A stretch of DNA of 64,000 nt, from NCBI RefSeq assembly GCF_001665875.1, contig NZ_LZTA01000014.1, positions 1-64,000 on the forward strand, written 5' to 3'. A program made the translations under genes and the position numbers. Position 1 is the stretch's first letter. Each line of letters begins with the position of its first letter. This stretch comes from Mycobacterium sp. 852002-40037_SCH5390672 (GTDB lineage: Bacteria > Actinomycetota > Actinomycetes > Mycobacteriales > Mycobacteriaceae). Below are positions 1-64,000 of the stretch, one piece after another. Under the pieces are notes generated by a model, which saw only the letters and a program-made list of their open reading frames with translations, had not been told where the DNA came from and made no database searches.

Positions 1-594
1 CCCGGGAGTATCGGTAGGGATGAGCAGCGCGCTGATTCCCTTGTGTCTGGGAGCGTTTGGGTCGGTGCGGACGAAGGTGAGAATGACGTCGGCGTCGTGG
101 GCTCCGGAGGTCCATACCTTTTGCCCATTCACCACGAACTCATCACCGACCAGCTCGGCCTTCGTCCGCAGGCCGGCCAGATCCGAGCCGGCTCCGGGCT
201 CACTCATTCCCAGCGACGCGGTCTTTTCGGCTCGCAGGATCGGAACGGCCCAGCGCCGCTTTTGCTCCTCGGTACCGAAGGACAACAGCGAAGCGGCGAT
301 GATGCCGACGCCTTGGGGATTGAAGCAGTGATAGATCCGGCGCCGCGACAGCTCCTCGCGATGCACGAACTGCTGCAAGATATTTGCGTTGCGACCGCCG
401 AATTCCGGGCGGTTGCCCGGCAGTAGCCAACCGTGGTCGAACTGGAGTCGCTGCCAGCGGCGCGACCATTCGGGCACGTGCGAAGTCGACGAAGGGCGCT
501 CCGCGGCTTGAGCTTGCGTCGGAAGATGTTCGGTGAGAAAGCGGACGAACTCCGCACGAAACGCTTCTACGTCGGTGTCAAAGGTGAGTTGCAC
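1..594 (-). CDS. acyl-CoA dehydrogenase (FadE family), C-terminus beyond window
   Basis: Only the N-terminal 198 residues lie in the window. A GTG start opens with VQLTFDTDVEAFRAEF, nearly the same as the second FadE of the pair at 9842. The N-terminal helical region is followed by the substrate/FAD segment ASLGMSEPGAGSDLAGLRTKA and by NGQKVWTSGAHDAD, both hallmarks of the middle beta-domain of acyl-CoA dehydrogenases. It should catalyse FAD-dependent alpha,beta-dehydrogenation of an acyl-CoA in the cytoplasm. It follows the ferredoxin gene by 27 bp, so it is the last visible gene of a NuoF-like/ferredoxin/FadE operon. The substrate cannot be inferred. Confidence 0.9.
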   Translation of the reverse strand, partial: MQLTFDTDVEAFRAEFVRFLTEHLPTQAQAAERPSSTSHVPEWSRRWQRLQFDHGWLLPGNRPEFGGRNANILQQFVHREELSRRRIYHCFNPQGVGIIAASLLSFGTEEQKRRWAVPILRAEKTASLGMSEPGAGSDLAGLRTKAELVGDEFVVNGQKVWTSGAHDADVILTFVRTDPNAPRHKGISALLIPTDTPG

Positions 595-621
595 GGCACT
601 AGGTTTTCGGGTGGGGATCGC

Positions 622-918
622 TCAACGCGTGAATCCCCACTCCGCCTCGTTCTCTTCGGTTTTCAGGTGCTCGGCCGGATCCTCGGTGTCGGCCAGTGGC
701 GGCTGGGAAGCGCGGGAGGCGCGCTGACCAATTTCGGTGATGGCGTGCACCGGGCAATCGAGCAACGCCCGCATGACCTCGTCGCGATCCGCCTCCGCCA
801 CGGTGCCGTCCCCGATGAGGGATGCGTACCCCCAGTCGTCCAGCGAGAAGTATCCCGGCGCGTGTTTGGCGCAGATGCCGAAGCCGTCGCAAATGGTGCG
901 GTCCAGACGGATTTTCAT
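622..918 (-). CDS. 3Fe-4S-type ferredoxin
   Basis: A 98-residue protein starting MKIRLDRTICDGFGICAKHAP. The motif CDGFGIC (C-x5-C) followed later by LDCPVHAI (CP) is the [3Fe-4S] binding pattern of mycobacterial ferredoxins that usually serve P450s. After about residue 65 there is a polar tail with no recognised fold. The ATG overlaps the stop of the NuoF-like gene (ATGA at 915-918), so the two are translationally coupled. Inference: it exchanges electrons with the NuoF-like flavoprotein and/or serves a P450 elsewhere in the window. No P450 is in this operon as far as it is visible. Confidence 0.9.
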   Translation of the reverse strand: MKIRLDRTICDGFGICAKHAPGYFSLDDWGYASLIGDGTVAEADRDEVMRALLDCPVHAITEIGQRASRASQPPLADTEDPAEHLKTEENEAEWGFTR

Positions 919-2228
919 GCTTGCCTCGCAGGTTCCGCCTCGTAGGGACGGTCGGCGCGGAACGCATGACGGGTACAGTCCGGGCACCTGCCGTCGAGAT
1001 GGGCACCGACGTCGTCCCGGAACTGATCGAGCAGGCTGGCGGCAACATTGGTGGCGGCATCCAGTGTTGCGCACGCACCGCGACCTCGCAGCAGCACCGA
1101 CCAGCGACGCAACCGTTCGACATCTTCTGTAGTCGCGGCGCCGTCGCGCAGCGCACCGGCGGCCGCGGCCATCGCCGCCGTTCCGTTGAAGCACGATCCG
1201 CATTGCCCGGCGTTTTCGCGGTCGAAGTACGCGAGCACCGATGCCGCCACCGCAACGGGGCAGTCGTCGGTGATGACCGAAATCGCGCCGCACCCCAGGC
1301 CGCTGCCGACACGCCGCATCGTCTCGTGGTCCAGGGTTGTCTCCAGCACCGAGCGATTGAGCAGACCGGCAAAGTAGCCGCCCATCAAGGTTCCGCGCAC
1401 CTGGTCAGGCGAAATACCGTGCAGGGCAATCAGTTCTGTGAACGGTAGGCCGTGCGGAAGCTCATAGAGCACGGGCGGCCGCCCGGCCCCGGTGATGGTG
1501 GCCAGGAAGGTGCCCGGCGACAGCGTCGTGCCCTGTGACCGGAACTCCGCCGAGCCGTGGCACTGCAGGTAGGGCAGGTTGGCCAGGGTCTCGACATTGC
1601 TCACCAACGTGGGCCGCTCGTCGACGCCCGCTTCGAAGGGGCGCGGCGGCTTGTCTGTCGGCTTGGCCGGCCCGCCGTTGATCGCCCGAACCGCGGCGGT
1701 CTCCTCGCCGGCCACGTATCCGGCCTGCACGCTGAGCATGTCGATGGTGACGCTGAGCGCGCCGGGATCCAGCTCGCCGAGCGCCGATTCGACGCTGTGC
1801 GCCGATTCGGAGTCGGATATGTAGATGTAGGCGCGGTCGGCCGCAACGATTGCCGCGGCCAGCCGCAGTCCGTCCAGGACGAGGTGAGGACGATGGCGCA
1901 GCAGCCAGCGATCCTTGATTGAAGCCGGTTCTCCCTCTTCGCCGTTCGCGACGACGATTGGAACACCGGTGTCCGCTATCAGGCGCCCGTTGTCGCGAAC
2001 CGTCCGCAGCTTCAGCGCCAGCGGGAACGCCGCACCCCCGCGGCCGGCCAGACCACTGGATTCGATTTCGCCCAAGAATTCATCGGTGTCGGCAAGCGGG
2101 CCGTAGCCGCCGAGCTTCCGATAGGCAGTGAGGTCTTCCCGGGCCTGGGCGGCTTGCTCACTCAGCAGCCGTGGTGTGCACCCGGGGAAGGCCGCGGTGG
2201 TGATGGTGGTGGACGCAGTGGTGTTCAA
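915..2228 (-). CDS. NuoF-like NADH:FMN flavoprotein (complex I 51-kDa family), stand-alone
   Basis: A 437-residue homolog of NuoF. Visible motifs are the glycine-rich NADH/FMN loop GLAGRGGAAFPLALK (about 59-73), NGEEGEPASIKDR (95-107), AGYVAGEETA (169-178) and PTLVSNVETLANLPY (206-220). The cluster region reads ENAGQCGSC at 338-346 with GRGAC at 382-386. The usual first cysteine of the ESCGxCxPC motif is Ala340, leaving only Cys343, Cys346 and Cys386. No NuoE or other complex I genes are adjacent; the next genes are a ferredoxin (4-nt overlap) and a FadE. Inference: an NADH:ferredoxin oxidoreductase module. It is first in its operon, 36 bp from a divergent gene. Confidence 0.85.
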   Translation of the reverse strand: MNTTASTTITTAAFPGCTPRLLSEQAAQAREDLTAYRKLGGYGPLADTDEFLGEIESSGLAGRGGAAFPLALKLRTVRDNGRLIADTGVPIVVANGEEGEPASIKDRWLLRHRPHLVLDGLRLAAAIVAADRAYIYISDSESAHSVESALGELDPGALSVTIDMLSVQAGYVAGEETAAVRAINGGPAKPTDKPPRPFEAGVDERPTLVSNVETLANLPYLQCHGSAEFRSQGTTLSPGTFLATITGAGRPPVLYELPHGLPFTELIALHGISPDQVRGTLMGGYFAGLLNRSVLETTLDHETMRRVGSGLGCGAISVITDDCPVAVAASVLAYFDRENAGQCGSCFNGTAAMAAAAGALRDGAATTEDVERLRRWSVLLRGRGACATLDAATNVAASLLDQFRDDVGAHLDGRCPDCTRHAFRADRPYEAEPARQA

Positions 2229-2264
2229 AGCTGGCCTGCCATCGTGTTAGTTAGGCTTGCGCAC
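2229..2264. promoter_or_regulatory. short divergent intergenic region
   Basis: Only 36 bp separate the start of the NuoF-like gene (minus strand) from the ATG at 2265 (plus strand). Both promoters must overlap here or lie inside the coding regions. No Shine-Dalgarno precedes the ATG at 2265, so leaderless translation, common in mycobacteria, is possible. Confidence 0.4.
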
Positions 2265-2738
2265 ATGCGAACTGCGGTGGTGCGTGTCAACGTCGACCCG
2301 GAAAGCGTGCTCACGCCCGCGCAACTACGTGACGGCATGGTCGCTCTCCTCGAGCTCGTGGCCACGGCCGGCGCGGACGTGGTCGACAATGACCTCGCGT
2401 CCCTGCCCGCATCCCGCCGCGAAGTCGAATTGCTCATTGCGGCCGAAGATGGTGACGCGGCCAAGGCCGCCGCAATTGGGTTGTGCGCCAGAGCATTCGG
2501 CGCTGACCCCGTCCCGGGTGTGATCACTTTTGTCAGCCGGGGGACCGACGACGACGCCCACGGGGTGCTGTCCGCATTCGGGCTCACCGGTGATATCGAG
2601 CGCACGCCCGGTGATGACGGGTTCGACATCGTCCACGTGACGCTGCGGGAGAAGGACCTGGAACGCATTCCGGAAAGCCGCGTGCACACGGCGCTGGAGG
2701 CGTCGCTCAACTGCGAGGTCCACATTCGCACCGTGTAG
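2265..2738 (+). CDS. conserved hypothetical protein
   Basis: A 157-residue acidic soluble protein starting MRTAVVRVNVDPE. There is no signal peptide or membrane segment and I recognise no domain. It has alternating hydrophobic strands (TAVVRVNV, GVITFVSRG, DIVHVTLRE, CEVHIRTV) and alanine-rich helices, suggesting an alpha/beta fold. The ATG at 2265 is preferred over upstream in-frame starts because those would overlap the divergent NuoF-like gene. It is divergent from the NuoF operon and convergent with the alpha/beta hydrolase gene (5-bp gap). Function unknown. Confidence 0.7.
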   Translation: MRTAVVRVNVDPESVLTPAQLRDGMVALLELVATAGADVVDNDLASLPASRREVELLIAAEDGDAAKAAAIGLCARAFGADPVPGVITFVSRGTDDDAHGVLSAFGLTGDIERTPGDDGFDIVHVTLREKDLERIPESRVHTALEASLNCEVHIRTV

Positions 2739-2743
2739 CGCCA

Positions 2744-3610
2744 TCAGGAACCCAGGAATTCCAGGATCGCGGGTGCCGCCTGCACCCAGGTATCGAACAT
2801 GTTGAAGTGTTGCACCCGGCCTGCGGCACGGTCTTCGGACGCACGCTCCCAGGCGTCCTCGGGCCACGGCGGGTCGATGAGCTTGGATCCTTTGATCAGG
2901 CAGCTGACCTCCAGCGACGTCCGCTTCGGGTGATCCATGTCGTTCTCGCCGCCGCGAATGATCAGCGTGGGGACCTTGATCCGGTCGAACATCTCGTCTT
3001 CGACGCCCGGAATCGTCTGTCCCGGTTTGGAGACGAAGGCGTTGAGCCAGCGCAGCATCAACTTCAGGAATTCATCGGAGTCGAAGTCGAGGAACCGCTG
3101 CTTGTTGTTCGGATTCTCCTCGATGCGCTCACGCCATTCCTGTACCTTCACCACGCCGTCCATGCCGGTGCCGCGCACCGCGAGGATGCTGGGGATGATG
3201 TAGAAGGAGCCCAAGACGAAGCTGCCGTAGATGCCGCCGACGATGTTCCACACGACGAGCTTGGTGACCATCTCGGGGTAGAGCATCGTGGTCAACATGG
3301 AATCCCTTGCCCCGCCGGACCCTCCGGCGAGGATGCAGCGCTCGAAACCGAGGCCGGTCACCAACTTGTGCAGCGTCTCGGCGCGCATGTGGGATTCGCT
3401 TTGTCCGTAGAACTGCACATCGGAGGCTCCGCAGTTGGGCCTGTCCCACAGCAGCACCCGATAGCCGCCCGCGGCCAGAGCGTCGGCCAGCGGACGTAGG
3501 CCGGGGATCTCCTTGCTGAACCGGCCGCCCGGCGTCAGAGCAATGAGATCGCCGGAGTCACCGAGGATTTCGTAGACGACGTTTCCCCCGTTGATCTCAA
3601 TAGAAGGCAC
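2744..3610 (-). CDS. alpha/beta hydrolase
   Basis: A 288-residue cytoplasmic protein starting at GTG (VPSIEINGGNVVYEI) with AGGAG about 6 nt upstream. Features of the alpha/beta-hydrolase fold are visible: an oxyanion-loop region LIALTPGGRFS, VLLWDRPNCGAS, and the nucleophile elbow ILAGGSGGARDS (G-G-S-G-G). A late strand PTLIIRGGENDMDHP carries the acid residue, and there is a C-terminal His candidate in QHFNMFD. The product is a hydrolase of unknown substrate, possibly C-C bond or ester cleaving. It is the last gene of an operon with the Rieske protein (14 bp upstream) and two amidohydrolases. Confidence 0.85.
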   Translation of the reverse strand: MPSIEINGGNVVYEILGDSGDLIALTPGGRFSKEIPGLRPLADALAAGGYRVLLWDRPNCGASDVQFYGQSESHMRAETLHKLVTGLGFERCILAGGSGGARDSMLTTMLYPEMVTKLVVWNIVGGIYGSFVLGSFYIIPSILAVRGTGMDGVVKVQEWRERIEENPNNKQRFLDFDSDEFLKLMLRWLNAFVSKPGQTIPGVEDEMFDRIKVPTLIIRGGENDMDHPKRTSLEVSCLIKGSKLIDPPWPEDAWERASEDRAAGRVQHFNMFDTWVQAAPAILEFLGS

Positions 3611-3624
3611 CGATTCTCCTGTAG

Positions 3625-4023
3625 TTAGGCCTGAACCAAAACGTCGTTGCCGACGATGCGCACCGGATAGGTACGGATACTCCATTCGGGCTTGACCGCG
3701 GTGGTGCCGGTCGCCAGCTCGAAACCCCATTGGTGCCAAGGGCAGTAAATGTATTCCAGGTCGCGCACCATGACGGAGTCACCCGGCGCCGTCTCGTCGA
3801 CGATCGTGCGCCCCCTGGCTCGTCCCGAGCACAGTGGGCCGCCTTGGTGGGGGCAGTAATTCGCGATGGCGTAGAAGGTGCCGTTGACGTTGTAGACGCC
3901 TACGCCGTGCCGTCCGATCGGCACCAGTTTGTGTGTGCCGGGCGGGATTTCGTCTACCGTGGCGACGACATGCTCGCGGCCCTGGGCGAGACGTGGCTCG
4001 GGCCGCTTGGTTTCTTCGGTCAA
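3625..4023 (-). CDS. Rieske [2Fe-2S] domain protein
   Basis: A 132-residue single-domain protein. The Rieske ligand boxes are both present, NYCPHQGGPLC (C-x-H) and YCPWHQWGFEL (C-x2-H), separated by an insertion typical of ring-hydroxylase-type ferredoxins and nitrite-reductase small subunits. There is no oxygenase domain, so it is an electron-transfer ferredoxin rather than an oxygenase. Its stop is 1 bp from the downstream end of the amidohydrolase gene at 4025, placing it tightly in that operon. A partner oxygenase is not encoded nearby. Confidence 0.9.
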   Translation of the reverse strand: MTEETKRPEPRLAQGREHVVATVDEIPPGTHKLVPIGRHGVGVYNVNGTFYAIANYCPHQGGPLCSGRARGRTIVDETAPGDSVMVRDLEYIYCPWHQWGFELATGTTAVKPEWSIRTYPVRIVGNDVLVQA

Positions 4024-4024
4024 C

Positions 4025-5170
4025 TCAGAGCACCCGGGTCTGACCCTCGAGGACCGGTACGGTCTCGGGCAGGTGGTAGGTCGCGATGCCGTTCTTGTAC
4101 ATCACCGCGTCGCGGGCGTGCTTGGGCAGGTGCTTGACCAACCAGCGCGGGTCATCAAATGTCCAGTGCGGGTAGTCCGAGGAGAAGAGCAGGATCTTCT
4201 CGCACTCCATCCATTCCAGCGCGCGGGTCAGCTCGGTCTTGTCTTCGGGGTAGTCCAGCGGCTGCGTGGTGAACTTGATGTGGTCCTTGACGTACTCGGA
4301 CGGCCTGCGCTTGATGTCGAGCCACGACTTGCGTGCGTCGTAAATCGCGTCCATGCGCCACATCAGCGGCAGGATCCAGCTGAACGCGTGCTCGACGAAC
4401 ACGATTCGCAGCGTCGGGAACCGGTCGAACACACCGTCGAAGATCAGGCTCATCACCTGGTTGGCCGCCAGCAGGGAGTAGGTCACCATGAAATCGTGGT
4501 TGTAGCTGGGGAATCCCACCGGCGGGATCGGCAGCTCATCGAACTGGCTGCGCGACAGGTGGCAACTCACGGTGATGTCGTGCTTGGTGGCGGCCGCCCA
4601 GATCGGGTCGTATTTCGGGTGGCCCCATGACGGCCGCGGCTCGGCCTTGATCAGAATCTGCGCCATGTAGGGGTGTCCGGCCCAGCGCTCGATCTCGCGC
4701 ACCGACTCTTCCGGCTCCTCAATGGCGATGCAGATCGAACCGCGCCACCGCTCGTGCCAGTTGTTGTGGCTGTCCAGCCAGTGATTGGCCTGCCAGTCGT
4801 TCAACGCGGCCGACATCGCGTGCTGGGCTTCATGAATGCGCGCCGGGTAGGCCGCCGGCTCCAGGATTGCGATGTCGGAGCCCGCCTCCATGATCAGCTG
4901 GCGAAATGCCAAATCCGGGTCACTGCACGGGAACTCACCGTTGGGGGGGAAGGAGTCCACGCGCATCGCGTAGGAGTGCGCGTAGTCTGGGGCGTCGTAA
5001 TAGATCTGCTCGCCTACCGAGCGAGTGAGGAAGTACTTGCTGCGCCACGGCTCGGGAATGTACGGGAGCAGCTCGCCGCGCTTGGGGGCCGGGTGGACAT
5101 CCGAGTCGACGCAGCGGACGGCTATGCGCTCGGTAGCGGGAATCCGCTCCTGCGAATGGGTCAACGTCAT
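4025..5170 (-). CDS. amidohydrolase (COG2159 family), catalytically complete
   Basis: A 381-residue metal-dependent hydrolase of the ACMSD/COG2159 type. The N-terminal metal box is VDSDVH (Asp22, Asp24, His26), the beta-strand box HITVSCHLSR-like region carries a further His, and the C-terminal catalytic Asp is in FSSDYPHW (Asp332). The start ATG is preceded by GAGGAGAG. It is 29 bp downstream of a second, divergent-in-sequence amidohydrolase (5200-6300). Family members decarboxylate or hydrolyse cyclic substrates; the actual substrate is unknown. Cytoplasmic. The co-transcribed genes are the Rieske protein and the alpha/beta hydrolase. Confidence 0.85.
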   Translation of the reverse strand: MTLTHSQERIPATERIAVRCVDSDVHPAPKRGELLPYIPEPWRSKYFLTRSVGEQIYYDAPDYAHSYAMRVDSFPPNGEFPCSDPDLAFRQLIMEAGSDIAILEPAAYPARIHEAQHAMSAALNDWQANHWLDSHNNWHERWRGSICIAIEEPEESVREIERWAGHPYMAQILIKAEPRPSWGHPKYDPIWAAATKHDITVSCHLSRSQFDELPIPPVGFPSYNHDFMVTYSLLAANQVMSLIFDGVFDRFPTLRIVFVEHAFSWILPLMWRMDAIYDARKSWLDIKRRPSEYVKDHIKFTTQPLDYPEDKTELTRALEWMECEKILLFSSDYPHWTFDDPRWLVKHLPKHARDAVMYKNGIATYHLPETVPVLEGQTRVL

Positions 5171-5199
5171 CTGGCTCTCCTCAGTCTTTCGCGATACTT

Positions 5200-6300
5200 C
5201 TACTGTGCGCCCACCCCGGCGGGAATGTCTATGCCGTAGAGCAGCGCCGCGTTGCGCCAGCACAGCTTCTCGCGCTGCTCGGCGGACAAGGCGCTGGGCA
5301 GCTTTGTGACATCACCGCACTGCCAGTGTGGATAGCTCGAACCGAACATCACCATGTCGTCCTTGCCGGTGAACCCGAACCATTCGCCGGCGAACTCGAC
5401 GTCGCCGGGGCCGTCGAGACTTCCCTGAACGAAATACACGTGACCGGGCAGGTAGTCGCTGGGGATCCGCGGGGCCCACGGCGTCTGCTCGAGGTGCGGG
5501 CGGCCGAAGGTGTCCATTCGCCAGATGAATGGCGTGATGAAGTCGGCGGCGCCGTCGCCCCAAACGAATTTCAGGCCGTCGAACCGCTCGAACACTCCCT
5601 CGGCGATCATGTTCATCAGGTGGTACAGGTAGTTCAGCGCCATGAAGCTGACGTACTGCTCATAGGTACGGGTGTTCCCGTTCGGCGTCGGCGGAAAAGC
5701 AATGCCGGAACCGACTTCGATGTGCGCGGCGACGGGCAGTCCGGCGTCGACGGCGGCCTCCCAGATCGGCCAGAACTGCGGTTTGCCGTAGAGCTCGCGG
5801 GATTGCAGCGGGACGCCGATCTGGACGACCCGCGGATGCGCACGCCATTTCTCGATTTCGCGCAGTGCGCCGGGGATGTCGTCGGGGTTGACCCGGATGG
5901 TGCCGCGGAACCGCTCGCCGAACTCGCCGGATTCCAGCCAGTTCGACACCATCATCTCGTTGTGTGCGGCGTGCAGCGCGCTGCCCAGGTGCCGGTCCGG
6001 CATGATGCCGCGTGCCATCGGATGCAGCACCGCCACATCGACCCCGCGCTTCGAAAACAGTTCATTGGCAACGAATTCCGGATCCGAACCCGGGTACTGA
6101 CGGTCCGGTCCCTCGGTGTTGGGCGCGTACTCACCGCCGGGGGCGCCGTACCAGTCCATCTCGTAGTCGGGGAAGCCGCGGCTCTTGAACGGTTCGCGCA
6201 GCACCTTGCGCAGTGCTTTGGTGGACGGGAAGAAGATGTGCACGCTCGCGTCGATCAACGGTGTGCTGGTTCCGTCGGCGTGTTTGATCACGAGGGCCAC
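5200..6300 (-). CDS. amidohydrolase-fold protein, probable non-catalytic paralog
   Basis: A 366-residue COG2159-family protein paralogous to its downstream neighbour. It keeps the overall pattern (LIDASVH at 15-21, GSSYPHW at 320-326), but two key positions are changed. The second Asp of the DxDxH metal box is Ser19, and the catalytic Asp of S-D-[YW]-P-H is Ser322. This suggests a pseudoenzyme or regulatory/structural subunit pairing with the intact copy. It is the first gene of the operon; an intergenic region of 213 bp upstream contains a GAGAAT-N3-ATTATC element (6467-6481). Confidence 0.8.
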   Translation of the reverse strand: MALVIKHADGTSTPLIDASVHIFFPSTKALRKVLREPFKSRGFPDYEMDWYGAPGGEYAPNTEGPDRQYPGSDPEFVANELFSKRGVDVAVLHPMARGIMPDRHLGSALHAAHNEMMVSNWLESGEFGERFRGTIRVNPDDIPGALREIEKWRAHPRVVQIGVPLQSRELYGKPQFWPIWEAAVDAGLPVAAHIEVGSGIAFPPTPNGNTRTYEQYVSFMALNYLYHLMNMIAEGVFERFDGLKFVWGDGAADFITPFIWRMDTFGRPHLEQTPWAPRIPSDYLPGHVYFVQGSLDGPGDVEFAGEWFGFTGKDDMVMFGSSYPHWQCGDVTKLPSALSAEQREKLCWRNAALLYGIDIPAGVGAQ

Positions 6301-6466
6301 CCTTCGGCTACGGCAGCCAAAGCAAGCCGTGCGAGGTCACAAGATAGCCAATCTAACATTTTATTCTGCGGTCAATCAATGGGTTTCCGGTAAGCATTTC
6401 GTTTAATCATCGTCCCTGGTAACAGGCGGTTTGCGATCCTTGGGGCAAGTCGGGTTCTTCAATCCG

Positions 6467-6481
6467 GATAATACCATTCTC
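6467..6481 (-). promoter_or_regulatory. putative operator GAGAATGGTATTATC
   Basis: Read on the minus strand it matches GAGAAT-N3-ATTCTC at 11 of 12 positions. It lies about 170 bp upstream of the amidohydrolase operon start at 6300. The same palindrome occurs exactly at 8814-8828 and 39863-39877. The binding protein is unknown. Confidence 0.55.
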
Positions 6482-6513
6482 AGGATTGGCGACGGTGCCA
6501 TCCGCTCGGCTGG

Positions 6514-7431
6514 TTACTCCGACGGGCGGCCCGGTGGGCTAGTCGAAGGCCCGCCCACCGTGACGCCGGCGGCCCGCTCGAAGGGTTTGATCACCGTCGT
6601 GAAATCGGAATCGGGCCCTTCAACGCGGGCGAGTGCCTCCCACAACCGGCCGGTGGTCTCGGCAACCTCGGCGGGCACGCCGAGCGCTCGCGCTTCGTCG
6701 AGGTAAAGACGCACATCTTTGAGCATCAACGCGGTGGCAAAGCCGTAGTCGAAGGTGCGCGGCAGGATCGCGCGGGGGAACTTGTCGCGGCTCGCACTCG
6801 TGGCGCCCGACCCCGCATTGAGCACGTCGATCATCACCGATGGGTCGAGGCCGGCTTTGACGCCCATCACGACGACTTCCGCGGTGGCGACCAAGACGTT
6901 TGCCGCCAAGATGTTGTTTGCCAGCTTCATCGTCTGCGCCGATCCGGGCTGTTCACCGACGTACAGTGGGCGGCCCAAGGCTTCGAGTGCGGTTCGTACG
7001 ACATCGAATTCGGCGCGGCGGCCGGACACCATGAGCGCCAGCGTCCCCTTCTCGGCCCCGCCGACGCCCCCGCTGACCGGGCTGTCCATCGCCACGATGT
7101 TGCGCTCGGCCAGCAGGTCATGGATCCGCACCGCCATTTGGCTACCGACGGTGGACAAGTCGACGTAGCGCTTCACCCGCGCGCCTTTGATCACACCCAC
7201 CGCACCGGTTGCCACCTCGAGTGACGCGCCCGGCGTGGGAAGGCTGGCCATCACCGTTTCGGCGCGGTCGGCGACCTCTTTGGGCGACGACGCCGGGCGT
7301 GCCCCCAGCGCGACGACACGCTCGAGCGCCTCGCTACGGGTGTCGAAGGCGATGACGTCGTGCCCCTCCTGAATCAGGCGGCAGGCCATGGGACAGCCCA
7401 TGTTTCCCAGGCCGATGAATCCGACTTCCAT
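6514..7431 (-). CDS. NAD(P)-dependent beta-hydroxyacid dehydrogenase (3-hydroxyisobutyrate dehydrogenase family)
   Basis: A 305-residue cytoplasmic oxidoreductase. The N-terminal Rossmann motif is VGFIGLGNMGCPMA (3-16). The substrate-binding signature is DSPVSGGVGGAEKGTLA, and the conserved catalytic Lys lies in QTMKLANNIL followed by the helix of the C-terminal domain. Length fits the family (about 290-310). It probably oxidises a beta-hydroxyacid or reduces the matching semialdehyde. The preceding gene in the same direction (7440-7820) ends 8 bp upstream, so the two form an operon. Confidence 0.9.
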   Translation of the reverse strand: MEVGFIGLGNMGCPMACRLIQEGHDVIAFDTRSEALERVVALGARPASSPKEVADRAETVMASLPTPGASLEVATGAVGVIKGARVKRYVDLSTVGSQMAVRIHDLLAERNIVAMDSPVSGGVGGAEKGTLALMVSGRRAEFDVVRTALEALGRPLYVGEQPGSAQTMKLANNILAANVLVATAEVVVMGVKAGLDPSVMIDVLNAGSGATSASRDKFPRAILPRTFDYGFATALMLKDVRLYLDEARALGVPAEVAETTGRLWEALARVEGPDSDFTTVIKPFERAAGVTVGGPSTSPPGRPSE

Positions 7432-7439
7432 GACAGCCC

Positions 7440-7820
7440 CTAGTCCCGGTCCAGGTCGGCGAACGCCTCGCGCGCGATGCGAAAACTGTCGACGGCGGCC
7501 GGCACGCCGGCGTAAATGGCCACCTGCAGGAAGACCTCGCGGATCTCCTCGCGGGTGACACCGTTGGTCAGTGCCGCCTTGACGTGCGTACGCAATTCGT
7601 TGGGCCGGTTGAGCACCGAGATCATCGCCAGGTTGAGCATGCTGCGGGTCTTCCGCGGTAATTCCTCACGACCCCACACGGCACCCCAGCAGTACTCGGT
7701 GACGAGATCTTGCAGGGGACCGGTGAAGTCATCCGCGTCGGCCAACGCGCGAGTGACGTACTCCTCGCCCAGCACCTCGGAGCGGATGTGCAGCCCCCTG
7801 CGGTAGGTTTCGCGATCCAA
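7440..7820 (-). CDS. carboxymuconolactone decarboxylase family protein
   Basis: A 126-residue alpha-helical protein of the CMD/AhpD-like superfamily. Recognisable segments are FTGPLQDLVTEYCWGAVWG, LPRKTRSMLNLAMISVLNRPNELRTHVKAALTNG (cut here into the conserved R-x-R-S-L and H-x-x-A-L elements), VTREEIREVFLQVAIYAGVPAA and a C-terminal helix. Length and motif order fit 4-carboxymuconolactone decarboxylase-type enzymes, but many family members have other functions, so the specific reaction is uncertain. It forms a two-gene operon with the HIBADH-like enzyme. Confidence 0.85.
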   Translation of the reverse strand: MDRETYRRGLHIRSEVLGEEYVTRALADADDFTGPLQDLVTEYCWGAVWGREELPRKTRSMLNLAMISVLNRPNELRTHVKAALTNGVTREEIREVFLQVAIYAGVPAAVDSFRIAREAFADLDRD

Positions 7821-7832
7821 CGGACTCTCCCT

Positions 7833-8006
7833 TCAGTTCGGGGCAGCGGCCCTCGTTGGTGTCGTGCGCGCGCTGTCGAGGTGTCCGATTGCCTGAGCGC
7901 AGTCTTGCACCGTGGCCGCTGCGCTGGGTCTACAGTCGAGGATCAAATGGACCTGTCCACCCGTGTCCTCGTGCCCGTTCGGAGACTGCTGGAACTTGGC
8001 CGTCAT
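7833..8006 (-). CDS. possible small ORF (57 aa)
   Basis: An ATG-started reading frame begins MTAKFQQSPNGHEDTGG and ends ARTTPTRAAAPN. It lies entirely in the 264-bp gap between the CMD-like gene and the nitroreductase. Codon bias looks plausible, but there is no clear Shine-Dalgarno and no recognised domain, so it could be chance. The gap is otherwise unexplained. Confidence 0.25.
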   Translation of the reverse strand: MTAKFQQSPNGHEDTGGQVHLILDCRPSAAATVQDCAQAIGHLDSARTTPTRAAAPN

Positions 8007-8084
8007 CCAATTCCGCTGCAGCCGTTGGAGATACGCGTGATCGAGGTGCAGGTCTCGGGTAACTCTAGATGTTGAGGAGAAGCA

Positions 8085-8735
8085 GTGGCCGGAGCAAGCG
8101 CTGACATCTGGGAAGTGATGTCGACCGCCCGAACGATCCGCCGTTTCACCGAGGAACCGGTTGACGACGCGACCCTGGCGCGGTGTCTCGAGGCGGCCAG
8201 GTGGGCTCCCTCGGGGGCCAACGCACAAGGCTGGCGTTTTGTGGTGCTGCGCTCGCCCGAGCAGCGGGCCGTGGTGGCCAAGGCGGCGGCCCAGGCGCTG
8301 GAAGTGATCGAGCCGGTCTACGGCATGAGCCGGCCCGCCGACGACGACACCAGTCGCCGCGCTCGCACCTACCGTGCGACGTACGAATTGCACGACCGCG
8401 CCGGTGAATTCACTTCGGTCTTGTTCGCCCAAGCGCATTACCCGACGGCGTCGGAACTCCTGCTGGGCGGATCGATCTTTCCCGCTATGCAAAACTTTCT
8501 GCTGGCCGCCCGCGCCCAGGGGCTCGGCGCCTGCCTGACCAGCTGGGCCTCGTATGGCGGTGAACCGTTGCTCAGGGAAGCCGTCGGCATACCCGAGGGC
8601 TGGATGATCGCCGGCCACATCGTGGTCGGGTGGCCCAAGGGCAATCATGGGCCGCTGCGCCGCCGCCCGCTTGCCGAATTCGTGAACCTCGACCGCTGGG
8701 ACAACACCGCCGACGGCCTCGTGACCGGCACCTAG
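8085..8735 (+). CDS. nitroreductase family FMN-dependent oxidoreductase
   Basis: A 216-residue protein with a GTG start preceded by TGAGGAGAAG. The N-terminal FMN-phosphate motif TARTIRRFTEEPV is followed by ARWAPSGANAQGWRF, both typical of the nitroreductase family. SIFPAMQNFLLAARAQGLGACLTSW is the conserved dimer/FMN segment, and IAGHIVVGWPKGNHGPLRRRPLAEFV the C-terminal part. It probably reduces a quinone, nitro compound or enone with NAD(P)H. It is transcribed toward the FadE pair, 124 bp upstream of it, but an operator lies between them, so it is probably a separate unit. Confidence 0.9.
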   Translation: MAGASADIWEVMSTARTIRRFTEEPVDDATLARCLEAARWAPSGANAQGWRFVVLRSPEQRAVVAKAAAQALEVIEPVYGMSRPADDDTSRRARTYRATYELHDRAGEFTSVLFAQAHYPTASELLLGGSIFPAMQNFLLAARAQGLGACLTSWASYGGEPLLREAVGIPEGWMIAGHIVVGWPKGNHGPLRRRPLAEFVNLDRWDNTADGLVTGT

Positions 8736-8812
8736 GTCGCCGGGGGAATTCCGCTCGTCACGGGCATTCCGGTGACCCCATGCCCGGATTCAGAGATGAT
8801 TACTTCCGCAAC

Positions 8813-8829
8813 CGAGAATGGTATTCTCG
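8813..8829 (+). promoter_or_regulatory. perfect palindromic operator (GAGAATGGTATTCTC core)
   Basis: CGAGAAT-GGT-ATTCTCG is a 7-bp perfect inverted repeat around 3 bp. It ends 30 bp upstream of the FadE start codon at 8860, where a repressor would occlude the promoter. The same core recurs upstream of five other operons in this window. Confidence 0.65.
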
Positions 8830-8859
8830 CCCTGACAGTCACGACGAGAGGCGGCGCGG

Positions 8860-9858
8860 ATGCTGTTGGAGTTCGATGCTGATCAGCGACTGTGGCAGGA
8901 CACGGTGCGCGACGCTGTCGCAAAGCAGTGCCCGTCGTCGCTGGTGCGCAGCGTGGCCGAAGAGGGCGTCGACCCCAGTCCGCTGTGGAAATCGTATGTT
9001 GACCAGGGCTGGACCGAGCTCAGCGATTCCGACAGCGCCGTCGAGCTGACCATCGTGCTCGAAGAGCTCGGGCGCGCCACCGACCCCACCCCGTTCCTGG
9101 CCACGATGAGCCAGTTCGCACCGCTTGCCGCGGACCGGTTCGACCCACACCAGTCCGGCACCGCGGTCTACGGCGGGGTCGCGGCGCACCGCGACGCGCA
9201 GGGCTGGGTGCTGGAAGGCACGGCACGCCATGTGCTCGACGGGGATCGCGCGGATCGGCTCGCGGTGGTGACCGATGCCGGGGTGTTCCTCGTCGCGTCC
9301 AGTGAGGTGTCGGCCCGGCGCGCAGCGGTGTTCGACCCGGTGCTACACGTCGCCGACCTGTCCTTCGCGGAGATTCGGGTGCCCGACAGCGACCGGCTGA
9401 CCGTCGACGCGGAACGCGCTCATCATTTCGCCCTGACCGGCATGGCCATCACGATGGTCGGTGCCTGCCAACGCATCCTGGACTTGGTGCTCGAGCACGT
9501 GAGTAGCCGCCAGCAGTTCGGCGTGGCGATCGGCTCGTTCCAGGCCGTCCAGCACAAGGCCGCCGACATGCACGTCGCCGTGCAACGGGCGCGCGCGCTG
9601 GCCTACTTCGCCGCGTTGACGATCGCGGCGGACGATCCCCGCCGCCGGCTGGCGGCCGCCATGGCCAAGGCATCGGCGGGGGAATGCCAGTCGCTGGTGT
9701 TCCGGCACGGCCTACAGCTGCACGGCGCAATGGGATTCACCTGGGAGAACGACCTGCAGTTCGCGCTGAAACGAGCCAAGGCGGGTGAGCTGATGCTCGG
9801 TGGCGCGGCGGAACACCGGGCGCGGATCGCGGAGGAATACCGTGCAGCTGACTTTTGA
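8860..9858 (+). CDS. acyl-CoA dehydrogenase, short subunit of a FadE pair
   Basis: A 332-residue FadE. ACAD features in the C-terminal half are RQQFGVAIGSFQAVQHKAADMHV, the helix QSLVFRHGLQLHGAMGFTWENDLQFALKRAKAGE and a C-terminal EHRARIAEEY. The N-terminal domain is shortened compared with canonical FadE (about 380). It overlaps the next FadE gene by 17 nt. Adjacent overlapping FadE genes in mycobacteria are known to form alpha2beta2 heterotetramers acting on bulky (for example steroid side-chain) acyl-CoAs. The substrate here is unknown. Expression is probably controlled by the palindrome at 8813-8829. Confidence 0.9.
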   Translation: MLLEFDADQRLWQDTVRDAVAKQCPSSLVRSVAEEGVDPSPLWKSYVDQGWTELSDSDSAVELTIVLEELGRATDPTPFLATMSQFAPLAADRFDPHQSGTAVYGGVAAHRDAQGWVLEGTARHVLDGDRADRLAVVTDAGVFLVASSEVSARRAAVFDPVLHVADLSFAEIRVPDSDRLTVDAERAHHFALTGMAITMVGACQRILDLVLEHVSSRQQFGVAIGSFQAVQHKAADMHVAVQRARALAYFAALTIAADDPRRRLAAAMAKASAGECQSLVFRHGLQLHGAMGFTWENDLQFALKRAKAGELMLGGAAEHRARIAEEYRAADF

Positions 9859-11017
9859 TTCCGACGTCGAGGAGTTCCGGGCGGAGTTCTCGGCGTTCCT
9901 CGACGAAAACCTACCTCCCGCAAGCCAAACACTCGACCGGCCCAGGTCCGTCTCGCACATGCCGCAGTGGGCACGCGACTGGCAGCGGTTGTTATTCGAC
10001 AACGGCTGGCTGCTGCCCAGCCAGCCGCCGGAATTCGGTGGTCGCAACGCGACGGTCATTCAGCAGTTCGTCTACCTCGAGGAACTGAGCCGTCGCCGGA
10101 TCTACCACAGCTTCAACCCGCAGGGTGTGAATATCGTTGGGGCGTCGCTGTTGTCGTTCGGCAGCGACGAACAGAAGCGGCGCTGGGCGGTGCCGATCCT
10201 GCGGGCAGAGATCACCGCTTCACTGGGCATGAGCGAACCCAGCGCGGGCTCCGACCTGGCATCGTTACGCACTCGCGCGGTGCTCGACGGCGATCACTTC
10301 GTGGTCAATGGCCAGAAGGTGTGGACCTCGGGCGCCCACGATGCCGACGTCCTGTTGACGTTCGTCCGTACCAACCCGGATGCGCCGAAGCACAAGGGAA
10401 TCAGCGTGCTCGTCATCCCCACCGACACCCCGGGTCTGGTGCGCCGGCCGTTCCCGTCGATCTGCGGCGCCGATGATCTGGACTTCAACGAGGTGTTCTT
10501 CACCGACGTGCGGGTGCCCGCGGAGAATCTGGTCGGCGAGCTCGACCAGGGTTGGCGGGTGGCCAATGGATCGCTGGGGCACGAACGCACCATGATGTGG
10601 CTGGGTTTCGCCGATCGCCTCGAGAACATGATCGACGACTTTCATCCCAGCACCGAGGTTGAGCGCGACCAATACGCCAGCACGATCATGGACAAGCAGG
10701 CGCTGCGATTGTTGGGCTCGGCGGCTCTGGCCCGCGCTGCGCGCGGCGAAGATGACGTGGCCGCGATATCGGTGCTGAAGCTGCTCGGTTCCGAAGCGGA
10801 GCTGCGTGGGATGGAACTGGCGCTGACGTCCGCGGGATCCGATGGGCTCGTTCACCCGGGCCTGACGGGACCGTATGCGCACATGAACCTCGACCATTAC
10901 TTCGCCAGCTGGTTCGAGCGCTACGCCCGCAGCTTCTCCGGAACCATCGCCGGCGGCACCTCCGAAATCCAGCGCAACATCATCGCCCAGCGGGTACTCG
11001 GCCTCCCACGCGGCTAG
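9842..11017 (+). CDS. acyl-CoA dehydrogenase, long subunit of a FadE pair
   Basis: A 391-residue FadE starting at GTG (VQLTFDSDVEEF), 17 nt inside the preceding FadE gene. Motifs are ASLGMSEPSAGSDLASLRTRA (FAD/substrate), NGQKVWTSGAHDAD, and the C-terminal GTIAGGTSEIQRNIIAQRVLGLPRG, which carries the conserved TSEIQRNIIA cofactor segment absent from its partner. The N-terminus is very similar to the FadE cut by the left window edge, so the two are paralogs. It probably forms a heteromeric complex with the upstream gene product. It converges on the esterase gene with a 5-bp gap. Confidence 0.92.
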   Translation: MQLTFDSDVEEFRAEFSAFLDENLPPASQTLDRPRSVSHMPQWARDWQRLLFDNGWLLPSQPPEFGGRNATVIQQFVYLEELSRRRIYHSFNPQGVNIVGASLLSFGSDEQKRRWAVPILRAEITASLGMSEPSAGSDLASLRTRAVLDGDHFVVNGQKVWTSGAHDADVLLTFVRTNPDAPKHKGISVLVIPTDTPGLVRRPFPSICGADDLDFNEVFFTDVRVPAENLVGELDQGWRVANGSLGHERTMMWLGFADRLENMIDDFHPSTEVERDQYASTIMDKQALRLLGSAALARAARGEDDVAAISVLKLLGSEAELRGMELALTSAGSDGLVHPGLTGPYAHMNLDHYFASWFERYARSFSGTIAGGTSEIQRNIIAQRVLGLPRG

Positions 11018-11022
11018 CGCCA

Positions 11023-12399
11023 TCAGAGTGCGTGCTGAGTAACGTTGTTGGGCAAGGCAATCCGAGTTACGCCCGGGGTGTGCAGCTGACCGGCCAGCCA
11101 CGGCAACGCGGTGGAAAAGGCCACGCCGGCCGTCGGCCAATCGTGCTTTCCGGTCTGAGCCACCACCGCGCAATCGATGCCGTTCGCCCGGCCCAATCCG
11201 CACAGGGAAGCGGCGGCCGCGGCCTGGTTACCCGGGTCGGCGGCGGCGACGCGGCCCGCGACAGCCATCGCGGCGGTATCGACGGTCGTGATGTCGCGAC
11301 GCGGCGAGCCACCCGAGGAGATCGTGAACCAACCGGATACGCCGGTGTAGCGGCCGTGGCGGTTGATCACCGTCGTCGGGTCGAATTTTGCCCACGCGTC
11401 GGCATCGCCGTCGAACAGGTTCGCGACGGTTTGTTCCTTGGTTCCGGTGTTGGGTGCCAGGTCGCCCTCGATGTCGACGAATGAGCTGAACGTGGCGGGG
11501 TGCATGACGGTCAAGTCCACCGCGCATGTTCCGCCCATCGACCAGCCGACGATGCCCCAGCGGGACGGGTCGGGGTTCACCCCGAAGTTCGAGACCATAT
11601 AGGGCACAACGTCTTTGGTCAGGTGGTCGGCGGCATTGCCGCGGCTGCCATTGACGCATTCGGTGTCGTTGTCGAACGCGCCGCCCGGATCGACGAACAC
11701 CAGCACCGGCGCGTTGCCTCCGTGGGTTGCGGCGAAGGCGTCGACGGCGTCCACCGCGCCGCCGGCGCGCACCCAGTCGGAGGGCGTGTTGACCATGCCG
11801 CCGATCATCATCACCGTCGGCAGCTGCGGCGGCGGGTAGCTCGCAAACCATGCCGGCGGCAGGTAGACGAGTTCCTCTCGGTGCTTGAAATGCGATGCGT
11901 CTTCGGGGATCACCACCGGCACCAGGCTGCCGTGCGGCGGCTTGGAGCCCTTCGCCGCCAGCGTGGTGACGGTGGCCTTGTCGGTCTGGTCGGGCAGCGG
12001 AACGGAGGCGAATTGATTCCATGCGCTCTGCACGGTCTGGAAGTAGCCGACCCATTGATTGAGCACGAGCAGCGAGCAGAGCAGGCACAGCGGCACGGCC
12101 AGGATCGACAATCCACGCCGCCACCAACGCGCACCGCGCCAACCCAGAATCAGCACCGCCATGGCCATGCCGACCAGCGCGATCCACCCGTACAGTGCCT
12201 GCGGTGCCCGTGCGCCGATGCAGCGGTGCGCCCCGAGCGCCGCCATGGCCCCGACGACGGCGGCGGTCGGGAGCCACAACAAATGCCAACGACGCGATCG
12301 CCACCCGGCAGCCATCCCCAGCGTGATCGGAGCGACGATCTGGGCCGTAATCGGCACCCAACCGTGCATCAGCGATATGTGGTTGCCCAGTAGCGACAT
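11023..12399 (-). CDS. membrane-anchored esterase (alpha/beta hydrolase, mycolyltransferase-like)
   Basis: A 458-residue protein. The first 120 residues hold about four hydrophobic segments (around 15-32, 40-58, 68-86 and 96-116). An extracytoplasmic esterase domain follows: YLPPAWFASYPPPQLPTVMMIGG, VLVFVDPGG, and the nucleophile elbow WGIVGWSMGGTCA (Ser287) in the G-x-S-M-G form seen in esterase D/antigen 85-type enzymes. A late KHDWPTAG supplies the candidate catalytic His. It is a probable cell-envelope esterase; mycolyl transfer is possible but unproven. It is convergent with the FadE pair, and the 241 bp upstream contain no other gene. Confidence 0.85.
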   Translation of the reverse strand: MSLLGNHISLMHGWVPITAQIVAPITLGMAAGWRSRRWHLLWLPTAAVVGAMAALGAHRCIGARAPQALYGWIALVGMAMAVLILGWRGARWWRRGLSILAVPLCLLCSLLVLNQWVGYFQTVQSAWNQFASVPLPDQTDKATVTTLAAKGSKPPHGSLVPVVIPEDASHFKHREELVYLPPAWFASYPPPQLPTVMMIGGMVNTPSDWVRAGGAVDAVDAFAATHGGNAPVLVFVDPGGAFDNDTECVNGSRGNAADHLTKDVVPYMVSNFGVNPDPSRWGIVGWSMGGTCAVDLTVMHPATFSSFVDIEGDLAPNTGTKEQTVANLFDGDADAWAKFDPTTVINRHGRYTGVSGWFTISSGGSPRRDITTVDTAAMAVAGRVAAADPGNQAAAAASLCGLGRANGIDCAVVAQTGKHDWPTAGVAFSTALPWLAGQLHTPGVTRIALPNNVTQHAL

Positions 12400-12640
12400 G
12401 GCGACTCCTCCTCTCGGCTGCCGGCCCTCAAGCCGTGTGAGAAAAGGATCGAATGCCGACCTCGGCGAATTCTTGATGGATTCTTGGGCGCAGTCTCGGC
12501 GGTCGGCGTGTCGTCGCGCTCAGCTCACAGCCAACGCCGCGGCTTCACGGCCCGGTTCCGGGCACGCGATCAACGTCACGCTCGGCGAGGGGCCGCGGCA
12601 AACTGGCGTCGCTTACCCAGCAACGGCATTCACCAGTCGT
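12400..12640. other. intergenic region without a recognised gene
   Basis: 241 bp between the esterase start and the end of the Mam gene at 12641. It should hold the esterase promoter. I see no convincing ORF, RNA gene or strong terminator. Confidence 0.5.
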
Positions 12641-13213
12641 CTAGACGGGCTCGAATTTGGTGATCAGCCACTTGCCGTTGACCCGGGTCATACTCACCAG
12701 CACGCTGCTGGAGGCCATCGCGGGGTCGGGGTTGTCCTTGCTCGTGGTGCTCTGGTCGACCAGCACGAGCACGACGGCCGAATCCGGACGTAATTCCTGC
12801 ACCGCGGCCCCCAACACCCGAGCGTTGGTTTTCAGCGACTTTTGTTTGGCCGCCGGAGCGACGATCTGTTCGGTGAACTGGTTGTAGTACGACAGGAAAT
12901 CTCCGGACAGGTGCGACTTGGCGGCGGCGAAGTCTTTGTCGAGTGAATCGGGCGAGTAGGACAGCAGCGCGACCGTTCCGTCGGATGCCGCATTGGCGAC
13001 CGCGCTCGCGACGCCGGGGTCGGTCTGTTTATCGGGCCGGTACTGCTTGAAGTACAGCCACGTCGCCGCGCCACCGGAAAGCAGCAGCAGCACAATCAGG
13101 ATCACGGGAACGACTTTTACCTTGCGCCGCGCTCGTGCCTCGCTGGGCCCACTGTGTTCGGTTTCTTCGGCAGAGTCGTCGGCGGTGTCGATGCTGGGCT
13201 TGTCCTCGCTCAT
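12641..13213 (-). CDS. Mce-associated membrane protein (Mam), shorter partner
   Basis: A 190-residue protein. The cytoplasmic N-terminus is acidic, followed by RARRKVKV, one membrane helix ([21 protein letters not shown], about 33-53), and an extracytoplasmic domain of the Mam/SnoaL-like type: [43 protein letters not shown] and a C-terminal [12 protein letters not shown]. Mam proteins are encoded with mce operons and are thought to stabilise the Mce transporter. The ATG overlaps the stop of the longer partner (4 nt). It is 7 kb from the mce operon and closely resembles the pair member at 30743-31381. Confidence 0.88.
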
Positions 13214-14094
13214 GGAATGAACTCCACGTTGGACATCTTGTATTGGCCGCCGTCGTTTTTGACGGTCACCTTGAGCCGCCAATTGCGTGGCTCGTCTTTG
13301 GCGCCCGCGGCGTTGGTGATGTGCGATGTCGCCGCGACGAGAACCAACGCGAAATCTCCATTGATGGATTGCACGGCCGCCGCATTCACGGTTCCTTGGG
13401 TGACCACTTTGGACTGCTCCACGACGGTCGTGAAATCTTTTGCGCGCGCCTGGAAGTCGTCCCGGAACTGGCCAGTCGAACTGTCGATCACCCGCTGGAC
13501 GTCCTCCTTGGCCTTATTGAAGTCCATGGAAGTCAAGTTGACGACACCTTGTCTGGCTCCCGCGAGAAAGTTCGCGGCGCGCTGGTTGCGCTCGGTGACT
13601 TGATGGCGGTTCCACATCATGTATCCGCTGGCCCCGATGAAGGCGCAGATGAGAACGATGACGGCCGCTTTCCACGCCACGGACCACGATGGCAACCGCA
13701 CGCGTCGCCGAGAACGGGCCGGCTTGGATTCCGATTCTGCGTCTTCGGGGGTTTCGTCGGAAACTTCTTCCTCGGTCTCCGCTTCGCCGGTGTCGGTTGC
13801 CTCGGCGGTGACGTCGTCGTCGGTCGTCGCCTCGTCGCTGTCGGCTGCGTCCTCGTCGGCCTCCGTCGTTTCTTCATCCGAGGCTTCGGCGTTCTCGAGT
13901 TGTTCGCTGGCCTGCTGCTCAGCCTCAGCTTGGGCCTGCGCTTCGCGCCGGAGCCGGGCGGCGCGGGCGCGGGCGCGCGCCGCAGCCGCCAGCGCTTCGG
14001 CTTCGGCGGCTTCGGCCTCGGCTTCTTCGATCAAAGCCATCGCATCGGCTTTCGAGGTGGCCGAATCTTGCGGCGGCTTCTTTGCGTCAGCCAT
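13210..14094 (-). CDS. Mce-associated membrane protein (Mam), longer partner
   Basis: A 294-residue protein. Residues 22-70 are an Ala/Glu/Arg-rich probable coiled coil. An almost purely acidic Ser/Thr/Glu/Asp stretch (about 70-125) and a basic RSRRRVRLP patch come next, then one membrane helix ([21 protein letters not shown]). The extracytoplasmic domain includes [25 protein letters not shown], typical of Mam proteins. It overlaps the shorter Mam gene by 4 nt. Inference: the two act as a heteromer with the Mce transporter. Confidence 0.88.
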
Positions 14095-14149
14095 CGTGCT
14101 TGCTGCCCGTCGCCGTCATGCTCGACCGACTCCTGTACGTCTCACGCGG

Positions 14150-14593
14150 CTACCATCGCACGAGCGAGAACGGCCAACTGTTGGTGCCCCCCGGCCCGCC
14201 ACCGCAGCCGGTGTCGAATGTCGAGTCGACCTGACCCGCCAGCGTCACCGCATCCCACGAGTAAACGTCGTGCGAGGGAAAGAACTGGACCACGCAGCGC
14301 ACACCGTCGGGCACGTCAACAGCCAAGGTGTAGCGGCCGTTGGCCAGGTGAGCTTCTCCTCTGTAGACCGTCGCTTGTCCGTTGGGTTGCGGAGTCGCAT
14401 ACACGCTCACGCATCCCGGCCCTGCAGGAGTGCACGGGCTGATCGACCAAATCCAGCTGTGCCCGGGATCGCGGTTTGTGTCCACCCTGTAGTTGCCGAA
14501 CAGCATGTCCGCGTGGGCGGTCGGCGTGACCGTCAGCGCGGCCGTGCCAAGCGCAAGGGCCACTGCGAGAGTCTTCACCGATGCGTCTCCCAT
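14150..14593 (-). CDS. secreted hypothetical protein
   Basis: A 147-residue protein with a Sec signal peptide (KTLAVALALGTAALTVTPTAHA, likely cleaved after AHA near residue 28). The mature domain has four cysteines and many aromatic residues: LFGNYRVDTNRDPGHSWIW, SPCTPAGPGC, VPDGVRC, TGCGGG. Its layout resembles the secreted protein at 30090 (NGxxRxxS...W.IS..C....C and a late DG.C), although the similarity is only by eye. It is 55 bp downstream of nothing and 55 bp upstream of the Mam pair in the same direction, so it is likely co-transcribed with that pair. Function unknown. Confidence 0.75.
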   Translation of the reverse strand: MGDASVKTLAVALALGTAALTVTPTAHADMLFGNYRVDTNRDPGHSWIWSISPCTPAGPGCVSVYATPQPNGQATVYRGEAHLANGRYTLAVDVPDGVRCVVQFFPSHDVYSWDAVTLAGQVDSTFDTGCGGGPGGTNSWPFSLVRW

Positions 14594-14692
14594 CTCTGCA
14601 CACGCGCTTGGCCCAAATATAGGGCGCGGTCACGCCGAACAGGCCTAGTCGGAAAAATTGCGGCAGTCAACGACCGGTTCGTCCAGGCCCAC

Positions 14693-16057
14693 CTAGTCGA
14701 TGACCGCGGCTTCCTTGCGTTCGGTAATCGGCCTGGCGAGCTCTTGCTCATCGCAGATGCGCTGCAGCTTCTCCAGCGTCTCGTCCAGGCCCGCGCCGAC
14801 CTTGCGGCCGGGCGTGAAGGTGGCCGGCAGCTTACGCATGCCCTGGATGACACCGATGGTCTCGTAGTGGACGGTCCCCTCCGGATCGCACTTGTAGTCG
14901 GGCATCCGATCGAGGACCGCGGTCAGCATGGATTTGAATACGGTGCGCGCCACGTTCGACCCGATACACCTGTGGACCCCCAGCCCGAAGCTGAAGTGCC
15001 GGTTGCCTTTACGGTCGAGGACGATCTTGTCCGGGTCGCGAAAGACCGACGGGTCGCGGTTGGCCATCGCCCACGAAATCCACAGGCGCTCACCCTCTTT
15101 GAACTGGGTGCCGTCGAGTTCGACGTCGTCGGAAAACGTCCGGCCATCACCGGGCGCCGGGGTGAAGAAGCGCAGGAACTCCTCGGTCGCGGGGTCGATC
15201 AGCGTTTTGCGCTCATCGCTGAGCAGCTGTCGTTGATCGGGGTGCTCCGAGAGCCATTCCAGCGAGTGCGCGGTCAGGGCGGTCGTGGTGTCGAAGCCGC
15301 CGCCGATGACCAGACCGAGATTGCCCAGGATTTCCAGTTCCGGGGCCGGCTCGCCTTCGATGCGCATCTCGAGCAGACCGTTCACGATTCCGGGCCGCGG
15401 GTTTGCGCGGATCTCGATCATGCTGTTGACCATGTCGAGCCCCATCTCCCGGTGCATCGCGGTGACGCGCTCGATGTCGGGGGAGTGCTCGGGCGTGTAC
15501 ACCGCGGCGTGTACCGGCTCGCTGTACATGTTCCACTTCTTCAGCGGGATGCCCAGCATTGCCAGCGTGAAGACGGCGGGCACGATATTGGCGAGGTCGT
15601 CGACGAAGTCGATGTGACCACCCTCGATCTTCTCGTCGAGGCAGGCGCGCGTCACGTCGTCGATGAACGGTTCCCAGCGCTTGATCGCCGCCGGCGACAG
15701 ATACGGGTTGAGCACGGTTCGGTAGGTACGGTGTTCGGGGTCGTCCATTTCCAGGATCCCGCCGCGCACCGCACTGACGCGGCTGGCCGTGGGTATCGAA
15801 ATGCCTTTGTAGCCGCGGCGTTCACCGTGGATGTCGTGATCGTTGGAGACGGCGGGGCAGCGGGCCAGCTCGAAGACCTCGTGGCTGCCGGCCGCAACCC
15901 AATGACCGCCATAGGTTTCGGTCCAGGCCATGGGGCACTTGGCGTGCATCTCTTCGGTGATCGCCTTGAACTTCGACCGGTACTCGGAGGAATGCCGGTC
16001 GAAGTGGTACCGGTTCTTTTTGCGGTCGCTGTCATTCACGACGTCGTCGACACTCAA
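14693..16057 (-). CDS. cytochrome P450
   Basis: A 454-residue soluble P450. The I-helix is IGGGFDTTTA (251-260), the K-helix ExxR is Glu293-Arg296 (EEFLRFF), and the heme loop is FSFGLGVHRCIGSNVA with Cys364 as axial ligand. It probably receives electrons from the 3Fe-4S ferredoxin encoded 47 bp upstream. The C-terminal extension of about 40 residues after TFTPGRKV is charged. It belongs to an operon with that ferredoxin and the SDR at 16359. The substrate is unknown; terpene, steroid or fatty acid hydroxylation are all possible. Confidence 0.93.
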   Translation of the reverse strand: MSVDDVVNDSDRKKNRYHFDRHSSEYRSKFKAITEEMHAKCPMAWTETYGGHWVAAGSHEVFELARCPAVSNDHDIHGERRGYKGISIPTASRVSAVRGGILEMDDPEHRTYRTVLNPYLSPAAIKRWEPFIDDVTRACLDEKIEGGHIDFVDDLANIVPAVFTLAMLGIPLKKWNMYSEPVHAAVYTPEHSPDIERVTAMHREMGLDMVNSMIEIRANPRPGIVNGLLEMRIEGEPAPELEILGNLGLVIGGGFDTTTALTAHSLEWLSEHPDQRQLLSDERKTLIDPATEEFLRFFTPAPGDGRTFSDDVELDGTQFKEGERLWISWAMANRDPSVFRDPDKIVLDRKGNRHFSFGLGVHRCIGSNVARTVFKSMLTAVLDRMPDYKCDPEGTVHYETIGVIQGMRKLPATFTPGRKVGAGLDETLEKLQRICDEQELARPITERKEAAVID

Positions 16058-16104
16058 CGCTCTGTCTCCCTAAGTGTTTCGGTAGCCAAGGACCCGGTAC
16101 CGGC

Positions 16105-16305
16105 TCAGGCGTCGTCGGTGATCATGATCGCCTGCTCCGGGCAGGACTGCGCGGCTTCACGCACTTGGTCCTCGCGATCGGCGGGCACCACCTCGTCGAC
16201 CGCCGACGAACTGCCGTCGATGTCGCTGAGCTGAAACGATTCCGGAGCGATCATCGCGCACAGGGTATGGCCCTGGCACCGTTCCGAATCCACCCAGACC
16301 TTCAC
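16105..16305 (-). CDS. 3Fe-4S ferredoxin, P450 partner
   Basis: A 66-residue protein with a GTG start (VKVWVDSERCQGHTLC) preceded by GAGAGGGG. CQGHTLC (C-x2-H-x2-C) plus QSCPEQAI is the [3Fe-4S] pattern of ferredoxins that reduce mycobacterial CYPs. It is directly upstream of the P450 at 14693 (47-bp gap) and downstream of the SDR gene (53 bp), so one operon is likely. Confidence 0.93.
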   Translation of the reverse strand: MKVWVDSERCQGHTLCAMIAPESFQLSDIDGSSSAVDEVVPADREDQVREAAQSCPEQAIMITDDA

Positions 16306-16358
16306 GCGTTTTCCCCTCTCACACTGGTTACCGGGCACCGCTGACCAATCGCCACCGC

Positions 16359-17060
16359 TCAGGTGTTGCGGCCGCCGTTGACGCCCAGGATCTGGCCGGT
16401 GATGTAGCCGGCTTCCTCGGACACCAAAAACGCACAGGCCGCCGCGATGTCCTCGGGCGTGCCCATCCGGCGCACCGGTGTCCGCGCGATGGTCTCGTCG
16501 ATATCGCCGAGGAATCCGTTCTTCTCGGCGGCGCGCAGCATCGGGGTGTCGATGAAGCCCGGCGGCACCGCGTTGACCGTGATGCCCTTGGGCCCGTACT
16601 CGAGTGCGAGCGACTTCGTCAGGCCGTTGACCGCCGACTTGGCCGCCACGTAGTGACTCATGTAGGGCGCACCGGAATGCGTGCTCGACGACGAGATGTT
16701 CACGATCCGTCCCCACCCCGCCTCGACCATGTCGGGGAGCACCGCCTGGACGGTATGGAAGACGCCGTTGAGATTGACGTCGATCACCCGGTACCAGTCC
16801 TCGAAGCTGATGTTGTTGAACTTCTTGAACCCGTCGAGGCCGGCCGCGTTGACCAGCACAGTCACCGGCCCGAGCTGGGCGCGGATGGCCGACAGCGCCG
16901 CATCCAGCTGCGACCGGTCGGTGACGTCGGCAGTGAAAGCGAAATCGGCTTCCGCCGGCCGCAGGTCGATTGAGGCGACGTTCAAACCGTCGGCGCGCAG
17001 GCGCTGCACGACGGCAAGGCCGATGCCGGATCCGCCACCGGTGACTACAGCAGTCTTCAT
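16359..17060 (-). CDS. short-chain dehydrogenase/reductase (FabG-like)
   Basis: A 233-residue SDR. It has the Rossmann motif TGGGSGIGLA (near residue 7), the NAG-type motif VNAAGLDG, catalytic Ser in VNISSSSTH and YxxxK as YVAAK. The substrate-side PPGFIDTPM and C-terminal YITGQILGVNGGRNT are typical of SDR enzymes. It should oxidise or reduce a hydroxyl/keto group using NAD(P). It is probably the first gene of the SDR-ferredoxin-P450 operon. The 281-bp divergent region to the aldehyde dehydrogenase contains two GAGAAT-type elements. Confidence 0.92.
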   Translation of the reverse strand: MKTAVVTGGGSGIGLAVVQRLRADGLNVASIDLRPAEADFAFTADVTDRSQLDAALSAIRAQLGPVTVLVNAAGLDGFKKFNNISFEDWYRVIDVNLNGVFHTVQAVLPDMVEAGWGRIVNISSSSTHSGAPYMSHYVAAKSAVNGLTKSLALEYGPKGITVNAVPPGFIDTPMLRAAEKNGFLGDIDETIARTPVRRMGTPEDIAAACAFLVSEEAGYITGQILGVNGGRNT

Positions 17061-17120
17061 GTTGAGGCCTCTACTCCGCAGGGGGCCATTTCAGTCACAA
17101 AGAATCTCCCTTACAATTAT

Positions 17121-17135
17121 GAGAACCTTACTCTC
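17121..17135 (-). promoter_or_regulatory. putative degenerate operator near the SDR gene
   Basis: GAGAACCTTACTCTC matches GAGAAT-N3-ATTCTC at 10 of 12 positions. It sits 61 bp upstream of the SDR start codon. Inferred member of the same operator family. Confidence 0.45.
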
Positions 17136-17297
17136 CGCGCGGAGCGGCATGCAACATGCGCACAACACCGCCTCCAGCCTGCATGGAGAGGCCCAGGCCG
17201 ACAGCGTACGGGCATTTGCGGCCCTGCTCAGCACCTCGATCCCATTCCTGAGACTTTCTTGAATTATCGAAACTCGAATGTAAGATTCGCCGGGGAA

Positions 17298-17312
17298 GAG
17301 AATGAAATTATC
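17298..17312 (+). promoter_or_regulatory. putative operator GAGAATGAAATTATC
   Basis: Matches GAGAAT-N3-ATTCTC at 11 of 12 positions and ends 29 bp before the aldehyde dehydrogenase start at 17342. This is almost the same spacing as at the FadE pair. Confidence 0.6.
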
Positions 17313-17341
17313 GTGACGGCCACCACACTAGGGGGTACGGA

Positions 17342-18868
17342 ATGCCTGCCCAGGACACGGCAGAGCCCGCGGCGCAGACCATCGCGGATGCCGCGCCTGA
17401 GCCCCACCTCGACCGCCGTCTGTTGATCGATGGCCGGCTGGTCGGCGCCGAAAAGTCGTTCCCCTCGATCAATCCCGCGACGGGTGCGGTCATCGGGCAT
17501 GCGCCGGAGGCCGGCGGCCAGGAGGCCCAGACGGCGATCGCGGCGGCCCGGCGTGCGTTCGACACCACCAGCTGGCCCACCGACGTGGAGCTGCGGATCC
17601 GCTGCCTCGACCAGTTGCACCAGGCGCTCGTCGACCACGCAGACGAGCTGCGTGAACTCACCATCGCCGAAGTCGGCGCCACCCGCGCGCTGACCCAGGG
17701 CGCTCAGCTCGACGAGCCGATCGGCATCGTGCGCTTCTACGCGGACCTGCTGCGCACCTATCAGTTCTCCGAAGACCTCGGCGAAAAAGAATCGCGGGGC
17801 ATGCGTCACCACCGCTGGGTGGAAAAGGAAGCCGCCGGCGTGGTCGGCGCCATCATCGCCTACAACTATCCCAACCAGCTCGCACTGGCGAAGCTCGCTC
17901 CGGCGCTGGCAGCCGGATGCACCGTGGTGCTCAAGGGCGCCCCGGACACGCCACTGGTCACCTTGGCACTGGGCGAGTTGATCGCCAATCACACCGACAT
18001 TCCCGCCGGGGTGGTGAACGTGCTCAGTTCGTCGGATCCGGCGTCCGGCGTCGCGCTGACCACCAGCCCGGACGTCGACGTCATCACCTTCACCGGATCG
18101 ACCGCGGTCGGGCGCAAGATCATGGCCGCCGCGAGCGACACCGTCAAGCGCGTCTTCCTGGAGTTGGGCGGCAAGTCGGCGGCCATCATGCTCGACGACG
18201 CCGACTTCGCCAACGCCGCCCTGTTCGCGGCCTTCAGCATGGTCACCCACGCGGGCCAGGGGTGTGCGCTCACGTCCCGGCTGCTGGTGCCCAAGTCCCA
18301 CCACGACGAGATCGTCGAGCTGATCGCGCAGAACTTCGCCAAGGTGCGACACGGCGACCCGGCCGACCCCAAGACCTACATGGGACCGCTGATCAACGAG
18401 CAACAGCGGGACAAGGTCGACGGCATGGTCCAGCGCGCCGTGGCGGCCGGGGCAACCCTGGTCACCGGCGGTAAGCGACTCGATCCCGGCTACTTCTATG
18501 CACCGACGCTGCTGACCAATGTCGATCCCGACAGCGAGATCGCGCAGGACGAGATCTTCGGCCCTGTCCTCGTGGTGATCGCGTTCGACGATGACGACGA
18601 TGCCGTGCGCATCGCCAACAACTCGATCTACGGACTGGCGGGCGCGGTGTTCAGCCGCGATCAGGACCGCGCGCTCGCCGTGGCGCGCCGGATCCGGGCC
18701 GGATCCTTCTCCATCAACGGCGGCAACTACTTCGGCGCCGACACCCCCTTCGGGGGTTTCAAGCAGTCGGGCGTGGGTCGCGAGATGGGTGTGGCCGGGC
18801 TCGAGGAGTTCCTGGAGAGCAAGACCTTTGCCGTGCCAGCCGTCTCAGCGAGAGGAGCCGGTGCATGA
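17342..18868 (+). CDS. NAD(P)-dependent aldehyde dehydrogenase
   Basis: A 508-residue ALDH. Motifs are GAIIAYNYPNQLALAKLAPALAAGCTVVLKG (cofactor region), FTGSTAVGRKIM, catalytic Glu in VFLELGGKSAAIMLDDADF and catalytic Cys in HAGQGCALTSRLLV. EIFGPVLVV and GGFKQSGVGREMG complete the family pattern. The first 18 residues are a weakly conserved acidic extension. It should oxidise an aldehyde to the acid. The stop overlaps the CoA-transferase start by 4 nt, suggesting that the acid is activated by transfer of CoA. An operator lies just upstream. Confidence 0.94.
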   Translation: MPAQDTAEPAAQTIADAAPEPHLDRRLLIDGRLVGAEKSFPSINPATGAVIGHAPEAGGQEAQTAIAAARRAFDTTSWPTDVELRIRCLDQLHQALVDHADELRELTIAEVGATRALTQGAQLDEPIGIVRFYADLLRTYQFSEDLGEKESRGMRHHRWVEKEAAGVVGAIIAYNYPNQLALAKLAPALAAGCTVVLKGAPDTPLVTLALGELIANHTDIPAGVVNVLSSSDPASGVALTTSPDVDVITFTGSTAVGRKIMAAASDTVKRVFLELGGKSAAIMLDDADFANAALFAAFSMVTHAGQGCALTSRLLVPKSHHDEIVELIAQNFAKVRHGDPADPKTYMGPLINEQQRDKVDGMVQRAVAAGATLVTGGKRLDPGYFYAPTLLTNVDPDSEIAQDEIFGPVLVVIAFDDDDDAVRIANNSIYGLAGAVFSRDQDRALAVARRIRAGSFSINGGNYFGADTPFGGFKQSGVGREMGVAGLEEFLESKTFAVPAVSARGAGA

Positions 18869-20070
18869 GGCCGCTCGAAGGCATCCGCATCCTTGAAGTC
18901 GCCATGTACGGGTTCGTCCCGTCGGCGGGTGCCGTGCTTGCCGAATGGGGCGCGGACGTGGTCAAGGTCGAGCACGCGGTGACCGGTGACCCGCAACGGG
19001 GGCTGCGGCAGACCGGGATGCTGCGCGTCGAAGGCGATCCCAACCCCAACATCGAGCACGCCAACCGCGGCAAGCGCAGCATCGGGCTGGACATGTCGGT
19101 GCCCGGAGGCAAGGAAGTGCTCTACGAGTTGGCCCGCCGCGCCGATGTGTTCCTGACCAGTTTCCTGCCCGATCACCGGAAGAAGTTCGGCATCGACGTC
19201 GACGACATCAGGGCGGTCAACCCGGACATCGTCTACGCGCGGGGGAGTGCGCTAGGCCCGCGCGGCGAAGAGTCGACCAAGGGCGGCTACGACATGACGG
19301 CCTTCTGGTGCCGGGCCGGAACCGCCGCCACTATTACTCCCGCCGGCATGCCGGGCATGATCGCGCCGCCCGGACCGGCGTATGGCGACACCATCTCGGG
19401 CACCAACCTCGCCGGGGGCATCGCGGCCGCGCTGCTCAAGCGTGAGCGCACCGGCGAACCGTCCGTCGTCGATGTGTCGCTGCTGGGCAGTGGCCTTTGG
19501 TCGCTGGGCCACACGGTCGCGCTGACAAGGCATCTGAACCAGCGGCTGGAGTCGCCGCCGCCCGGTGTGCACGGCGCGCCCAACAACCCACTGGTGGGCC
19601 TGTACACGACGTCCGACGGCCGCTACATCTCCTTCGTGATGATGCAGCCCACCAAGTTCTGGGCCGACGTGTGCCGCCATGTCGACCTGCCCGAGCTGGC
19701 CGATGACCCACGGTTCGACACGGTGGAGAACATCGCGGCCAACACCGCCGACGCGGTGGAACTGCTGACCAAGGCCATCGCCGCCCGCACACTGGTCGAG
19801 TGGAGCGAACGTTTCGCCACGCTCTCCGGGCCGTGGGCACCGGTGCAGGACACCCTGCAAGCAGCCGACGACGCGCAGATCCGCTCGAACGAGTACATGG
19901 TGCGGGCGGGTGAACTCGAGCTGGTGGCCAACCCGGTACAGTTCGACGTCGCAGCGCCACAGACCGGGCCGGCTCCCGGGTTCGCTGAGCAGACCGACGA
20001 GATCCTGATGGAGCTCGGCCTCGACTGGGACCGCATCATCGAACTCAAGACGGCCGGTGCCGTCACGTGA
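18865..20070 (+). CDS. CoA-transferase family III (CaiB/BaiF)
   Basis: A 401-residue class III CoA-transferase. N-terminal GIRILEVAMYGFVPSAGAVLAEWGADVVKVEH and NRGKRSIGLDMSVPGGKE are characteristic. The catalytic Asp candidate is in GGYDMTAFWCRAG, followed by SGTNLAGGIAAALLKRERTGEPSVVDVSLLG. It moves CoA between acids without ATP. It is translationally coupled (ATGA) to the aldehyde dehydrogenase, so it probably activates that enzyme's product. The 387 bp that follow precede the mce operon. Confidence 0.93.
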   Translation: MRPLEGIRILEVAMYGFVPSAGAVLAEWGADVVKVEHAVTGDPQRGLRQTGMLRVEGDPNPNIEHANRGKRSIGLDMSVPGGKEVLYELARRADVFLTSFLPDHRKKFGIDVDDIRAVNPDIVYARGSALGPRGEESTKGGYDMTAFWCRAGTAATITPAGMPGMIAPPGPAYGDTISGTNLAGGIAAALLKRERTGEPSVVDVSLLGSGLWSLGHTVALTRHLNQRLESPPPGVHGAPNNPLVGLYTTSDGRYISFVMMQPTKFWADVCRHVDLPELADDPRFDTVENIAANTADAVELLTKAIAARTLVEWSERFATLSGPWAPVQDTLQAADDAQIRSNEYMVRAGELELVANPVQFDVAAPQTGPAPGFAEQTDEILMELGLDWDRIIELKTAGAVT

Positions 20071-20160
20071 GTACTAGTGGACTGGAGCAGCCCTGTAATG
20101 CGTGAGGCGACCTTCGCTTCTGTTGGGACGCAATTGCCTTGCGCCCTTGCACCGACCGCG

Positions 20161-20186
20161 AAATGCGCGATAACGGTTATGCATTT
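20161..20186. promoter_or_regulatory. nested inverted repeat upstream of the mce operon
   Basis: The core ATAAC-G-GTTAT (20170-20180) is a perfect 5-bp inverted repeat. It is flanked by AAATGC on the left (20161-20166) and GCATTT on the right (20181-20186). It resembles an operator of a dimeric repressor. The one-base spacer differs from the KstR consensus (AAC-N2-GTT). Confidence 0.45.
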
Positions 20187-20284
20187 TTCGCTCCGCCTGG
20201 ACTTGGCATGAGTCATAATCGCCGGACGCTTCAAGACGTGGAGTTCTTCGTTTTGCAGCGCCAACTCACGAACGGAGGTCTGGC

Positions 20285-20452
20285 GTGAGCGAGCTAGCGG
20301 CTGTCACATCGCAGATCCTTGCCGGAATGCGGCTGCCCGCCGAGCATTTCGCCCTCGTCAGCACGCGTTTACAGCCGTCAATGCTGCCGAATCTACCGCA
20401 GCCGTTGCGCCAGAACAAGACTGTCGGTCTCGTAACGCGGGGAAGGGTCTGA
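20285..20452 (+). CDS. possible 55-aa small protein upstream of yrbEA
   Basis: A GTG start with a strong GGAGG 7 nt upstream opens an uninterrupted frame, VSELAAVTSQILAGMRL to TVGLVTRGRV. It ends 5 nt before the yrbEA start. The frame is rich in typical mycobacterial codons. No signal peptide, membrane helix or known domain is visible. It could be a small protein, a translational-coupling leader, or the remnant of an older gene. Confidence 0.45.
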   Translation: MSELAAVTSQILAGMRLPAEHFALVSTRLQPSMLPNLPQPLRQNKTVGLVTRGRV

Positions 20453-20457
20453 GACCG

Positions 20458-21276
20458 ATGGCAACCAAGGGAGCAAACCACTGGTCAGCAGGATTGCCGC
20501 AGCTGAAACTGAAATGGGACTTCTCGGGGCCCATGCAAGCGGTCGGAGCCTTGTTCGCAATGTCGGCCGACGCGGTCAAGTTCGCGTTCCGCCGGCCGTT
20601 CCAGTGGCGGGAGTTCTTGGAGCAATCCTGGTTTGTCGCACGGGTGTCGCTGGCTCCCACCCTGTTGGTAGCGATCCCGTTTACCGTCCTCGTCAGCTTC
20701 ACCCTCAACATCCTCTTGCGCGAACTGGGCGCGGCGGATCTGTCCGGTGCGGGGGCCGCGTTCGGTGCAGTCACCCAGCTCGGCCCGCTGGTCACCGTTT
20801 TGATCGTTGCGGGCGCCGGTGCTACGGCAATGTGCGCCGACCTGGGGGCGCGAACGATTCGCGAAGAAATCGACGCGATGGAAGTGCTGGGCATCAACCC
20901 GGTGCAACGGCTGGTGACACCGCGAATGCTGGCTTCCGGATTGGTGGCGTTTTTGCTCAACAGCCTGGTTGTCATCATCGGCGTCCTTGGCGGCTACGTC
21001 TTTTCGGTGTTTGTGCAAGACGTCAACCCTGGTGCGTTCGCCGCGGGTATCACCTTGCTCACCGGCGTGCCCGAGGTGATTATTTCGTGCGTCAAGGCAG
21101 CCCTTTTCGGCCTCATCGCCGGATTGGTCGCCTGTTATCGGGGCCTGTCGATCACCGGCGGGGGCGCTAAAGCTGTTGGCAACGCGGTGAACGAAACCGT
21201 GGTTTACGCCTTCATGTCCCTGTTCGTCGTCAACGTGGTGGTCACCGCGGTCGGCATCAAGATGACGGCGAAGTAG
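20458..21276 (+). CDS. yrbEA: YrbEA-type Mce ABC-transporter permease (MlaE family)
   Basis: A 272-residue integral membrane protein with five to six hydrophobic segments. The MlaE/YrbE signature is present around GAGATAMCADLGARTIREEIDAMEVLGINPVQRLVTPRMLA, the EExDA-LG cytoplasmic loop. It is the first of the two permeases of the Mce lipid importer, paired with YrbEB, and is energised by an MceG/Mkl ATPase that is not encoded here. It starts the yrbEA-yrbEB-mceABCDEF operon. The gap to yrbEB is 9 bp. Which numbered mce locus this is cannot be decided from the sequence alone. Confidence 0.95.
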   Translation: MATKGANHWSAGLPQLKLKWDFSGPMQAVGALFAMSADAVKFAFRRPFQWREFLEQSWFVARVSLAPTLLVAIPFTVLVSFTLNILLRELGAADLSGAGAAFGAVTQLGPLVTVLIVAGAGATAMCADLGARTIREEIDAMEVLGINPVQRLVTPRMLASGLVAFLLNSLVVIIGVLGGYVFSVFVQDVNPGAFAAGITLLTGVPEVIISCVKAALFGLIAGLVACYRGLSITGGGAKAVGNAVNETVVYAFMSLFVVNVVVTAVGIKMTAK

Positions 21277-21285
21277 GGACTGCGA

Positions 21286-22131
21286 ATGGCGCTCAGGGCC
21301 GCATATCCACGATTGACCCGCCAGCTCGAGAGGCCGGTCGCCTTCTTGGGCCGGATCGGCGATCACACCATGTTTTACGGTAGAGCGCTCGCCGGAATCC
21401 CCTTCGCAGCTACTCGCTACACGCGCGAAGTCGTGCGGCTGATTGCCGAGATCAGCATGGGCGCGGGCACTTTGGCGATGATTGGCGGAACCGTTGTGAT
21501 CGTCGGCTTTTTGACGCTGGCAGCGGGCGGCACATTGGCCATTCAGGGTTACACCTCGCTGGGCAATATCGGCATCGAGGCGCTGACAGGCTTTTTGGCC
21601 GCATTCATCAACGTGCGAATCGCGGCACCGGTGGTCGCCGGGATCGGTCTGGCGGCTACCTTCGGCGCCGGGGTGACCGCCCAGTTGGGCGCCATGCGGA
21701 TCAACGAAGAAGTCGATGCCTTGGAGAGCATGGCGATTCGGCCGGTTGCCTATTTGGTGAGCACCAGGATCCTGGCGGGAATGATGGCCATCACGCCGTT
21801 GTACAGCATCGCCGTCATCCTGTCGTTCGTGGCCAGTCAGTTCACCACGACGTTCTTGCTCGGACAGTCACAGGGCTTGTACCAGCACTACTTCAACACG
21901 TTCCTGAACCCGATCGACTTGTTGTGGTCGTTTTTGCAGGCCATTTTGATGGCGCTCACCATCTTGTTGATCCATACGTACTACGGTTACTTCGCTTCGG
22001 GGGGGCCAGCCGGTGTGGGCAACGCGACCGGTAACGCGGTGCGCACCTCGCTCATCGTCGTGGTTTCGGTAACGCTGTTGGTCTCGCTTTCTATTTACGG
22101 TTCCAACGGCAACTTCAACCTGTCCGGTTAG
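21286..22131 (+). CDS. yrbEB: YrbEB-type Mce ABC-transporter permease (MlaE family)
   Basis: A 281-residue membrane protein and second permease. Segments such as TLAMIGGTVVIVGFLTLAAGG and SLIVVVSVTLLVSLSIYG are membrane helices. The family loop is GAGVTAQLGAMRINEEVDALESMAIRPVAYLVSTRILAG. It acts with YrbEA as a heterodimeric permease in the cytoplasmic membrane. It is followed after 19 bp by mceA, whose start is preceded by AGAGGAGG. Confidence 0.95.
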   Translation: MALRAAYPRLTRQLERPVAFLGRIGDHTMFYGRALAGIPFAATRYTREVVRLIAEISMGAGTLAMIGGTVVIVGFLTLAAGGTLAIQGYTSLGNIGIEALTGFLAAFINVRIAAPVVAGIGLAATFGAGVTAQLGAMRINEEVDALESMAIRPVAYLVSTRILAGMMAITPLYSIAVILSFVASQFTTTFLLGQSQGLYQHYFNTFLNPIDLLWSFLQAILMALTILLIHTYYGYFASGGPAGVGNATGNAVRTSLIVVVSVTLLVSLSIYGSNGNFNLSG

Positions 22132-22150
22132 CAGAGGAGGTGGAACGGCA

Positions 22151-23410
22151 GTGACTCAGAATGTGCCAGCGGGTCGCGGCGCGGTCGGCGGCCGACCCGC
22201 GCGCGCCGGCCATACCCGGCCGCCCGAGCGCAATTACCTGCCGCCCCTGTTCGGACTGGCCACCGTCGTCATCATTGGTGTGATCTTCGCCGTGGCGGTG
22301 GGTCTGTTTCAGGGCTCCTTTACCCAAACCGTGCCGGTGACCGTGGTTTCGCAGCGAGCCGGCCTGGTCATGAACCCGGACGCCAAGGTCAAGCTGCGCG
22401 GCGTGCAGGTGGGCAAGGTGGCCTCGATCAACTCGCTGCCCAACGGCCAAGCGGCCATTCACTTGGCGATGGACCCGTCGCAGATGCGCTTCATTCCCGC
22501 CAACGTGCTCGTCGACATCGCGTCATCGACGGTCTTCGGTGCCAAGTCCGTCCTGCTGGTAGAACCCGACCAACCCTCGGCCCAACGGCTACACAGCGGC
22601 CAGACGCTGCAGGGACAGCACGTCATGGTCGAAATCAACACGGTGTTCCAGCAATTGGTGTCGGTTCTGAGCCACATCGATCCGCCGAAGCTCAACGAGT
22701 CGCTGGGTGCGCTGGCACAGGCGTTCAGTGGCCGGGGTCCACAGCTTGGGCAGTCACTGAACGACCTGGATTCGTTTCTGGCCAGGTTGGAGCCGAGTCT
22801 TCCCGCATTCAGGCATGACCTTGCGGTCTTGCCGGCGGTGTCCAACGCCTATGCTGACGCGGCTCCGGACCTGGTGAAGACCGCATCCAACGCGGTCCGG
22901 ATCAGCAAGACGCTTGTCGATGAGCAGCACAACCTGGATGCGCTGCTGATCAGCGCGATCGGCTTGGCCGACATCGGCAACGACGTCTTATCGACGAACC
23001 GCCAACCGCTGACGAATGTATTGCACCTTCTGGTGCCGACCACCGACCTGACCAATGAGTACGCCCCGGCTCTCAACTGCGCTTTTGCCGGGCTCGTACA
23101 GATAACGCACGGGGCGCCGTTGTCGGAACCGAGCATCAACATCTCGGCGAGTCTCACGTGGGGCGCCGAACGTTATCGGTACCCGACGAACCTGCCCAAG
23201 GTTGCGGCGACGGGCGGCCCGCAGTGCGTGGGCCTGCCGAAGCTGCCGTTCAACACGAGTCCACCGCAATTGATTACCGATATCGGCGCCGACCCGGTGG
23301 GGTACGGAAACCCACAGCTGTTGCTCAACTTCGACGGGCTCAAGCAGCTGTTGTACGGGCCGATCGCCGGCCCGCCACGCAACCCCGCCCAGATCGGACA
23401 ACCCGGATGA
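22151..23410 (+). CDS. mceA: Mce family protein MceA
   Basis: A 419-residue protein with a GTG start. After a basic N-terminus there is one membrane anchor (LFGLATVVIIGVIFAVAVGLF, about 34-54). The MlaD/Mce domain follows (QRAGLVMNPDAKVKLRGVQVGKVASI...), then the long helical Mce region (about 165-300) that forms the hydrophobic tunnel of the Mce hexamer. The C-terminus is proline-rich. It lies in the cell envelope as a subunit of the substrate-conducting needle. It overlaps mceB by 4 nt (ATGA). Confidence 0.95.
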   Translation: MTQNVPAGRGAVGGRPARAGHTRPPERNYLPPLFGLATVVIIGVIFAVAVGLFQGSFTQTVPVTVVSQRAGLVMNPDAKVKLRGVQVGKVASINSLPNGQAAIHLAMDPSQMRFIPANVLVDIASSTVFGAKSVLLVEPDQPSAQRLHSGQTLQGQHVMVEINTVFQQLVSVLSHIDPPKLNESLGALAQAFSGRGPQLGQSLNDLDSFLARLEPSLPAFRHDLAVLPAVSNAYADAAPDLVKTASNAVRISKTLVDEQHNLDALLISAIGLADIGNDVLSTNRQPLTNVLHLLVPTTDLTNEYAPALNCAFAGLVQITHGAPLSEPSINISASLTWGAERYRYPTNLPKVAATGGPQCVGLPKLPFNTSPPQLITDIGADPVGYGNPQLLLNFDGLKQLLYGPIAGPPRNPAQIGQPG

Positions 23411-24429
23411 GAACGCGCGCCACGCTGATCAAGTTCGGGATCTTCGCGGTCGTGATGGCGATCCTTACTGCCTTCCTGTTCTTCATCTTCGGCCAGTACC
23501 GGACGGGTTCGACGACCAAGTATTCCGCAGTGTTCACCGACGTCTCGCGTCTCAAATCGGGCCAGTCGGTGCGCGTCGCCGGGATCCGGGTGGGCACGGT
23601 CAACAGCGTGTCGCTGCAACCGGACAAGAAAGTTGTGGTGAAATTCGACGCCGACCGCAACGTCGTCCTCACCGAGGGCACCAGGGCGGCGGTCCGCTAC
23701 CTCAACCTGGTGGGCGATCGCTACCTCGAACTCGTCGATGGTCCGGGCTCGACCAAGCATCTACCGGCCGGCGGTCAGATTCCGGTCAACCGTACCGCCC
23801 CGGCCCTTGACCTCGATCTGCTGCTTGGCGGACTCAAACCCGTTACCCAGGGCCTGAATGCGCGCGATGTCAACGCGCTCACCTCGGGGTTGTTGCAGGT
23901 CTTCCAGGGTCAAGGCGGGACTCTCGAGTCGCTGTTCGCCAAGACGACGTCGTTTTCCAACGCCTTGGCCGACAACGATCAAACCGTGCAACAACTGATC
24001 GACAACCTCAACATCGTGATCGGCACGGTTGCCAAGGACGGCAAACAGTTCTCCGGCGCGATCGATCGCCTCGAGCAGCTTGTCAGCGGCCTGTCGAATG
24101 ACCGCGACACGATCGGGTCCGCGATTGACGCCCTGGACAGGGGGACCGCCTCGCTGGCGGATCTGCTGGCCGAGGCCCGCCCGCCGCTGTCCGGCACCAT
24201 AGCTCAGCTGAATCGGCTGGCGCCGATCCTCGATAACGACAAGGACCGCCTCGACGCCGCAATCGCCAAGTCGCCACAGAACTACCGCAAGCTGGTCCGC
24301 CTCGGCGTGAACGGCGCCACCATCCCGTACTACCTCTGCCAGTTCGGGATCCGCGGCACGGATCTTTCGGGTAAGACCGTGCGCGCCAATATCTTCAGGT
24401 CAGATGCAGGAAGGTGCACGGAACCCTAA
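23407..24429 (+). CDS. mceB: Mce family protein MceB
   Basis: A 340-residue protein. The anchor is FGIFAVVMAILTAFLFFIFG (about 10-29), then the Mce domain: YSAVFTDVSRLKSGQSVRVAGIRVGTVNSV, YLNLVGDRYLELVDG. A helical Mce region with Asn/Asp-rich turns follows, and a C-terminal cysteine-containing segment (YYLCQFGIRG). Translation is coupled to mceA (ATGA), and its TAA shares one base with the mceC ATG. It is the second subunit of the Mce complex. Confidence 0.95.
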   Translation: MRTRATLIKFGIFAVVMAILTAFLFFIFGQYRTGSTTKYSAVFTDVSRLKSGQSVRVAGIRVGTVNSVSLQPDKKVVVKFDADRNVVLTEGTRAAVRYLNLVGDRYLELVDGPGSTKHLPAGGQIPVNRTAPALDLDLLLGGLKPVTQGLNARDVNALTSGLLQVFQGQGGTLESLFAKTTSFSNALADNDQTVQQLIDNLNIVIGTVAKDGKQFSGAIDRLEQLVSGLSNDRDTIGSAIDALDRGTASLADLLAEARPPLSGTIAQLNRLAPILDNDKDRLDAAIAKSPQNYRKLVRLGVNGATIPYYLCQFGIRGTDLSGKTVRANIFRSDAGRCTEP

Positions 24430-25547
24430 TGCTCAAGTATCGCGGAGCTGGGCTGGTCAAGCCCGGACTCATCGGCGTCGTCCTGGCGGTGATGGTCATC
24501 CTGGTGGGCCTGTCGCCCGACCGCTTCATCTCGTGGGCGACGATGGTCCGCTACCAGGCGCTGTTTACCGAAGCCGGCGGCCTTGCGACGGGCAACCCCG
24601 TCATTGTGTCGGGGATGAAGGTCGGCACGGTGTCGGATGTGAAGCTGCGCCACGGCGATGCGCTGGTGACGTTCGCGATGAAAGGCAACATCCTGCTCGG
24701 GTCGGAGACTTCCGCGCACATCCGCACCGGCTCGCTGCTGGGCGAGCGGATGTTGACGGTGGAGTCCGCCGGCAGCGGCACGATGCACCCGATGACGCTG
24801 ATCCCCGTCTCGCGCACGTCTTCGCCGTACTCGCTGACCGAAGCGGTCAGCGATCTGACATCGGACACGGCCGGCACCAACACCACGGCGCTGAATCAGT
24901 CGTTGGACACGCTGGCGGCGACGCTGGACCAGATCGCACCCCAAATGGGGCCGGCCTTCGACGCACTCACCCGGCTATCACGAACCCTCAACAGTCGTAA
25001 CAAGAACCTGGGTGACTTGTTCAAGAGTGCCGGCGACGTCACCGGGATACTTTCCGAACGCAGCATGCAGGTCAACAAGCTCATCCTCAACTCCGATTCT
25101 CTGCTGCAAGTGCTGGTCGCGCGGCGACAAGAGGTCGTGGACCTGCTGGCCAACACCTCGGTGGTGGCCAAGCAGCTGACGGGGTTGGTGCACGACAACG
25201 AAAGCACATTGGCACCGACGCTGGAGCGGCTGAATCGGGTGACCGCGGTGCTGGAGAAGAACCGCGACAACATCGGCAAAGCGCTGCCGGGTCTCGCCAA
25301 ATTCGAAATCACGGTCGGTGAGGCCATCTCCGGTATGTACGCCTACCAGGCGTTCGCCCCGAACTTCCTTGTCCCGCAACTCTTCCAGGAGTTGGTCGAC
25401 TACCTCTGGGGATTCCGCACCTTCGATACTTCTAAGGGTCCCGGCTTCCCGTCCCCGGTACCTCGGGCGCTGACCCCTTGGCCGTACAACTTGATTCCAC
25501 AGTGCCCTGGCTGCACGTTGGGCGGACGGATCGGAGGATCGCAATGA
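24429..25547 (+). CDS. mceC: Mce family protein MceC
   Basis: A 372-residue protein starting MLKYRGAGLVKPGLIG. One anchor (about 12-30) is followed by the Mce domain (YQALFTEAGGLATGNPVIVSGMKVGTVSDV, LLGERMLTVESAG). The rest is a predicted helical region with several LARRQEVVDLLANT-like coiled segments and a short C-terminal CPGCTLGG. It overlaps mceD by 4 nt. The start chosen is the ATG within TAATG at the mceB stop. Confidence 0.95.
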   Translation: MLKYRGAGLVKPGLIGVVLAVMVILVGLSPDRFISWATMVRYQALFTEAGGLATGNPVIVSGMKVGTVSDVKLRHGDALVTFAMKGNILLGSETSAHIRTGSLLGERMLTVESAGSGTMHPMTLIPVSRTSSPYSLTEAVSDLTSDTAGTNTTALNQSLDTLAATLDQIAPQMGPAFDALTRLSRTLNSRNKNLGDLFKSAGDVTGILSERSMQVNKLILNSDSLLQVLVARRQEVVDLLANTSVVAKQLTGLVHDNESTLAPTLERLNRVTAVLEKNRDNIGKALPGLAKFEITVGEAISGMYAYQAFAPNFLVPQLFQELVDYLWGFRTFDTSKGPGFPSPVPRALTPWPYNLIPQCPGCTLGGRIGGSQ

Positions 25548-26962
25548 TCTCCCGGATGCCGCGCGGCAGGCTGGTGGCCGTGACGGCGGTTGTCTTGGTC
25601 GGGCTGATTGTTGCCGGCGCCGCCGTGGTCGTCCGAAACACGTTCTTCGGCCCACGGACGATTACCGCCTTTTTCACCACCGCCACCGCGATCTATCCCC
25701 ATGACGAGGTGCGGGTTTCGGGTGTCAAGGTCGGCAACATCAAATCCATTCAGCCGCAGGGCACACAGGCCAAGATGACCCTTGAGGTCGACCGCGGCGT
25801 GCCCATTCCGGCGGACGCGAAGGCGGTTATCGTCGCCCCGAATCTGGTGGCGGCCCGCTACGTCCAGCTCACACCGGCCTACCGCGATAGTGGGCCGGTC
25901 ATGCACGATGGGGCGGTCATACCGGTTGAGCGCACCGCGGTGCCGGTCGAGTGGGATGAGGTCAAAACCCAGTTGATGCGGCTGGCAACGGATTTGGGGC
26001 CCAAGAGTGGGGTATCGGGCACATCCGTGGGCCGGTTCATCGACAGCGCCGCCAATGCGCTGGACGGCAACGGCGACAAGCTGCGGCAAACACTCGGCCA
26101 ATTGTCAGGCGTGGGCCGGATCCTTGCCAACGGCAGCGGCAACATCGTCGACATCATCAAAAACCTGCAGACCTTCGTCGGCGCGCTGCGCGACAGCAAC
26201 GTCCAGCTCGTGCAGTTCAACGACCGCCTGGCCACGCTCACCAGCGTGGTCAATGACAGCAAATCCGACCTGGACGCGGCGCTGACCGATCTGTCGACGG
26301 CGGTCGGCGAGGTGCGGCGATTCATCGCCGGGACTCGCAACCAGACCAGCGAGCAGATCGCCAGGCTGGCCGATGTCACGCAGAACCTGGTCGATCACCA
26401 CATGGCCCTGGAAAACATTCTGCACACCTCGCCGAACGCGTTCGGCAACTTCTTCAACGACTACAACGCCGACACCGGAACCATCGTCGGAGGATTCGGG
26501 CTGATGAATATGGCGAATCCCACCTGGGGCGGCCAGGTTCTGCTGTCCACTCCGGGCTGCACGCAAATCGGCGCCATCGAGAACATCACCGCGGTCGAAT
26601 CGGGCAAGCTGTGCTCCCTGTTCCTCGGTCCCGGCTTGCGGCAGACCAGCTGGAATAACTCGCCACTTCCCCTCAACCCGTTCATATCCAAGTCGATTGA
26701 CCCGTCCAAGATTCTCTACACCGAACCGCGCCTGGCGCCCGGCGGCGAGGGCCCGAAACCCGGACCACCCGAGATCCCGCCCGCAGTGTCCGCCTACACC
26801 GGCCTGCCGGGTGATCCGGTCGGACCGCCGGGGGCGGTGCCGCCGGCGCGGATACCGGGCGCGGCGATGCCGCTGCCGCCGCCACCGTCGACGCCGATGC
26901 CACCACCACCGGCGCCGACCGTGTCGGGCATGCTGCTGCCAGACGAAGGGCCACAACAATGA
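25544..26962 (+). CDS. mceD: Mce family protein MceD
   Basis: A 472-residue protein starting MISRMPRGRL. The anchor is LVAVTAVVLVGLIVAGAAVVV (about 10-30). The Mce domain contains VRVSGVKVGNIKSI and LVAARYVQLTPAYRDSG. A helical region comes next, then a proline-rich C-terminal tail of about 65 residues (PPPPSTPMPPPPAPTVSG type), presumably exposed in the outer envelope. Overlaps on both sides by 4 nt. Confidence 0.95.
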   Translation: MISRMPRGRLVAVTAVVLVGLIVAGAAVVVRNTFFGPRTITAFFTTATAIYPHDEVRVSGVKVGNIKSIQPQGTQAKMTLEVDRGVPIPADAKAVIVAPNLVAARYVQLTPAYRDSGPVMHDGAVIPVERTAVPVEWDEVKTQLMRLATDLGPKSGVSGTSVGRFIDSAANALDGNGDKLRQTLGQLSGVGRILANGSGNIVDIIKNLQTFVGALRDSNVQLVQFNDRLATLTSVVNDSKSDLDAALTDLSTAVGEVRRFIAGTRNQTSEQIARLADVTQNLVDHHMALENILHTSPNAFGNFFNDYNADTGTIVGGFGLMNMANPTWGGQVLLSTPGCTQIGAIENITAVESGKLCSLFLGPGLRQTSWNNSPLPLNPFISKSIDPSKILYTEPRLAPGGEGPKPGPPEIPPAVSAYTGLPGDPVGPPGAVPPARIPGAAMPLPPPPSTPMPPPPAPTVSGMLLPDEGPQQ

Positions 26963-28278
26963 GGGCCCGGGTAGCGGCTAAGCGGGTATTCGCCACCGGC
27001 TGTTGCGTGGTGTTGACGTCGACGGGATGCGCATTCCACGGCCTGAATTCGCTACCCCTGCCCGGTGCGGTCGGACGGGGGCCGGGGGCCAACATCTACC
27101 ATGTCGAGCTCCCGAATGTCGGGACGATGGAGTCGAATTCGCCGGTGATGGTCGACGACGTCGTCGTCGGCAGTGTCGGTGCGATGAGGGTGCAAGGCTG
27201 GCACGCCGACGTCGAGATCTCGGTCAAGCGCGATGTGGTGGTCCCGGCCAACGTGCTAGCCACCGTCGGTCAGACCAGCCTGCTGGGCTCGATGCATGTG
27301 GAGCTCAATACTCCGCCGGGCCAGCAGGGAAGCGGACGGCTGCAGCCGGGCGCCACCATCCCGCTGAGCCGGTCATCCGCCTACCCGTCGACCGAGCAGA
27401 CGCTGTCGTCGCTGGGCGCGGTCGTCAACGGCGGTGGACTGGGACAGATTGGGGAGGTCATCCACAATTTCTCGGCCGCCCTGTCCGGGCACGAGGGCGC
27501 GGTGCGTGATCTGATCACCCGCCTGGACACGTTCGTCGGAACTCTGGACGACCAGAAAGACAACATCGTCGCCTCCATCCAGGCGCTGAATCGGCTGTCG
27601 GCCACCTTCGCCGACCAACGCGACGTTCTCACCGATGCGCTGCACAAGATACCGCCCGCGCTCGAAGTGTTGGTCAGGGAGCGGCCTCGTCTGACGGCCG
27701 CCCTGGACCACCTTCGCGTGTTCAGCAACACCGCCACCCGGCTGGTCAACGATTCCCAGGCCGACCTGGTCAAGAATCTTAAAAACCTGGAGCCGACTAT
27801 CAAAGCGCTCGCCGACGTCGGACCGGATTTCGGCGCGGCCATCGCGGCGGCGTTCGTGTTCCCGTTCACCCAGAACTTCGTCGACCGAGCGGTCCGAGGC
27901 GACTTCTTCAACCTGCATTTCGATTTCGACATAACGATTCCACGGCTCAAGAAGGGATTGTTCCTGGGGACCCACTGGGGGCAGCTGGATATGCCCGTGC
28001 CACCGGTGCCCGGGGACCCGTATCGCTTCAATTACACGCTCGATCCTTTGCATAACCCGCTGAGGCCACCGTGGATCGATCCCAACGCGTTGCCGCTGCC
28101 CCCACCGCCGCCGGGTGCGGTACCGGGACCTTCGTCGGCTTACGGCCCGTTGCCTGGGCCTCCGCCGGGTGCGGCTCCGCTGCCTGGTCCGCCGCCGGGT
28201 GCGGCCCTGGTGCCTGATGCGGGTCTTGGTCAAACGCCGGCGCCCGCCGACGCGCCTCCGACGGGAGCGGGTGGATAG
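26959..28278 (+). CDS. mceE: Mce family lipoprotein MceE (LprN-like)
   Basis: A 439-residue protein. A short signal peptide ends in a lipobox-like LTSTGC near residue 24, consistent with the MceE subunit of other mce operons being a lipoprotein. The Mce domain (NVGTMESNSPVMVDDVVVGSV...) is followed by a helical region and a repeated Pro/Gly-rich tail of PGPPPGA units (about 380-430). It abuts mceF directly. The lipobox is not perfect: Ser is at -3 where Leu is usual. Confidence 0.93.
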   Translation: MRARVAAKRVFATGCCVVLTSTGCAFHGLNSLPLPGAVGRGPGANIYHVELPNVGTMESNSPVMVDDVVVGSVGAMRVQGWHADVEISVKRDVVVPANVLATVGQTSLLGSMHVELNTPPGQQGSGRLQPGATIPLSRSSAYPSTEQTLSSLGAVVNGGGLGQIGEVIHNFSAALSGHEGAVRDLITRLDTFVGTLDDQKDNIVASIQALNRLSATFADQRDVLTDALHKIPPALEVLVRERPRLTAALDHLRVFSNTATRLVNDSQADLVKNLKNLEPTIKALADVGPDFGAAIAAAFVFPFTQNFVDRAVRGDFFNLHFDFDITIPRLKKGLFLGTHWGQLDMPVPPVPGDPYRFNYTLDPLHNPLRPPWIDPNALPLPPPPPGAVPGPSSAYGPLPGPPPGAAPLPGPPPGAALVPDAGLGQTPAPADAPPTGAGG

Positions 28279-30033
28279 ATGCTGACGCGCTTCGTTCGTA
28301 TCCAGCTAGGGATCTTCGCGGTTGTCGGGACTATTGGCATCATCGCAATGGTCCTCTTCTACATTCAAGCGCCGACCCTGCTGGGCATCGGCCGGATGAC
28401 GGTGACGCTGGAGCTGCCGGCCACCGGCGGCCTGTACCGGTTTTCGAACGTGACCTACCGTGGGGTTCAGCTCGGCAAGGTCACCTCGGTGGGTTTGACG
28501 CCGACCGGCGCGAAAGCGACTCTGTCGCTTAGCACTTCACCGAAGGTCCCGGCAGACCTGACAGCGCAGGTGCTCAGTGTCTCCGCGGTGGGTGAACAGT
28601 ATGTGGATCTGCGGCCCAAGACCAATTCGGCGCCCTACCTGCACGACGGCTCAGTTATCGCCGTGCGCGACACGACGATTCCGCAGCCGGTCGGGCCGAT
28701 GCTCGAGCAGCTCAACGCGTTGGTCGGCAGCATCCCGAAGACCAAACTCGGCCAATTGCTCGACGAGACGTTCCAGGGCTTCAACGGCTCCGGTTACGAC
28801 CTGGGGTCACTGATCGATTCCTCGAAGACGCTGTCCCGCGACGCCAACGGCGTCGTCGATCGCACCCGAGCCCTCACCGAAGACACCGGGCCGCTGCTGG
28901 ATACCCAGGCGCGCACCACCGATTCGATCAGAACGTGGGCGCGTAGCTTCGCCGGCATCTCGGATGTGTTGGTGAACAACGATTCTCACTTTCGCACTAT
29001 CTTGGAGAAAGGTCCTGACGCGGCGAACGAGGCGTCCCGGCTTCTCGAACAAATCAAACCGACGCTGCCGGTGTTGCTCGCCAACCTGACCACTATCGGG
29101 CAGATCGGCGTCACCTACCACCCCTCGATCGAGCAGCTGCTGGTGTTGCTGCCGTCGGGGGTTGCTATCGAGCAGGCCGCTCAGGGTGAAAACCATCCCG
29201 ACGGTAGGGCTTACGGCGACTTCGCCGCCACGGTCGACGATCCGCCTATTTGCACGGTCGGCTTCATGCCACCCAACACGTGGCGTTCCCCGGACGACCT
29301 CACCGACATCGACACACCGGACGGGTTGTATTGCAAACTCCCGCAGGATTCACCGATCGGAGTTCGCGGTGCCCGCAACTATCCCTGCATGGGTCACCCG
29401 GGTAAGCGCGCACCGACCGTCGAAATCTGCAACAGCGACAAGCCGTACATGCCGCTGGCGATGCGCCAGCACACCCTCGGTCCCTATCCGCTGGATCCGA
29501 ATCTGCTAGCCCAGGGCGTCCCGCCCGATGACCGGATCACCACCAATGACAGGATCTTCGGCCCGGTGCAGGGAACGCCGCTACCGCCGGGGGCGGTGCC
29601 GCGCGGCGCACCGGCGGGGCCCCGCGGGGAAAATCCACCGCCGGGCACGGCTGGGGCCGCTGTTCCCCCCGTGCCGTCGTCGGGACCAGTGCTGGCGCCG
29701 ATGTCGAGAATGTCGGCGGACCTTCCGCCCATAGCGCCACTCGATGTCCCTGCGGCGGGAGAACTTCCCTCGCCGCCCGCCGCGCCGGCCCCGCCTCCAG
29801 CCCCGACCATTCCTCCCGATCCCGCGACGGCCGACACGGCCGGCGGCGGAGGACCCCAGGCTGCGCCAAGCGCGTTCGGCGCCAACGCATCTAAGCCCGC
29901 GCCCTCGGTGGTGGTGGCAAAGTACGATCCGCGCACCGGTCGTTATGTCGGTCCGGACGGGAAGTTGTACCAGCAGTCGGATCTCGTTGCTCCGAAAGCG
30001 CCCAGGACATGGAAGGACATGCTTCCCACCTGA
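28279..30033 (+). CDS. mceF: Mce family protein MceF
   Basis: A 584-residue last Mce subunit, starting MLTRFVRIQLGIFAVVG one base after the mceE stop. Anchor about 9-28; Mce domain with VTYRGVQLGKVTSVGL and VSAVGEQYVDLRPK. The conserved MceF C-terminal region follows (DGLYCKLPQDSPIGVRGARNYPCM, cysteine-containing), then a long Pro/Ala/Gly-rich tail. It ends with YDPRTGRYVGPDGKLYQQSDL, the usual MceF terminus. Convergent with the secreted-protein gene, 56 bp away. Confidence 0.95.
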   Translation: MLTRFVRIQLGIFAVVGTIGIIAMVLFYIQAPTLLGIGRMTVTLELPATGGLYRFSNVTYRGVQLGKVTSVGLTPTGAKATLSLSTSPKVPADLTAQVLSVSAVGEQYVDLRPKTNSAPYLHDGSVIAVRDTTIPQPVGPMLEQLNALVGSIPKTKLGQLLDETFQGFNGSGYDLGSLIDSSKTLSRDANGVVDRTRALTEDTGPLLDTQARTTDSIRTWARSFAGISDVLVNNDSHFRTILEKGPDAANEASRLLEQIKPTLPVLLANLTTIGQIGVTYHPSIEQLLVLLPSGVAIEQAAQGENHPDGRAYGDFAATVDDPPICTVGFMPPNTWRSPDDLTDIDTPDGLYCKLPQDSPIGVRGARNYPCMGHPGKRAPTVEICNSDKPYMPLAMRQHTLGPYPLDPNLLAQGVPPDDRITTNDRIFGPVQGTPLPPGAVPRGAPAGPRGENPPPGTAGAAVPPVPSSGPVLAPMSRMSADLPPIAPLDVPAAGELPSPPAAPAPPPAPTIPPDPATADTAGGGGPQAAPSAFGANASKPAPSVVVAKYDPRTGRYVGPDGKLYQQSDLVAPKAPRTWKDMLPT

Positions 30034-30089
30034 ATTCGCCCTGAGATGAAGCGGCCCGAGGGCGGGGCGATGAAGCTACGACCGCGCGG

Positions 30090-30611
30090 TCAGGAGAGCT
30101 GGTCCAGGCGCAACGGCATCGTGATGTCAAGCCACTGGTTTTGCCCGCAGGCGCCGCTGGGGCCGACTGTCTTGTCCTTGCCCGAGAGGACCCGCGATCC
30201 GATTTGGAATCCACCATTGTCGTTCACCGGGTAGAAAAAGAATTGCTGCTGCCCGGGGAACGCGGAACCGTCCTCGCACCGCTCCCAGTCCGGCACTTCG
30301 CGCCTCACCTTCCACATCTCCCCATCTTTCATATATAGGGGTGCGCTCCATCCCTGGTCGCTCGTCACCGTGCCATGGCATTCCAAGGTCGACTCGCACG
30401 ACGAGCTGATGGTCCATACTTGGTAGACCGTCGGTTCGCCGAAGTACTGGTCATTTCTCTGGGCCCAATCGCCAATGGACGTGGCGCGGAAAGTCCCGTT
30501 GAGGGCCACGTCTTCCTTGGTTATTGCCTGGGCTGGGGATGCAGTGCTCAAACCGCCGAATGCAGTGGCGGCCACCAGCGTTGCGGTGGTGAATGTTTTG
30601 ACTGAACGCAT
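30090..30611 (-). CDS. secreted hypothetical protein
   Basis: A 173-residue protein starting MRSVKTFTTATL with a Sec signal peptide ending in ASPAQA (about residue 29). The mature part is rich in Trp and has four to six cysteines (SSCESTLEC, ERCEDG, GACGQ). A VPDWERCEDGSAFPGQQQFF segment recalls a family of mycobacterial exported proteins of unknown function. The overall pattern is like the protein at 14150. The Mam pair lies upstream in the same direction (131-bp gap). The start is placed at the ATG with GAGGAGC upstream. Confidence 0.8.
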   Translation of the reverse strand: MRSVKTFTTATLVAATAFGGLSTASPAQAITKEDVALNGTFRATSIGDWAQRNDQYFGEPTVYQVWTISSSCESTLECHGTVTSDQGWSAPLYMKDGEMWKVRREVPDWERCEDGSAFPGQQQFFFYPVNDNGGFQIGSRVLSGKDKTVGPSGACGQNQWLDITMPLRLDQLS

Positions 30612-30641
30612 CAGGTGCTCCTCGAAGCGCGTAATCCGAGA

Positions 30642-30654
30642 GTGCCAATGGCAC
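30642..30654. promoter_or_regulatory. 13-bp perfect palindrome upstream of a secreted-protein gene
   Basis: GTGCCA-A-TGGCAC is a perfect inverted repeat centred 37 bp upstream of the start at 30611. It is a candidate operator; no binding protein is indicated. Confidence 0.35.
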
Positions 30655-30742
30655 CGTTTCACCGTCGGTTGCGGCGTTCTCGAGCGATGACGTTACACCG
30701 CTTCGGCCCGCCAGTTAACGGTTAGGACAAGATCTGCCGCGC

Positions 30743-31381
30743 TCATCCGGATGGGTCGAATTTCGCGATCAGCCAGGAACCGTTGACTTTTGTCAGGGTG
30801 ACCAGGACGCTGCTCTGCGTGTTCTCGGGATCCTTCTTCTTCAGGCTTTTCGTGGTCTGGTCGACGAAAACCAGCACGACGGCCGAATCCGGATGCAATT
30901 CCGAGACTGCGGCCCGAATCACCTTGGCGGACGCCGTCAGTTGTCCCTTCTGCGCCGTCGGCGCGACGACATCGTCGCTGAATTTGCTGTAATAGGCCAG
31001 AAGGTCGCCGGTAAGATGTGATTTCGCGTTGTTGAAATCGCGGTTCAAATGGTCGTAGGAATACGACAACACCGCCACGGCGCCATCTGATGCGGCCTGG
31101 ATTGCCCGGTGCGCCGCCGCGTCGCCGACCTGCCGATCCGGCCGGTACAGGATGAAGTACACGCCGGCAGCGACTCCCACGGCGGCAATAACCAACGTTG
31201 TCGCGACTATCGAACGCCACCTTGCCAAATACCGTCGGGCCCGGCGCCGAAGGGCTGCCCGCCGGCGCAAGCGTGCCGGTCTCTCGCCAGCGGGCGCCGG
31301 TCCGTCCTCGGCGGGTGAACTAGGGGCGCCGTCAATCGCCTTTTCGGCGCCGTCCAGCGACGAGCCAGGTTCGACAGTCAT
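30743..31381 (-). CDS. Mce-associated membrane protein (Mam), shorter partner
   Basis: A 212-residue protein. An Ala/Pro-rich cytoplasmic part ends in a strongly basic stretch (RARRYLARWR), then one membrane helix (STIVATTLVIAAVGVAAGVYFIL region) and the extracytoplasmic Mam domain: SYSYDHLNRDFNNAKSHLTGDLLAYYSKFS, AVVLVFVDQTTKS, NGSWLIAKFDPSG. It parallels the protein at 12641 almost segment by segment. It overlaps the longer Mam by 4 nt and is the natural partner set of the mce operon that ends at 30033. Confidence 0.88.
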   Translation of the reverse strand: MTVEPGSSLDGAEKAIDGAPSSPAEDGPAPAGERPARLRRRAALRRRARRYLARWRSIVATTLVIAAVGVAAGVYFILYRPDRQVGDAAAHRAIQAASDGAVAVLSYSYDHLNRDFNNAKSHLTGDLLAYYSKFSDDVVAPTAQKGQLTASAKVIRAAVSELHPDSAVVLVFVDQTTKSLKKKDPENTQSSVLVTLTKVNGSWLIAKFDPSG

Positions 31382-32187
31382 CGCAGGAAATCAACTTTCG
31401 ACATCTTGAGCCGGCCGCCGTCGCGGTCCAGGTTGACGCTGAGCCGAAACAAGGCCGGTGGCGGTTTGGCGTTATCCGGTCCAATGGGATCGGTTTTCGC
31501 CGCCACAAGCACGACTCCCGAATTGTCGCTCAACGACTCGACGGCGACGGCTTCGATGGTGACCTTGGTGCCGACCTTGGTGTCCTCGGCCTTCTTGACC
31601 ATCAGGGTCGACAGCACAGCTAGCTGGTCCTTCTGGTCGCCCGTAGAGGCATCGATCGTGCGCTGGACATCCTCCTTGGCATGATCGGGGTCAATCGACA
31701 TGAAAGCCGTGATCCCTTGCCGGGCGGCTGCACTGAACTCCGCGGCGAGTTGGCGATTATGCATCGCGATGTGGTGCTGCCACACCATGTAGCCGGTGGC
31801 TCCGAGGGAAGCGGAGAAGAGCACCATACCGACGCCGGCGGCTACTGTTTTGCGCCCCGGGCGGCGAAGCCACCGTGGCCGCCCGGGCCGCCGCGGCAGC
31901 CGTAGTCGCGCCCGGGTCGACTTGGCGGGCCGCTGCTCGTCAATTTGGTCGGCGTCCGCGTTCGCGTCCCCGGTTTCGGCTGTCCCGCGCAGTTTTAAGA
32001 GGCGTTCCCGAGCCGCCGCGGCGCGCGCCTCAGCCTCGGCAACTTCGTCTTCTGTGTCTACTTTCGAGATGGGCGCTGCGGTGTTGGCGGCCGACTGTGT
32101 TTCGTCCGATTTGGTCACCTCCGCCGGGCCATCACAATGGTCGGCGTCAGGCCCCTCTGGATCGTGCACGGAGAATGAGCTTATCAC
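31378..32187 (-). CDS. Mce-associated membrane protein (Mam), longer partner
   Basis: A 269-residue protein. The N-terminal 75 residues are acidic with an Ala/Glu/Arg helix (AEAEARAAAARERLLKLRG). A proline/arginine-rich linker (RLPRRPGRPRWLRRPGRK) comes next, one membrane helix (VAAGVGMVLFSASLGATGYMVW), and the Mam domain with SIDPDHAKEDVQRTIDASTGDQKDQ. Same architecture as the protein at 13210, except that its acidic linker is replaced by the basic Pro/Arg one. Translationally coupled to the shorter Mam. Confidence 0.88.
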   Translation of the reverse strand: MISSFSVHDPEGPDADHCDGPAEVTKSDETQSAANTAAPISKVDTEDEVAEAEARAAAARERLLKLRGTAETGDANADADQIDEQRPAKSTRARLRLPRRPGRPRWLRRPGRKTVAAGVGMVLFSASLGATGYMVWQHHIAMHNRQLAAEFSAAARQGITAFMSIDPDHAKEDVQRTIDASTGDQKDQLAVLSTLMVKKAEDTKVGTKVTIEAVAVESLSDNSGVVLVAAKTDPIGPDNAKPPPALFRLSVNLDRDGGRLKMSKVDFLR

Positions 32188-32313
32188 TTCGGCCTAGCCC
32201 CAACGACGTCACCGTGCGGCCGTAATCATGGGCCTCACATGCGGAAATGCCGGTCTGTCCGGCACCGGGACGCAAGGGGTTGGGGCGGCGCGGTGCCGAC
32301 GGCTGTCCGGTTC

Positions 32314-32338
32314 AGAAGATCTTCTCCAACTAGGAGAA
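32314..32338 (+). promoter_or_regulatory. overlapping inverted repeats covering the Shine-Dalgarno
   Basis: AGAAGATCTTCT (32314-32325) is a perfect palindrome. TTCTCC (32322-32327) can also pair with GGAGAA (32333-32338), which contains the only good Shine-Dalgarno of the next gene. The two pairings share TTCT, so they exclude one another. Confidence 0.35.
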
Positions 32339-32350
32339 TTTTCTTTTCAG

Positions 32351-32770
32351 GTGTGGCAGAGTAATCGGGTGCGATCGATCGTGGCCCTGGTTGCCGTATT
32401 GCTCGGCGCCGGTGTGCTGGCGGCACCGCAAGCTTCGGCCGGACCGAGTGTCTGCGACTACCCCGCCTGCACCCCGGGCATCATGCCGCACCAGGTTTTA
32501 GGCGCCCCGTGCGACAACACCAGCTATTACGCCTTCGGTGTCGCGGACGGTTATGTCTCCTTCGCCTCGGAGCCCGGACGGTTGATGTTCTGCGGCTCGC
32601 CCAGGCGATACCAACCGCGATGGTTCCGCTCACCTCCGATGGCGGGAGTCAAGGACGAAAACGCCGACTGCCAGAACTACCTGAACTACGTCGCGCAGGC
32701 GCCTGATGGTCTGTTCCTGATCTGTATTGCTCACGACGGCATATCGAGCTGGGTCCGCGCCGACACGTAG
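32351..32770 (+). CDS. secreted hypothetical protein, cysteine-containing
   Basis: A 139-residue protein (GTG start, VWQSNRVRSIVALV; an alternative GTG at 32369 would remove six residues). Sec signal peptide: IVALVAVLLGAGVLAAPQASA. The mature part (about 110 residues) has six cysteines (SVCDYPACTPG, APCDNT, MFCGSP, ADCQNY, LICIAH), probably disulfide-bonded. No known domain recognised. A frame extends upstream to 32228, but its first 40 codons do not look coding. Convergent with a TetR gene, 5 bp away. Confidence 0.72.
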   Translation: MWQSNRVRSIVALVAVLLGAGVLAAPQASAGPSVCDYPACTPGIMPHQVLGAPCDNTSYYAFGVADGYVSFASEPGRLMFCGSPRRYQPRWFRSPPMAGVKDENADCQNYLNYVAQAPDGLFLICIAHDGISSWVRADT

Positions 32771-32775
32771 CAGCG

Positions 32776-33378
32776 TCAGTCGCGGGATTTCCGAGGCAGA
32801 CCGAGCAGGCGCCGGCTCAGATCGGTAACACGTTCGAGCAAGGTGTCGTCGTCGATATCGACCACCAGCGGATGCATGACCGCGGTGCTGAGCGCGCCGG
32901 AGAACATGGCGGCCTCGATCCGCCCGTCCAGACCCGCATCGCTCAGCAGCACCTGGTACAGACGGTCCATGAAGAGTTGAAACGGCTTGTGCTCGGCCAG
33001 CAACCGGACGACGACCGGATCGAATTGCAGCGTGCGCACCAACCGGCGGTCGCGCACGGCCATCTCAACCACGCGCACCAACAAGGCATCTCGCGCTTGA
33101 GGACCGTCGTCGTATGCTTCGGCCTCCTCGAGCGCCGGCTCCAGCCGGCCCAGTTCGCGCTCGGTCACGGCGATGACGATCTGCTCCTTGGTTCGGAATT
33201 GGTGGTACACAGCAGCTTTCGTGATCCCGACGGCGTCCGCGATCATCTGCAGTGACGTACCGCTGACACCGTGTGTGGCGATCAGATCCAACGCGGCATC
33301 GAGTACCCGTGTCCGGGCCGGGCTGTGCTCGATGAGCCAGAATTGCTCACCGGTGACCGACTGCCGTGCTGTTCCCAC
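32776..33378 (-). CDS. TetR-family transcriptional regulator
   Basis: A 200-residue regulator. The helix-turn-helix is ALDLIATHGVSGTSLQMIADAVGITKAAVYHQFRTKEQIV (about residues 28-67), followed by an all-helical ligand-binding domain. It is divergent from the membrane-protein/COX3-like operon starting at 33479, and the 100-bp spacer holds an 18-bp perfect palindrome (33410-33427). It most likely represses itself and that operon, with release by an unknown ligand. Confidence 0.92.
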   Translation of the reverse strand: MGTARQSVTGEQFWLIEHSPARTRVLDAALDLIATHGVSGTSLQMIADAVGITKAAVYHQFRTKEQIVIAVTERELGRLEPALEEAEAYDDGPQARDALLVRVVEMAVRDRRLVRTLQFDPVVVRLLAEHKPFQLFMDRLYQVLLSDAGLDGRIEAAMFSGALSTAVMHPLVVDIDDDTLLERVTDLSRRLLGLPRKSRD

Positions 33379-33409
33379 GCACCGAGACTAGACGACGCTA
33401 TTGACCGTG

Positions 33410-33427
33410 GCTAGCCGATCGGCTAGC
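33410..33427. promoter_or_regulatory. 18-bp perfect palindrome, probable TetR operator
   Basis: GCTAGCCGATCGGCTAGC is its own reverse complement. A further half-site ACTAGCCGAG follows at 33435-33444. It lies between the TetR gene and its divergent operon, 31 bp from the TetR start codon. Confidence 0.7.
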
Positions 33428-33478
33428 TTCGCTCACTAGCCGAGTTTCCGTGTGGTTTCGTGCGGGGAAGGAGTACCA

Positions 33479-34264
33479 ATGTCCGACGTCGGTGGAAACG
33501 ATGCAGGCGGTCGCCAATCCGCGCGAACCGCGTCGCGGCGCACCGACGGCGAGCTGATTCTGTTGTGGACGTTGCCGGTGGCGCTGATCCTCTGGATAGC
33601 CTCGTTCCTCCTCTTTCCGGGCTTCAATCCGCCTATGTCACCCACGATGCCGGCGGATCAGGTCGCAGCGTTTTATCGCGATCCGGCCCACCTCCCCGAG
33701 ATCCGCTCCAGCATGATCGTGTTCAACTGGTTCGGCGTGTGCCTGGTGCCGATCCTGGCCCTGATCGTGCTGCAGATCCGCAGGATGGCGCACCGGACGC
33801 CGATCTTTTCCTACGCCATGCTGGGGTGTGCTGCGGGCGGTCCGACTCTATTCCTGGTGGCCAACGTCTGCTGGCTGCTGGCTGCCTTCCGTCCCGAGCG
33901 GAGCCCGCAGCTGACCCAGCTGCTCAACGATTTCGGCTGGATCACCTTCACCATCGTGGTGCCCTTCCTGATCGGCCAAAGCGTAATCCTTGCCGTGGCA
34001 ATCTATTTCGACGATCAACCACATCCGATATTCAGCCGGTGGGTGGCCCATTTCAACCTTCTGGTGGCGGCTGCGCTGGTGCCCGCGGCTTTTGTCGGAG
34101 TGTCGTTGACCGGCCCGTTGGCGTGGGACGGCTTCCTGTCCTTCTGGGTGAAAAACGTCGCCATTGCGGTCTGGATCGTCGTGATGGGAATCGTGTTGGG
34201 ACGAGCCATTTATCGCGAGCGTGCCCAGAAGCCCGAACCCGGGGAAGAACTGGTCAACGCATGA
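33479..34264 (+). CDS. multi-spanning membrane protein, first of a paralogous pair
   Basis: A 261-residue protein with about seven hydrophobic segments (LILLWTLPVALILWIASFLLF, VFNWFGVCLVPILALIVL and others). It shares the pattern P-x-W-x2-H/Y-x-N-L ... P ... AWDG with the next gene product, so they are tandem paralogs. No catalytic motif or known family recognised. The start is the ATG with AAGGAG upstream. ATGA overlap with the next gene; the operon continues into COX3- and COX4-like genes. Confidence 0.8.
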   Translation: MSDVGGNDAGGRQSARTASRRTDGELILLWTLPVALILWIASFLLFPGFNPPMSPTMPADQVAAFYRDPAHLPEIRSSMIVFNWFGVCLVPILALIVLQIRRMAHRTPIFSYAMLGCAAGGPTLFLVANVCWLLAAFRPERSPQLTQLLNDFGWITFTIVVPFLIGQSVILAVAIYFDDQPHPIFSRWVAHFNLLVAAALVPAAFVGVSLTGPLAWDGFLSFWVKNVAIAVWIVVMGIVLGRAIYRERAQKPEPGEELVNA

Positions 34265-35076
34265 GCGCGGTGATCACACCACCGACCTCGCCGACCACGC
34301 CCCCGCGGGGGCCGCTGCATCGCCGGATCGGCTGGCACCTATGGCGCAGCCCTAAGCGCGAGCTCTGGCTGGCGTGGGCGGCACTGCTGGTCTTCTATAA
34401 CGTGTTCTTCCCGATGTTCTTCATCGTGGCGCAAGTCCAGCCCCCGCCGGAGCCCACCTGGGACCTCGCGACGCAGCTCCACTGGTTCTCCGAACGCCAC
34501 CTGGGGATACCAGTTGGTTTCGGCATCATCTTCGCGATCAGCGGCTTGATCGCGACCAACAACGCCCTCATCGCGTACTCGATGCGCCGCATGTCCGTCA
34601 GCCGCGCGTTCGGCTATTCGTATCTGATCATCTATTCACTCAGCGCGGTTCCCGGCATGCTGCTGCTCAACATCGCGCTGATCGTCGGGACGTTGCGGCC
34701 GGAGCGCGACCCGGAAGTGATCGGCTGGCTCTATGATTTCGCCTTCTTGTCTTTCGACGGAACCATGGGAGTGTTTCTGATCGGCTCGCTGATCTGGATG
34801 GTCGCGATCCTGCTCGACAAGAATCGCGTGTTCCCCAAGTGGTTCGGCTATCTCAACCTGTGCAATGCGCTGACCGAGGTCGTCGTCGCGCCCTGCTGGA
34901 TCTTCCGGCGTGGCGTGTTCGCGTGGGACGGCGAGATCGCTTGGTGGCTGGACATGGTCGTGTTCGGTATCTACCAAGTCACCTTCATCGTCATGCTCTT
35001 TCAGATGATCCGCCGCGACGACTTGGGCACCGGGCCGCTGCCGGCCCTGCCGCGGAAGAAGGCGGTTGCGCAGTGA
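34261..35076 (+). CDS. multi-spanning membrane protein, second of a paralogous pair
   Basis: A 271-residue protein with seven probable membrane helices after a proline/threonine-rich N-terminus. The late segment FPKWFGYLNLCNAL ... GVFAWDGEIAWW matches the region HPIFSRWVAHFNLL ... LAWDGFLSFW of the preceding protein. Few polar residues are conserved besides the AWDG box. The GTG of the next gene overlaps its stop (GTGA). Function unknown; co-transcription suggests a respiratory or membrane redox role. Confidence 0.8.
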   Translation: MSAVITPPTSPTTPPRGPLHRRIGWHLWRSPKRELWLAWAALLVFYNVFFPMFFIVAQVQPPPEPTWDLATQLHWFSERHLGIPVGFGIIFAISGLIATNNALIAYSMRRMSVSRAFGYSYLIIYSLSAVPGMLLLNIALIVGTLRPERDPEVIGWLYDFAFLSFDGTMGVFLIGSLIWMVAILLDKNRVFPKWFGYLNLCNALTEVVVAPCWIFRRGVFAWDGEIAWWLDMVVFGIYQVTFIVMLFQMIRRDDLGTGPLPALPRKKAVAQ

Positions 35077-35663
35077 CCGATCTCAAGACCGACCTCGCCG
35101 AAAAGAGTAAACACGGCCGGTTCGTGCCGGGCCAGCACGACATGTGGGCCTTCGTATTGTTCGAGACCCTGGTCTTCACGGCCTATTTCGGGTTCTACCT
35201 GTTCTCCCGGGGCCGCAATCCCGAGCTCTTCCTGCATGCGCAGGCGCACCTCGATCTACGGGTAGGTGTTTTCAACACTCTTGTCCTGCTGCTGAGTTCG
35301 TGGTCGGTGGCGCGCTGTGTCCAGTCGGCTCGCGCCGGTGGCTACCGGGCGGCGCTCAGGGACGTCGCCATCACGGCGGCCTTTGCCGCAGTGTTCCTGT
35401 TCTTCAAGGTGTTCGAGTGGGCCCGGTTGGTCCGCGCCGGACATGGCTTCGACAGCGATGACTTTTTCACCTACTACTTCTTTTTGACCGGCATCCACTT
35501 CGTGCATCTGCTGATCGGCTTCGTCGCCCTCGGTGTCATCGTCTACCGACTCCGGAGTCCGGCGCGGCGATCCCAGGAACTTGTCGAAACCTGCGCAACG
35601 TATTGGCACACCGTCGATTTCCTTTGGGTGCTGATTTTTGCGCTGCTCTACGTGGTGAGGTGA
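35073..35663 (+). CDS. cytochrome c oxidase subunit III family protein (NorE-like)
   Basis: A 196-residue membrane protein of the heme-copper oxidase subunit III superfamily, at the NorE-like short length. Typical segments are PGQHDMWAFVLFETLVFTAYFGFYLFSRG at the start, VFNTLVLLLSSWSVARCV, and YYFFLTGIHFVHLLIGFVAL with YWHTVDFLWVLIFALLYVVR at the end. About five membrane helices are present. No subunit I or II gene is in the window, so it cannot form a conventional oxidase by itself. It overlaps neighbours on both sides. Confidence 0.85.
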   Translation: MTDLKTDLAEKSKHGRFVPGQHDMWAFVLFETLVFTAYFGFYLFSRGRNPELFLHAQAHLDLRVGVFNTLVLLLSSWSVARCVQSARAGGYRAALRDVAITAAFAAVFLFFKVFEWARLVRAGHGFDSDDFFTYYFFLTGIHFVHLLIGFVALGVIVYRLRSPARRSQELVETCATYWHTVDFLWVLIFALLYVVR

Positions 35664-35950
35664 TCGGAATCAAATTCAACAAGCGGCTGCTGTTCGTCTG
35701 GCTGATTCTGGCGGCCCTCACGCTCGGCTACCTATGGATAGACCACTCGGTCGCCGGGGCGCTGAAGTCCAGCGCGGTGGTGACGTCGAGCGTCATCGTG
35801 ATCGCACTTGTCAAGGTGCGCATCATTTTTCGCGAGTTCATGGAGGTGCGAAACGCTCCGGTCCTGCTGTGCCGACTCACCGACGCGTGGGTGGTGCTGA
35901 TCGCCGTCGTCTTGCTCGGCAGTTATTTCGTCGGCGCGCAAGTCCGGTAG
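35660..35950 (+). CDS. cytochrome c oxidase subunit IV-like membrane protein (NorF-like)
   Basis: A 96-residue protein with a GTG start overlapping the COX3-like stop. Three hydrophobic helices are visible (LLFVWLILAALTLGYLWI, VVTSSVIVIALVKVRIIF, AWVVLIAVVLLGSYFV), the layout of prokaryotic COX4/NorF proteins, with the family-like VRIIFREFMEVRNAP loop. It is the last gene of the TetR-divergent operon and converges on the P450 at 35969. Confidence 0.8.
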   Translation: MIGIKFNKRLLFVWLILAALTLGYLWIDHSVAGALKSSAVVTSSVIVIALVKVRIIFREFMEVRNAPVLLCRLTDAWVVLIAVVLLGSYFVGAQVR

Positions 35951-35968
35951 CGCTTGAGAGTGCCGTTC

Positions 35969-37264
35969 CTAGGCCACCGGCGCGACCGCGTCGGCGGTGG
36001 TGAACGACAGGTGCAGTTCGCTCAGGCCGCGCAGGATGTACGTCGGCTCGTAGGAGTAGCGACGCTCGGTGGCCGGCCCGTGATGGGCTTCGTTGATCTC
36101 GATGTGCGGCATCCGGTCCAGGATCCGCTCGATCGAGACACGCCCCTCGACGCGGGCGAGCGGGCCGCCGGGGCAGGAGTGGACACCACGGGCGAACGCC
36201 ATGTGTTCGCGGACGTTCCTGCGGCGCAGGTCGAACTCGTGCGGGTTGTCGAACCGGCGTGGGTCGCGATTGGCCGCTCCCGGCAGGATCATCACCACGG
36301 TGCCGGCAGGAATGTCGACGCCGCCGATGGTGGTTGCCTTGCGCGCCAGGCGTGAGTCGCTCTTGACCGGACTGTCCATCCGCAGCGATTCCTCGATGAA
36401 CCCGGGAATCAGGCTGCGGTCCTCACGCAACTGCTGCTGGATGTCGGGCCGGTCGCCGAGCACCTGCAGGGCGGCGCTGAGCAGCTTCGCCGTGGTCTCC
36501 TGGCCGGCGGCAAAGAGGAACGTCGCCGAGCGGACCACCTCGATGACCGGGGGCGTGGACCCGTCCGGATACTTCGCTTCGGCCAGGAAGGTCAGCACGT
36601 CGCCGCGCGGCTCGCGCCGCCGGTCCTCGATGTAGTTACAGAACTTGTCGTCGAGCCACTCCAGCGGGTTTATGCCCACCGACTCGTGGTCCAGGGCGCC
36701 TACCCGCGCGCCAGGCCGGTCGGCGCCCAATACGGTGCGGAACTCCTTGTGGTCCTCCTCCGGAACGCCGAGCAGATCGGCGATCACCAAGGTGGCGAAC
36801 GGCTTTGAGTATTCGGCAATGAACTCGCACTCACCGATGCCGAGGAACTCGTCGAGCTGACGGTCGGCGAGGCGCCACATGAACTCCTCGTTCTGCTTCA
36901 ACCGGCTGGGGGTCAGCAGCTTGCTCAGCACCGATCGGGCCTTGGTGTGGTCCGGCGGATCCATGGTGACCATGTGCTCGTTCATCGGGAAGGAACTGCG
37001 GTGCTGGTCGATCTGTGCACCGATATCGTCGCCTTCGGGCGTGAATGGGAGCGGCGGGAACGGCCCGCCGAGTGCGACGATGTTCGAGAACGTTTCGGGG
37101 TCCTTGTAGATCTCGCAGGCTTCGTCGTATCCGGTGACCGCGACGACGCCGTAGTGCGGCAGGCGCAGCACCGGGTTCTGGCTGCGCAGGTAGTCGAAGT
37201 ACGGATGCGGATCCGGGACCAAGCTCGGATCGGTGAAGAAGTCAATCGAGTCGAAGTTGCTCAT
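35969..37264 (-). CDS. cytochrome P450
   Basis: A 431-residue P450 starting MSNFDSIDFFTDPSLVPDPHPYFDYL. The I-helix is AGQETT (253-258), ExxR is Glu292-Arg295, and the heme loop is AFARGVHSCPGGPLAR with Cys364. A longer in-frame start 31 codons upstream would run into the promoter region with tandem operators, so the inner ATG is preferred. It is divergent from a TetR gene that probably controls it. No ferredoxin is adjacent, so the redox partner may be the one encoded at 16105. Substrate unknown. Confidence 0.93.
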   Translation of the reverse strand: MSNFDSIDFFTDPSLVPDPHPYFDYLRSQNPVLRLPHYGVVAVTGYDEACEIYKDPETFSNIVALGGPFPPLPFTPEGDDIGAQIDQHRSSFPMNEHMVTMDPPDHTKARSVLSKLLTPSRLKQNEEFMWRLADRQLDEFLGIGECEFIAEYSKPFATLVIADLLGVPEEDHKEFRTVLGADRPGARVGALDHESVGINPLEWLDDKFCNYIEDRRREPRGDVLTFLAEAKYPDGSTPPVIEVVRSATFLFAAGQETTAKLLSAALQVLGDRPDIQQQLREDRSLIPGFIEESLRMDSPVKSDSRLARKATTIGGVDIPAGTVVMILPGAANRDPRRFDNPHEFDLRRRNVREHMAFARGVHSCPGGPLARVEGRVSIERILDRMPHIEINEAHHGPATERRYSYEPTYILRGLSELHLSFTTADAVAPVA

Positions 37265-37347
37265 CGGAGTGCGTCCCCCTGCGCTGGGTTTACCGGTGGT
37301 GTTCGGCGGCAAGTGAGTACCGCCGCCCGATTGCGAGGTCGAAAATG

Positions 37348-37367
37348 TGCTGAGCACCTGCTTAGCA
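37348..37367. promoter_or_regulatory. tandem TGCTNAGCA palindromes, probable TetR operators
   Basis: TGCTGAGCA and TGCTTAGCA, each a 9-bp palindrome, are separated by 2 bp. They lie 84 bp upstream of the P450 start and 92 bp upstream of the divergent TetR start, a good place for auto- and cross-repression. Confidence 0.6.
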
Positions 37368-37458
37368 TGGCGGTAATGTCAGGGTCAAGATCGCAACGCC
37401 GGGCCACGATACGATCCGTGTGGTCGGCACGGGATGGCACACAGTACGGAGCAGGGAC

Positions 37459-38178
37459 ATGACATCGGCCCGCAGGATCGGGGCGCCGGACGCGAAAAAC
37501 CGTGGTCTGTTGCTCGATGCCGCCGAACAGTTGATGCTCGAAGAGGGCTATGCCGCGGTGACGTCGCGGCGCCTGGCCGGCCGGGCGGGGTTGAAGCCTC
37601 AGCTCGTGCACTACTACTTCCGCACCATGGAGGAGTTGTTCCTCGCGGTCTTTCGCCGACGAGCCGAAGAAGCGCTCGAAGTGCACGCGCAAATGATGAA
37701 GTTGCCGCAGCCACTGTGGGCGCTGTGGCGATTCGGCACCGATCCCGCCTTCACGCGGATCTCGATGGAATTCATGGCACTGGCCAATCACCGCAAGGAC
37801 ATGCGCGCCGAAATCGCCTACTACGCCGAGCGTTTCCGCGAGGAACAGCGCCAAGCGGTGGCGGAGGCGCTGCAGCGCTACGGCTCCAGAATTCAAGACG
37901 GAGGCCAAGACATCGACATCCCACCGGTGGTGTGGACTGTGCTGATGAGCAGCCTGTCGCGCTTTCTGGTACTCGAGCAGGCGATCGGCATGTCCGCCGG
38001 CCATGCCGAGACGGTGGAGTTGGTCGAGAACTACCTGCGCCGCCTGGAAGGCGATCCGCAGCCGATCGAGGGTGTACCGGAGACCTGGGTGGTTCACCAG
38101 TTCCGCAGCGAACAGAGCACGCCTTTGGGGCCGTCCTTGGATACGACGACCGCACCGTCTACGGACAAGTCACAGTGA
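37459..38178 (+). CDS. TetR-family transcriptional regulator
   Basis: A 239-residue regulator starting MTSARRIGAPDAKNRG. The HTH is LLLDAAEQLMLEEGYAAVTSRRLAGRAGLKPQLVHYYFRTMEELFLAVFRRR. The C-terminal ligand domain ends with a low-complexity Ser/Thr-rich tail. It is divergent from the P450 at 35969 with TGCTNAGCA elements between. Its last 85 nt overlap the oppositely oriented MmpS-like gene, an unusual convergent overlap. It probably regulates the P450. Confidence 0.9.
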   Translation: MTSARRIGAPDAKNRGLLLDAAEQLMLEEGYAAVTSRRLAGRAGLKPQLVHYYFRTMEELFLAVFRRRAEEALEVHAQMMKLPQPLWALWRFGTDPAFTRISMEFMALANHRKDMRAEIAYYAERFREEQRQAVAEALQRYGSRIQDGGQDIDIPPVVWTVLMSSLSRFLVLEQAIGMSAGHAETVELVENYLRRLEGDPQPIEGVPETWVVHQFRSEQSTPLGPSLDTTTAPSTDKSQ

Positions 38179-38531
38179 AGTCCCGGCGTGCCGGGCTCCG
38201 TGCCCGTGCTCGCCACCACCATCGCGTAATCGTCGGGATTCGACATGTCCAGATCGAAGCCCCACGGCTTGCCCGGGGCGAGATCGACGTCGACGTGCGG
38301 CGTGAACGAGTAGGGATTGTGGCTGTAATCGGAAAATTTTTCCGGCTGGTGGTCCAGGTAATAGATGGAGGTATAGATCGGATTCTGCGCGGTGACCGTG
38401 TACTTGACGTGATGCATCACGGGGTCGTCGGCGTGTGCCCGTCCGCTTCCCGCCAGCACGCCCGCTGCCGTTAATAGACAAGCCAACGACACGACAGGAC
38501 CGAGGCCCATCACTGTCTTCATGGTGGTCAT
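38094..38531 (-). CDS. secreted MmpS-C-terminal-like protein
   Basis: A 145-residue protein starting MTTMKTVMGLGPVVSLACLLTAAGVLAGSGRAHA with a Sec signal peptide (GGAGGAG precedes the start). The mature domain resembles the beta-sandwich of MmpS proteins: VKYTVTAQNP, IYYLDHQ, PGKPWGFDL, GLHCDLSVDGAVVVSK, GVLCSL with two cysteines, but without the MmpS membrane helix. It is coupled by a 4-nt overlap to the enoyl-CoA hydratase upstream, a strange pairing. The assignment to MmpS is by pattern only. It overlaps the TetR gene end by 85 nt. Confidence 0.7.
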   Translation of the reverse strand: MTTMKTVMGLGPVVSLACLLTAAGVLAGSGRAHADDPVMHHVKYTVTAQNPIYTSIYYLDHQPEKFSDYSHNPYSFTPHVDVDLAPGKPWGFDLDMSNPDDYAMVVASTGTEPGTPGLHCDLSVDGAVVVSKDGPKGVLCSLRNW

Positions 38532-39283
38532 GACGCTCCTCCGGCTGCCGGGCGCGGTTTGGTGTTGCGGCTCATGAGCCGTTCTGCGGCCTGCCAGTGT
38601 GGGTCGGCAACCCATAATCGTGCAAAGGATGCTATCGCCTCATCAGGAGAAACTCCGCGAATTACCCGCTTTATCTCCGTCGCCGGGCGGCGGGCCAGCG
38701 ACCTCGCGATCGCTCGCCATCCTTCCTCGGGCGAGTCGAAGACGTCGCGGGGCAACACCCGGTCCACCAGCCCGATCCGCTCGGCGTCGAACGCGCTAAG
38801 GGCGGTTCCCGAACCGGCCAAGAGCAGCGCCTTGCTCTTTCCGACCAGCGCGGCCAACCGCTCGGCTCCTCCCCAGGCCGGCATGATCTCCAGCTGCACT
38901 TGGTTGAAGGCGATCTTGATGTCATCGGCCGCCACCCGGATGTCGGCGGCGACAGCGACTTCGGCGCCACCGCCGAACGCGTGGCCATTGAGCGCGGCGA
39001 TGACGGGCGCGGGGAAGTCCGCCAGCTGGTCGCAGATGGACCGCATCCGCCGCGCCATCGCTGCGGCGTCCTCTTCGGTCCGCAGCGCGCTCAGCTCCTT
39101 GAGGTCACCGCCCGATACGAAGGCGTGCTCACCGGCCCCCTTGATGACCAGCGCGTCGGCTCCCTCCGCCGCATCGAGCGCTTTCTCGAGCTGTTCCATG
39201 GTGTCCGGCGCGATGGCATTGCGTGCGTGGGGGCGATCGATGGTGAGTACCGCCAGCCCATCGTCGATCTCTAGGTCCACCAT
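38528..39283 (-). CDS. enoyl-CoA hydratase/isomerase family protein
   Basis: A 251-residue crotonase-fold protein: VLTIDRPHARNAIAPDT, AFVSGGDLKELSAL (oxyanion region), AALNGHAFGGGAEVAVAADIRVA, and MPAWGGAERLAALVG around the position of the second catalytic Glu. The position equivalent to the second Glu reads MPAWGGAERL. Other crotonases show PExGxxPG here, so the exact reaction (hydration, isomerisation, dehydrogenation) is open. It is the first gene of the operon with the MmpS-like gene, and two overlapping GAGAAT-type elements lie just upstream. Confidence 0.85.
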   Translation of the reverse strand: MVDLEIDDGLAVLTIDRPHARNAIAPDTMEQLEKALDAAEGADALVIKGAGEHAFVSGGDLKELSALRTEEDAAAMARRMRSICDQLADFPAPVIAALNGHAFGGGAEVAVAADIRVAADDIKIAFNQVQLEIMPAWGGAERLAALVGKSKALLLAGSGTALSAFDAERIGLVDRVLPRDVFDSPEEGWRAIARSLARRPATEIKRVIRGVSPDEAIASFARLWVADPHWQAAERLMSRNTKPRPAAGGAS

Positions 39284-39311
39284 GCGTTATCGCTCCTCGG
39301 ACAAGAAACCC

Positions 39312-39348
39312 GATATTGGCATTCTCTTTTCGCGAGAATAACATCATC
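39312..39348 (-). promoter_or_regulatory. two adjoining degenerate GAGAAT-N3-ATTCTC elements
   Basis: GATATTGGCATTCTC (39312-39326) and GAGAATAACATCATC (39334-39348) each keep one exact half-site and about four of six bases in the other. The exact halves also form ATTCTC-N7-GAGAAT. They are 29 to 65 bp upstream of the enoyl-CoA hydratase gene and also close to the divergent lipoprotein gene. Confidence 0.45.
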
Positions 39349-39392
39349 GCTGCAGGCCCAAGAACTTTCGTCAGTGAGGATGGAGGTGACCC

Positions 39393-39812
39393 GTGCGAAA
39401 CCGAATCATGGCCGTTGCTGCGGCCCTGACCGTTGCCCTGGTTGGGGCATGCACTTCACGGCCACCAACCCATATCTCGAGCACGGCATCAGTGACCGTC
39501 AACGGTAACGATCGGACTTTCCACATCGTGAAGTGCAGTCAGCGGGAGTGGACCCGGACGATCGACATCGGTAGCGATTTTGCCGGAGCCAAGCTCATCA
39601 TCGACGAGAGTGCGCAACCGGCGACAGCCGAGTCCGTGCGCATCCGGAACCTGGGTGGGTTCAGCGGGATGTACTCCCGCGGTGGGGACGGTAACGCCGA
39701 CATGAGCATGACCGGTGACAAATTCACCCTCAGCGGCACCGCCAACGGCTACAAGACCGACAAACCCGGCGAACCGGCTACCGCCACATTCAAGATCTTC
39801 GTGACGTGCTGA
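39393..39812 (+). CDS. LpqH-family (19-kDa antigen-like) lipoprotein
   Basis: A 139-residue lipoprotein with a GTG start (VRNRIMAVAAALTVALVGACTS) and lipobox VGAC; the lipidated cysteine is near residue 20. The mature part contains NGNDRTFHIVKCSQREW and GGFSGMYSRGGDGNADMSMTGDKFTLSGTANGY, the pattern of the mycobacterial 19-kDa lipoprotein antigen family, with a C-terminal FVTC pairing with the first Cys. An envelope protein of unknown role. It is divergent from the enoyl-CoA hydratase and 87 bp upstream of the amidohydrolase. Confidence 0.88.
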   Translation: MRNRIMAVAAALTVALVGACTSRPPTHISSTASVTVNGNDRTFHIVKCSQREWTRTIDIGSDFAGAKLIIDESAQPATAESVRIRNLGGFSGMYSRGGDGNADMSMTGDKFTLSGTANGYKTDKPGEPATATFKIFVTC

Positions 39813-39862
39813 CCACGCGGAACGGGGGATGGGCGGGGCCACGTTGCGATTGGGCGCCTGTA

Positions 39863-39877
39863 GAGAATAGTATTCTC
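39863..39877 (+). promoter_or_regulatory. perfect palindromic operator GAGAATAGTATTCTC
   Basis: A 6-bp perfect inverted repeat around AGT, ending 22 bp before the amidohydrolase start at 39900. It overlaps the region where a promoter and ribosome-binding site (GAAGGAGG) lie. Same core as at 8813-8829. Confidence 0.65.
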
Positions 39878-39899
39878 ATAAATTGCGAAGGAGGATTTC

Positions 39900-41090
39900 A
39901 TGGGCCAGTTATCGCACCGGGAAGACGTCCCATTTCCCATCTTTGACGCGGATAACCATCTGTACGAGCCGCCAGAAGCGCTGACCAAGTTCCTGCCCAA
40001 GGAGTACAAGGACTTCGTCCAGTACGTCCAGATCAACGGGCGGACGAAGATCGCGATCCGCGGCCAGATCAGCAACTACATCCCCAACCCGACCTTCGAG
40101 GTCGTCGCCCGGCCGGGCGCCTGGGAGGAGTACTTCAAGTACGGCAACCCGGACGGGAAGAGCAAGCGCGAGCTGTTCGGTGAGCCGATGCGCGCGATCC
40201 CGGCGTTCTTCGAGCCCGGCCCGCGCCTAGAGAAGATGAACGAGCTGGGTCTGGACCGCACCCTGATGTTCCCGACGCTGGCCAGCCTGCTGGAGGAGCG
40301 GCTGCGCGACGACCCGGTTGCCGTCCACGTCCTGATCCACGCGCTGAACGAGTGGCTCGACGAGGTCTGGGGCTTCAACTACCAGAACCGCATCTTCACC
40401 ACCCCGGTCATCACCCTGCCGATCGTCGAGAAAGCGATCGAGGAGCTGGAATGGGCGGTCAAGCGCGGTGCCCGTTGCATTCTGGTCCGCCCGGCTCCCG
40501 TCCCCGGCTTCCGCGGCCCCCGCTCGTTCGCGCTGCCCGAGTTCGATCCGTTCTGGGAGCGGGTCGTCGAGTACGACCTGCTGGTCGGCATGCACTCCAG
40601 CGACAGCGGCTATTCCCGCTACACCTCCGAATGGGACGGTGCCGACCAGGAGATGCTGCCATTCCAAACCAATGCGATGGGCATACTCAACGAGTGGCGG
40701 CCGATCCAGGACGCGGTGGGGTCGTGGGTGATCCACGGCGCGCTCTACCGCCACCCGAAGCTGAAGGTCGCGATCGTCGAGGCCGGTTCGAAGTGGATGA
40801 CTCCATTGCTGGACGGCCTGGCCGAGGTGTTCCGCAAGGCCCCGGAAGTGTTCCCGAGCGACCCCGTCGAGATGGTCAAGAATCGGATCCACGTGAGCCC
40901 GTTCTTCGAGGACGGCATCGACGATCTGGTCAACCTCGTCGGTGTGGATCAGGTGCTGTACGGCTCGGACTGGCCGCACCCCGAGGGCCTGGCGGAGCCG
41001 ACGTTCTACGTCAACGCGCTGTCGCATCTGTCCGCTGAGGATCAGGCAAAGATCATGGGCGGCAACCTCGGTCGCCTCGTCACGGTGTGA
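39900..41090 (+). CDS. amidohydrolase (COG2159 family)
   Basis: A 396-residue metal-dependent hydrolase with a strong GAAGGAGG Shine-Dalgarno. Metal box FDADNH (Asp16, Asp18, His20), HSSDSGYS in the beta-barrel region, HGALYRHPKLKVAIVEAG, and the catalytic Asp in YGSDWPHPEG (Asp357). All catalytic positions are intact, unlike the paralog at 5200. Family members hydrolyse or decarboxylate ring-derived acids. It starts the operon amidohydrolase-FadD-duplicated protein-BFD ferredoxin, and a perfect palindromic operator precedes it. Confidence 0.88.
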   Translation: MGQLSHREDVPFPIFDADNHLYEPPEALTKFLPKEYKDFVQYVQINGRTKIAIRGQISNYIPNPTFEVVARPGAWEEYFKYGNPDGKSKRELFGEPMRAIPAFFEPGPRLEKMNELGLDRTLMFPTLASLLEERLRDDPVAVHVLIHALNEWLDEVWGFNYQNRIFTTPVITLPIVEKAIEELEWAVKRGARCILVRPAPVPGFRGPRSFALPEFDPFWERVVEYDLLVGMHSSDSGYSRYTSEWDGADQEMLPFQTNAMGILNEWRPIQDAVGSWVIHGALYRHPKLKVAIVEAGSKWMTPLLDGLAEVFRKAPEVFPSDPVEMVKNRIHVSPFFEDGIDDLVNLVGVDQVLYGSDWPHPEGLAEPTFYVNALSHLSAEDQAKIMGGNLGRLVTV

Positions 41091-41115
41091 CAGGCCAACC
41101 AACCGGGCGGTGACG

Positions 41116-42582
41116 ATGCAGGGCGCAAAGCGGCCTGAGGAGGAACCGGCCAATCAACCGTGGCAGACCATCCCCGAGATGGTCTCGAGTGCAGCGGACC
41201 GGTTCGGCGACGCAGAGGCCGTCGTCGACGGTCCGCTGCGCTTGACATTCAGGCAAGTCGTCGAGCGGATCCGTTGCGCCGCAGGCGCCTTCGCCGACCT
41301 CGGCATCGACAAGGGTGACCGAGTCGCGATCTGGGCGCCCAATTCTGCCGAGTGGATCATCGCGGCGTTCGGGTTGCTCACCGCGGGCGGCGTGCTCGTC
41401 CCGGTCAACACCCGGTTCAAGACCGAAGAAGCCGGCGACATCATCGTCCGGAGCAAGGTGAAGGCCGTCCTGGTCCAAAAGGGTTTTCTGGGCCAGGACT
41501 ACACCGCACCCGCGGGGGTGCCGGTCATCGACCTGAAGTCCGACTTCCTGTCCAGCGGTTCACCGTTCGAGCGGCCGGTGAGCGGCACCGACACCTCGGA
41601 CATCATCTTCACCTCGGGCACGACCGGGCGCCCCAAGGGTGCGATGCTGAGCCACGGTCAAACGCTGCGCATGTACGAGGAGTGGGCGACGCTCGCGGAC
41701 CTGCGCGAGGGCGACCGCTACTTGCAGATCAATCCGTACTTCCACACGTTCGGCCTGAAGGCGGGACTCGTCACCTCCTTCCTGCGCGGCGCGACGATGC
41801 TTCCCGTCGCGGTGTTCGACGTCGACACGGTGGTGGATCTCATTGAACGCGAGCGCATTACGATGCTTCCCGGACCGCCGACGCTGTATCACTCGTTGTT
41901 GACGGTAAGGGACAAGTCCAAGCTGTCGTCATTGCGTGCGGGAGTGACCGGCGCCGCCGACATACCCGTCGAGCTGGTGCGTCGCATCCATGACGAACTG
42001 CCGTTCCAGACGTTGATGACGGGTTACGGACTCACGGAGGCCGGCAACGTCACCCTTTCTCTGCCCGGCGATTCCTTCGAGGATGTGGCCACCACCGCGG
42101 GCGTGCCGTGTGAGGGGGTCGAGGTACGCATCGCCGATGACGGCGAGGTGCTGGTCCGCGGCTACGGAGTCATGAAGGGGTATCTCGACGAACCGGAGGC
42201 CACCGCCCAAGCGATCGACGGTGACGGCTGGCTGCACACCGGAGACCTGGGGGCGTTCACCCAGACCGGGCGGCTGCGCATCGTCGGTCGCAAAAAGGAC
42301 ATGTTCATCGTCGGCGGATTCAATGCCTATCCGGCCGAGATCGAAGGCTTCCTGCTCAACCACCCGGCCGTGGCGCAGGCGGCGGTCATCGGTGTCCCCG
42401 ATGAACGGATGGGCCAGGTGGGCAAGGCGTTTGTGGTCCGCAACGCCGACGTCAGTGCCGAAGAGTTGATCGGCTGGTGCCGCGAGCGCATGGCCGGGTT
42501 CAAGGTGCCGCGCGCGGTACAGTTCCTTGATTCACTCCCACTCAACGCGACCGGGAAAGTGATGAAGGACCAACTTCGATGA
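41116..42582 (+). CDS. acyl-CoA synthetase (FadD family)
   Basis: A 488-residue ANL-superfamily ligase. The ATP/AMP motif is DIIFTSGTTGRPKGAMLSH, then GYGLTEAGNVTLS, the hinge region GWLHTGDLGAFTQTGRLRIVGRKKDMFIVGGFNAYPAEIE and the C-terminal catalytic Lys region LNATGKVMKDQLR. It activates a carboxylic acid to an acyl-CoA through an acyl-adenylate. An alternative GTG start two codons earlier is possible. It follows the amidohydrolase by 25 bp and overlaps the next gene by 4 nt. The chain/ring specificity is unknown. Confidence 0.93.
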   Translation: MQGAKRPEEEPANQPWQTIPEMVSSAADRFGDAEAVVDGPLRLTFRQVVERIRCAAGAFADLGIDKGDRVAIWAPNSAEWIIAAFGLLTAGGVLVPVNTRFKTEEAGDIIVRSKVKAVLVQKGFLGQDYTAPAGVPVIDLKSDFLSSGSPFERPVSGTDTSDIIFTSGTTGRPKGAMLSHGQTLRMYEEWATLADLREGDRYLQINPYFHTFGLKAGLVTSFLRGATMLPVAVFDVDTVVDLIERERITMLPGPPTLYHSLLTVRDKSKLSSLRAGVTGAADIPVELVRRIHDELPFQTLMTGYGLTEAGNVTLSLPGDSFEDVATTAGVPCEGVEVRIADDGEVLVRGYGVMKGYLDEPEATAQAIDGDGWLHTGDLGAFTQTGRLRIVGRKKDMFIVGGFNAYPAEIEGFLLNHPAVAQAAVIGVPDERMGQVGKAFVVRNADVSAEELIGWCRERMAGFKVPRAVQFLDSLPLNATGKVMKDQLR

Positions 42583-43205
42583 ACAACGGCGATATTCATT
42601 CGATGGTGATCGCGTCGGACTATCGGGTCCCCGATCCGACCCGGGTATGGCCCCTGCTGGAGCGCAATAAAGCCGCCCTGGCCGATATCGGCGCGCACCA
42701 CGTGCTGGTCTACACCTCCACACACGACCACGGTCGGGTATTGGTGATGATCGGCGTTCACAGCCGCGAGCCGATCGTGGAGCTGCTGCGCTCCCGGGTC
42801 TTCTTCGACTGGTTCGACGAGGCCGGCGTCGACGACATTCCCGCGGTCTTCGCCGGCGAGATCGTGGACAGGTTCATCGCGCAGCCACCGAAAGCCGCGG
42901 CGGCACCGGGCGTCGTGGTAGTCGCGATCGCATCCGTCCACGACGTTTCGACCCTTACCGCCGAAGTGTCCTCGGCACTGGACAGATTCGTCGCGGCCGG
43001 TGTTCAAAAGACCTGGGTATTCCAAGCTTTCGACGATGAGCACGAGGTGCTGATCATGTCGGAGCTGCCCGACGAAGCAGGCGCGCAGCGATGGATCGAC
43101 CACCCTGATGCCGCGGCTGAATGGATGTCCGGCGCCGGAGTGGGAGCCTACCCTCCGATATTCGTCGGCCGACTCTTCGACATGATGCGCATCGAGGCGG
43201 ACTGA
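42579..43205 (+). CDS. hypothetical protein with an internal duplication
   Basis: A 208-residue soluble protein. Two halves (about 10-100 and 113-205) align with each other: a first strand, a helix, VLVYTSTHDHGRVLVMIG against TWVFQAFDDEHEVLIMSE, then a helix, then IPAVFAGEIVDRF against PPIFVGRLFDMMRI. This suggests two fused ferredoxin-like/dimeric alpha-beta barrel domains. No known family recognised. It starts in the FadD stop (ATGA) and is followed by the BFD-type ferredoxin, so it may be a catalytic or accessory part of the same pathway. Confidence 0.75.
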   Translation: MNNGDIHSMVIASDYRVPDPTRVWPLLERNKAALADIGAHHVLVYTSTHDHGRVLVMIGVHSREPIVELLRSRVFFDWFDEAGVDDIPAVFAGEIVDRFIAQPPKAAAAPGVVVVAIASVHDVSTLTAEVSSALDRFVAAGVQKTWVFQAFDDEHEVLIMSELPDEAGAQRWIDHPDAAAEWMSGAGVGAYPPIFVGRLFDMMRIEAD

Positions 43206-43216
43206 GGAGTTCGCCG

Positions 43217-43402
43217 GTGTTCGTGTGCCTGTGTAACGGAGTCACCAGTCAAACCGTGGCCGAGGCCGTGGAGTGCGGTGCGTCGACCACGAAGGATGTG
43301 GCCCAGGCGTGCGGAGCGGGCGCCGACTGCGGTCGCTGTCGGCGAACGGTGCAGGCCATGCTGCGATCCTCCAGCCCGGAGCGAACCCCGAACCCGCGCT
43401 AA
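43217..43402 (+). CDS. BFD-type [2Fe-2S] ferredoxin
   Basis: A 61-residue protein with a GTG start and GAGGAG upstream. VCLCNGVTSQTV and CGAGADCGRCRRTV give the four cysteines of the bacterioferritin-associated ferredoxin (BFD-like) domain: C-x-C near the N-terminus and C-x2-C later. It may reduce or sense iron, or act as an electron carrier. No bacterioferritin gene is near, so its role in this catabolic operon is an open question. The downstream neighbour converges. Confidence 0.85.
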   Translation: MFVCLCNGVTSQTVAEAVECGASTTKDVAQACGAGADCGRCRRTVQAMLRSSSPERTPNPR

Positions 43403-43416
43403 GCCGGGCGATGGTG

Positions 43417-45108
43417 TCAGCGGCGCGGGCTGCCGTCCGGTGATGTCGGTTGGACGAGTTCGACGAGCAGGTTGGGGATTTCGAGCCGAGGCAACATCAC
43501 CTCGACGAAGACCATGCGGTCCTGGTGCTCCGCGGCGGCGGCCAAGGCATCGTCGAGCTCGCCGTAGGTCTGGACGCGGAACGCGAGGTGGTCGGTGACG
43601 CCCAGCGCGTGGGGAACGTCCGTCCACTTCCAGTTGACGATGTCGTTGTACGGCGCGGTCTCGCCGTGGATCGCCCGTTCGACGGTGTAGCCGTCGTTGT
43701 TGACCACCACGATGACGGGCGAGAGGCCCTCGCGCGAAAAGGTGCCGAGCTCTTGGACGGTCAGTTGCGCGGCGCCGTCCCCGATGAGCAATACCGTCCT
43801 GCGGTCCGGATGTGCCACCGCCGCACCGAGCGCGGCGGGCAGCGTGTAACCGATTGAGCCCCATAGTGGTTGACCGATGAAGGTCACCCCCTGCGGCAAC
43901 CGGTGGTCAGCCATGCCATAGAAGGAGGTGCCCTGGTCCGCAAGCACCACGTTGCCCGGTGTGAGGGCTACACAAAGGCGGTCCCACAACATCTTCTGGG
44001 TGAGTGGTTCCTCGCGCGGTGGGGGTGGCGGCAGGGGCGCGGCCGGCGGCGACACCACCGGTGGTGATGAGATTTCGCGGTGGACCAGGATCGTGGCCAG
44101 CGCCTCGAGTGCGGCACCCATTTCCAGCGGCGCGAAGACTTCTCCGGCCACACTGCTCTGATACTGGCCGACGTCGATGGCCCGGGTCGGGTCGATCCGC
44201 TGGCTGAAGAAGCCGCTGACCATGTCGGTGAACACCACTCCGGCGGTGACCAACACGGGTGCCTCTTCGATCGCGGTCCGCACCGCCGGCGCGCTGGCGG
44301 AGCCCGCGTAGATGCCGAGGAAGTTGGGCGAACTCTCGTCGAGCAGACTCTTCCCCCACATCAACGTGGCGTGCGGCACCACGTCGGCCGCCAGCAACGC
44401 TTCGAGCTCTTTGATCGCCTGCAGCCGGTGCACCAGCAAGTCGGCGAGAACGGTGAGCTGATGGTCGCCGATGAGTTCGGTCGCGGCCTCGACGAACATG
44501 GCCAGCGCGCGGGGACTCGTGCCACCGGTGTAGCGGGGCAACGGCGCCTCCGGCGGCTCGGTGGGGAAGCGGGCGACGTCGATGGACATCAGAATGTATC
44601 CGGGGCGCTTCTGCTCACGCACCTCGGACAGCACCCGGTCGATCTCGCGGCGGGCCGTCGCTGGCATGAGATTGGCTTGGGCGCAAGTGATTTCGCGGCT
44701 GACCCGGAAGAAGTGCTCGAAGTCCCCGTCGCCGAGCGAATGGTGCAGCGCCCGGCGCGTGCCCTGGGCATCCTTGGACGGGCCGCCGACGATATGTACG
44801 ACGGGGACCTGCTCGGCGTAACTGCCCGCGATCGCGTTGGCCGCGGAGAGCTCGCCGACGCCGAATGTTGTTACCAGTGCTGACATTCCGCGCAGCCGCC
44901 CATACCCGTCGGCGGCGTAGCCGGCGTTGAGCTCGTTGGCGTTGCCGACCCACCGGATGCTGCGGTGGGCGACGATGTGGTCGAGGAATTCCAGGTTGTA
45001 ATCGCCGGGAACGCCGAAGATCTCCGAGACGCCGAGCTCGGCGAGACGGTCCAACAGATAGTCACCGACGGTGTATGCGGGATCGGTCGCGGCATCAGTC
45101 ACAGGCAC
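43417..45108 (-). CDS. kdc: alpha-keto-acid decarboxylase (thiamine diphosphate-dependent), Rv0853c ortholog
   Basis: A 563-residue ThDP enzyme; start GTG at 45108 (an alternative GTG is at 45102). The N-terminal domain has [17 protein letters not shown] with catalytic Glu in [15 protein letters not shown] and the adjacent His pair in [16 protein letters not shown]. The ThDP motif is [36 protein letters not shown] (GDG...NN). A proline-rich linker ([14 protein letters not shown]) joins the last domains. It matches the M. tuberculosis Kdc/Pdc very closely over the regions I can recall, decarboxylating branched-chain or aromatic alpha-keto acids to aldehydes. Left boundary of the conserved block. 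Confidence 0.93.
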
Positions 45109-45167
45109 GACGGTACGCTCGGTCCAATCTGTTCCGGGTGAGACGCCGTGCCAGTATCGTGCGGGCC

Positions 45168-45611
45168 ATGGCACTCAAAGAATCCCGCGAGATCGTCATC
45201 GAAGCCAGTCCGGAGGAGATTCTGGACGTCATCGCCGACTTCGAAGCGATGCCCGAATGGTCGGAGCCGCACCAGAGTGCGGAGATCCTCGAGACCGGCG
45301 ACGACGGGCGCCCCGGTCAGGTGCGGATGAAGGTCAAGGTCGCCGGGATCACCGACGACCAGGTGGTCGCCTACACCTGGGGTGACAACGTCGTCAGTTG
45401 GACGCTGGTCAGCTCCTCGCAGCAGAAGGCGCAGGACGGCAAGTACACCCTGATACCGCAAGGCGACGAGACCCTGGTCAAATTCGAGCTTCTCGCGGAC
45501 CCGAACGTGCCGTTGCCCGGATTCGTGCTCAAGCGTGCCGTGAAGGGAACGATCGATTCCGCGACCAAGGCGCTGCGCGAGCGGGTGCTCAAGGTGAAGA
45601 AGGCGAAGTAG
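45168..45611 (+). CDS. SRPBCC (START-like/cyclase) family protein, Rv0854 ortholog
   Basis: A 147-residue single SRPBCC domain: [40 protein letters not shown] at the start, then a helix-grip fold pattern with a C-terminal helix [24 protein letters not shown]. Members bind hydrophobic ligands. Overlap with the adjacent kdc is avoided by a 59-bp divergent spacer. The CoA-transferase/racemase follows after 5 bp. By position it is the counterpart of Rv0854; the ligand is unknown. Confidence 0.88.
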
Positions 45612-45616
45612 TAACG

Positions 45617-46699
45617 GTGAGCGGCGGCGGGCCGCTGACCGGGGTCAGGGTCATCGAACTCGGCGGCATCGGACCGGGGCCGCACGCGGGAATGCTGCTG
45701 GCCGATCTGGGTGCCGACGTGGTGCGGGTGCGCCGCCAAACAGGCGGTCTCGCGATGCCGGCCGAGGACCGCGATCTGCTGCACCGCGGCAAGCGAATCG
45801 TCGACCTGGACGTCAAGGCGCGGCCTGAGGCGCTGTTAGATCTGGCCGCCAAGGCCGACGTGCTGCTGGACTGCTTTCGACCCGGCACGTGCGAGCGACT
45901 CGGCATCGGACCCGACGACTGCGCGGCAATCAATCCGCGCCTGATCTTCGCGCGGATGACCGGCTGGGGACAGGATGGGCCGCTGGCGCCGACCGCCGGC
46001 CACGACATCAACTACCTTTCGCAGACCGGTGTGCTGTCCGCGCTGGGCTACGCCGACCGGCCACCGATGCCGCCGCTGAACCTGGTCGCCGACTTCGGCG
46101 GCGGCTCGATGCTGGTGCTGATCGGCATCGCGGTCGCCCTTTACGAACGGGAACGTTCGGGCAAGGGGCAGGTCATCGACGCCGCGATGGTCGACGGGGT
46201 CAGCCTGCTGGCACAGATGATGTGGACCATGAAGTCCACTGGCGCACTGCGTGACCAACGCGAATCGTTTCTGCTCGACGGCGGCGCCCCGTTCTACGGC
46301 TGCTACGAGACCGCCGACGGCAAATACGTAGCCGTCGGCGCCATCGAGCCCCAATTCTTCGCGGCGTTGTGCAATGGGCTCGGCCTGTCACCCGACGACG
46401 TACCCGCGCAGCACGACAGAGGTTCCTACCCGCAGATGCGTGAGGTCTTCACCCGGCGATTCGCCAGCCGGACTCGTGACGAATGGGCACAGACGTTCGC
46501 CGGCACCGATGCGTGTGTGACCGGAGTGCTGACGTGGAGTGAGGCCGCCACCGATGAGCACTTGCGGGCGCGGTCCACGGTGATCACCGCGCACGGCGCC
46601 GACCAGGCCGCACCCGCCCCGCGCTTTTCGCGGACCCCGGCGGGACCGGTCGGACGGCCGCCCGCGGCGACCACTCCGCTCAACGAAATCGACTGGTAG
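45617..46699 (+). CDS. far: alpha-methylacyl-CoA racemase-like CoA-transferase family III protein (Far, Rv0855 ortholog)
   Basis: A 360-residue protein with a GTG start 5 nt after the SRPBCC stop. LTGVRVIELGGIGPGPHAGMLLADLGADVVRV opens the family III fold. Catalytic residues of methylacyl-CoA racemase are recognisable: His in TAGHDINYLSQTG and Asp in NLVADFGGGSM. Length matches the racemase subfamily (about 360) rather than classical CaiB. It should epimerise alpha-methyl branched acyl-CoAs so that beta-oxidation can proceed. Confidence 0.92.
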   Translation: MSGGGPLTGVRVIELGGIGPGPHAGMLLADLGADVVRVRRQTGGLAMPAEDRDLLHRGKRIVDLDVKARPEALLDLAAKADVLLDCFRPGTCERLGIGPDDCAAINPRLIFARMTGWGQDGPLAPTAGHDINYLSQTGVLSALGYADRPPMPPLNLVADFGGGSMLVLIGIAVALYERERSGKGQVIDAAMVDGVSLLAQMMWTMKSTGALRDQRESFLLDGGAPFYGCYETADGKYVAVGAIEPQFFAALCNGLGLSPDDVPAQHDRGSYPQMREVFTRRFASRTRDEWAQTFAGTDACVTGVLTWSEAATDEHLRARSTVITAHGADQAAPAPRFSRTPAGPVGRPPAATTPLNEIDW

Positions 46700-46711
46700 T
46701 AAACTGTTTAC
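46699..46711. promoter_or_regulatory. 13-bp perfect palindrome GTAAAC-T-GTTTAC
   Basis: It overlaps the last base of the far stop codon and lies 48 bp upstream of the next SRPBCC gene. It could be an operator or part of a weak terminator. Confidence 0.35.
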
Positions 46712-46758
46712 GCCGAATCCGATCCGTAACGGGGTCAGCGTTGCTAAGTTGATCTTCA

Positions 46759-47214
46759 GTGGCCGTAAAAGCATCACGGGAATTCGTCGTCAATGCGCCG
46801 CCGGAAGTGGTCATGGAGGCGCTGACAGACGTCGGCGTCCTGTCATCGTGGTCGCCGCTGCACAAACACGTCGAAGTGATCGACCGTTATCCCGACGGCC
46901 GGCCCCACCACGTCAAAACCACCATCAAGATTCTCGGGCTGGTCGACAAAGAGGTCCTGGAATATCACTGGGGCCCCGACTGGGTGGTCTACGACGCCAC
47001 CGGGACCTCCCAGCAGCATGGGCAGCACGTCGAGTACACCCTCAAACCCGAAGGGGTCGACCAGACTCGGGTGCGCTTCGACATCACCGTCGAACCCGGC
47101 CGGCCCATGCCCGCGTTCATCGTGCGGCGAGCGGCCGAGAGTGTTCTCGACGCGTCGATGAAGGGGTTGCGCGCCCTGGTCGTGGGTGGCGACGATTCGG
47201 ACAAGGCAACGTAA
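46759..47214 (+). CDS. SRPBCC family protein, Rv0856 ortholog
   Basis: A 151-residue protein with a GTG start. MAVKASREFVVNAPPEVVMEALTDVGVLSSWSPLHKHVEVIDRYPDGRPHHV shares the fold of the preceding Rv0854-type protein and is much closer to the next gene product, sharing SWSPLHK-VEV-DRYPDG-PHHVK and YHWGPDW. The two are a recent tandem duplication. The ligand is unknown. It is separated from far by 59 bp. Confidence 0.88.
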   Translation: MAVKASREFVVNAPPEVVMEALTDVGVLSSWSPLHKHVEVIDRYPDGRPHHVKTTIKILGLVDKEVLEYHWGPDWVVYDATGTSQQHGQHVEYTLKPEGVDQTRVRFDITVEPGRPMPAFIVRRAAESVLDASMKGLRALVVGGDDSDKAT

Positions 47215-47264
47215 TTACGCTTTTTCGGCTCGCCGGGGTGGCGCGATTGCTAATTTGGTAGTCG

Positions 47265-47705
47265 GTGGCCATACGCGCATCGTCTGAAATTGTCATTGAG
47301 GCGCCCCCGGGAGTGATCATGGAGGCGCTGGCGGACATGGACGCCGTTCCCTCGTGGTCCCCGTTGCACAAGCGGGTCGAAGTCGTCGACAGATATCCCG
47401 ACGGCCTGCCGCACCACGTGAAAATGACGCTCAGGGTAAGCGGCATCCCAGATACCGAAATGGTCGAGTATCACTGGGGGCCCGACTGGATGGTCTGGGA
47501 TGCGCAGAAGACCGCCCAACAACACGCTCAGCATGGCGAATACAACCTGGCACGTGAGGGGGACGACAAGACCCGGGTGCGATTCAGCCTCACGATCGAG
47601 CTCAGGGCGCCGCTGCCCGGGTTCTGGGTGAGGTCGGCCGGCAACAAAATCCTGAATGCCGCACTGGAGGGCCTGCGAAAGCGGGTGACGGGGGCCGCGG
47701 GCTAG
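47265..47705 (+). CDS. SRPBCC family protein, Rv0857 ortholog
   Basis: A 146-residue protein, tandem paralog of the previous gene (MAIRASSEIVIEAPPGVIMEALADMDAVPSWSPLHKRVEV). A GTG start is preceded by only a weak ribosome-binding sequence. The C-terminal helix PGFWVRSAGNKILNAALEGLRKRV is conserved among the three SRPBCC proteins. Its stop overlaps the stop of the convergent dapC gene in CTAG, so the two genes share bases. Confidence 0.88.
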   Translation: MAIRASSEIVIEAPPGVIMEALADMDAVPSWSPLHKRVEVVDRYPDGLPHHVKMTLRVSGIPDTEMVEYHWGPDWMVWDAQKTAQQHAQHGEYNLAREGDDKTRVRFSLTIELRAPLPGFWVRSAGNKILNAALEGLRKRVTGAAG

Positions 47706-48889
47706 CGAGCCGACCCGGTTTTCAGCGCGGCCAGGCGCTTGATCGCTTCATCGAGGGTGTCGTCGCGTTTACAGAAGGTGAAGCGCACCAAGTGATTCCA
47801 CACGTCGGCCGGACCGTGTGTCGCGGCCGGGTCGCAGAAGGCTGACATCGGGATCGCGGCCACTCCCACCTTTTCGGGCAGCGCCGCGCAGAACGCGCCG
47901 CTGTCGTCGTAGCCCAGCGGACGCGGATCGGCGCACAGGAAGTACGTGCCGGCGCTGTCGTGCACCTCGAATCCGACGTCGATCAGCCCGGTGGCCAGAC
48001 GATCGCGTCTGGCCTGCAAAGTGGCGCGCAGGTCGGCCACCCACGCGTCCTCGGTCTCCAGGGCCAGGGCGACTGCCGGCTGGAACGGCGCACCGCCGAC
48101 GTAGCTCAGATACTGTTTGGCCGCGCGCATTCCGGCGATGAGATGCGCTGGGCCGCAAGCCCATCCGATCTTCCAACCGGTGCAGTTGAACATCTTTGCC
48201 GCGCTGGAGATCGTGATCGTCCGCTCGGCCATGCCGTCGAACCCGGCCAGCGGAACGTGTTGCCGGCCGTCAAACACCAGGTGCTCGTACACCTCATCGG
48301 TGATCACCAACAGGTCGGCCGCAACCGCGAGCTCGGCGATGGCCCCAAGCTCGGCCGCACTCAGCACCGTGCCGGTGGGGTTGTGCGGCGAGTTCACGAT
48401 CACCGCGCGGGTCCGTGGCGTCACCGCCCTGCGCAGGGCATCCGCGTCCAGGGCGAAGCCGCGGCCATGGGGAACCAGGGGTACGGCCACCCGCTGCGCG
48501 GAGGCCATCGCCACCACCGGCGAGTACGAGTCGTAGAACGGCTCGATGAGCAGGACCTCCGAGCCGGGTTCGACCAGGCCGATTACCGCCGAGGCGATGG
48601 CCTCGGTCGCCCCGACCGTCACCAGCACCTGGGTGTCGGTGTCGTATTCGATGCCGTAGCGGCGCCGGCGCTGGGCGGCGATCGCGTGGCGCAGCGGTGC
48701 GATGCCCATACTCGGTGGGTACTGGTTGACGCCGTCGGCGATGGCCTCCTGCGCGGCCTTCAGCATGGCCGGGGGCCCGTCCTCGTCGGGAAACCCCTGA
48801 CCCAGGTTGACCGCTCCGACCCGCGCGGCCAGCGCCGACATCTCGGCGAACACCGTGGTCGCGTAGGGGCGCAGTCGCGACACCGTCAT
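47702..48889 (-). CDS. dapC: N-succinyldiaminopimelate aminotransferase DapC (Rv0858c ortholog)
   Basis: A 395-residue class I/II PLP aminotransferase. VNLGQGFPDEDGP, VTVGATEAIASAVIGLV, NSPHNPTGTVLSA, DEVYEHLVFDG and the PLP-binding lysine in SSAAKMFNCTGWKIGWACG are all in order. Assigned DapC by position and strong resemblance to the M. tuberculosis gene (lysine/peptidoglycan diaminopimelate pathway). Without enzymology a broader aminotransferase role, such as kynurenine aminotransferase, cannot be excluded. Convergent with the SRPBCC gene. Confidence 0.9.
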   Translation of the reverse strand: MTVSRLRPYATTVFAEMSALAARVGAVNLGQGFPDEDGPPAMLKAAQEAIADGVNQYPPSMGIAPLRHAIAAQRRRRYGIEYDTDTQVLVTVGATEAIASAVIGLVEPGSEVLLIEPFYDSYSPVVAMASAQRVAVPLVPHGRGFALDADALRRAVTPRTRAVIVNSPHNPTGTVLSAAELGAIAELAVAADLLVITDEVYEHLVFDGRQHVPLAGFDGMAERTITISSAAKMFNCTGWKIGWACGPAHLIAGMRAAKQYLSYVGGAPFQPAVALALETEDAWVADLRATLQARRDRLATGLIDVGFEVHDSAGTYFLCADPRPLGYDDSGAFCAALPEKVGVAAIPMSAFCDPAATHGPADVWNHLVRFTFCKRDDTLDEAIKRLAALKTGSAR

Positions 48890-48925
48890 GGTGGTCGAGC
48901 TTAGGCGGAGTGCGGTTCCGCGAAC

Positions 48926-48971
48926 GTCACGCCAGCGTGGCGATCGGCGGCCGCAGTCACGCTGGCGTGAC
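48926..48971. repeat. inverted repeat GTCACGCCAGCGT / ACGCTGGCGTGAC
   Basis: Perfect 13-bp arms (48926-48938 and 48959-48971) enclose 20 bp. The left arm continues into CGCCAGCGTGGCG, another small palindrome. It lies between the divergent dapC and fadA genes. A stem-loop or a protein-binding site are both possible. Confidence 0.5.
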
Positions 48972-49020
48972 GCTCAAGAAGTGGTGTCCGCCACTAGGCA
49001 CCCGTGAGCTGCGCAGTTTC

Positions 49021-49040
49021 GGCCAACCAACAGGTTGGCC
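49021..49040. repeat. hairpin GGCCAACC-AACA-GGTTGGCC
   Basis: Perfect 8-bp arms with a 4-base loop, 76 bp upstream of the fadA start. It is not followed by a U-run, so a rho-independent terminator is unlikely. It may be part of the fadA leader or an operator. Confidence 0.5.
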
Positions 49041-49116
49041 GGGGGCCCTGTTAGGGTGGTGCGGAACCTAGTCTTGAAGACGGATTCGAACCCTATTCGG
49101 AGAACAGGAAGTCGTC

Positions 49117-50328
49117 ATGTCCGAAGAAGCTTTTATCTATGAGGCCATCCGCACCCCGCGGGGCAAGCAGCGCAACGGTTCGCTGAACGAGGTGAAGCCG
49201 CTCAACCTGGTCGTGGGTCTGGTTGACGAGCTGCGCCGGCGTTTCCCCGACCTCGACGAGAACCTGATCAGCGACATGATCCTGGGCGTCGTGTCCCCCG
49301 TCGGTGACCAGGGCGGCGACATCGCCCGCACCGCGGTGCTGGCCGCGGGGCTGCCCGAGACCACCGGCGGCGTGCAGCTCAACCGGTTCTGTGCCTCGGG
49401 CCTCGAGGCGGTCAACACCGCCGCCCAGAAGGTGCGGTCCGGTTGGGACGACCTGGTGCTGGCCGGCGGTGTCGAGTCGATGAGCCGCGTGCCCATGGGC
49501 TCCGACGGCGGCGCCTGGGCGACCGACCCCGAGACCAACTACCAGATCGGCTTCGTGCCCCAGGGCATCGGCGCCGACCTGATCGCCACCATCGAGGGTT
49601 TCTCCCGCGACGATGTCGACGCCTACGCGCTGCGCAGCCAGCAGAAGGCCGCCGAGGCGTGGTCGGGCGGCTACTTTGCCAAGTCGGTCGTGCCGGTGCG
49701 CGACCAGAACGGTCTGGTCATCCTCGACCACGACGAGCACATGCGGCCCGACACCACGCTCGAGGGCCTGGGCAAGCTGAAGACCGCGTTCGACGGCATC
49801 GGTGAGATGGGCGGCTTCGACGATGTGGCGCTGACGAAGTACCACTGGGTCGAAAAGATCAACCACGTCCACACCGGCGGCAACAGCTCGGGCATCGTCG
49901 ACGGCGCCGCGCTGGTGCTGGTTGGTTCGGAAGCCGCGGGCAAGTCGCAGGGGCTGACGCCGCGGGCGCGCATCGTGGCCACCGCCACCAGCGGCGCGGA
50001 CCCGGTCATCATGCTGACCGGCCCGACGCCGGCCACTCAGAAGGTTCTCGACCGTGCGGGCCTGACGGTCGATGACATCGATCTGTTCGAGCTCAACGAG
50101 GCGTTCGCGTCTGTGGTGCTGAAGTTCCAGAAGGACCTCAACATTCCCGACGAGAAGCTCAACGTCAACGGTGGTGCCATCGCGATGGGCCACCCGCTGG
50201 GCGCCACCGGCGCCATGATCACCGGCACCATGGTCGACGAGCTCGAGCGCCGCAACGCGCGTCGCGCCCTGGTCACGCTGTGCATCGGCGGCGGCATGGG
50301 TGTCGCCACCATCATCGAGAGGGTCTAA
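49117..50328 (+). CDS. fadA: acetyl-CoA acetyltransferase, fatty acid beta-oxidation thiolase FadA (Rv0859 ortholog)
   Basis: A 403-residue thiolase. The nucleophilic Cys is in [13 protein letters not shown] (near residue 92), the C-terminal His is in [11 protein letters not shown] and the second Cys is in [12 protein letters not shown]. It cleaves 3-ketoacyl-CoA, as the beta subunit of the trifunctional enzyme with FadB. The fadB ATG follows the fadA stop after 4 bp. Close resemblance to the M. tuberculosis FadA by position and motifs. It is read from the promoter region with two hairpins upstream. Confidence 0.95.
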
Positions 50329-50332
50329 GACC

Positions 50333-52477
50333 ATGGCAGAGAACACCATTCAGTGGGACAAGGACGACGACGGCATCGTCACGCTGACCCTGGACGACCC
50401 CACCGGGTCGGCCAACGTGATGAACGAGCACTACAGCGAGTCCATGCACAACGCTGTGGAACGCCTTGCCGCTGAGAAGGATTCGATCACCGGCGTGGTC
50501 ATCACCAGTGCGAAGAAGACCTTCTTCGCCGGCGGTGACCTGAAGGGCATGATCAACCTCGGCCCGGAGAACGCCGGTGAGGCGTTTGACACCGTCGAAT
50601 CGGTCAAGCGTGACCTGCGTGCGCTGGAGACGTTGGGCAAGCCCGTGGTGGCCGCCATCAACGGCGCCGCGCTGGGCGGCGGCCTGGAGATCGCGCTGGC
50701 CTGTCACCACCGCATCGCCGCGGACGTCAAGGGCCTGGTCGTCGGTCTGCCCGAGGTCACGTTGGGCCTGCTGCCCGGTGGCGGCGGGGTGACCCGCACC
50801 GTGCGGATGTTCGGTATTCAGAACGCATTCATGAACATTCTGTCGCAGGGCACCCGCTTCAAGCCGGACAAGGCCAAGGAGATCGGCCTGGTCGACGAGC
50901 TCGTCGGCTCGGTCGAGGAATTGGTGCCGGCCGCCAAGGCGTGGATCAAGGCAAACCCCGATTCGCACGAACAGCCTTGGGACAAAAAGGGTTACAAGAT
51001 GCCCGGCGGCACCCCGGCCAGCCCCGCGCTGGCCGGCATCCTGCCGTCGTTCCCGGCACTGCTGAAGAAGCAACTCAAGGGCGCCCCGATGCCGGCGCCG
51101 CGCGCCATCCTGGACGCGGCCGTCGAGGGCGCGCAGGTCGACTTCGACACCGCCAGCCGCATCGAGAGCCGCTACTTCACCCAGCTGGTCACCGGCCAGG
51201 TCGCCAAGAACATGATCCAGGCGTTCTTCCTCGACCTGCAGCACATCAACGGCGGCGGGTCGCGACCGGACGGCATCGGCAAGACCCCGATCACCAAGGT
51301 CGGCGTGCTGGGCGCGGGCATGATGGGTGCCGGTATCGCCTACGTGTCGGCCAAGGCCGGCTTCGAGGTGGTGCTCAAGGATGTCAGCCTCGAGGCCGCC
51401 CAGAAGGGCAAGGCTTACTCGGAAAAGCTTGAGGCCAAAGCGCTTCAGCGTGGCAAGACCACCGAGGAGAAGAGCAAGGCGCTGCTGGACCGCATCACGC
51501 CGGCCGCCGACCCCGCCGACCTCAAGGGTGTCGACTTCGTGATCGAGGCGGTGTTCGAGAACCAGGAACTCAAGCACAAGGTCTTCCAGGAGATCGAGGA
51601 CGTCGTCGAGCCCAACGCCCTGTTGGGGTCGAACACCTCGACCCTGCCGATCACCGGTCTGGCGACCGGCGTGAAGCGCCAGGAGGACTTCATCGGGATC
51701 CACTTCTTCTCGCCGGTCGACAAGATGCCGCTGGTCGAAATCATCAGGGGCGAGAAGACTTCCGACGAGGCGCTGGCCCGCGTGTTCGACTACACGCTGG
51801 CCATCGGCAAGACCCCGATCGTCGTCAACGACAGCCGTGGCTTCTTCACCAGCCGGGTGATCGGCACGTTCGTGAACGAGGCGCTGGCGATGCTGGGCGA
51901 GGGCGTGGAGCCCGCCAGCATCGAGCACGCCGGTTCACAGGCCGGCTACCCGGCGCCTCCGCTGCAGCTGTCCGACGAGCTCAACCTGGAGCTGATGCAC
52001 AAGATCGCCGCGGCCACCCGCAAGGGTGTCGAGGACGCGGGCGGCACGTACGAGCCGCATCCGGCCGAGGCCGTCGTCGAGAAGATGATCGAGATCGGTC
52101 GCCCGTCGCGGCTGAAGGGCGCGGGCTTCTACGAATACGCCGACGGCAAGCGCACCCGGCTGTGGCCGGGTCTGCGCGAGACGTTCAAGTCCGGCAGCGC
52201 CGAAATTCCGTTGCAGGACATGATCGATCGCATGCTGTTCGCCGAGGCGCTGGAAACCCAGAAGTGCCTGGACGAGGGCGTGCTGACATCGACCGCCGAC
52301 GCCAACATCGGTTCGATCATGGGCATCGGCTTCCCGCCGTACACCGGTGGTAGCGCGCAGTTCATCGTCGGCTACCAGGGCGCGCTCGGGACCGGCAAGG
52401 AGGCCTTCGTGGCCCGGGCCAAGGAACTGGCCGCCAAGTACGGCGACCGCTTCCTGCCTCCGGCCTCGCTGAGCTAA
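50333..52477 (+). CDS. fadB: trifunctional enzyme alpha subunit FadB: enoyl-CoA hydratase/3-hydroxyacyl-CoA dehydrogenase (Rv0860 ortholog)
   Basis: A 714-residue fusion. The N-terminal crotonase domain (1-190) contains FAGGDLKGM and PEVTLGLLPGGGGVTR with the catalytic Glu. The Rossmann domain starts at GVLGAGMMGAGIAYVSAKAGFEV (about 323), with the dehydrogenase signature HFFSPVDKMPLVEI and 3-hydroxyacyl-CoA dehydrogenase C-terminal domains. The ATG is used in preference to upstream in-frame starts because it sits 4 bp after the fadA stop. It makes 3-ketoacyl-CoA from enoyl-CoA in two steps and hands it to FadA. Confidence 0.96.
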   Translation: MAENTIQWDKDDDGIVTLTLDDPTGSANVMNEHYSESMHNAVERLAAEKDSITGVVITSAKKTFFAGGDLKGMINLGPENAGEAFDTVESVKRDLRALETLGKPVVAAINGAALGGGLEIALACHHRIAADVKGLVVGLPEVTLGLLPGGGGVTRTVRMFGIQNAFMNILSQGTRFKPDKAKEIGLVDELVGSVEELVPAAKAWIKANPDSHEQPWDKKGYKMPGGTPASPALAGILPSFPALLKKQLKGAPMPAPRAILDAAVEGAQVDFDTASRIESRYFTQLVTGQVAKNMIQAFFLDLQHINGGGSRPDGIGKTPITKVGVLGAGMMGAGIAYVSAKAGFEVVLKDVSLEAAQKGKAYSEKLEAKALQRGKTTEEKSKALLDRITPAADPADLKGVDFVIEAVFENQELKHKVFQEIEDVVEPNALLGSNTSTLPITGLATGVKRQEDFIGIHFFSPVDKMPLVEIIRGEKTSDEALARVFDYTLAIGKTPIVVNDSRGFFTSRVIGTFVNEALAMLGEGVEPASIEHAGSQAGYPAPPLQLSDELNLELMHKIAAATRKGVEDAGGTYEPHPAEAVVEKMIEIGRPSRLKGAGFYEYADGKRTRLWPGLRETFKSGSAEIPLQDMIDRMLFAEALETQKCLDEGVLTSTADANIGSIMGIGFPPYTGGSAQFIVGYQGALGTGKEAFVARAKELAAKYGDRFLPPASLS

Positions 52478-52499
52478 TCCCGCACCACGCAGGCGCAAA

Positions 52500-52529
52500 A
52501 GCCCCCGGAACAACGAGGTTTCGGGGGCT
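52500..52529. terminator. rho-independent-type hairpin after fadB
   Basis: AGCCCCCG (52500-52507) and CGGGGGCT (52522-52529) form an 8-bp stem, extended by AAC/GTT, with a loop of about 14 bases. It lies between the convergent fadB and methyltransferase genes, so it can serve both. On the minus strand the stem is followed by TTTTGCG, a short U-run. Confidence 0.7.
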
Positions 52530-52553
52530 GCTGCATCCTGCGGTCTTGGAAGG

Positions 52554-53159
52554 CTAACGCCGCCTTTGGAATAGGTAGTACCAGGCCGGTGTCTTCTCGG
52601 CACGGTCCAGCTCGCGTTCCGCACCGGCCGACAACAGCGTCCAGCTTTGCGTGAATCGTCGTTCCATCTCGGGGCGGTCGACGCCGCGCACCCCGACCCG
52701 GCCGCCGGGCACGAACGCGACGATCAGGAGTCGTGCGTCGGGTGCCGCCAGGGCGCTGATCTCCCGGACGTAGGCGTCGCGATCCGCGTCGCTCATGTTG
52801 TGCAGGCACCCGTTGTCGACGATCAACTCGAAGTTCGCGCCGATGCCGGCCTGGCTCAACCGCGTGACGTCGGCCTGGACGAAGTCGGCCGCGGCACCGG
52901 CGGCGCCGGCCTTGGCACGGGCGCGCTCGAGGGGCTTGGCCACAAAGTCGACCGCGGTGACCTTCCAGCCATGTTGGGCCAGATAGATGGAGCAGTCACC
53001 GGTGCCGCAGCCGAGCTCGAGGGCCGACCCGGCGGGCAGCGCGGCGGCGTCGCGCGTTCCCTCGACCAGATCGCGCACGCTCTGGGCGAGCGGATGGCCA
53101 TCCCACGGGGTGAATCCAATGCGGTAGAAGATTCGAAACAGGGTCTGTTTGGAAGCCAT
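52554..53159 (-). CDS. class I SAM-dependent methyltransferase
   Basis: A 201-residue methyltransferase. Motif I is ALELGCGTGDCSIYLAQ (46-62), then VTAVDFVAKPLERA (motif II), DFVQADVTRL (motif III) and DNGCLHNM (motif IV region). The DxxxxG pattern fits small-molecule methyltransferases of the thiopurine/tellurite type. A C-terminal basic RRR tail is present. Convergent with fadB through the terminator. The substrate is unknown; the gene is not part of the M. tuberculosis order at this point. Confidence 0.9.
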   Translation of the reverse strand: MASKQTLFRIFYRIGFTPWDGHPLAQSVRDLVEGTRDAAALPAGSALELGCGTGDCSIYLAQHGWKVTAVDFVAKPLERARAKAGAAGAAADFVQADVTRLSQAGIGANFELIVDNGCLHNMSDADRDAYVREISALAAPDARLLIVAFVPGGRVGVRGVDRPEMERRFTQSWTLLSAGAERELDRAEKTPAWYYLFQRRR

Positions 53160-53190
53160 AGCTCACCCTAGGCCCGATCACCCCGGCCGG

Positions 53191-54057
53191 TCAGCTCACT
53201 GTGGAGGCGGCGGCGATTCGGCGCCATTGCGCACGCGGGAATGTTCGGGGATCGGCCAGCAGCACCTGGACGCAGACGTGGTCGGCGCCCGCGGAACGAT
53301 GCTCGGCGACACGGCGCATGATGGCCTCTTCATCACCCCAGGCGATGATCGCGTTGAAGAGCCGATCGCTCACCTGCGACAGGTCGTCTTCGGAGAAGCC
53401 ACTGCGCAGCAGGTTGTTGGCGTAGTTGGGGAGGGCCAAATATGCTCGCAGCCAATCGGTTCCGATCTCGCGGGCCTCGTCGCCGTCGTCGGTCAGGATC
53501 ACGGTCTGTTCGGGGAGCAACAACGGGCCATGGCCCAAAGTCGAACGTGCGGAAGCGGTGTGCTCAGGGGTGACTAGGTAGGGGTGGGCGCCACCGGCAC
53601 GAGTGGCGGACAGCGTGAGCATCTTTGGTCCGAGCGCGGCGAGAACGCGGCGCTCGGTGGGAACCGGCCGAGGCGCGGCATCCAAGCCGTCCAGGAACGA
53701 CGCCGTTGCCGCCAGCGGCTTGCGGTATCGCCCGGGATGGCCGGCATCGATCAGCGGGGCGTGGCTGACACCGATTCCCAGCAGAAAGCGGTCGCCGTGC
53801 TCGCCGGTCAGCGTCGCAAAGGATTCGGCGACATCGGCGGGCGAATGCATCCACAGATTCAGGATTCCCGTGGCGATCACGGTCCGCCTGGTCGCGGCGA
53901 GCAGATGACCCACCGCGTCGAACACCGGACCGCCGACGTCGGGTATCCACAGCGCCGGAAAGCCCAGTTCGTCGAGTTCCGCTGCGGCCTCGGCGGATTC
54001 GGCCGGGTCGCCGTAGCGCAGTTGACTGCTCCAGATTCCAACACCGGTCAGCTCCAT
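53191..54057 (-). CDS. F420-dependent LLM-class oxidoreductase (luciferase-like)
   Basis: A 288-residue luciferase-like monooxygenase-fold protein. Near its start is WSSQLRYGDPAESAEAAAELDELGFPALWIPDVGG; then VIATGILNLWMHSPADVAESFATL and FLLGIGVSHAP are LLM-family hallmarks. It fits the mycobacterial TIGR03620-type subgroup. The coenzyme is inferred from family membership. The substrate is unknown; another LLM protein is encoded at 56322. Confidence 0.88.
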   Translation of the reverse strand: MELTGVGIWSSQLRYGDPAESAEAAAELDELGFPALWIPDVGGPVFDAVGHLLAATRRTVIATGILNLWMHSPADVAESFATLTGEHGDRFLLGIGVSHAPLIDAGHPGRYRKPLAATASFLDGLDAAPRPVPTERRVLAALGPKMLTLSATRAGGAHPYLVTPEHTASARSTLGHGPLLLPEQTVILTDDGDEAREIGTDWLRAYLALPNYANNLLRSGFSEDDLSQVSDRLFNAIIAWGDEEAIMRRVAEHRSAGADHVCVQVLLADPRTFPRAQWRRIAAASTVS

Positions 54058-54117
54058 GTGAGGCCTTCCCCTTGTGGCGCGCGACTGCTCGGGGCCGCGG
54101 CTCTACAGGACATGCTG

Positions 54118-55326
54118 TCAGACGTCGCTTCCGGTGTATTCGGGAACCGGCATCGAATCGTGCATCCGGATGCCCTTGGTGTTGAGTTTGGCCACGGACC
54201 GCGACAGCGCCACCGGCATCGCCGAGATCAGCTGGGCGCCGCGGGTTAACGCCCACACGCCAATTCGTGAACCGGGGATGATGCCCTTGGCTGCGCCGCG
54301 GGCGAAATTCCGGCTGCGGTGGACCGGTTCGTGCATCCGGAGTTCGTAGGAGGCGAAGGCCCGCAGGTGGTCGCCGTCCGCCTCGGCGAGTTCGCCGGCC
54401 AGCACGTAGGCGCCGAGGACGGCGAGGCTGGTGCTGCCGCCCACCGCGGGTCCCGGGCAGTATCCGGCGTCGCCGACCAGGGTGACCCGCCGGCGCGACC
54501 ACCGGTCGGTGCGCAGTTGGGTGATGGAGTCGAAGTAGAAGGTGGGCGTGCGCTCCAGCTCGCCCAGCCAGTTGTCCACCTGGTCGTGCATCCCGGCGAA
54601 CGCGTCGCGCAGTAATTCCTTCTGCCGCAACGCATCACGATGGTCGTAGTCCAACTCGGTTTTGCTGCGGAACATGAACACCGCGCGCGCGTCGTCCAGG
54701 TGATCGGCGGTATAAATCCCGGCGAAGCGGCCGACACCGACGTGGCCGACCATCTGGCCGGACTCGACCAGCGTCTTGGGTGCCGACACCACCGAGAGGT
54801 ATCCCCCGAGGAAGCGCGTCAGGTCGGCCTCCTCGCCGAAGATCAGGCGCCGAACATGGGAGTGCAACCCGTCGGCACCCACGATGACGTCGAAGGTGCG
54901 CGCCGCCGAATGCTCGAATGTCACGGTGGCGTCGTGTTCGATCGCGGTGATCGAGTCGCCGAACAGGTACTCGACGTCGTCACGGGCGACGTCGTAGTAG
55001 ATCTCGCTCAGGTCGTCGCGCATGATTTCCACGTGCCGGTCGGAGGTGGCGGCATAGATCTTGGTGAGGTCGATCCGGGTGGCCTTCGTCCGGCCTTCCC
55101 GGTACATCGTCAACCGGTCCGTCCCGGTGGCCAGCGCCTCGATGCGCGGGAGGACGCCCATCTTGGCCGAGATTTCCATTGCGGGACGGAACAAGTCGAC
55201 CGCGTGCCCGCCGGTCTTGCGCAGCGTCGGTGCGCGCTCCACGACGGTGACGTCGAAGCCGTACCGGGTCAGCCAGTACGCCAGGACCGGGCCGGCGATG
55301 CTGGCGCCAGAGATGAGGATCCGCAT
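54118..55326 (-). CDS. FAD-dependent monooxygenase (PHBH-type)
   Basis: A 402-residue group A flavoprotein monooxygenase starting MRILISGASIAGPVLAYWLTRYGFDVTVVERAP, with the GxGxxG-like FAD motif. DVIVGADGLHSHVRRLIF is the DG motif and VTLVGDAGYCPGPAVGGSTSLAVLGAYVLAGEL the GD motif. A ribosome-binding GGGAGGTG precedes the start. It hydroxylates an aromatic or related ring at NADPH expense. It is divergent from a TetR gene that probably controls it through two palindromes. The C-terminal tail includes KLNTKGIRMHDSM. Confidence 0.92.
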   Translation of the reverse strand: MRILISGASIAGPVLAYWLTRYGFDVTVVERAPTLRKTGGHAVDLFRPAMEISAKMGVLPRIEALATGTDRLTMYREGRTKATRIDLTKIYAATSDRHVEIMRDDLSEIYYDVARDDVEYLFGDSITAIEHDATVTFEHSAARTFDVIVGADGLHSHVRRLIFGEEADLTRFLGGYLSVVSAPKTLVESGQMVGHVGVGRFAGIYTADHLDDARAVFMFRSKTELDYDHRDALRQKELLRDAFAGMHDQVDNWLGELERTPTFYFDSITQLRTDRWSRRRVTLVGDAGYCPGPAVGGSTSLAVLGAYVLAGELAEADGDHLRAFASYELRMHEPVHRSRNFARGAAKGIIPGSRIGVWALTRGAQLISAMPVALSRSVAKLNTKGIRMHDSMPVPEYTGSDV

Positions 55327-55340
55327 GAGCACCTCCCGCA

Positions 55341-55389
55341 CTTACTTAACGTTCGGTAAGCTTAGCATCCCACTTACCTATCGGTAAGT
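55341..55389. promoter_or_regulatory. two palindromic operators between a monooxygenase and a TetR gene
   Basis: CTTACTTAACGTTCGGTAAG (55341-55360) and ACTTACCTATCGGTAAGT (55372-55389) share CTTAC...GTAAG arms. The second is a perfect 7-bp inverted repeat with a 4-bp spacer. They lie between the divergent starts at 55326 and 55406, covering both promoters. Confidence 0.7.
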
Positions 55390-55405
55390 CAGATAAGGTG
55401 GTGGG

Positions 55406-55942
55406 GTGAGCAGGCCCCGGTCGGACACTCGTGAGCGCATCCAGGAGGTCGCCCGCGAGCTGTTCTTGCAGCGGGGAGTGCAGCGCACCAGCCTGCAGGA
55501 CATCGCGAATCGGCTGGGCATCACCAAACCCGCGTTGTACTACCACTTTCCGTCACGCGAAGACCTGGTGCGCAGCATTCTGGTGCCGTTGATCGACGAG
55601 GGTGAACGGTTCGTCGCCGACCACGAGAGCCGCGGCCACAACGATGTGCGCGAGTTGTTGGAGGGCTATTTCGACTTCCACTACCGGCACCGCCGGGATC
55701 TGGTGCTGTTGTTGACCGAGCTGTCGACGCTGATCGACCTCGACCTCATCGACACCGTGCTGGCGTGGCGGGAGCGGCTGGCGAGGTTGGTCTTCGGTAA
55801 GAAGCCGACGCTGGCGCAGTCCACGCGGGCGGTCGTCGCGTTCGGTGGCCTGCAGGACTGCTGCGTGCAGTTCCCCGATGCGCCCCACGAGGAGCTGCGC
55901 GAGAAGTCGGTGGCGGCCGCGCTCGACGCGCTGGGTGCGTGA
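55406..55942 (+). CDS. TetR-family transcriptional regulator
   Basis: A 178-residue regulator: MSRPRSDTRERIQEVARELFLQRGVQRTSLQDIANRLGITKPALYYHFPSREDLV is a standard TetR HTH. The ligand domain is short. It is divergent from the flavin monooxygenase, with two palindromes in the 79-bp spacer, the typical arrangement of a repressor that responds to the monooxygenase substrate. Confidence 0.92.
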   Translation: MSRPRSDTRERIQEVARELFLQRGVQRTSLQDIANRLGITKPALYYHFPSREDLVRSILVPLIDEGERFVADHESRGHNDVRELLEGYFDFHYRHRRDLVLLLTELSTLIDLDLIDTVLAWRERLARLVFGKKPTLAQSTRAVVAFGGLQDCCVQFPDAPHEELREKSVAAALDALGA

Positions 55943-55957
55943 CGACAGCGACTTGCG

Positions 55958-56236
55958 TCAGGGCGTTCCTGCACCGCTCGCGGTGCTTTGGTCCTGGGCG
56001 TTCTGGGTGAAGGTGTCACCGGAGGTCTGGCCGTTGTCGTTGACGAAATTCGTGTCGTCCGTGGGCAAGGGGGCGGTGGCCGACGGTCCCGCGGCGACCA
56101 CGGCGTCGGCGTCGACGTGCGGTGCAGCGCTGAACAGGGCGAGCGCTGCGATGGCCGCGGCCCCGGCGAAGATCGCCGGCGCGCTGTGTCGGCGGCGAGC
56201 GCCGACTTTATTGGTGGGGTGCCCGATCGTTGTCAT
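55958..56236 (-). CDS. small exported hypothetical protein
   Basis: A 92-residue protein: basic N-terminus (KVGARRRHSA), one hydrophobic segment (PAIFAGAAAIAALALFSAAPHV) that may be a signal peptide or anchor, and an acidic, Thr/Asn/Gln-rich mature part (PTDDTNFVNDNGQTSGDTFTQNAQDQSTA). No known domain; low-complexity composition. It is convergent with the TetR gene and divergent from the LLM gene at 56322. Confidence 0.65.
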   Translation of the reverse strand: MTTIGHPTNKVGARRRHSAPAIFAGAAAIAALALFSAAPHVDADAVVAAGPSATAPLPTDDTNFVNDNGQTSGDTFTQNAQDQSTASGAGTP

Positions 56237-56321
56237 GTGTTATGTGTACAGCCGGGGCGTCAGCGGCGGCTGGGCGCGGCTTATCGATCTGCTGTGAGCT
56301 CGTTGCGGCTACAGTCCGGGT

Positions 56322-57311
56322 ATGCGCTTTGGTCTCTTCATCCCGCAAGGCTGGCGAATGGATCTGGTCGGTATCGAACCCGAAAAACATTGGGCGGTGA
56401 TGCGCGACCTGGCCGAGCACGCGGACGAGGGCAGCTGGGACTCGCTCTGGGTCTACGACCATTTCCACACCGTGCCGGTCCCTACCGCAGAAGCCACGCA
56501 CGAGGCCTGGTCGCTCATGGCCGCCTACGCGGCCACCACGTCGCGCATCAAACTCGGCCAAATGTGTACGGCGATGAGTTACCGCAACCCCGTCTACCTC
56601 GCCAAGGTGGCCGCGACGACCGACATCATCTCCGGTGGCCGCATTCAGATGGGCATCGGCGGCGGCTGGTACGAACACGAATGGCGCGCTTACGGTTACG
56701 GATTCCCCTCGGCGGGCGTCCGATTGGGCCGGCTGGACGAGGGCGTGCAGATCATGCGCGATGCCTGGCGCGATGGCAAGGTCAGCTTCGACGGCAAGCA
56801 CTACCAGGTCGATGGCGCGATCGTCGCCCCTAAACCCCTGCAGGACAACGGGATTCCACTGTGGATCGCCGGCGGTGGCGAGAAGGTGACGTTGCGTATC
56901 GCCGCCCAATACGCCCACTACACCAACTTCACCCCCGAGCCGGCGGCGTTCGCGCACAAGTCGGACGTGCTGGCCGAGCACTGCCGCAACGTGGGTACCG
57001 ACTTTGACGCCATCGTGCGTTCGGTCAACGTCAACGCCATCGTGGGCACCTCGGACGCCGACGTCAAAGACCGGCTGCAACGCGTCCGCGACCGCCTGGT
57101 CCGCTATGTGGGCGAGGCTTCGGCGGATGCGATGATCGCCGGCACCAGCGGACCCGACTCGGCAACGGGCACACCGGAACAGGTCATCGAGCGGCTCAGG
57201 AAAATCCGCGACCTCGGCTGCCAGTACGCCATCTGCTATTTCCCCGAGGCCGCCTACGACCGTTCGGGCATCGAGCTGTTCGAACGAGAGGTCATGCCCG
57301 CGCTGAGCTAG
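56322..57311 (+). CDS. F420-dependent LLM-class oxidoreductase
   Basis: A 329-residue luciferase-like protein: MRFGLFIPQGWRMDLVGIEP, DSLWVYDHFHTVP, IKLGQMCTAMSYRNPVYLAKVAATTDIISGGRIQMGIGGGWYEHEWRAYG and IPLWIAGGGEKVTLRIAAQYA. The last two segments are the LLM hallmark and the coenzyme-binding part. It resembles the TIGR03560-type group of actinobacterial F420 enzymes. Substrate unknown. It stands alone in its direction. Confidence 0.9.
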   Translation: MRFGLFIPQGWRMDLVGIEPEKHWAVMRDLAEHADEGSWDSLWVYDHFHTVPVPTAEATHEAWSLMAAYAATTSRIKLGQMCTAMSYRNPVYLAKVAATTDIISGGRIQMGIGGGWYEHEWRAYGYGFPSAGVRLGRLDEGVQIMRDAWRDGKVSFDGKHYQVDGAIVAPKPLQDNGIPLWIAGGGEKVTLRIAAQYAHYTNFTPEPAAFAHKSDVLAEHCRNVGTDFDAIVRSVNVNAIVGTSDADVKDRLQRVRDRLVRYVGEASADAMIAGTSGPDSATGTPEQVIERLRKIRDLGCQYAICYFPEAAYDRSGIELFEREVMPALS

Positions 57312-57365
57312 GGCCGTTGTTCGGCGCCATGGCGGGCTCCGTCAGCCGGTGGCGCAGTTAGCGCG

Positions 57366-57659
57366 CTAGATGTCGCTGGTGGTGTACCTGGTCTTGGCCG
57401 GAGGCGCGGCCAGCAGCGGAGGAAGCTGTGTCAGCTTGCCTTCGCCGGCACGAAACGCGCGGTAGGCCTCGTCGTGCTCGACGGTCTCCCAGATTTCGTA
57501 GACGAGCCAGTGCGCTTCGTCGTCCTCGTCGACAAGCACGTCGGTGCGGACATTTCCGTCGAACGCCCGGGTGTCCTGCAGCGCCCGTCCCATCAGCTCG
57601 CGTCCCGCAGCGACCTCGTCGGGCTTAAACCTGAGCTCAAGTATCACCGTGACCGTCAT
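57366..57659 (-). CDS. antibiotic biosynthesis monooxygenase (ABM) domain protein
   Basis: A 97-residue single ABM/dimeric alpha-beta barrel protein: MTVTVILELRFKPDEVAAGRELMGRALQDTRAFDGNVRTDVLVDEDDEAHWLVYEIWETVEHDEAYRAF fits the fold. Members without a cofactor act as oxygenases, heme-degrading enzymes or small dimeric proteins, so function cannot be fixed. Divergent from the OB-fold gene at 57809. Confidence 0.85.
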   Translation of the reverse strand: MTVTVILELRFKPDEVAAGRELMGRALQDTRAFDGNVRTDVLVDEDDEAHWLVYEIWETVEHDEAYRAFRAGEGKLTQLPPLLAAPPAKTRYTTSDI

Positions 57660-57808
57660 AGCGCCAACATATCTCCCTCGTGCGGGCAGCGGCTGCCGGG
57701 CCTGGTGCTCCTAATGAGAATGCGGTTTCCACTTTTCGGAAAGCTGTTATACGGTTCAGTGAGCGATATTCTGTTGGCGGATTGCGGACAATCCTGGAGG
57801 ATCCCTCG

Positions 57809-58222
57809 ATGCAGAAGGCACTTGCCCCCGAGATCTCTACCTGGCCCGATGAGACCCCGCAGCTGATCGGAAGCCGATGCGGTAGCTGTGAGGCCACCAC
57901 CTTCCCGGTGCAGCAATGGTGCCCGCGGTGCAGCGCCGGCGAGATGTCCGATGTGCTGTTGCCCCGCCGCGGAACGCTGGTGGCGTGGACCACCCAGGGC
58001 TTCCCGCCGGGAGCCCCCTATGCCGGCCCGACCGGCAAGGACTTCGTGCCGTTCGGCGTGGGGCTGGTCCAGCTCGGCGACGTCATCCGCGTCGAAGGCC
58101 GATTGACCGAGAACGACCCGACCAAGCTGCAGTTCGGGCAGGAAGTCGAACTCACCATGGTGCCGCTCAACACCGACGACGAGGGCGCCGAAATCATCAC
58201 GTTCGCATTCCAGCCGGTCTAG
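57809..58222 (+). CDS. Zn-ribbon/OB-fold acyl-CoA-binding protein (DUF35/ChsH2-like)
   Basis: A 137-residue protein with a GGAGG ribosome-binding site. The N-terminal zinc ribbon has CGSC and WCPRC (four Cys); the OB-fold follows (LVAWTTQGFPP, PFGVGLVQLGDVIRVEGRL, LQFGQEVEL). Proteins of this family bind thiolases or MaoC-like enzymes of side-chain degradation. It sits directly before a lipid-transfer/thiolase-like gene, so it is most likely its partner subunit. A 55-bp tandem repeat separates the two genes. Confidence 0.9.
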   Translation: MQKALAPEISTWPDETPQLIGSRCGSCEATTFPVQQWCPRCSAGEMSDVLLPRRGTLVAWTTQGFPPGAPYAGPTGKDFVPFGVGLVQLGDVIRVEGRLTENDPTKLQFGQEVELTMVPLNTDDEGAEIITFAFQPV

Positions 58223-58331
58223 TGGCGATCGTGAGCGCGGCGGAGCCGGGCGAAGCGGGTCGCCACCATCTATCCAGTGGTGATCGTGAGCGCGGCGGAG
58301 CCGGGCGAAGCGGGTCGCCACCATCTATCCA
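58222..58331 (+). repeat. 55-bp tandem repeat, two copies
   Basis: Copy 1 is 58222-58276, copy 2 is 58277-58331, with a single difference (GTGGCGATC against GTGGTGATC). Each has GTGGCGA/TCGCCAC-type complementary ends (perfect in copy 1), so it can fold. It lies between the OB-fold gene and its thiolase-like partner; the last base of the OB-fold stop is the first base of copy 1. Confidence 0.85.
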
Positions 58332-58343
58332 GGAGGAGTTGAG

Positions 58344-59489
58344 ATGACCAACGATGTCGCCATCATCGGCGTGGGCCTGCACCCGTTCGGCAGGTTCGAG
58401 AAGACCGCGATGCAGATGGGCGCCGAGGCCGTCCAGCTCGCGCTCAAAGACGCCGGTGTGGACTGGAAGGACATCCAGTTCGGCTTCGGCGGCAGCTACG
58501 AAGTCTCCAATCCCGACGCGGTGACTCGCCTGGTCGGGCTGACCGGCATCACGTTCACCAACGTCTTCAACGCCTGCGCCACCGCGGCCAGTGCCATTCA
58601 GCAGACCGCCGACACCATCCGGCTGGGCAAGTACGACATGGGCATCGCCATCGGGCTCGACAAGCACCCGCGGGGTGCATTCACCGACGACCCCGCCAAG
58701 CTGGCCCTGCCGCAGTGGTACGCCAACAACGGCCAGTTCGTCACCACCAAATTCTTCGGGATGAAGGCCAACAAATACATCCACGACCACAACATCTCGC
58801 AGGAGACGCTGGCGCGGGTGGCCAACAAGAATTTCCGCAATGGTGCGCTGAACCCGAATGCCTTCCGGCGCAAGGAGATCTCTGTGGAGGAGATCCTCAA
58901 GTCGCCTGCGCTCAACTACCCGTTGACGCAGTACATGTTCTGCGCACCCGACGAGGGCGCCGCCGCGGTCATCATGTGTCGTGCGGATTTGGCCGACAAA
59001 TTCACCGACAAGCCGGTCTATGTGCGCGCCTGCGAGATTCGGACCCGGCGCTTTGGTGCCTACGAGGTGCACGCCACGTCGGCGCCCCTGGACGAGGACG
59101 CCTCGCCGACGGTGTACGCCGCCAAGGCGGCCTACGAGGCGGCCGGTATCGGCCCGGAGGACGTCGACGTCGCGCAGCTGCAGGACACCGACGCCGGTGC
59201 CGAGGTGATCCACATGGCCGAGACCGGCCTGTGCGCGGACGGCGAGCAGGAGAAGCTGCTGGCCGACGGCGCCACCGAGATCCACGGCTCGATGCCGGTC
59301 AACACCGACGGCGGGCTGATCGCCAACGGCGAGCCCATTGGCGCGTCGGGCCTGCGGCAGATGCACGAACTGGTGCGGCAACTGCGCGGCGAGGCGGGGG
59401 AGCGTCAGGTACCCGGCAACCCGCGCGTCGGCCTGGCCCAGGTGTACGGCGCGCCCGGCACCGCGTCGGCGACCATCCTGTCGCTCTAA
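58344..59489 (+). CDS. thiolase-like lipid-transfer protein (Ltp family)
   Basis: A 381-residue thiolase-superfamily protein. NVFNACATAASAIQQTADTIRLG carries the nucleophile Cys position (NACATA). QLQDTDAGAEVIHMAETGLC and NTDGGLIANGEPIGASGLRQMHELVRQLRG follow, as in actinobacterial Ltp-type (sterol carrier/retro-aldol) enzymes. The His motif is changed from the usual GHPxG to ANGEPIGASG. It is known of this family that a DUF35 partner is needed, and it is adjacent here. GAGGAGTTGAG precedes the start. Probable side-chain thiolysis or retro-aldol step. Confidence 0.9.
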   Translation: MTNDVAIIGVGLHPFGRFEKTAMQMGAEAVQLALKDAGVDWKDIQFGFGGSYEVSNPDAVTRLVGLTGITFTNVFNACATAASAIQQTADTIRLGKYDMGIAIGLDKHPRGAFTDDPAKLALPQWYANNGQFVTTKFFGMKANKYIHDHNISQETLARVANKNFRNGALNPNAFRRKEISVEEILKSPALNYPLTQYMFCAPDEGAAAVIMCRADLADKFTDKPVYVRACEIRTRRFGAYEVHATSAPLDEDASPTVYAAKAAYEAAGIGPEDVDVAQLQDTDAGAEVIHMAETGLCADGEQEKLLADGATEIHGSMPVNTDGGLIANGEPIGASGLRQMHELVRQLRGEAGERQVPGNPRVGLAQVYGAPGTASATILSL

Positions 59490-59505
59490 TCGGCTGAGCC
59501 CCAGG

Positions 59506-61155
59506 CTAAATGGCCGGCCCCAAGAGGTCGTCCGCGTCGCGGATGATGTAGCCGTAGCCCTGCTCGGCCAAGAAGCGCTGCCGGTGCGCGGCGTACTCGG
59601 CGTCCAGACTGTCGCGTGCCACCACGGAATAGAAGATGGCGCCGCCGCCGTCGGACTTGGGCCGCAGCAGCCGGCCCAGCCGCTGCGCTTCCTCTTGGCG
59701 TGAGCCGAAGGTTCCCGAAACCTGCACTGCCACAGAGGCTTCCGGCAAATCGATGGAAAAGTTCGCGACCTTGGATACCACCAGGGTGGACAACTCACCA
59801 CGACGGAAGGCGTCGAACAGCTCTTCGCGTTCCTTGGTCCGGGTGGACCCCTGTATCACCGGAGCGTTCAGCTCGGCACCGAGCTCGTCGAGCTGATCGA
59901 GGTAGGCGCCGATCACCAGGGTCTGCTCGCCGGGGTGTTTTGCCAGGATCGATTTGACCACAGCGATTTTGGTGTGCACCGTCGAGCACAGCTTGTACCG
60001 CTCTTCGGGTTCGGCGGTGGCGTAGATCATCCGCTCGTTGTCGGTCATGGTGACCCGCACCTCGACGCACTCGGCGGGCGCGATCCAACCCTGCGCCTCG
60101 ATGTCCTTCCACGGCGCGTCATAACGTTTCGGCCCGATCAGGGAGAACACGTCACCTTCGCGGCCGTCCTCGCGGACCAGCGTGGCGGTCAAGCCCAGCC
60201 GGCGCTTGGACTGCAGATCGGCGGTCATCCGGAACACCGGCGCCGGCAACAGGTGGACCTCGTCGTAGATGATCAGTCCCCAGTCGCGGCTGTCGAAGAG
60301 CTCCAGGTGCCGGTACTCGCCCTTGGTGCGGCGCGTGATCATCTGATAGGTCGAGATGGTGACCGGCCGGATCTCCTTGCGTTCGCCGGAGTATTCGCCG
60401 ATCTCGTCCTCGGTGAGCGACGTGCGGGCGATCAGCTCGCGTTTCCATTGCCGAGCCGCGACGATATTGGTGACCAGAATCAGCGTCGTCGCACCGGCTT
60501 TCGCCATGGCGGCCGCCCCCACCAATGTCTTACCGGCGCCGCAGGGCAGCACCACGACCCCCGATCCGCCCGACCAGAATGAGTCGGTGGCCATCTGCTG
60601 ATAGTCGCGCAGGTGCCAGCCGTCCTGGGCCAGGCTGATCGGGTGCGCCTCGCCGTCGACGTAGCCCGCGAGATCTTCGGCGGGCCAACCGACCTTGAGC
60701 AGCATCTGCTTGACCCGGCCGCGCTCGCTGGAGTGGACGATGACGGTGTCATCGTCGATTCGTGCGCCGAGCATCGGGGCGATCTTCTTGTTACGCAGCA
60801 CCTCTTCGAGCACCGCGCGATCCAGGCTGACCAGCGTCAGGCCGTGTGCGGGGTTCTTCACCAGCTGCAAACGGCCGTACCGGGCCATGGTGTCGACGAT
60901 GTCGACCAGCAGCGGCTGTGGTACCGCGTAGCGGGAGAAGCTGACCAGCGCGTCGACCACCTGTTCGGCGTCGTGGCCGGCGGCGCGGGCGTTCCACAGC
61001 GCCAGCGGTGTGATGCGGTAGGTGTGCACGTGTTCGGGTGCGCGTTCCAGCTCGGCGAACGGTGCGATGGCGGCGCGTGCCGCGCCGGCCTGCTCGTGGT
61101 CCACCTCGAGCAGCACCGTCTTATCGGACTGCACGATCAACGGTCCGTCAGACAT
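59506..61155 (-). CDS. ercc3: XPB/ERCC3-type DNA helicase (Rv0861c ortholog)
   Basis: A 549-residue SF2 helicase. An N-terminal domain of about 180 residues precedes Walker A (LPCGAGKT, 203-210), Walker B in LIIYDEVHLLPAP, the SAT-like motif GLTATLVREDGREGDVF with the RED motif, and motif VI QRLGRLLRPKSDGG. Close to the archaeal/mycobacterial XPB helicases, with a role in DNA repair unwinding. Its first codon lies within a 52-bp tandem repeat that also supplies GAGGAGG. The gene upstream (61320-63578) is its usual companion. Confidence 0.95.
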   Translation of the reverse strand: MSDGPLIVQSDKTVLLEVDHEQAGAARAAIAPFAELERAPEHVHTYRITPLALWNARAAGHDAEQVVDALVSFSRYAVPQPLLVDIVDTMARYGRLQLVKNPAHGLTLVSLDRAVLEEVLRNKKIAPMLGARIDDDTVIVHSSERGRVKQMLLKVGWPAEDLAGYVDGEAHPISLAQDGWHLRDYQQMATDSFWSGGSGVVVLPCGAGKTLVGAAAMAKAGATTLILVTNIVAARQWKRELIARTSLTEDEIGEYSGERKEIRPVTISTYQMITRRTKGEYRHLELFDSRDWGLIIYDEVHLLPAPVFRMTADLQSKRRLGLTATLVREDGREGDVFSLIGPKRYDAPWKDIEAQGWIAPAECVEVRVTMTDNERMIYATAEPEERYKLCSTVHTKIAVVKSILAKHPGEQTLVIGAYLDQLDELGAELNAPVIQGSTRTKEREELFDAFRRGELSTLVVSKVANFSIDLPEASVAVQVSGTFGSRQEEAQRLGRLLRPKSDGGGAIFYSVVARDSLDAEYAAHRQRFLAEQGYGYIIRDADDLLGPAI

Positions 61156-61309
61156 TTAGCGCCACTCCTCCTCATCGCTACCGCTCTGCATCGTCGTCGG
61201 CGCGCATTTAGCGCCACTCCTCCTCATCGCTACCGCTCTGCATCGTCGTCGGCGCGCATTTAGCGCCGCTCCTCCTCATCGCTACTGCTCTGCATCGTCG
61301 TCGGCGCGC
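61154..61309 (-). repeat. MIRU-like tandem repeat, three 52-bp units
   Basis: Three direct copies start at 61154, 61206 and 61258 (the third has two substitutions). Read on the minus strand each copy encodes MQSGSDEEEWR-stop, carries GAGGAGG, and ends TAAATG-like into the next. This fits mycobacterial interspersed repetitive units (MIRU), and the place between the Rv0861c and Rv0862c orthologs is that of M. tuberculosis MIRU10 (locus 960). Confidence 0.85.
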
Positions 61310-61319
61310 ATGCCACCCA

Positions 61320-63578
61320 TTATCGGCCGGTGGCCGACACGACCGACGTGATGCGGTGGATCGCGAAGTCACGCAGCCGCCCGGACGCGGAGTCAAAGGC
61401 CACCAGCTGACCGCCCTTGATGGTGATGGGCGAGACGACGCGCTGGGTTGCCACCCCCGCCGCATCCAGATAACCGATCACCAGGGTGTCTTGTTCCTTC
61501 GCCGCGCGCTGTAACTGCGTCATGGTGACCGCCGGATCTACGCGGATATTGCCGAACGGCGCGGCGGTCACCTTGCGCAGCACCGCCACCACCGCATTGA
61601 GGCTTTCGCTGTTGGGACGCCGGACCGGCCGATACGGCCGGCGCTGCTGCGGTGTGGCCACCCGGGCGCCGCGCTGACGGACATCGACGATGGCGCCGGA
61701 GGAATCCTCGGCCGCGGGAGCGAAGCCCGCAGCCCGCAACGCCGCGAGCACCTCGCCGATCGGAGCGGGCGACACCGCCACCGTCGGCGCCAGGGCCCGC
61801 AACTGCACCTGTTCGCTCGCCGGTGCTGCCACGGCCTGGGCCAGCAGCGCGGGATCCTCGCAGCGCACGAACGACGTGGCCATGCCGATCCGCAGCTGCC
61901 CGTGCCGGCGTGCGACGTCGTCGATAAGGTAGGTGAGCCCTTGGGGCACCGGCGTTTTGGAATGCTTGGCGAACAGGGAATGCATCCAGTCGCGGGTCTT
62001 GCCGACATCGAGTGCATGCCGGATCGACTGCTCGCTGACCCGGTACACCATCGCGGTGCCGGCCGATTCGACCGTGGCCACGATGGCGAGCTGCTCGGCC
62101 AGGTCGCGTTCCAGCGGCCCGGGCACCACCACGGTCAGGTCCGCCTGCACCAGGAAGTGGTCGACCGGCTTGGGTAGTGCCCGGTTCATCGCCTCGATCG
62201 CAACCTGCGGATCGCCGGCGTCGTCCAGCAGTGCGCGCCCGGGTGTGCTGATCGCGCCGCGGCCCACCAGTCCCAGGGCGTTGCTTTCGGTGAGCAGGTC
62301 CCCGACGGGTCCGGCCTGCAACCGCTTGGCCCAGCGCGGACGTCGCCAGATCAGCGCCGCCGAGGCTGACGCCGCGTTGACGCCGGCACCGGGGGGCAGT
62401 TCGGACAGCATGCCGAGCAACAGCCGGCGATCCAGCGGGGCGGCGGTGGAGTACAGGCCGTCGGTGAGCGCCCCGTAGGGCTTGGCGTCGGGGCCGCGAC
62501 TGCCGATCAGCGCCGGCCGACCTGGCAGGTCCAGCCAACTGCCGGCCAAGAGCTGCCAGCGCTCGGCGGCCGACATCGCGGCGTACCGGTCGGTGGCGAG
62601 CGTCGGCGCCCAGTACGGTGCCTCGCCGGTGATCGGTTCGGGGTCGGGCATGCCGCTGGCGATCAATCCGGCCGCGGCCGCGACTTCGAGGAGCAAACCC
62701 AGCCGCCGCTCCTCGATGCCGGTCACCTTGCTCAGCCGTTTGACGTCGCGAACTCCCAGCCCGCCGCTGCGCAGCTCGGAAACCGGTGCAGCGGAAAGCA
62801 TTTCAAGCAGGACGTCGATCTCGCGCAGCAAGTCGATGACGGCCCCGGCGGCCGCGGCGTCGGCGTCGGCGGGCGTGGTGGTCGACACCACCGGGTCGGG
62901 AGCGGTCAGCTGCATGGGGCCGGGCTGCTCGCCGCGCAGTACCTGACCGACGTGACGGGGCAGGATCACCGTCTCGGCATCGATGCGGCGCAGCAGACCC
63001 ATGGCCAGCAGCTGGGGCACCGGCCGGTCGGTGGGCGCGCCGGGCGCCGCGTCGCGGGTGCGGCCCATCGGGGAGCCTTCGAGAAGTTTCTCCAAAACCT
63101 CGAGCTGTGCCTGGTTGAGGTCGTCGATCAGGCCGGCGATCTGCTCGGCGCTGCGCGAGGTGTCCTCGAGAATGACCTGGCCCGGATGCCACGGCATTCC
63201 CGTCCCGGCGTCGGCTGCCACCCGCAGCGCGGTCTCGCCCCAGACCAAGGCGCGTCGCCGGAGGTCGTCCACCGCGTCCAGGACATCGGCTTCGGGAGCG
63301 CGGTCACCGATCAGGGCCAGCAACTTCGCCGTCGGTACCGGCTCCGCGTCTGCCTGCAGCACCAGTAGCGCGTCGAGCACGGCCAGCCTCAGGAAGTCGA
63401 GGTCGTCGGTGCCGGCCTTGATCGACTGGCGGGCCTGGGCTCGCGCGGCCAGTGCGGCGATGCTGCCGGGTGGGGGCTGGGCGAGGTCCGGCCGCAATTC
63501 CAATAGTCGGATCAGCCGCTCATCGGATAACTCGGCCAGCCACGACCCCAGCGGGATATCCGGGGTGTTGTCGGTCAT
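61320..63578 (-). CDS. XPB-associated/helicase-C-terminal-domain-like protein (Rv0862c ortholog)
   Basis: A 752-residue protein. The N-terminal region is Ala/Leu-rich with several winged-helix-like repeats (for example [22 protein letters not shown]). A central part contains [40 protein letters not shown], the XPB_Ssl2-like helicase-associated domain, and the end carries a WYL-like segment ([47 protein letters not shown]). Position, strand and linkage by a MIRU match Rv0862c. It probably partners the helicase in DNA repair or remodelling; this is an inference. Confidence 0.9.
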
Positions 63579-63720
63579 TGCTGACCAGCGTAAAGCAGGC
63601 CACGAATACCTAGCAGACCTCGACGAGCCATCAGCTCAGCGGGACGGTGACCACAGACGGGGACGGCAACGCGTGTCGAACTCCGGTCTTGCGCCACATG
63701 CCGTTGGGCCACCTGTAAGA

Positions 63721-63930
63721 ATGGACGTCGTGGCTGACACTGCTGAGGGCAAAGCGCGCAAAACGAAGTACGTCGACAATGGCTGGCCGACGACGGACCC
63801 CGACGACCACGCGGTCAGTGAACTCGTGACCGATCGCACGGGTGCGCTGTCCCCCTTCGGCGAGCTGGCGTTTCCGCTGCCCTCCACCGATCTGCCCTAC
63901 GTGCACCCGGTCACCGTCGTCAATCGGTAG
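63721..63930 (+). CDS. conserved hypothetical protein, Rv0863 ortholog
   Basis: A 69-residue protein: [41 protein letters not shown] then [26 protein letters not shown]. The basic KARKTKY start and the [13 protein letters not shown] segment are conserved features in mycobacteria. The inner GTG at 63730 could also start translation. Located after Rv0862c as in M. tuberculosis. Function unknown; I saw no domain. Confidence 0.75.
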
Positions 63931-63938
63931 GACGCCAG

Positions 63939-64000
63939 ATGGCTAGGGCCTCTGAGGCCTCGACAGCCTCGGCGAACTCGGCGTCGGACGAATCCGGCTC
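63939..64000 (+). CDS. partial CDS at the window end
   Basis: ATG at 63939 opens MARASEASTASANSASDESG, a Ser/Ala-rich start that runs out of the window. By position in M. tuberculosis the next gene would be moaC2, but these 20 residues alone do not confirm that. It has a 5'-TAGGAC-like weak ribosome-binding sequence. Confidence 0.4.
   Translation, partial: MARASEASTASANSASDESG

Follow-up and report, generated by a model that had tools for sequence, protein, structure and literature searches.

A shared palindrome in front of catabolic operons

A 64,000-nucleotide stretch of the genome of Mycobacterium sp. 852002-40037_SCH5390672 (the window) carries the palindrome GAGAAT-N3-ATTCTC in front of several catabolic operons, which raises the question of whether these operons form one regulon and, if so, which protein reads the element. 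Exact copies are present at 8814-8828 (GAGAATGGTATTCTC) and 39863-39877 (GAGAATAGTATTCTC), copies with one mismatch at 6467-6481 and 17298-17312 (GAGAATGAAATTATC), and weaker copies with two mismatches at 17121-17135, 39312-39326 and 39334-39348, all given without strand. Every coordinate and mismatch class listed in the earlier note was thus found in the window, and the spacing of 22-31 bp that it gave for the start codons at 8860, 17342 and 39900 was measured as 31, 29 and 22 bp, respectively. Two-mismatch copies also occur at 32171 and 32334, which that note does not mention.

The genes next to these putative operators were assigned by Pfam and other domain searches. The exact copy at 8814-8828 precedes paired FadE genes on the forward strand (Pfam; small subunit 8860-9858, large subunit 9842-11017); the top NCBIfam match of the small subunit is IpdE2 (124 bits, under the 450 cut-off), and the best solved relatives of the large subunit are T. 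curvata Tcur3483 and 4x28 chain A. The 6467-6481 copy is located 166 bp upstream of the first of two reverse-strand amidohydrolase (Amidohydro_2) genes (5200-6300 and 4025-5170, spanning 4025-6300), with a gene for a Rieske [2Fe-2S] protein at 3625-4023 on the same strand (both from Pfam). The weak copy at 17121-17135 lies 60 bp upstream of a reverse-strand SDR gene (16359-17060), which shares the span 14693-17060 with a 66-aa ORF and a cytochrome P450 gene (14693-16057); SDR and P450 were assigned by domain searches. On the forward strand, the 17298-17312 copy faces genes for an aldehyde dehydrogenase (ALDH) and a CaiB-type CoA-transferase (17342-20070, domain searches), followed after a 387-bp gap by a YrbE/MlaE permease pair and six Mce genes (20458-30033, forward strand; MlaE, MlaD and Mce4_CUP1 domains), which are perhaps read from the same operator. 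The first of the weak twin copies (39312-39326) is 28 bp upstream of a reverse-strand enoyl-CoA hydratase/isomerase gene (38528-39283, domain search), and the second (39334-39348) is 22 bp from the first. Finally, the exact copy at 39863-39877 precedes a forward-strand operon (39900-43205) encoding an amidohydrolase (best solved relative 4dzi, with PtmU3 and DitZ weaker), an acyl-CoA ligase of the FadD3 family (751.5 bits, cut-off 657) and a 208-aa protein with no Pfam match.

Enrichment in the genome and a 100-kb cluster

The earlier note had proposed that enrichment in the genome should distinguish an operator from chance, and the genome scan bore this out. The exact palindrome occurs eight times in the 5.38-Mb genome, where about 0.05 copies are expected from base composition, and 12 sites are found when one mismatch is allowed, in contrast to none for a reversed control pattern searched in the same way. 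Eleven of these 12 sites fall between genes as we called them, in regions where coding sequence makes up about 90%, and two of the 12 are on other contigs (C1 and C107). Within the window, a looser search with up to three mismatches showed no enrichment (15 copies observed vs 12.1 expected from shuffles, with 23 of 100 shuffles reaching 15); the two-mismatch copies at 17121 and 39312/39334, for which a count alone is insufficient, are credible because they are conserved at orthologues (see below).

Most of the targets fall within one cluster of about 100 kb that is contiguous in a relative (G034), and the window carries only part of the regulon. The view of scattered operons under one regulator therefore stands for the regulon, which enrichment, orthologues and co-occurrence with a TetR gene support, and mostly falls for the scattering. 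The cluster encodes paired acyl-CoA dehydrogenases, amidohydrolases, P450s, CoA ligases and an Mce importer, and it holds domain types of steroid clusters, namely heteromeric FadE pairs, a FadD3-type ligase, a ChsH2/Ltp-like thiolase and the Mce importer. In a set of steroid-named NCBIfam models, from which KstD, HsaC and IpdAB were left out, only the FadD3 family passed; the models for IpdE2, steroid thiolase and lipid-transfer protein stayed below cut-off.

A TetR gene accompanies the palindrome

No obvious regulator gene had been seen beside the element. The genome-wide search corrected this point: a gene for a 216-residue TetR protein, here called P0001, is found off the window at 167829-168479 of contig C102, with exact palindromes on either side (167747 and 168602). 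This tetR gene is probably located a short way past the break where the window's contig starts (base 1). P0001 has a TetR_N domain (PF00440, 31.6 bits, cut-off 24), and its AlphaFold model (mean pLDDT 87) is almost entirely helical, with TetR structures as its top Foldseek matches. Foldseek and PDB searches returned generic TetR matches only (EthR2, Rv0078, YvdT and FadR at about 20% identity), and therefore they do not indicate a ligand class.

Among the best 80 named of 378 P0001 loci found, 79 have an exact palindrome upstream of tetR, the sole locus without one being L125; in 72 of those 79 the site is 120-129 bp from tetR, and 71 of the 80 loci also have a site with at most one mismatch within 500 bp downstream.

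The regulator and the sites also occur together across 198 genomes of the genus, counted raw and without correction for phylogeny. At least two exact sites are present in 158 of the 163 genomes with the P0001 TetR (median 7), whereas of the 35 genomes without it, 32 have no site, two have one and one has eight. Three genomes with the TetR have zero exact sites; two of them (G056 and G178) have a one-mismatch site before tetR, and the third (G089, 3.2 Mb) has a three-mismatch remnant. Two others have the TetR with a single exact site, G063 and G026, the latter with nothing better than three mismatches near tetR. Conversely, G148 has eight sites and a best P0001 match of 5.5e-20 in a 700-contig, 93% complete assembly, G044, which lacks a TetR match at 1e-15, has one site, and G070 (73% complete) has one site and the TetR as fragments only.

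The link between TetR and palindrome extends to two further genera. Of 20 genomes outside the genus in the same family, five carry the TetR (78-79% identical) together with 10, 9, 9, 7 and 2 sites, with a site upstream of tetR in all five; the 15 without it have 0 or 1 site each. In 243 genomes of the same order outside the family, there are 0-2 sites per genome.

Conservation of the sites at orthologous operons

In six relatives, the gene next to an exact site shares at least 60% identity with a gene of the cluster or the C1 operon of this genome in 34 of 43 cases, and the remaining nine sites have no neighbour matching the compared genes at 60%. Conservation upstream of orthologous operons, the second check that had been suggested, was found for the sites at 8814, 39863, 17298, 17121 and 39312/39334. 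An exact site precedes the FadE orthologue in five of the six relatives (G034, G020, G090, G108 and G101); the exception is G151, in which none of the four exact sites adjoins tetR. The orthologue of the 39900 amidohydrolase has an exact site in front in all six. In four relatives, one shared site lies between divergent amidohydrolase and FadE genes; in this genome, three genes (6514-8735) separate the two, with one copy on the amidohydrolase side and one on the FadE side. At 12 orthologous ALDH promoters, the 17298 site recurs every time with three or fewer mismatches and nine times with two or fewer; where the promoter belongs to another ALDH gene (52-66% identical), none of 18 has a site at up to three mismatches. 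The weak sites are similarly maintained: the 17121 site recurs with one or two mismatches in 11 orthologous regions out of 12, L227 being the one that lacks it, and the 39312/39334 twins, with two or three mismatches each, are found in 12 of 12 orthologues, always at a spacing of 22 bp.

A predicted repressor and its alternatives

A single regulon behind the palindrome is strongly supported, because the element is enriched genome-wide, stands before orthologous operons and co-occurs with one TetR gene. On this comparative sequence evidence, the palindrome is very probably the operator of P0001, which we predict to repress its own promoter and the lipid-catabolic cluster of about 100 kb until an intermediate releases it. 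A P0001 dimer would bind GAGAAT-N3-ATTCTC and block transcription initiation where the site is near the start codon, as in the three window operons with 22-31 bp. The inducer may be a CoA thioester or acid intermediate of the pathway, whose predicted steps are Mce import, CoA ligation, dehydrogenation by heteromeric FadE, hydration, thiolysis and P450/Rieske oxidation. The substrate could be a bulky cyclic lipid, e.g., steroid- or terpenoid-like, and this is the least certain step.

Repression by P0001 and release by a pathway intermediate are what we infer. An activator or dual role of P0001 at the same sites is unlikely, although it would fit the distant sites, such as the one at 6467, which is 166 bp from the start codon, or one 348 bp from the gene at C102:176544, and the partner sites in some promoters. 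The 348-bp site, however, has a divergent neighbour gene just 22 bp away, and at 32 of the 43 exact sites in the six relatives the closest start codon is at a distance of 17-50 bp, at which RNA polymerase would be obstructed by a bound dimer. Repression is the action of most TetR regulators characterised so far.

Less probable still is that another regulator binds the palindrome and P0001 is merely one of its targets. Several regulator genes are indeed present among the cluster genes scanned, namely TetR genes at C102:155613, C102:181317 and window position 37459 and an IclR gene at C102:137568; in G020 the stretch between the IclR orthologue and its neighbour contains an exact site, and a further TetR gene (C1:81243) is located downstream of a palindrome site. 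However, the three TetR genes of the cluster have no site with two or fewer mismatches directly upstream, P0001 is the only candidate whose gene is flanked on either side by exact sites in this genome, its upstream site recurs in nearly all of the best 80 of 378 loci and in other genera, and its presence, the only one compared in this way, predicts the sites over the 198 genomes. A chance pattern or another repeat (a mobile repeat, terminator hairpin or DNA uptake motif), for which the chance-like window count at three mismatches might speak, is ruled out by the co-occurrence with TetR and the conservation at orthologues, while the flanking sequences vary among sites that follow one tetR gene across genomes and stay at 0-2 per genome in the order beyond the family.

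Comparison with known regulators

KstR2 is a TetR repressor of cholesterol catabolism in mycobacteria and Rhodococcus, and the accessible text of its description gives the motif AnCAAGnnCTTGnT and a regulon of 15 genes at three promoters (PMC3068626). The present system shares with it the TetR-type autoregulation (predicted here), a palindrome in divergent promoters, a lipid-catabolic cluster, occurrence in mycobacteria and rhodococci, and a motif first predicted using promoters of the regulator's orthologues (PMC3068626). Unlike KstR2, the operator here would be GAGAAT-N3-ATTCTC, with eight exact sites vs three promoters; the difference from the KstR2 consensus noticed earlier thus holds against the published motif, and membership of KstR2 was rejected on this ground (PMC3068626). 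P0001 matched KstR2 structures at E 0.003 only.

The KstR regulon includes the mce4 importer, and the KstR motif reads AAC-N2-GTT. The accessible text describes the KstR motif as a 14-bp palindrome (PMC3068626), and KstR likewise controls a large TetR regulon for lipid degradation in mycobacteria (PMC1995591). P0001 does not belong to KstR (NCBIfam NF033703, 21.9 bits vs cut-off 280). Mce3R is also a TetR-type repressor of lipid genes, and an Mce operon is present here too, but it has a double TetR motif and, by the title of its description, a non-palindromic target, whereas P0001 is single and its sites are palindromic (PMC11667970). In line with this, P0001 has 216 aa and one TetR_N domain compared with 406 aa for the Mce3R chain 9b7y, which excludes membership. 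TetR-type FadR proteins are acyl-CoA-responsive repressors, and those of Bacillus and Thermus include the best solved-structure sequence relative of P0001 (B. halodurans FadR, 33 bits). P0001 was nevertheless not assigned to this FadR type (NF053878, 26.6 bits, cut-off 200; about 20% identity in structural alignment), nor to FasR, ScbR or BetI (28.3, 41.4 and 27.2 bits vs NCBIfam cut-offs of 330, 150 and 201).

The regulon had been called uncharacterised, and our search of open papers (titles and abstract openings) agrees, as it found nothing describing the regulon or cluster and no paper with the motif string GAGAAT-N3-ATTCTC. One new palindrome, TAC-N6-GTA, is described in the searchable text of PMC3388012, in which a word search did not find GAGAAT, its motif-table logos being images outside this comparison; a word search of the accessible text of PMC4810484 found no mention of amidohydrolase or of an unknown cluster. 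We tentatively suggest that, in addition to the KstR and KstR2 regulons, mycobacteria could have this system as a third regulon for lipid catabolism that spans the genus. One TetR repressor would govern a dedicated Mce importer and a roughly 100-kb pathway, whose substrate would be a polycyclic isoprenoid (steroid- or terpenoid-like) not yet named by anyone as a growth substrate of mycobacteria; most species would have retained the system, and the others would have lost it along with its operators. The regulon would assign a regulator, with its operator and target operons, to a catabolic cluster that is large, widely conserved in mycobacteria and so far unexplained. Gene content alone cannot name the substrate of the cluster; the operator offers a direct assay, in that a compound releasing P0001 would name the inducer and point to the substrate. 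As the regulator and sites are cleanly present or absent across species, they also make a good case for studying the decay of a bacterial regulon.

Partner sites at 22 bp

In a first pass over 91 contexts whose flanks were no more than 60% identical, 33 showed a partner site 22 bp away (up to five mismatches), compared with a shuffled mean of 1.9. When contexts were sorted by operon (up to four mismatches), the partner was absent from all 77 and all 31 cases at two other operons, and it was dropped as a general feature. It is confined to the tetR promoter (80 of 83), the enoyl-CoA hydratase twin and a few others (FadD, 2 of 7). At the tetR and enoyl-CoA hydratase promoters, weak partners 22 bp off, i.e., two helical turns, may allow two dimers to bind side by side.

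Genome-Wide Distribution of the Palindrome

We searched the whole genome (5.38 Mb in 141 contigs; contig C14, whose first 64 kb are the window, has 186,484 bases) for the predicted operator GAGAAT-N3-ATTCTC, counting mismatches against its 12 fixed bases. Eight exact copies were found, against about 0.05 expected from base composition, together with four copies carrying one mismatch, and a reversed control pattern gave none at up to one mismatch in the same scan. These 12 sites are distributed over contigs C14 (four, all inside the window), C102 (six), C1 (one) and C107 (one), and 11 of them are intergenic by our own gene calls. The earlier note, whose coordinates and match counts for the window palindromes proved correct on rescanning, had set genome-wide frequency as a check beforehand, and this frequency is above chance. 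The twelfth site, C102:130077, is a one-mismatch copy just within a phenolic acid decarboxylase gene (C102:130065-130583, L017:16560-17078; PF05870, 245 bits), in its first codons, and is the sole intragenic one. Downstream of the exact site C102:130696 lie a 73-residue ORF weakly similar to the start of a thiolase (L017:17264-17485) and a MeaB-like GTPase (L017:17493-18380), together spanning C102:130769-131885.

Allowing three mismatches, the window contains 15 copies against 12.1 expected, about as many as chance would give, so support for weak copies has to come from elsewhere. We compared 12 orthologues of the aldehyde dehydrogenase (ALDH) gene 17342 (73-92% identical) with 18 further ALDH loci from those genomes (52-66% identical). 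Among the orthologues, the 17298 site has two mismatches or fewer in 9/12 and three or fewer in 12/12, while the 17121 site stays within two in 11/12, whereas the best match at any of the 18 other loci had four mismatches or worse. Both twin sites, 39312 and 39334, persist in 12/12 orthologues, with two to three mismatches each and a constant spacing of 22 bp. Judged by this conservation, 17121, 17298 and 39312/39334 are real sites. A 22-bp partner site occurs at 80 of 83 promoters of the regulator gene tetR (see below) and is missing at most other operons, and is thus a promoter-specific feature. Two additional two-mismatch copies, at 32171-32185 and 32334-32348, were absent from the earlier list.

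A TetR-Family Regulator Co-occurs with the Palindrome

The earlier note saw no obvious regulator gene beside the palindrome. Elsewhere in the genome, exact sites at C102:167747 and C102:168602 lie on either side of tetR (C102:167829-168479, minus strand), which encodes P0001, a TetR-family member of 216 residues (TetR_N domain 31.6 bits, cut-off 24). Its nearest named relatives, 94-96% identical, come from mycobacteria around Mycobacterium colombiense. Among the best 80 of 378 relatives in named genomes (identity at least 88%; every title Mycobacterium except one Mycolicibacterium), an exact palindrome lies upstream of tetR in 79, the lone exception being L125 (M. tilburgii), and falls in the 120-129 bp bin in 72 of those 79; a copy with no more than one mismatch lies within 500 bp downstream in 71/80. 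The presumed recognition-helix stretch, QSLRSFYLQF, is identical in the 12 orthologues compared in full; it reads QSLRSFYLLF in a 60% paralogue and TSLRSFYQHF in the 33-36% homologues of G156, G009 and G098, genomes without sites.

P0001 does not reach the curated cut-offs, or lacks the features, that define KstR, Mce3R, FasR, ScbR, BetI and FadR. The KstR2 operator, as published (PMC3068626), differs from GAGAAT-N3-ATTCTC, bearing out what the earlier note had said of it. In the open-access papers searched, the motif string as typed did not occur, and no title or abstract opening among those listed described the regulon. We rate the predicted P0001 regulon as new and its kind as already known.

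Within the genus (198 genomes), best P0001 matches have a bimodal distribution, with 163 genomes at E ≤1.5e-81, 35 at ≥8.6e-28 and none in between. At least two exact sites occur in 158 of the 163 genomes with P0001 (median 7), one in two and zero in three; the 35 without it have zero in 32, one in two and eight in one (Fisher p about 1e-31, phylogeny ignored). The exceptions, of which six were re-examined, total eight, G063 among them. Upstream of tetR, G056 and G178 have a palindrome with one mismatch; around tetR in G026 no copy is better than three mismatches, and its single exact site lies elsewhere. G148 has eight sites without a P0001 orthologue, in an assembly of 700 contigs; G070, 73% complete, contains TetR fragments, and G044 gave no P0001 match at 1e-15. 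G089 (L174; 3.2 Mb, 92% complete) retains an open tetR orthologue, 90% identical, with a three-mismatch remnant before it and no exact operator anywhere in the assembly, possibly a regulon in decay.

In an order-level survey of 298 genomes, 243 are from other families; none of them has more than two exact sites, and 230 lack them altogether. Of 20 genomes from other genera of the family, five (two genera) carry a P0001 orthologue (78-79% identical) and have 10, 9, 9, 7 and 2 exact sites, one of them 121-130 bp upstream of tetR in all five; the other 15 have 0 or 1. Three of the five (L198, L199 and L200, one genus) also encode a second TetR that shares 58-60% identity with P0001. An exact palindrome again precedes its gene, by about 142 bp; this is apparently a duplicated regulator keeping the same operator.

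Proposed Target Operons and Predicted Function

Six relatives whose site positions were listed (G034, G020, G090, G108, G101 and G151) have 43 exact sites between them, and the genes adjoining these sites were compared with part of the source genome's genes. At least one neighbour is at least 60% identical to a compared gene at 34/43 sites and none is at 9/43, so the conservation before orthologous operons that the earlier note had asked for is present. An exact site adjoins the orthologue of amidohydrolase 39900 in all six relatives, and in five each those of FadE 8860, FadD C102:124889 with its divergent ferredoxin, tetR (not G151) and amidohydrolase C102:176544 (not G020); the APH-family gene C1:83948 has one in two. 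The FadE site is shared with the divergent amidohydrolase 5200 in four relatives; in the window the two are parted by three genes, and a separate palindrome serves either side (6467 and 8814). The nearest start codon lies 17-50 bp from the site at 32/43.

In G034, orthologues of the C102 and window parts lie on one chromosome (2,323,910-2,422,736), with 34 kb from tetR to the FadE site (2,360,391 to 2,394,343), in agreement with the 33.8 kb predicted for a junction of the C102 end with the C14 start. This contiguity and matching spacing indicate that most operons belong to a single cluster of about 100 kb, with the regulator merely off the window; the scatter claimed earlier persists in the single sites on C1 and C107.

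Domain searches found in the cluster paired FadE genes (8860/9842, C102:126282/127174 and C102:170351/171185), acyl-CoA ligases (41116, above the FadD3-family cut-off, and C102:124889), five Amidohydro_2 proteins, a thiolase with a ChsH2-type OB domain (C102:187695, adjoining a two-mismatch site), one further thiolase, hydratases, an aldehyde dehydrogenase, a CaiB transferase, four P450s, one Rieske oxygenase, Rieske/2Fe-2S proteins and a YrbE/Mce operon; several of these catabolic genes do not adjoin any site. Among solved structures, the best matches to the large FadE are a Thermomonospora curvata acyl-CoA dehydrogenase and 4x28 chain A, both of which we take to be heteromeric, the latter a mycobacterial cholesterol side-chain enzyme. 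Amidohydrolase 39900 is closest to 4dzi, then to PtmU3 and DitZ, which are presumably linked to diterpenoids. This predicted gene content would suit a bulky cyclic lipid as substrate.

We infer binding, repression and an inducer for P0001 as follows. When substrate is absent, P0001 dimers would occupy the palindromes, which lie 22-31 bp upstream of the start codon at three window operons, blocking initiation and limiting P0001's own expression as well. A pathway intermediate, perhaps a CoA thioester, would free the palindromes of P0001, allowing joint expression of import, activation and oxidation genes.

Also inside the cluster, beside an IclR regulator, is an aromatic-type catabolic run (C102:137568-147518, L018:4063-14013) comprising a FAD_binding_3 hydroxylase, a LigB ring-cleavage dioxygenase, a FAD_binding_2 protein, a luciferase-like monooxygenase and hydrolases. 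At a place where the source genome has none, G020 carries an exact palindrome in the gap between its IclR orthologue and the run.
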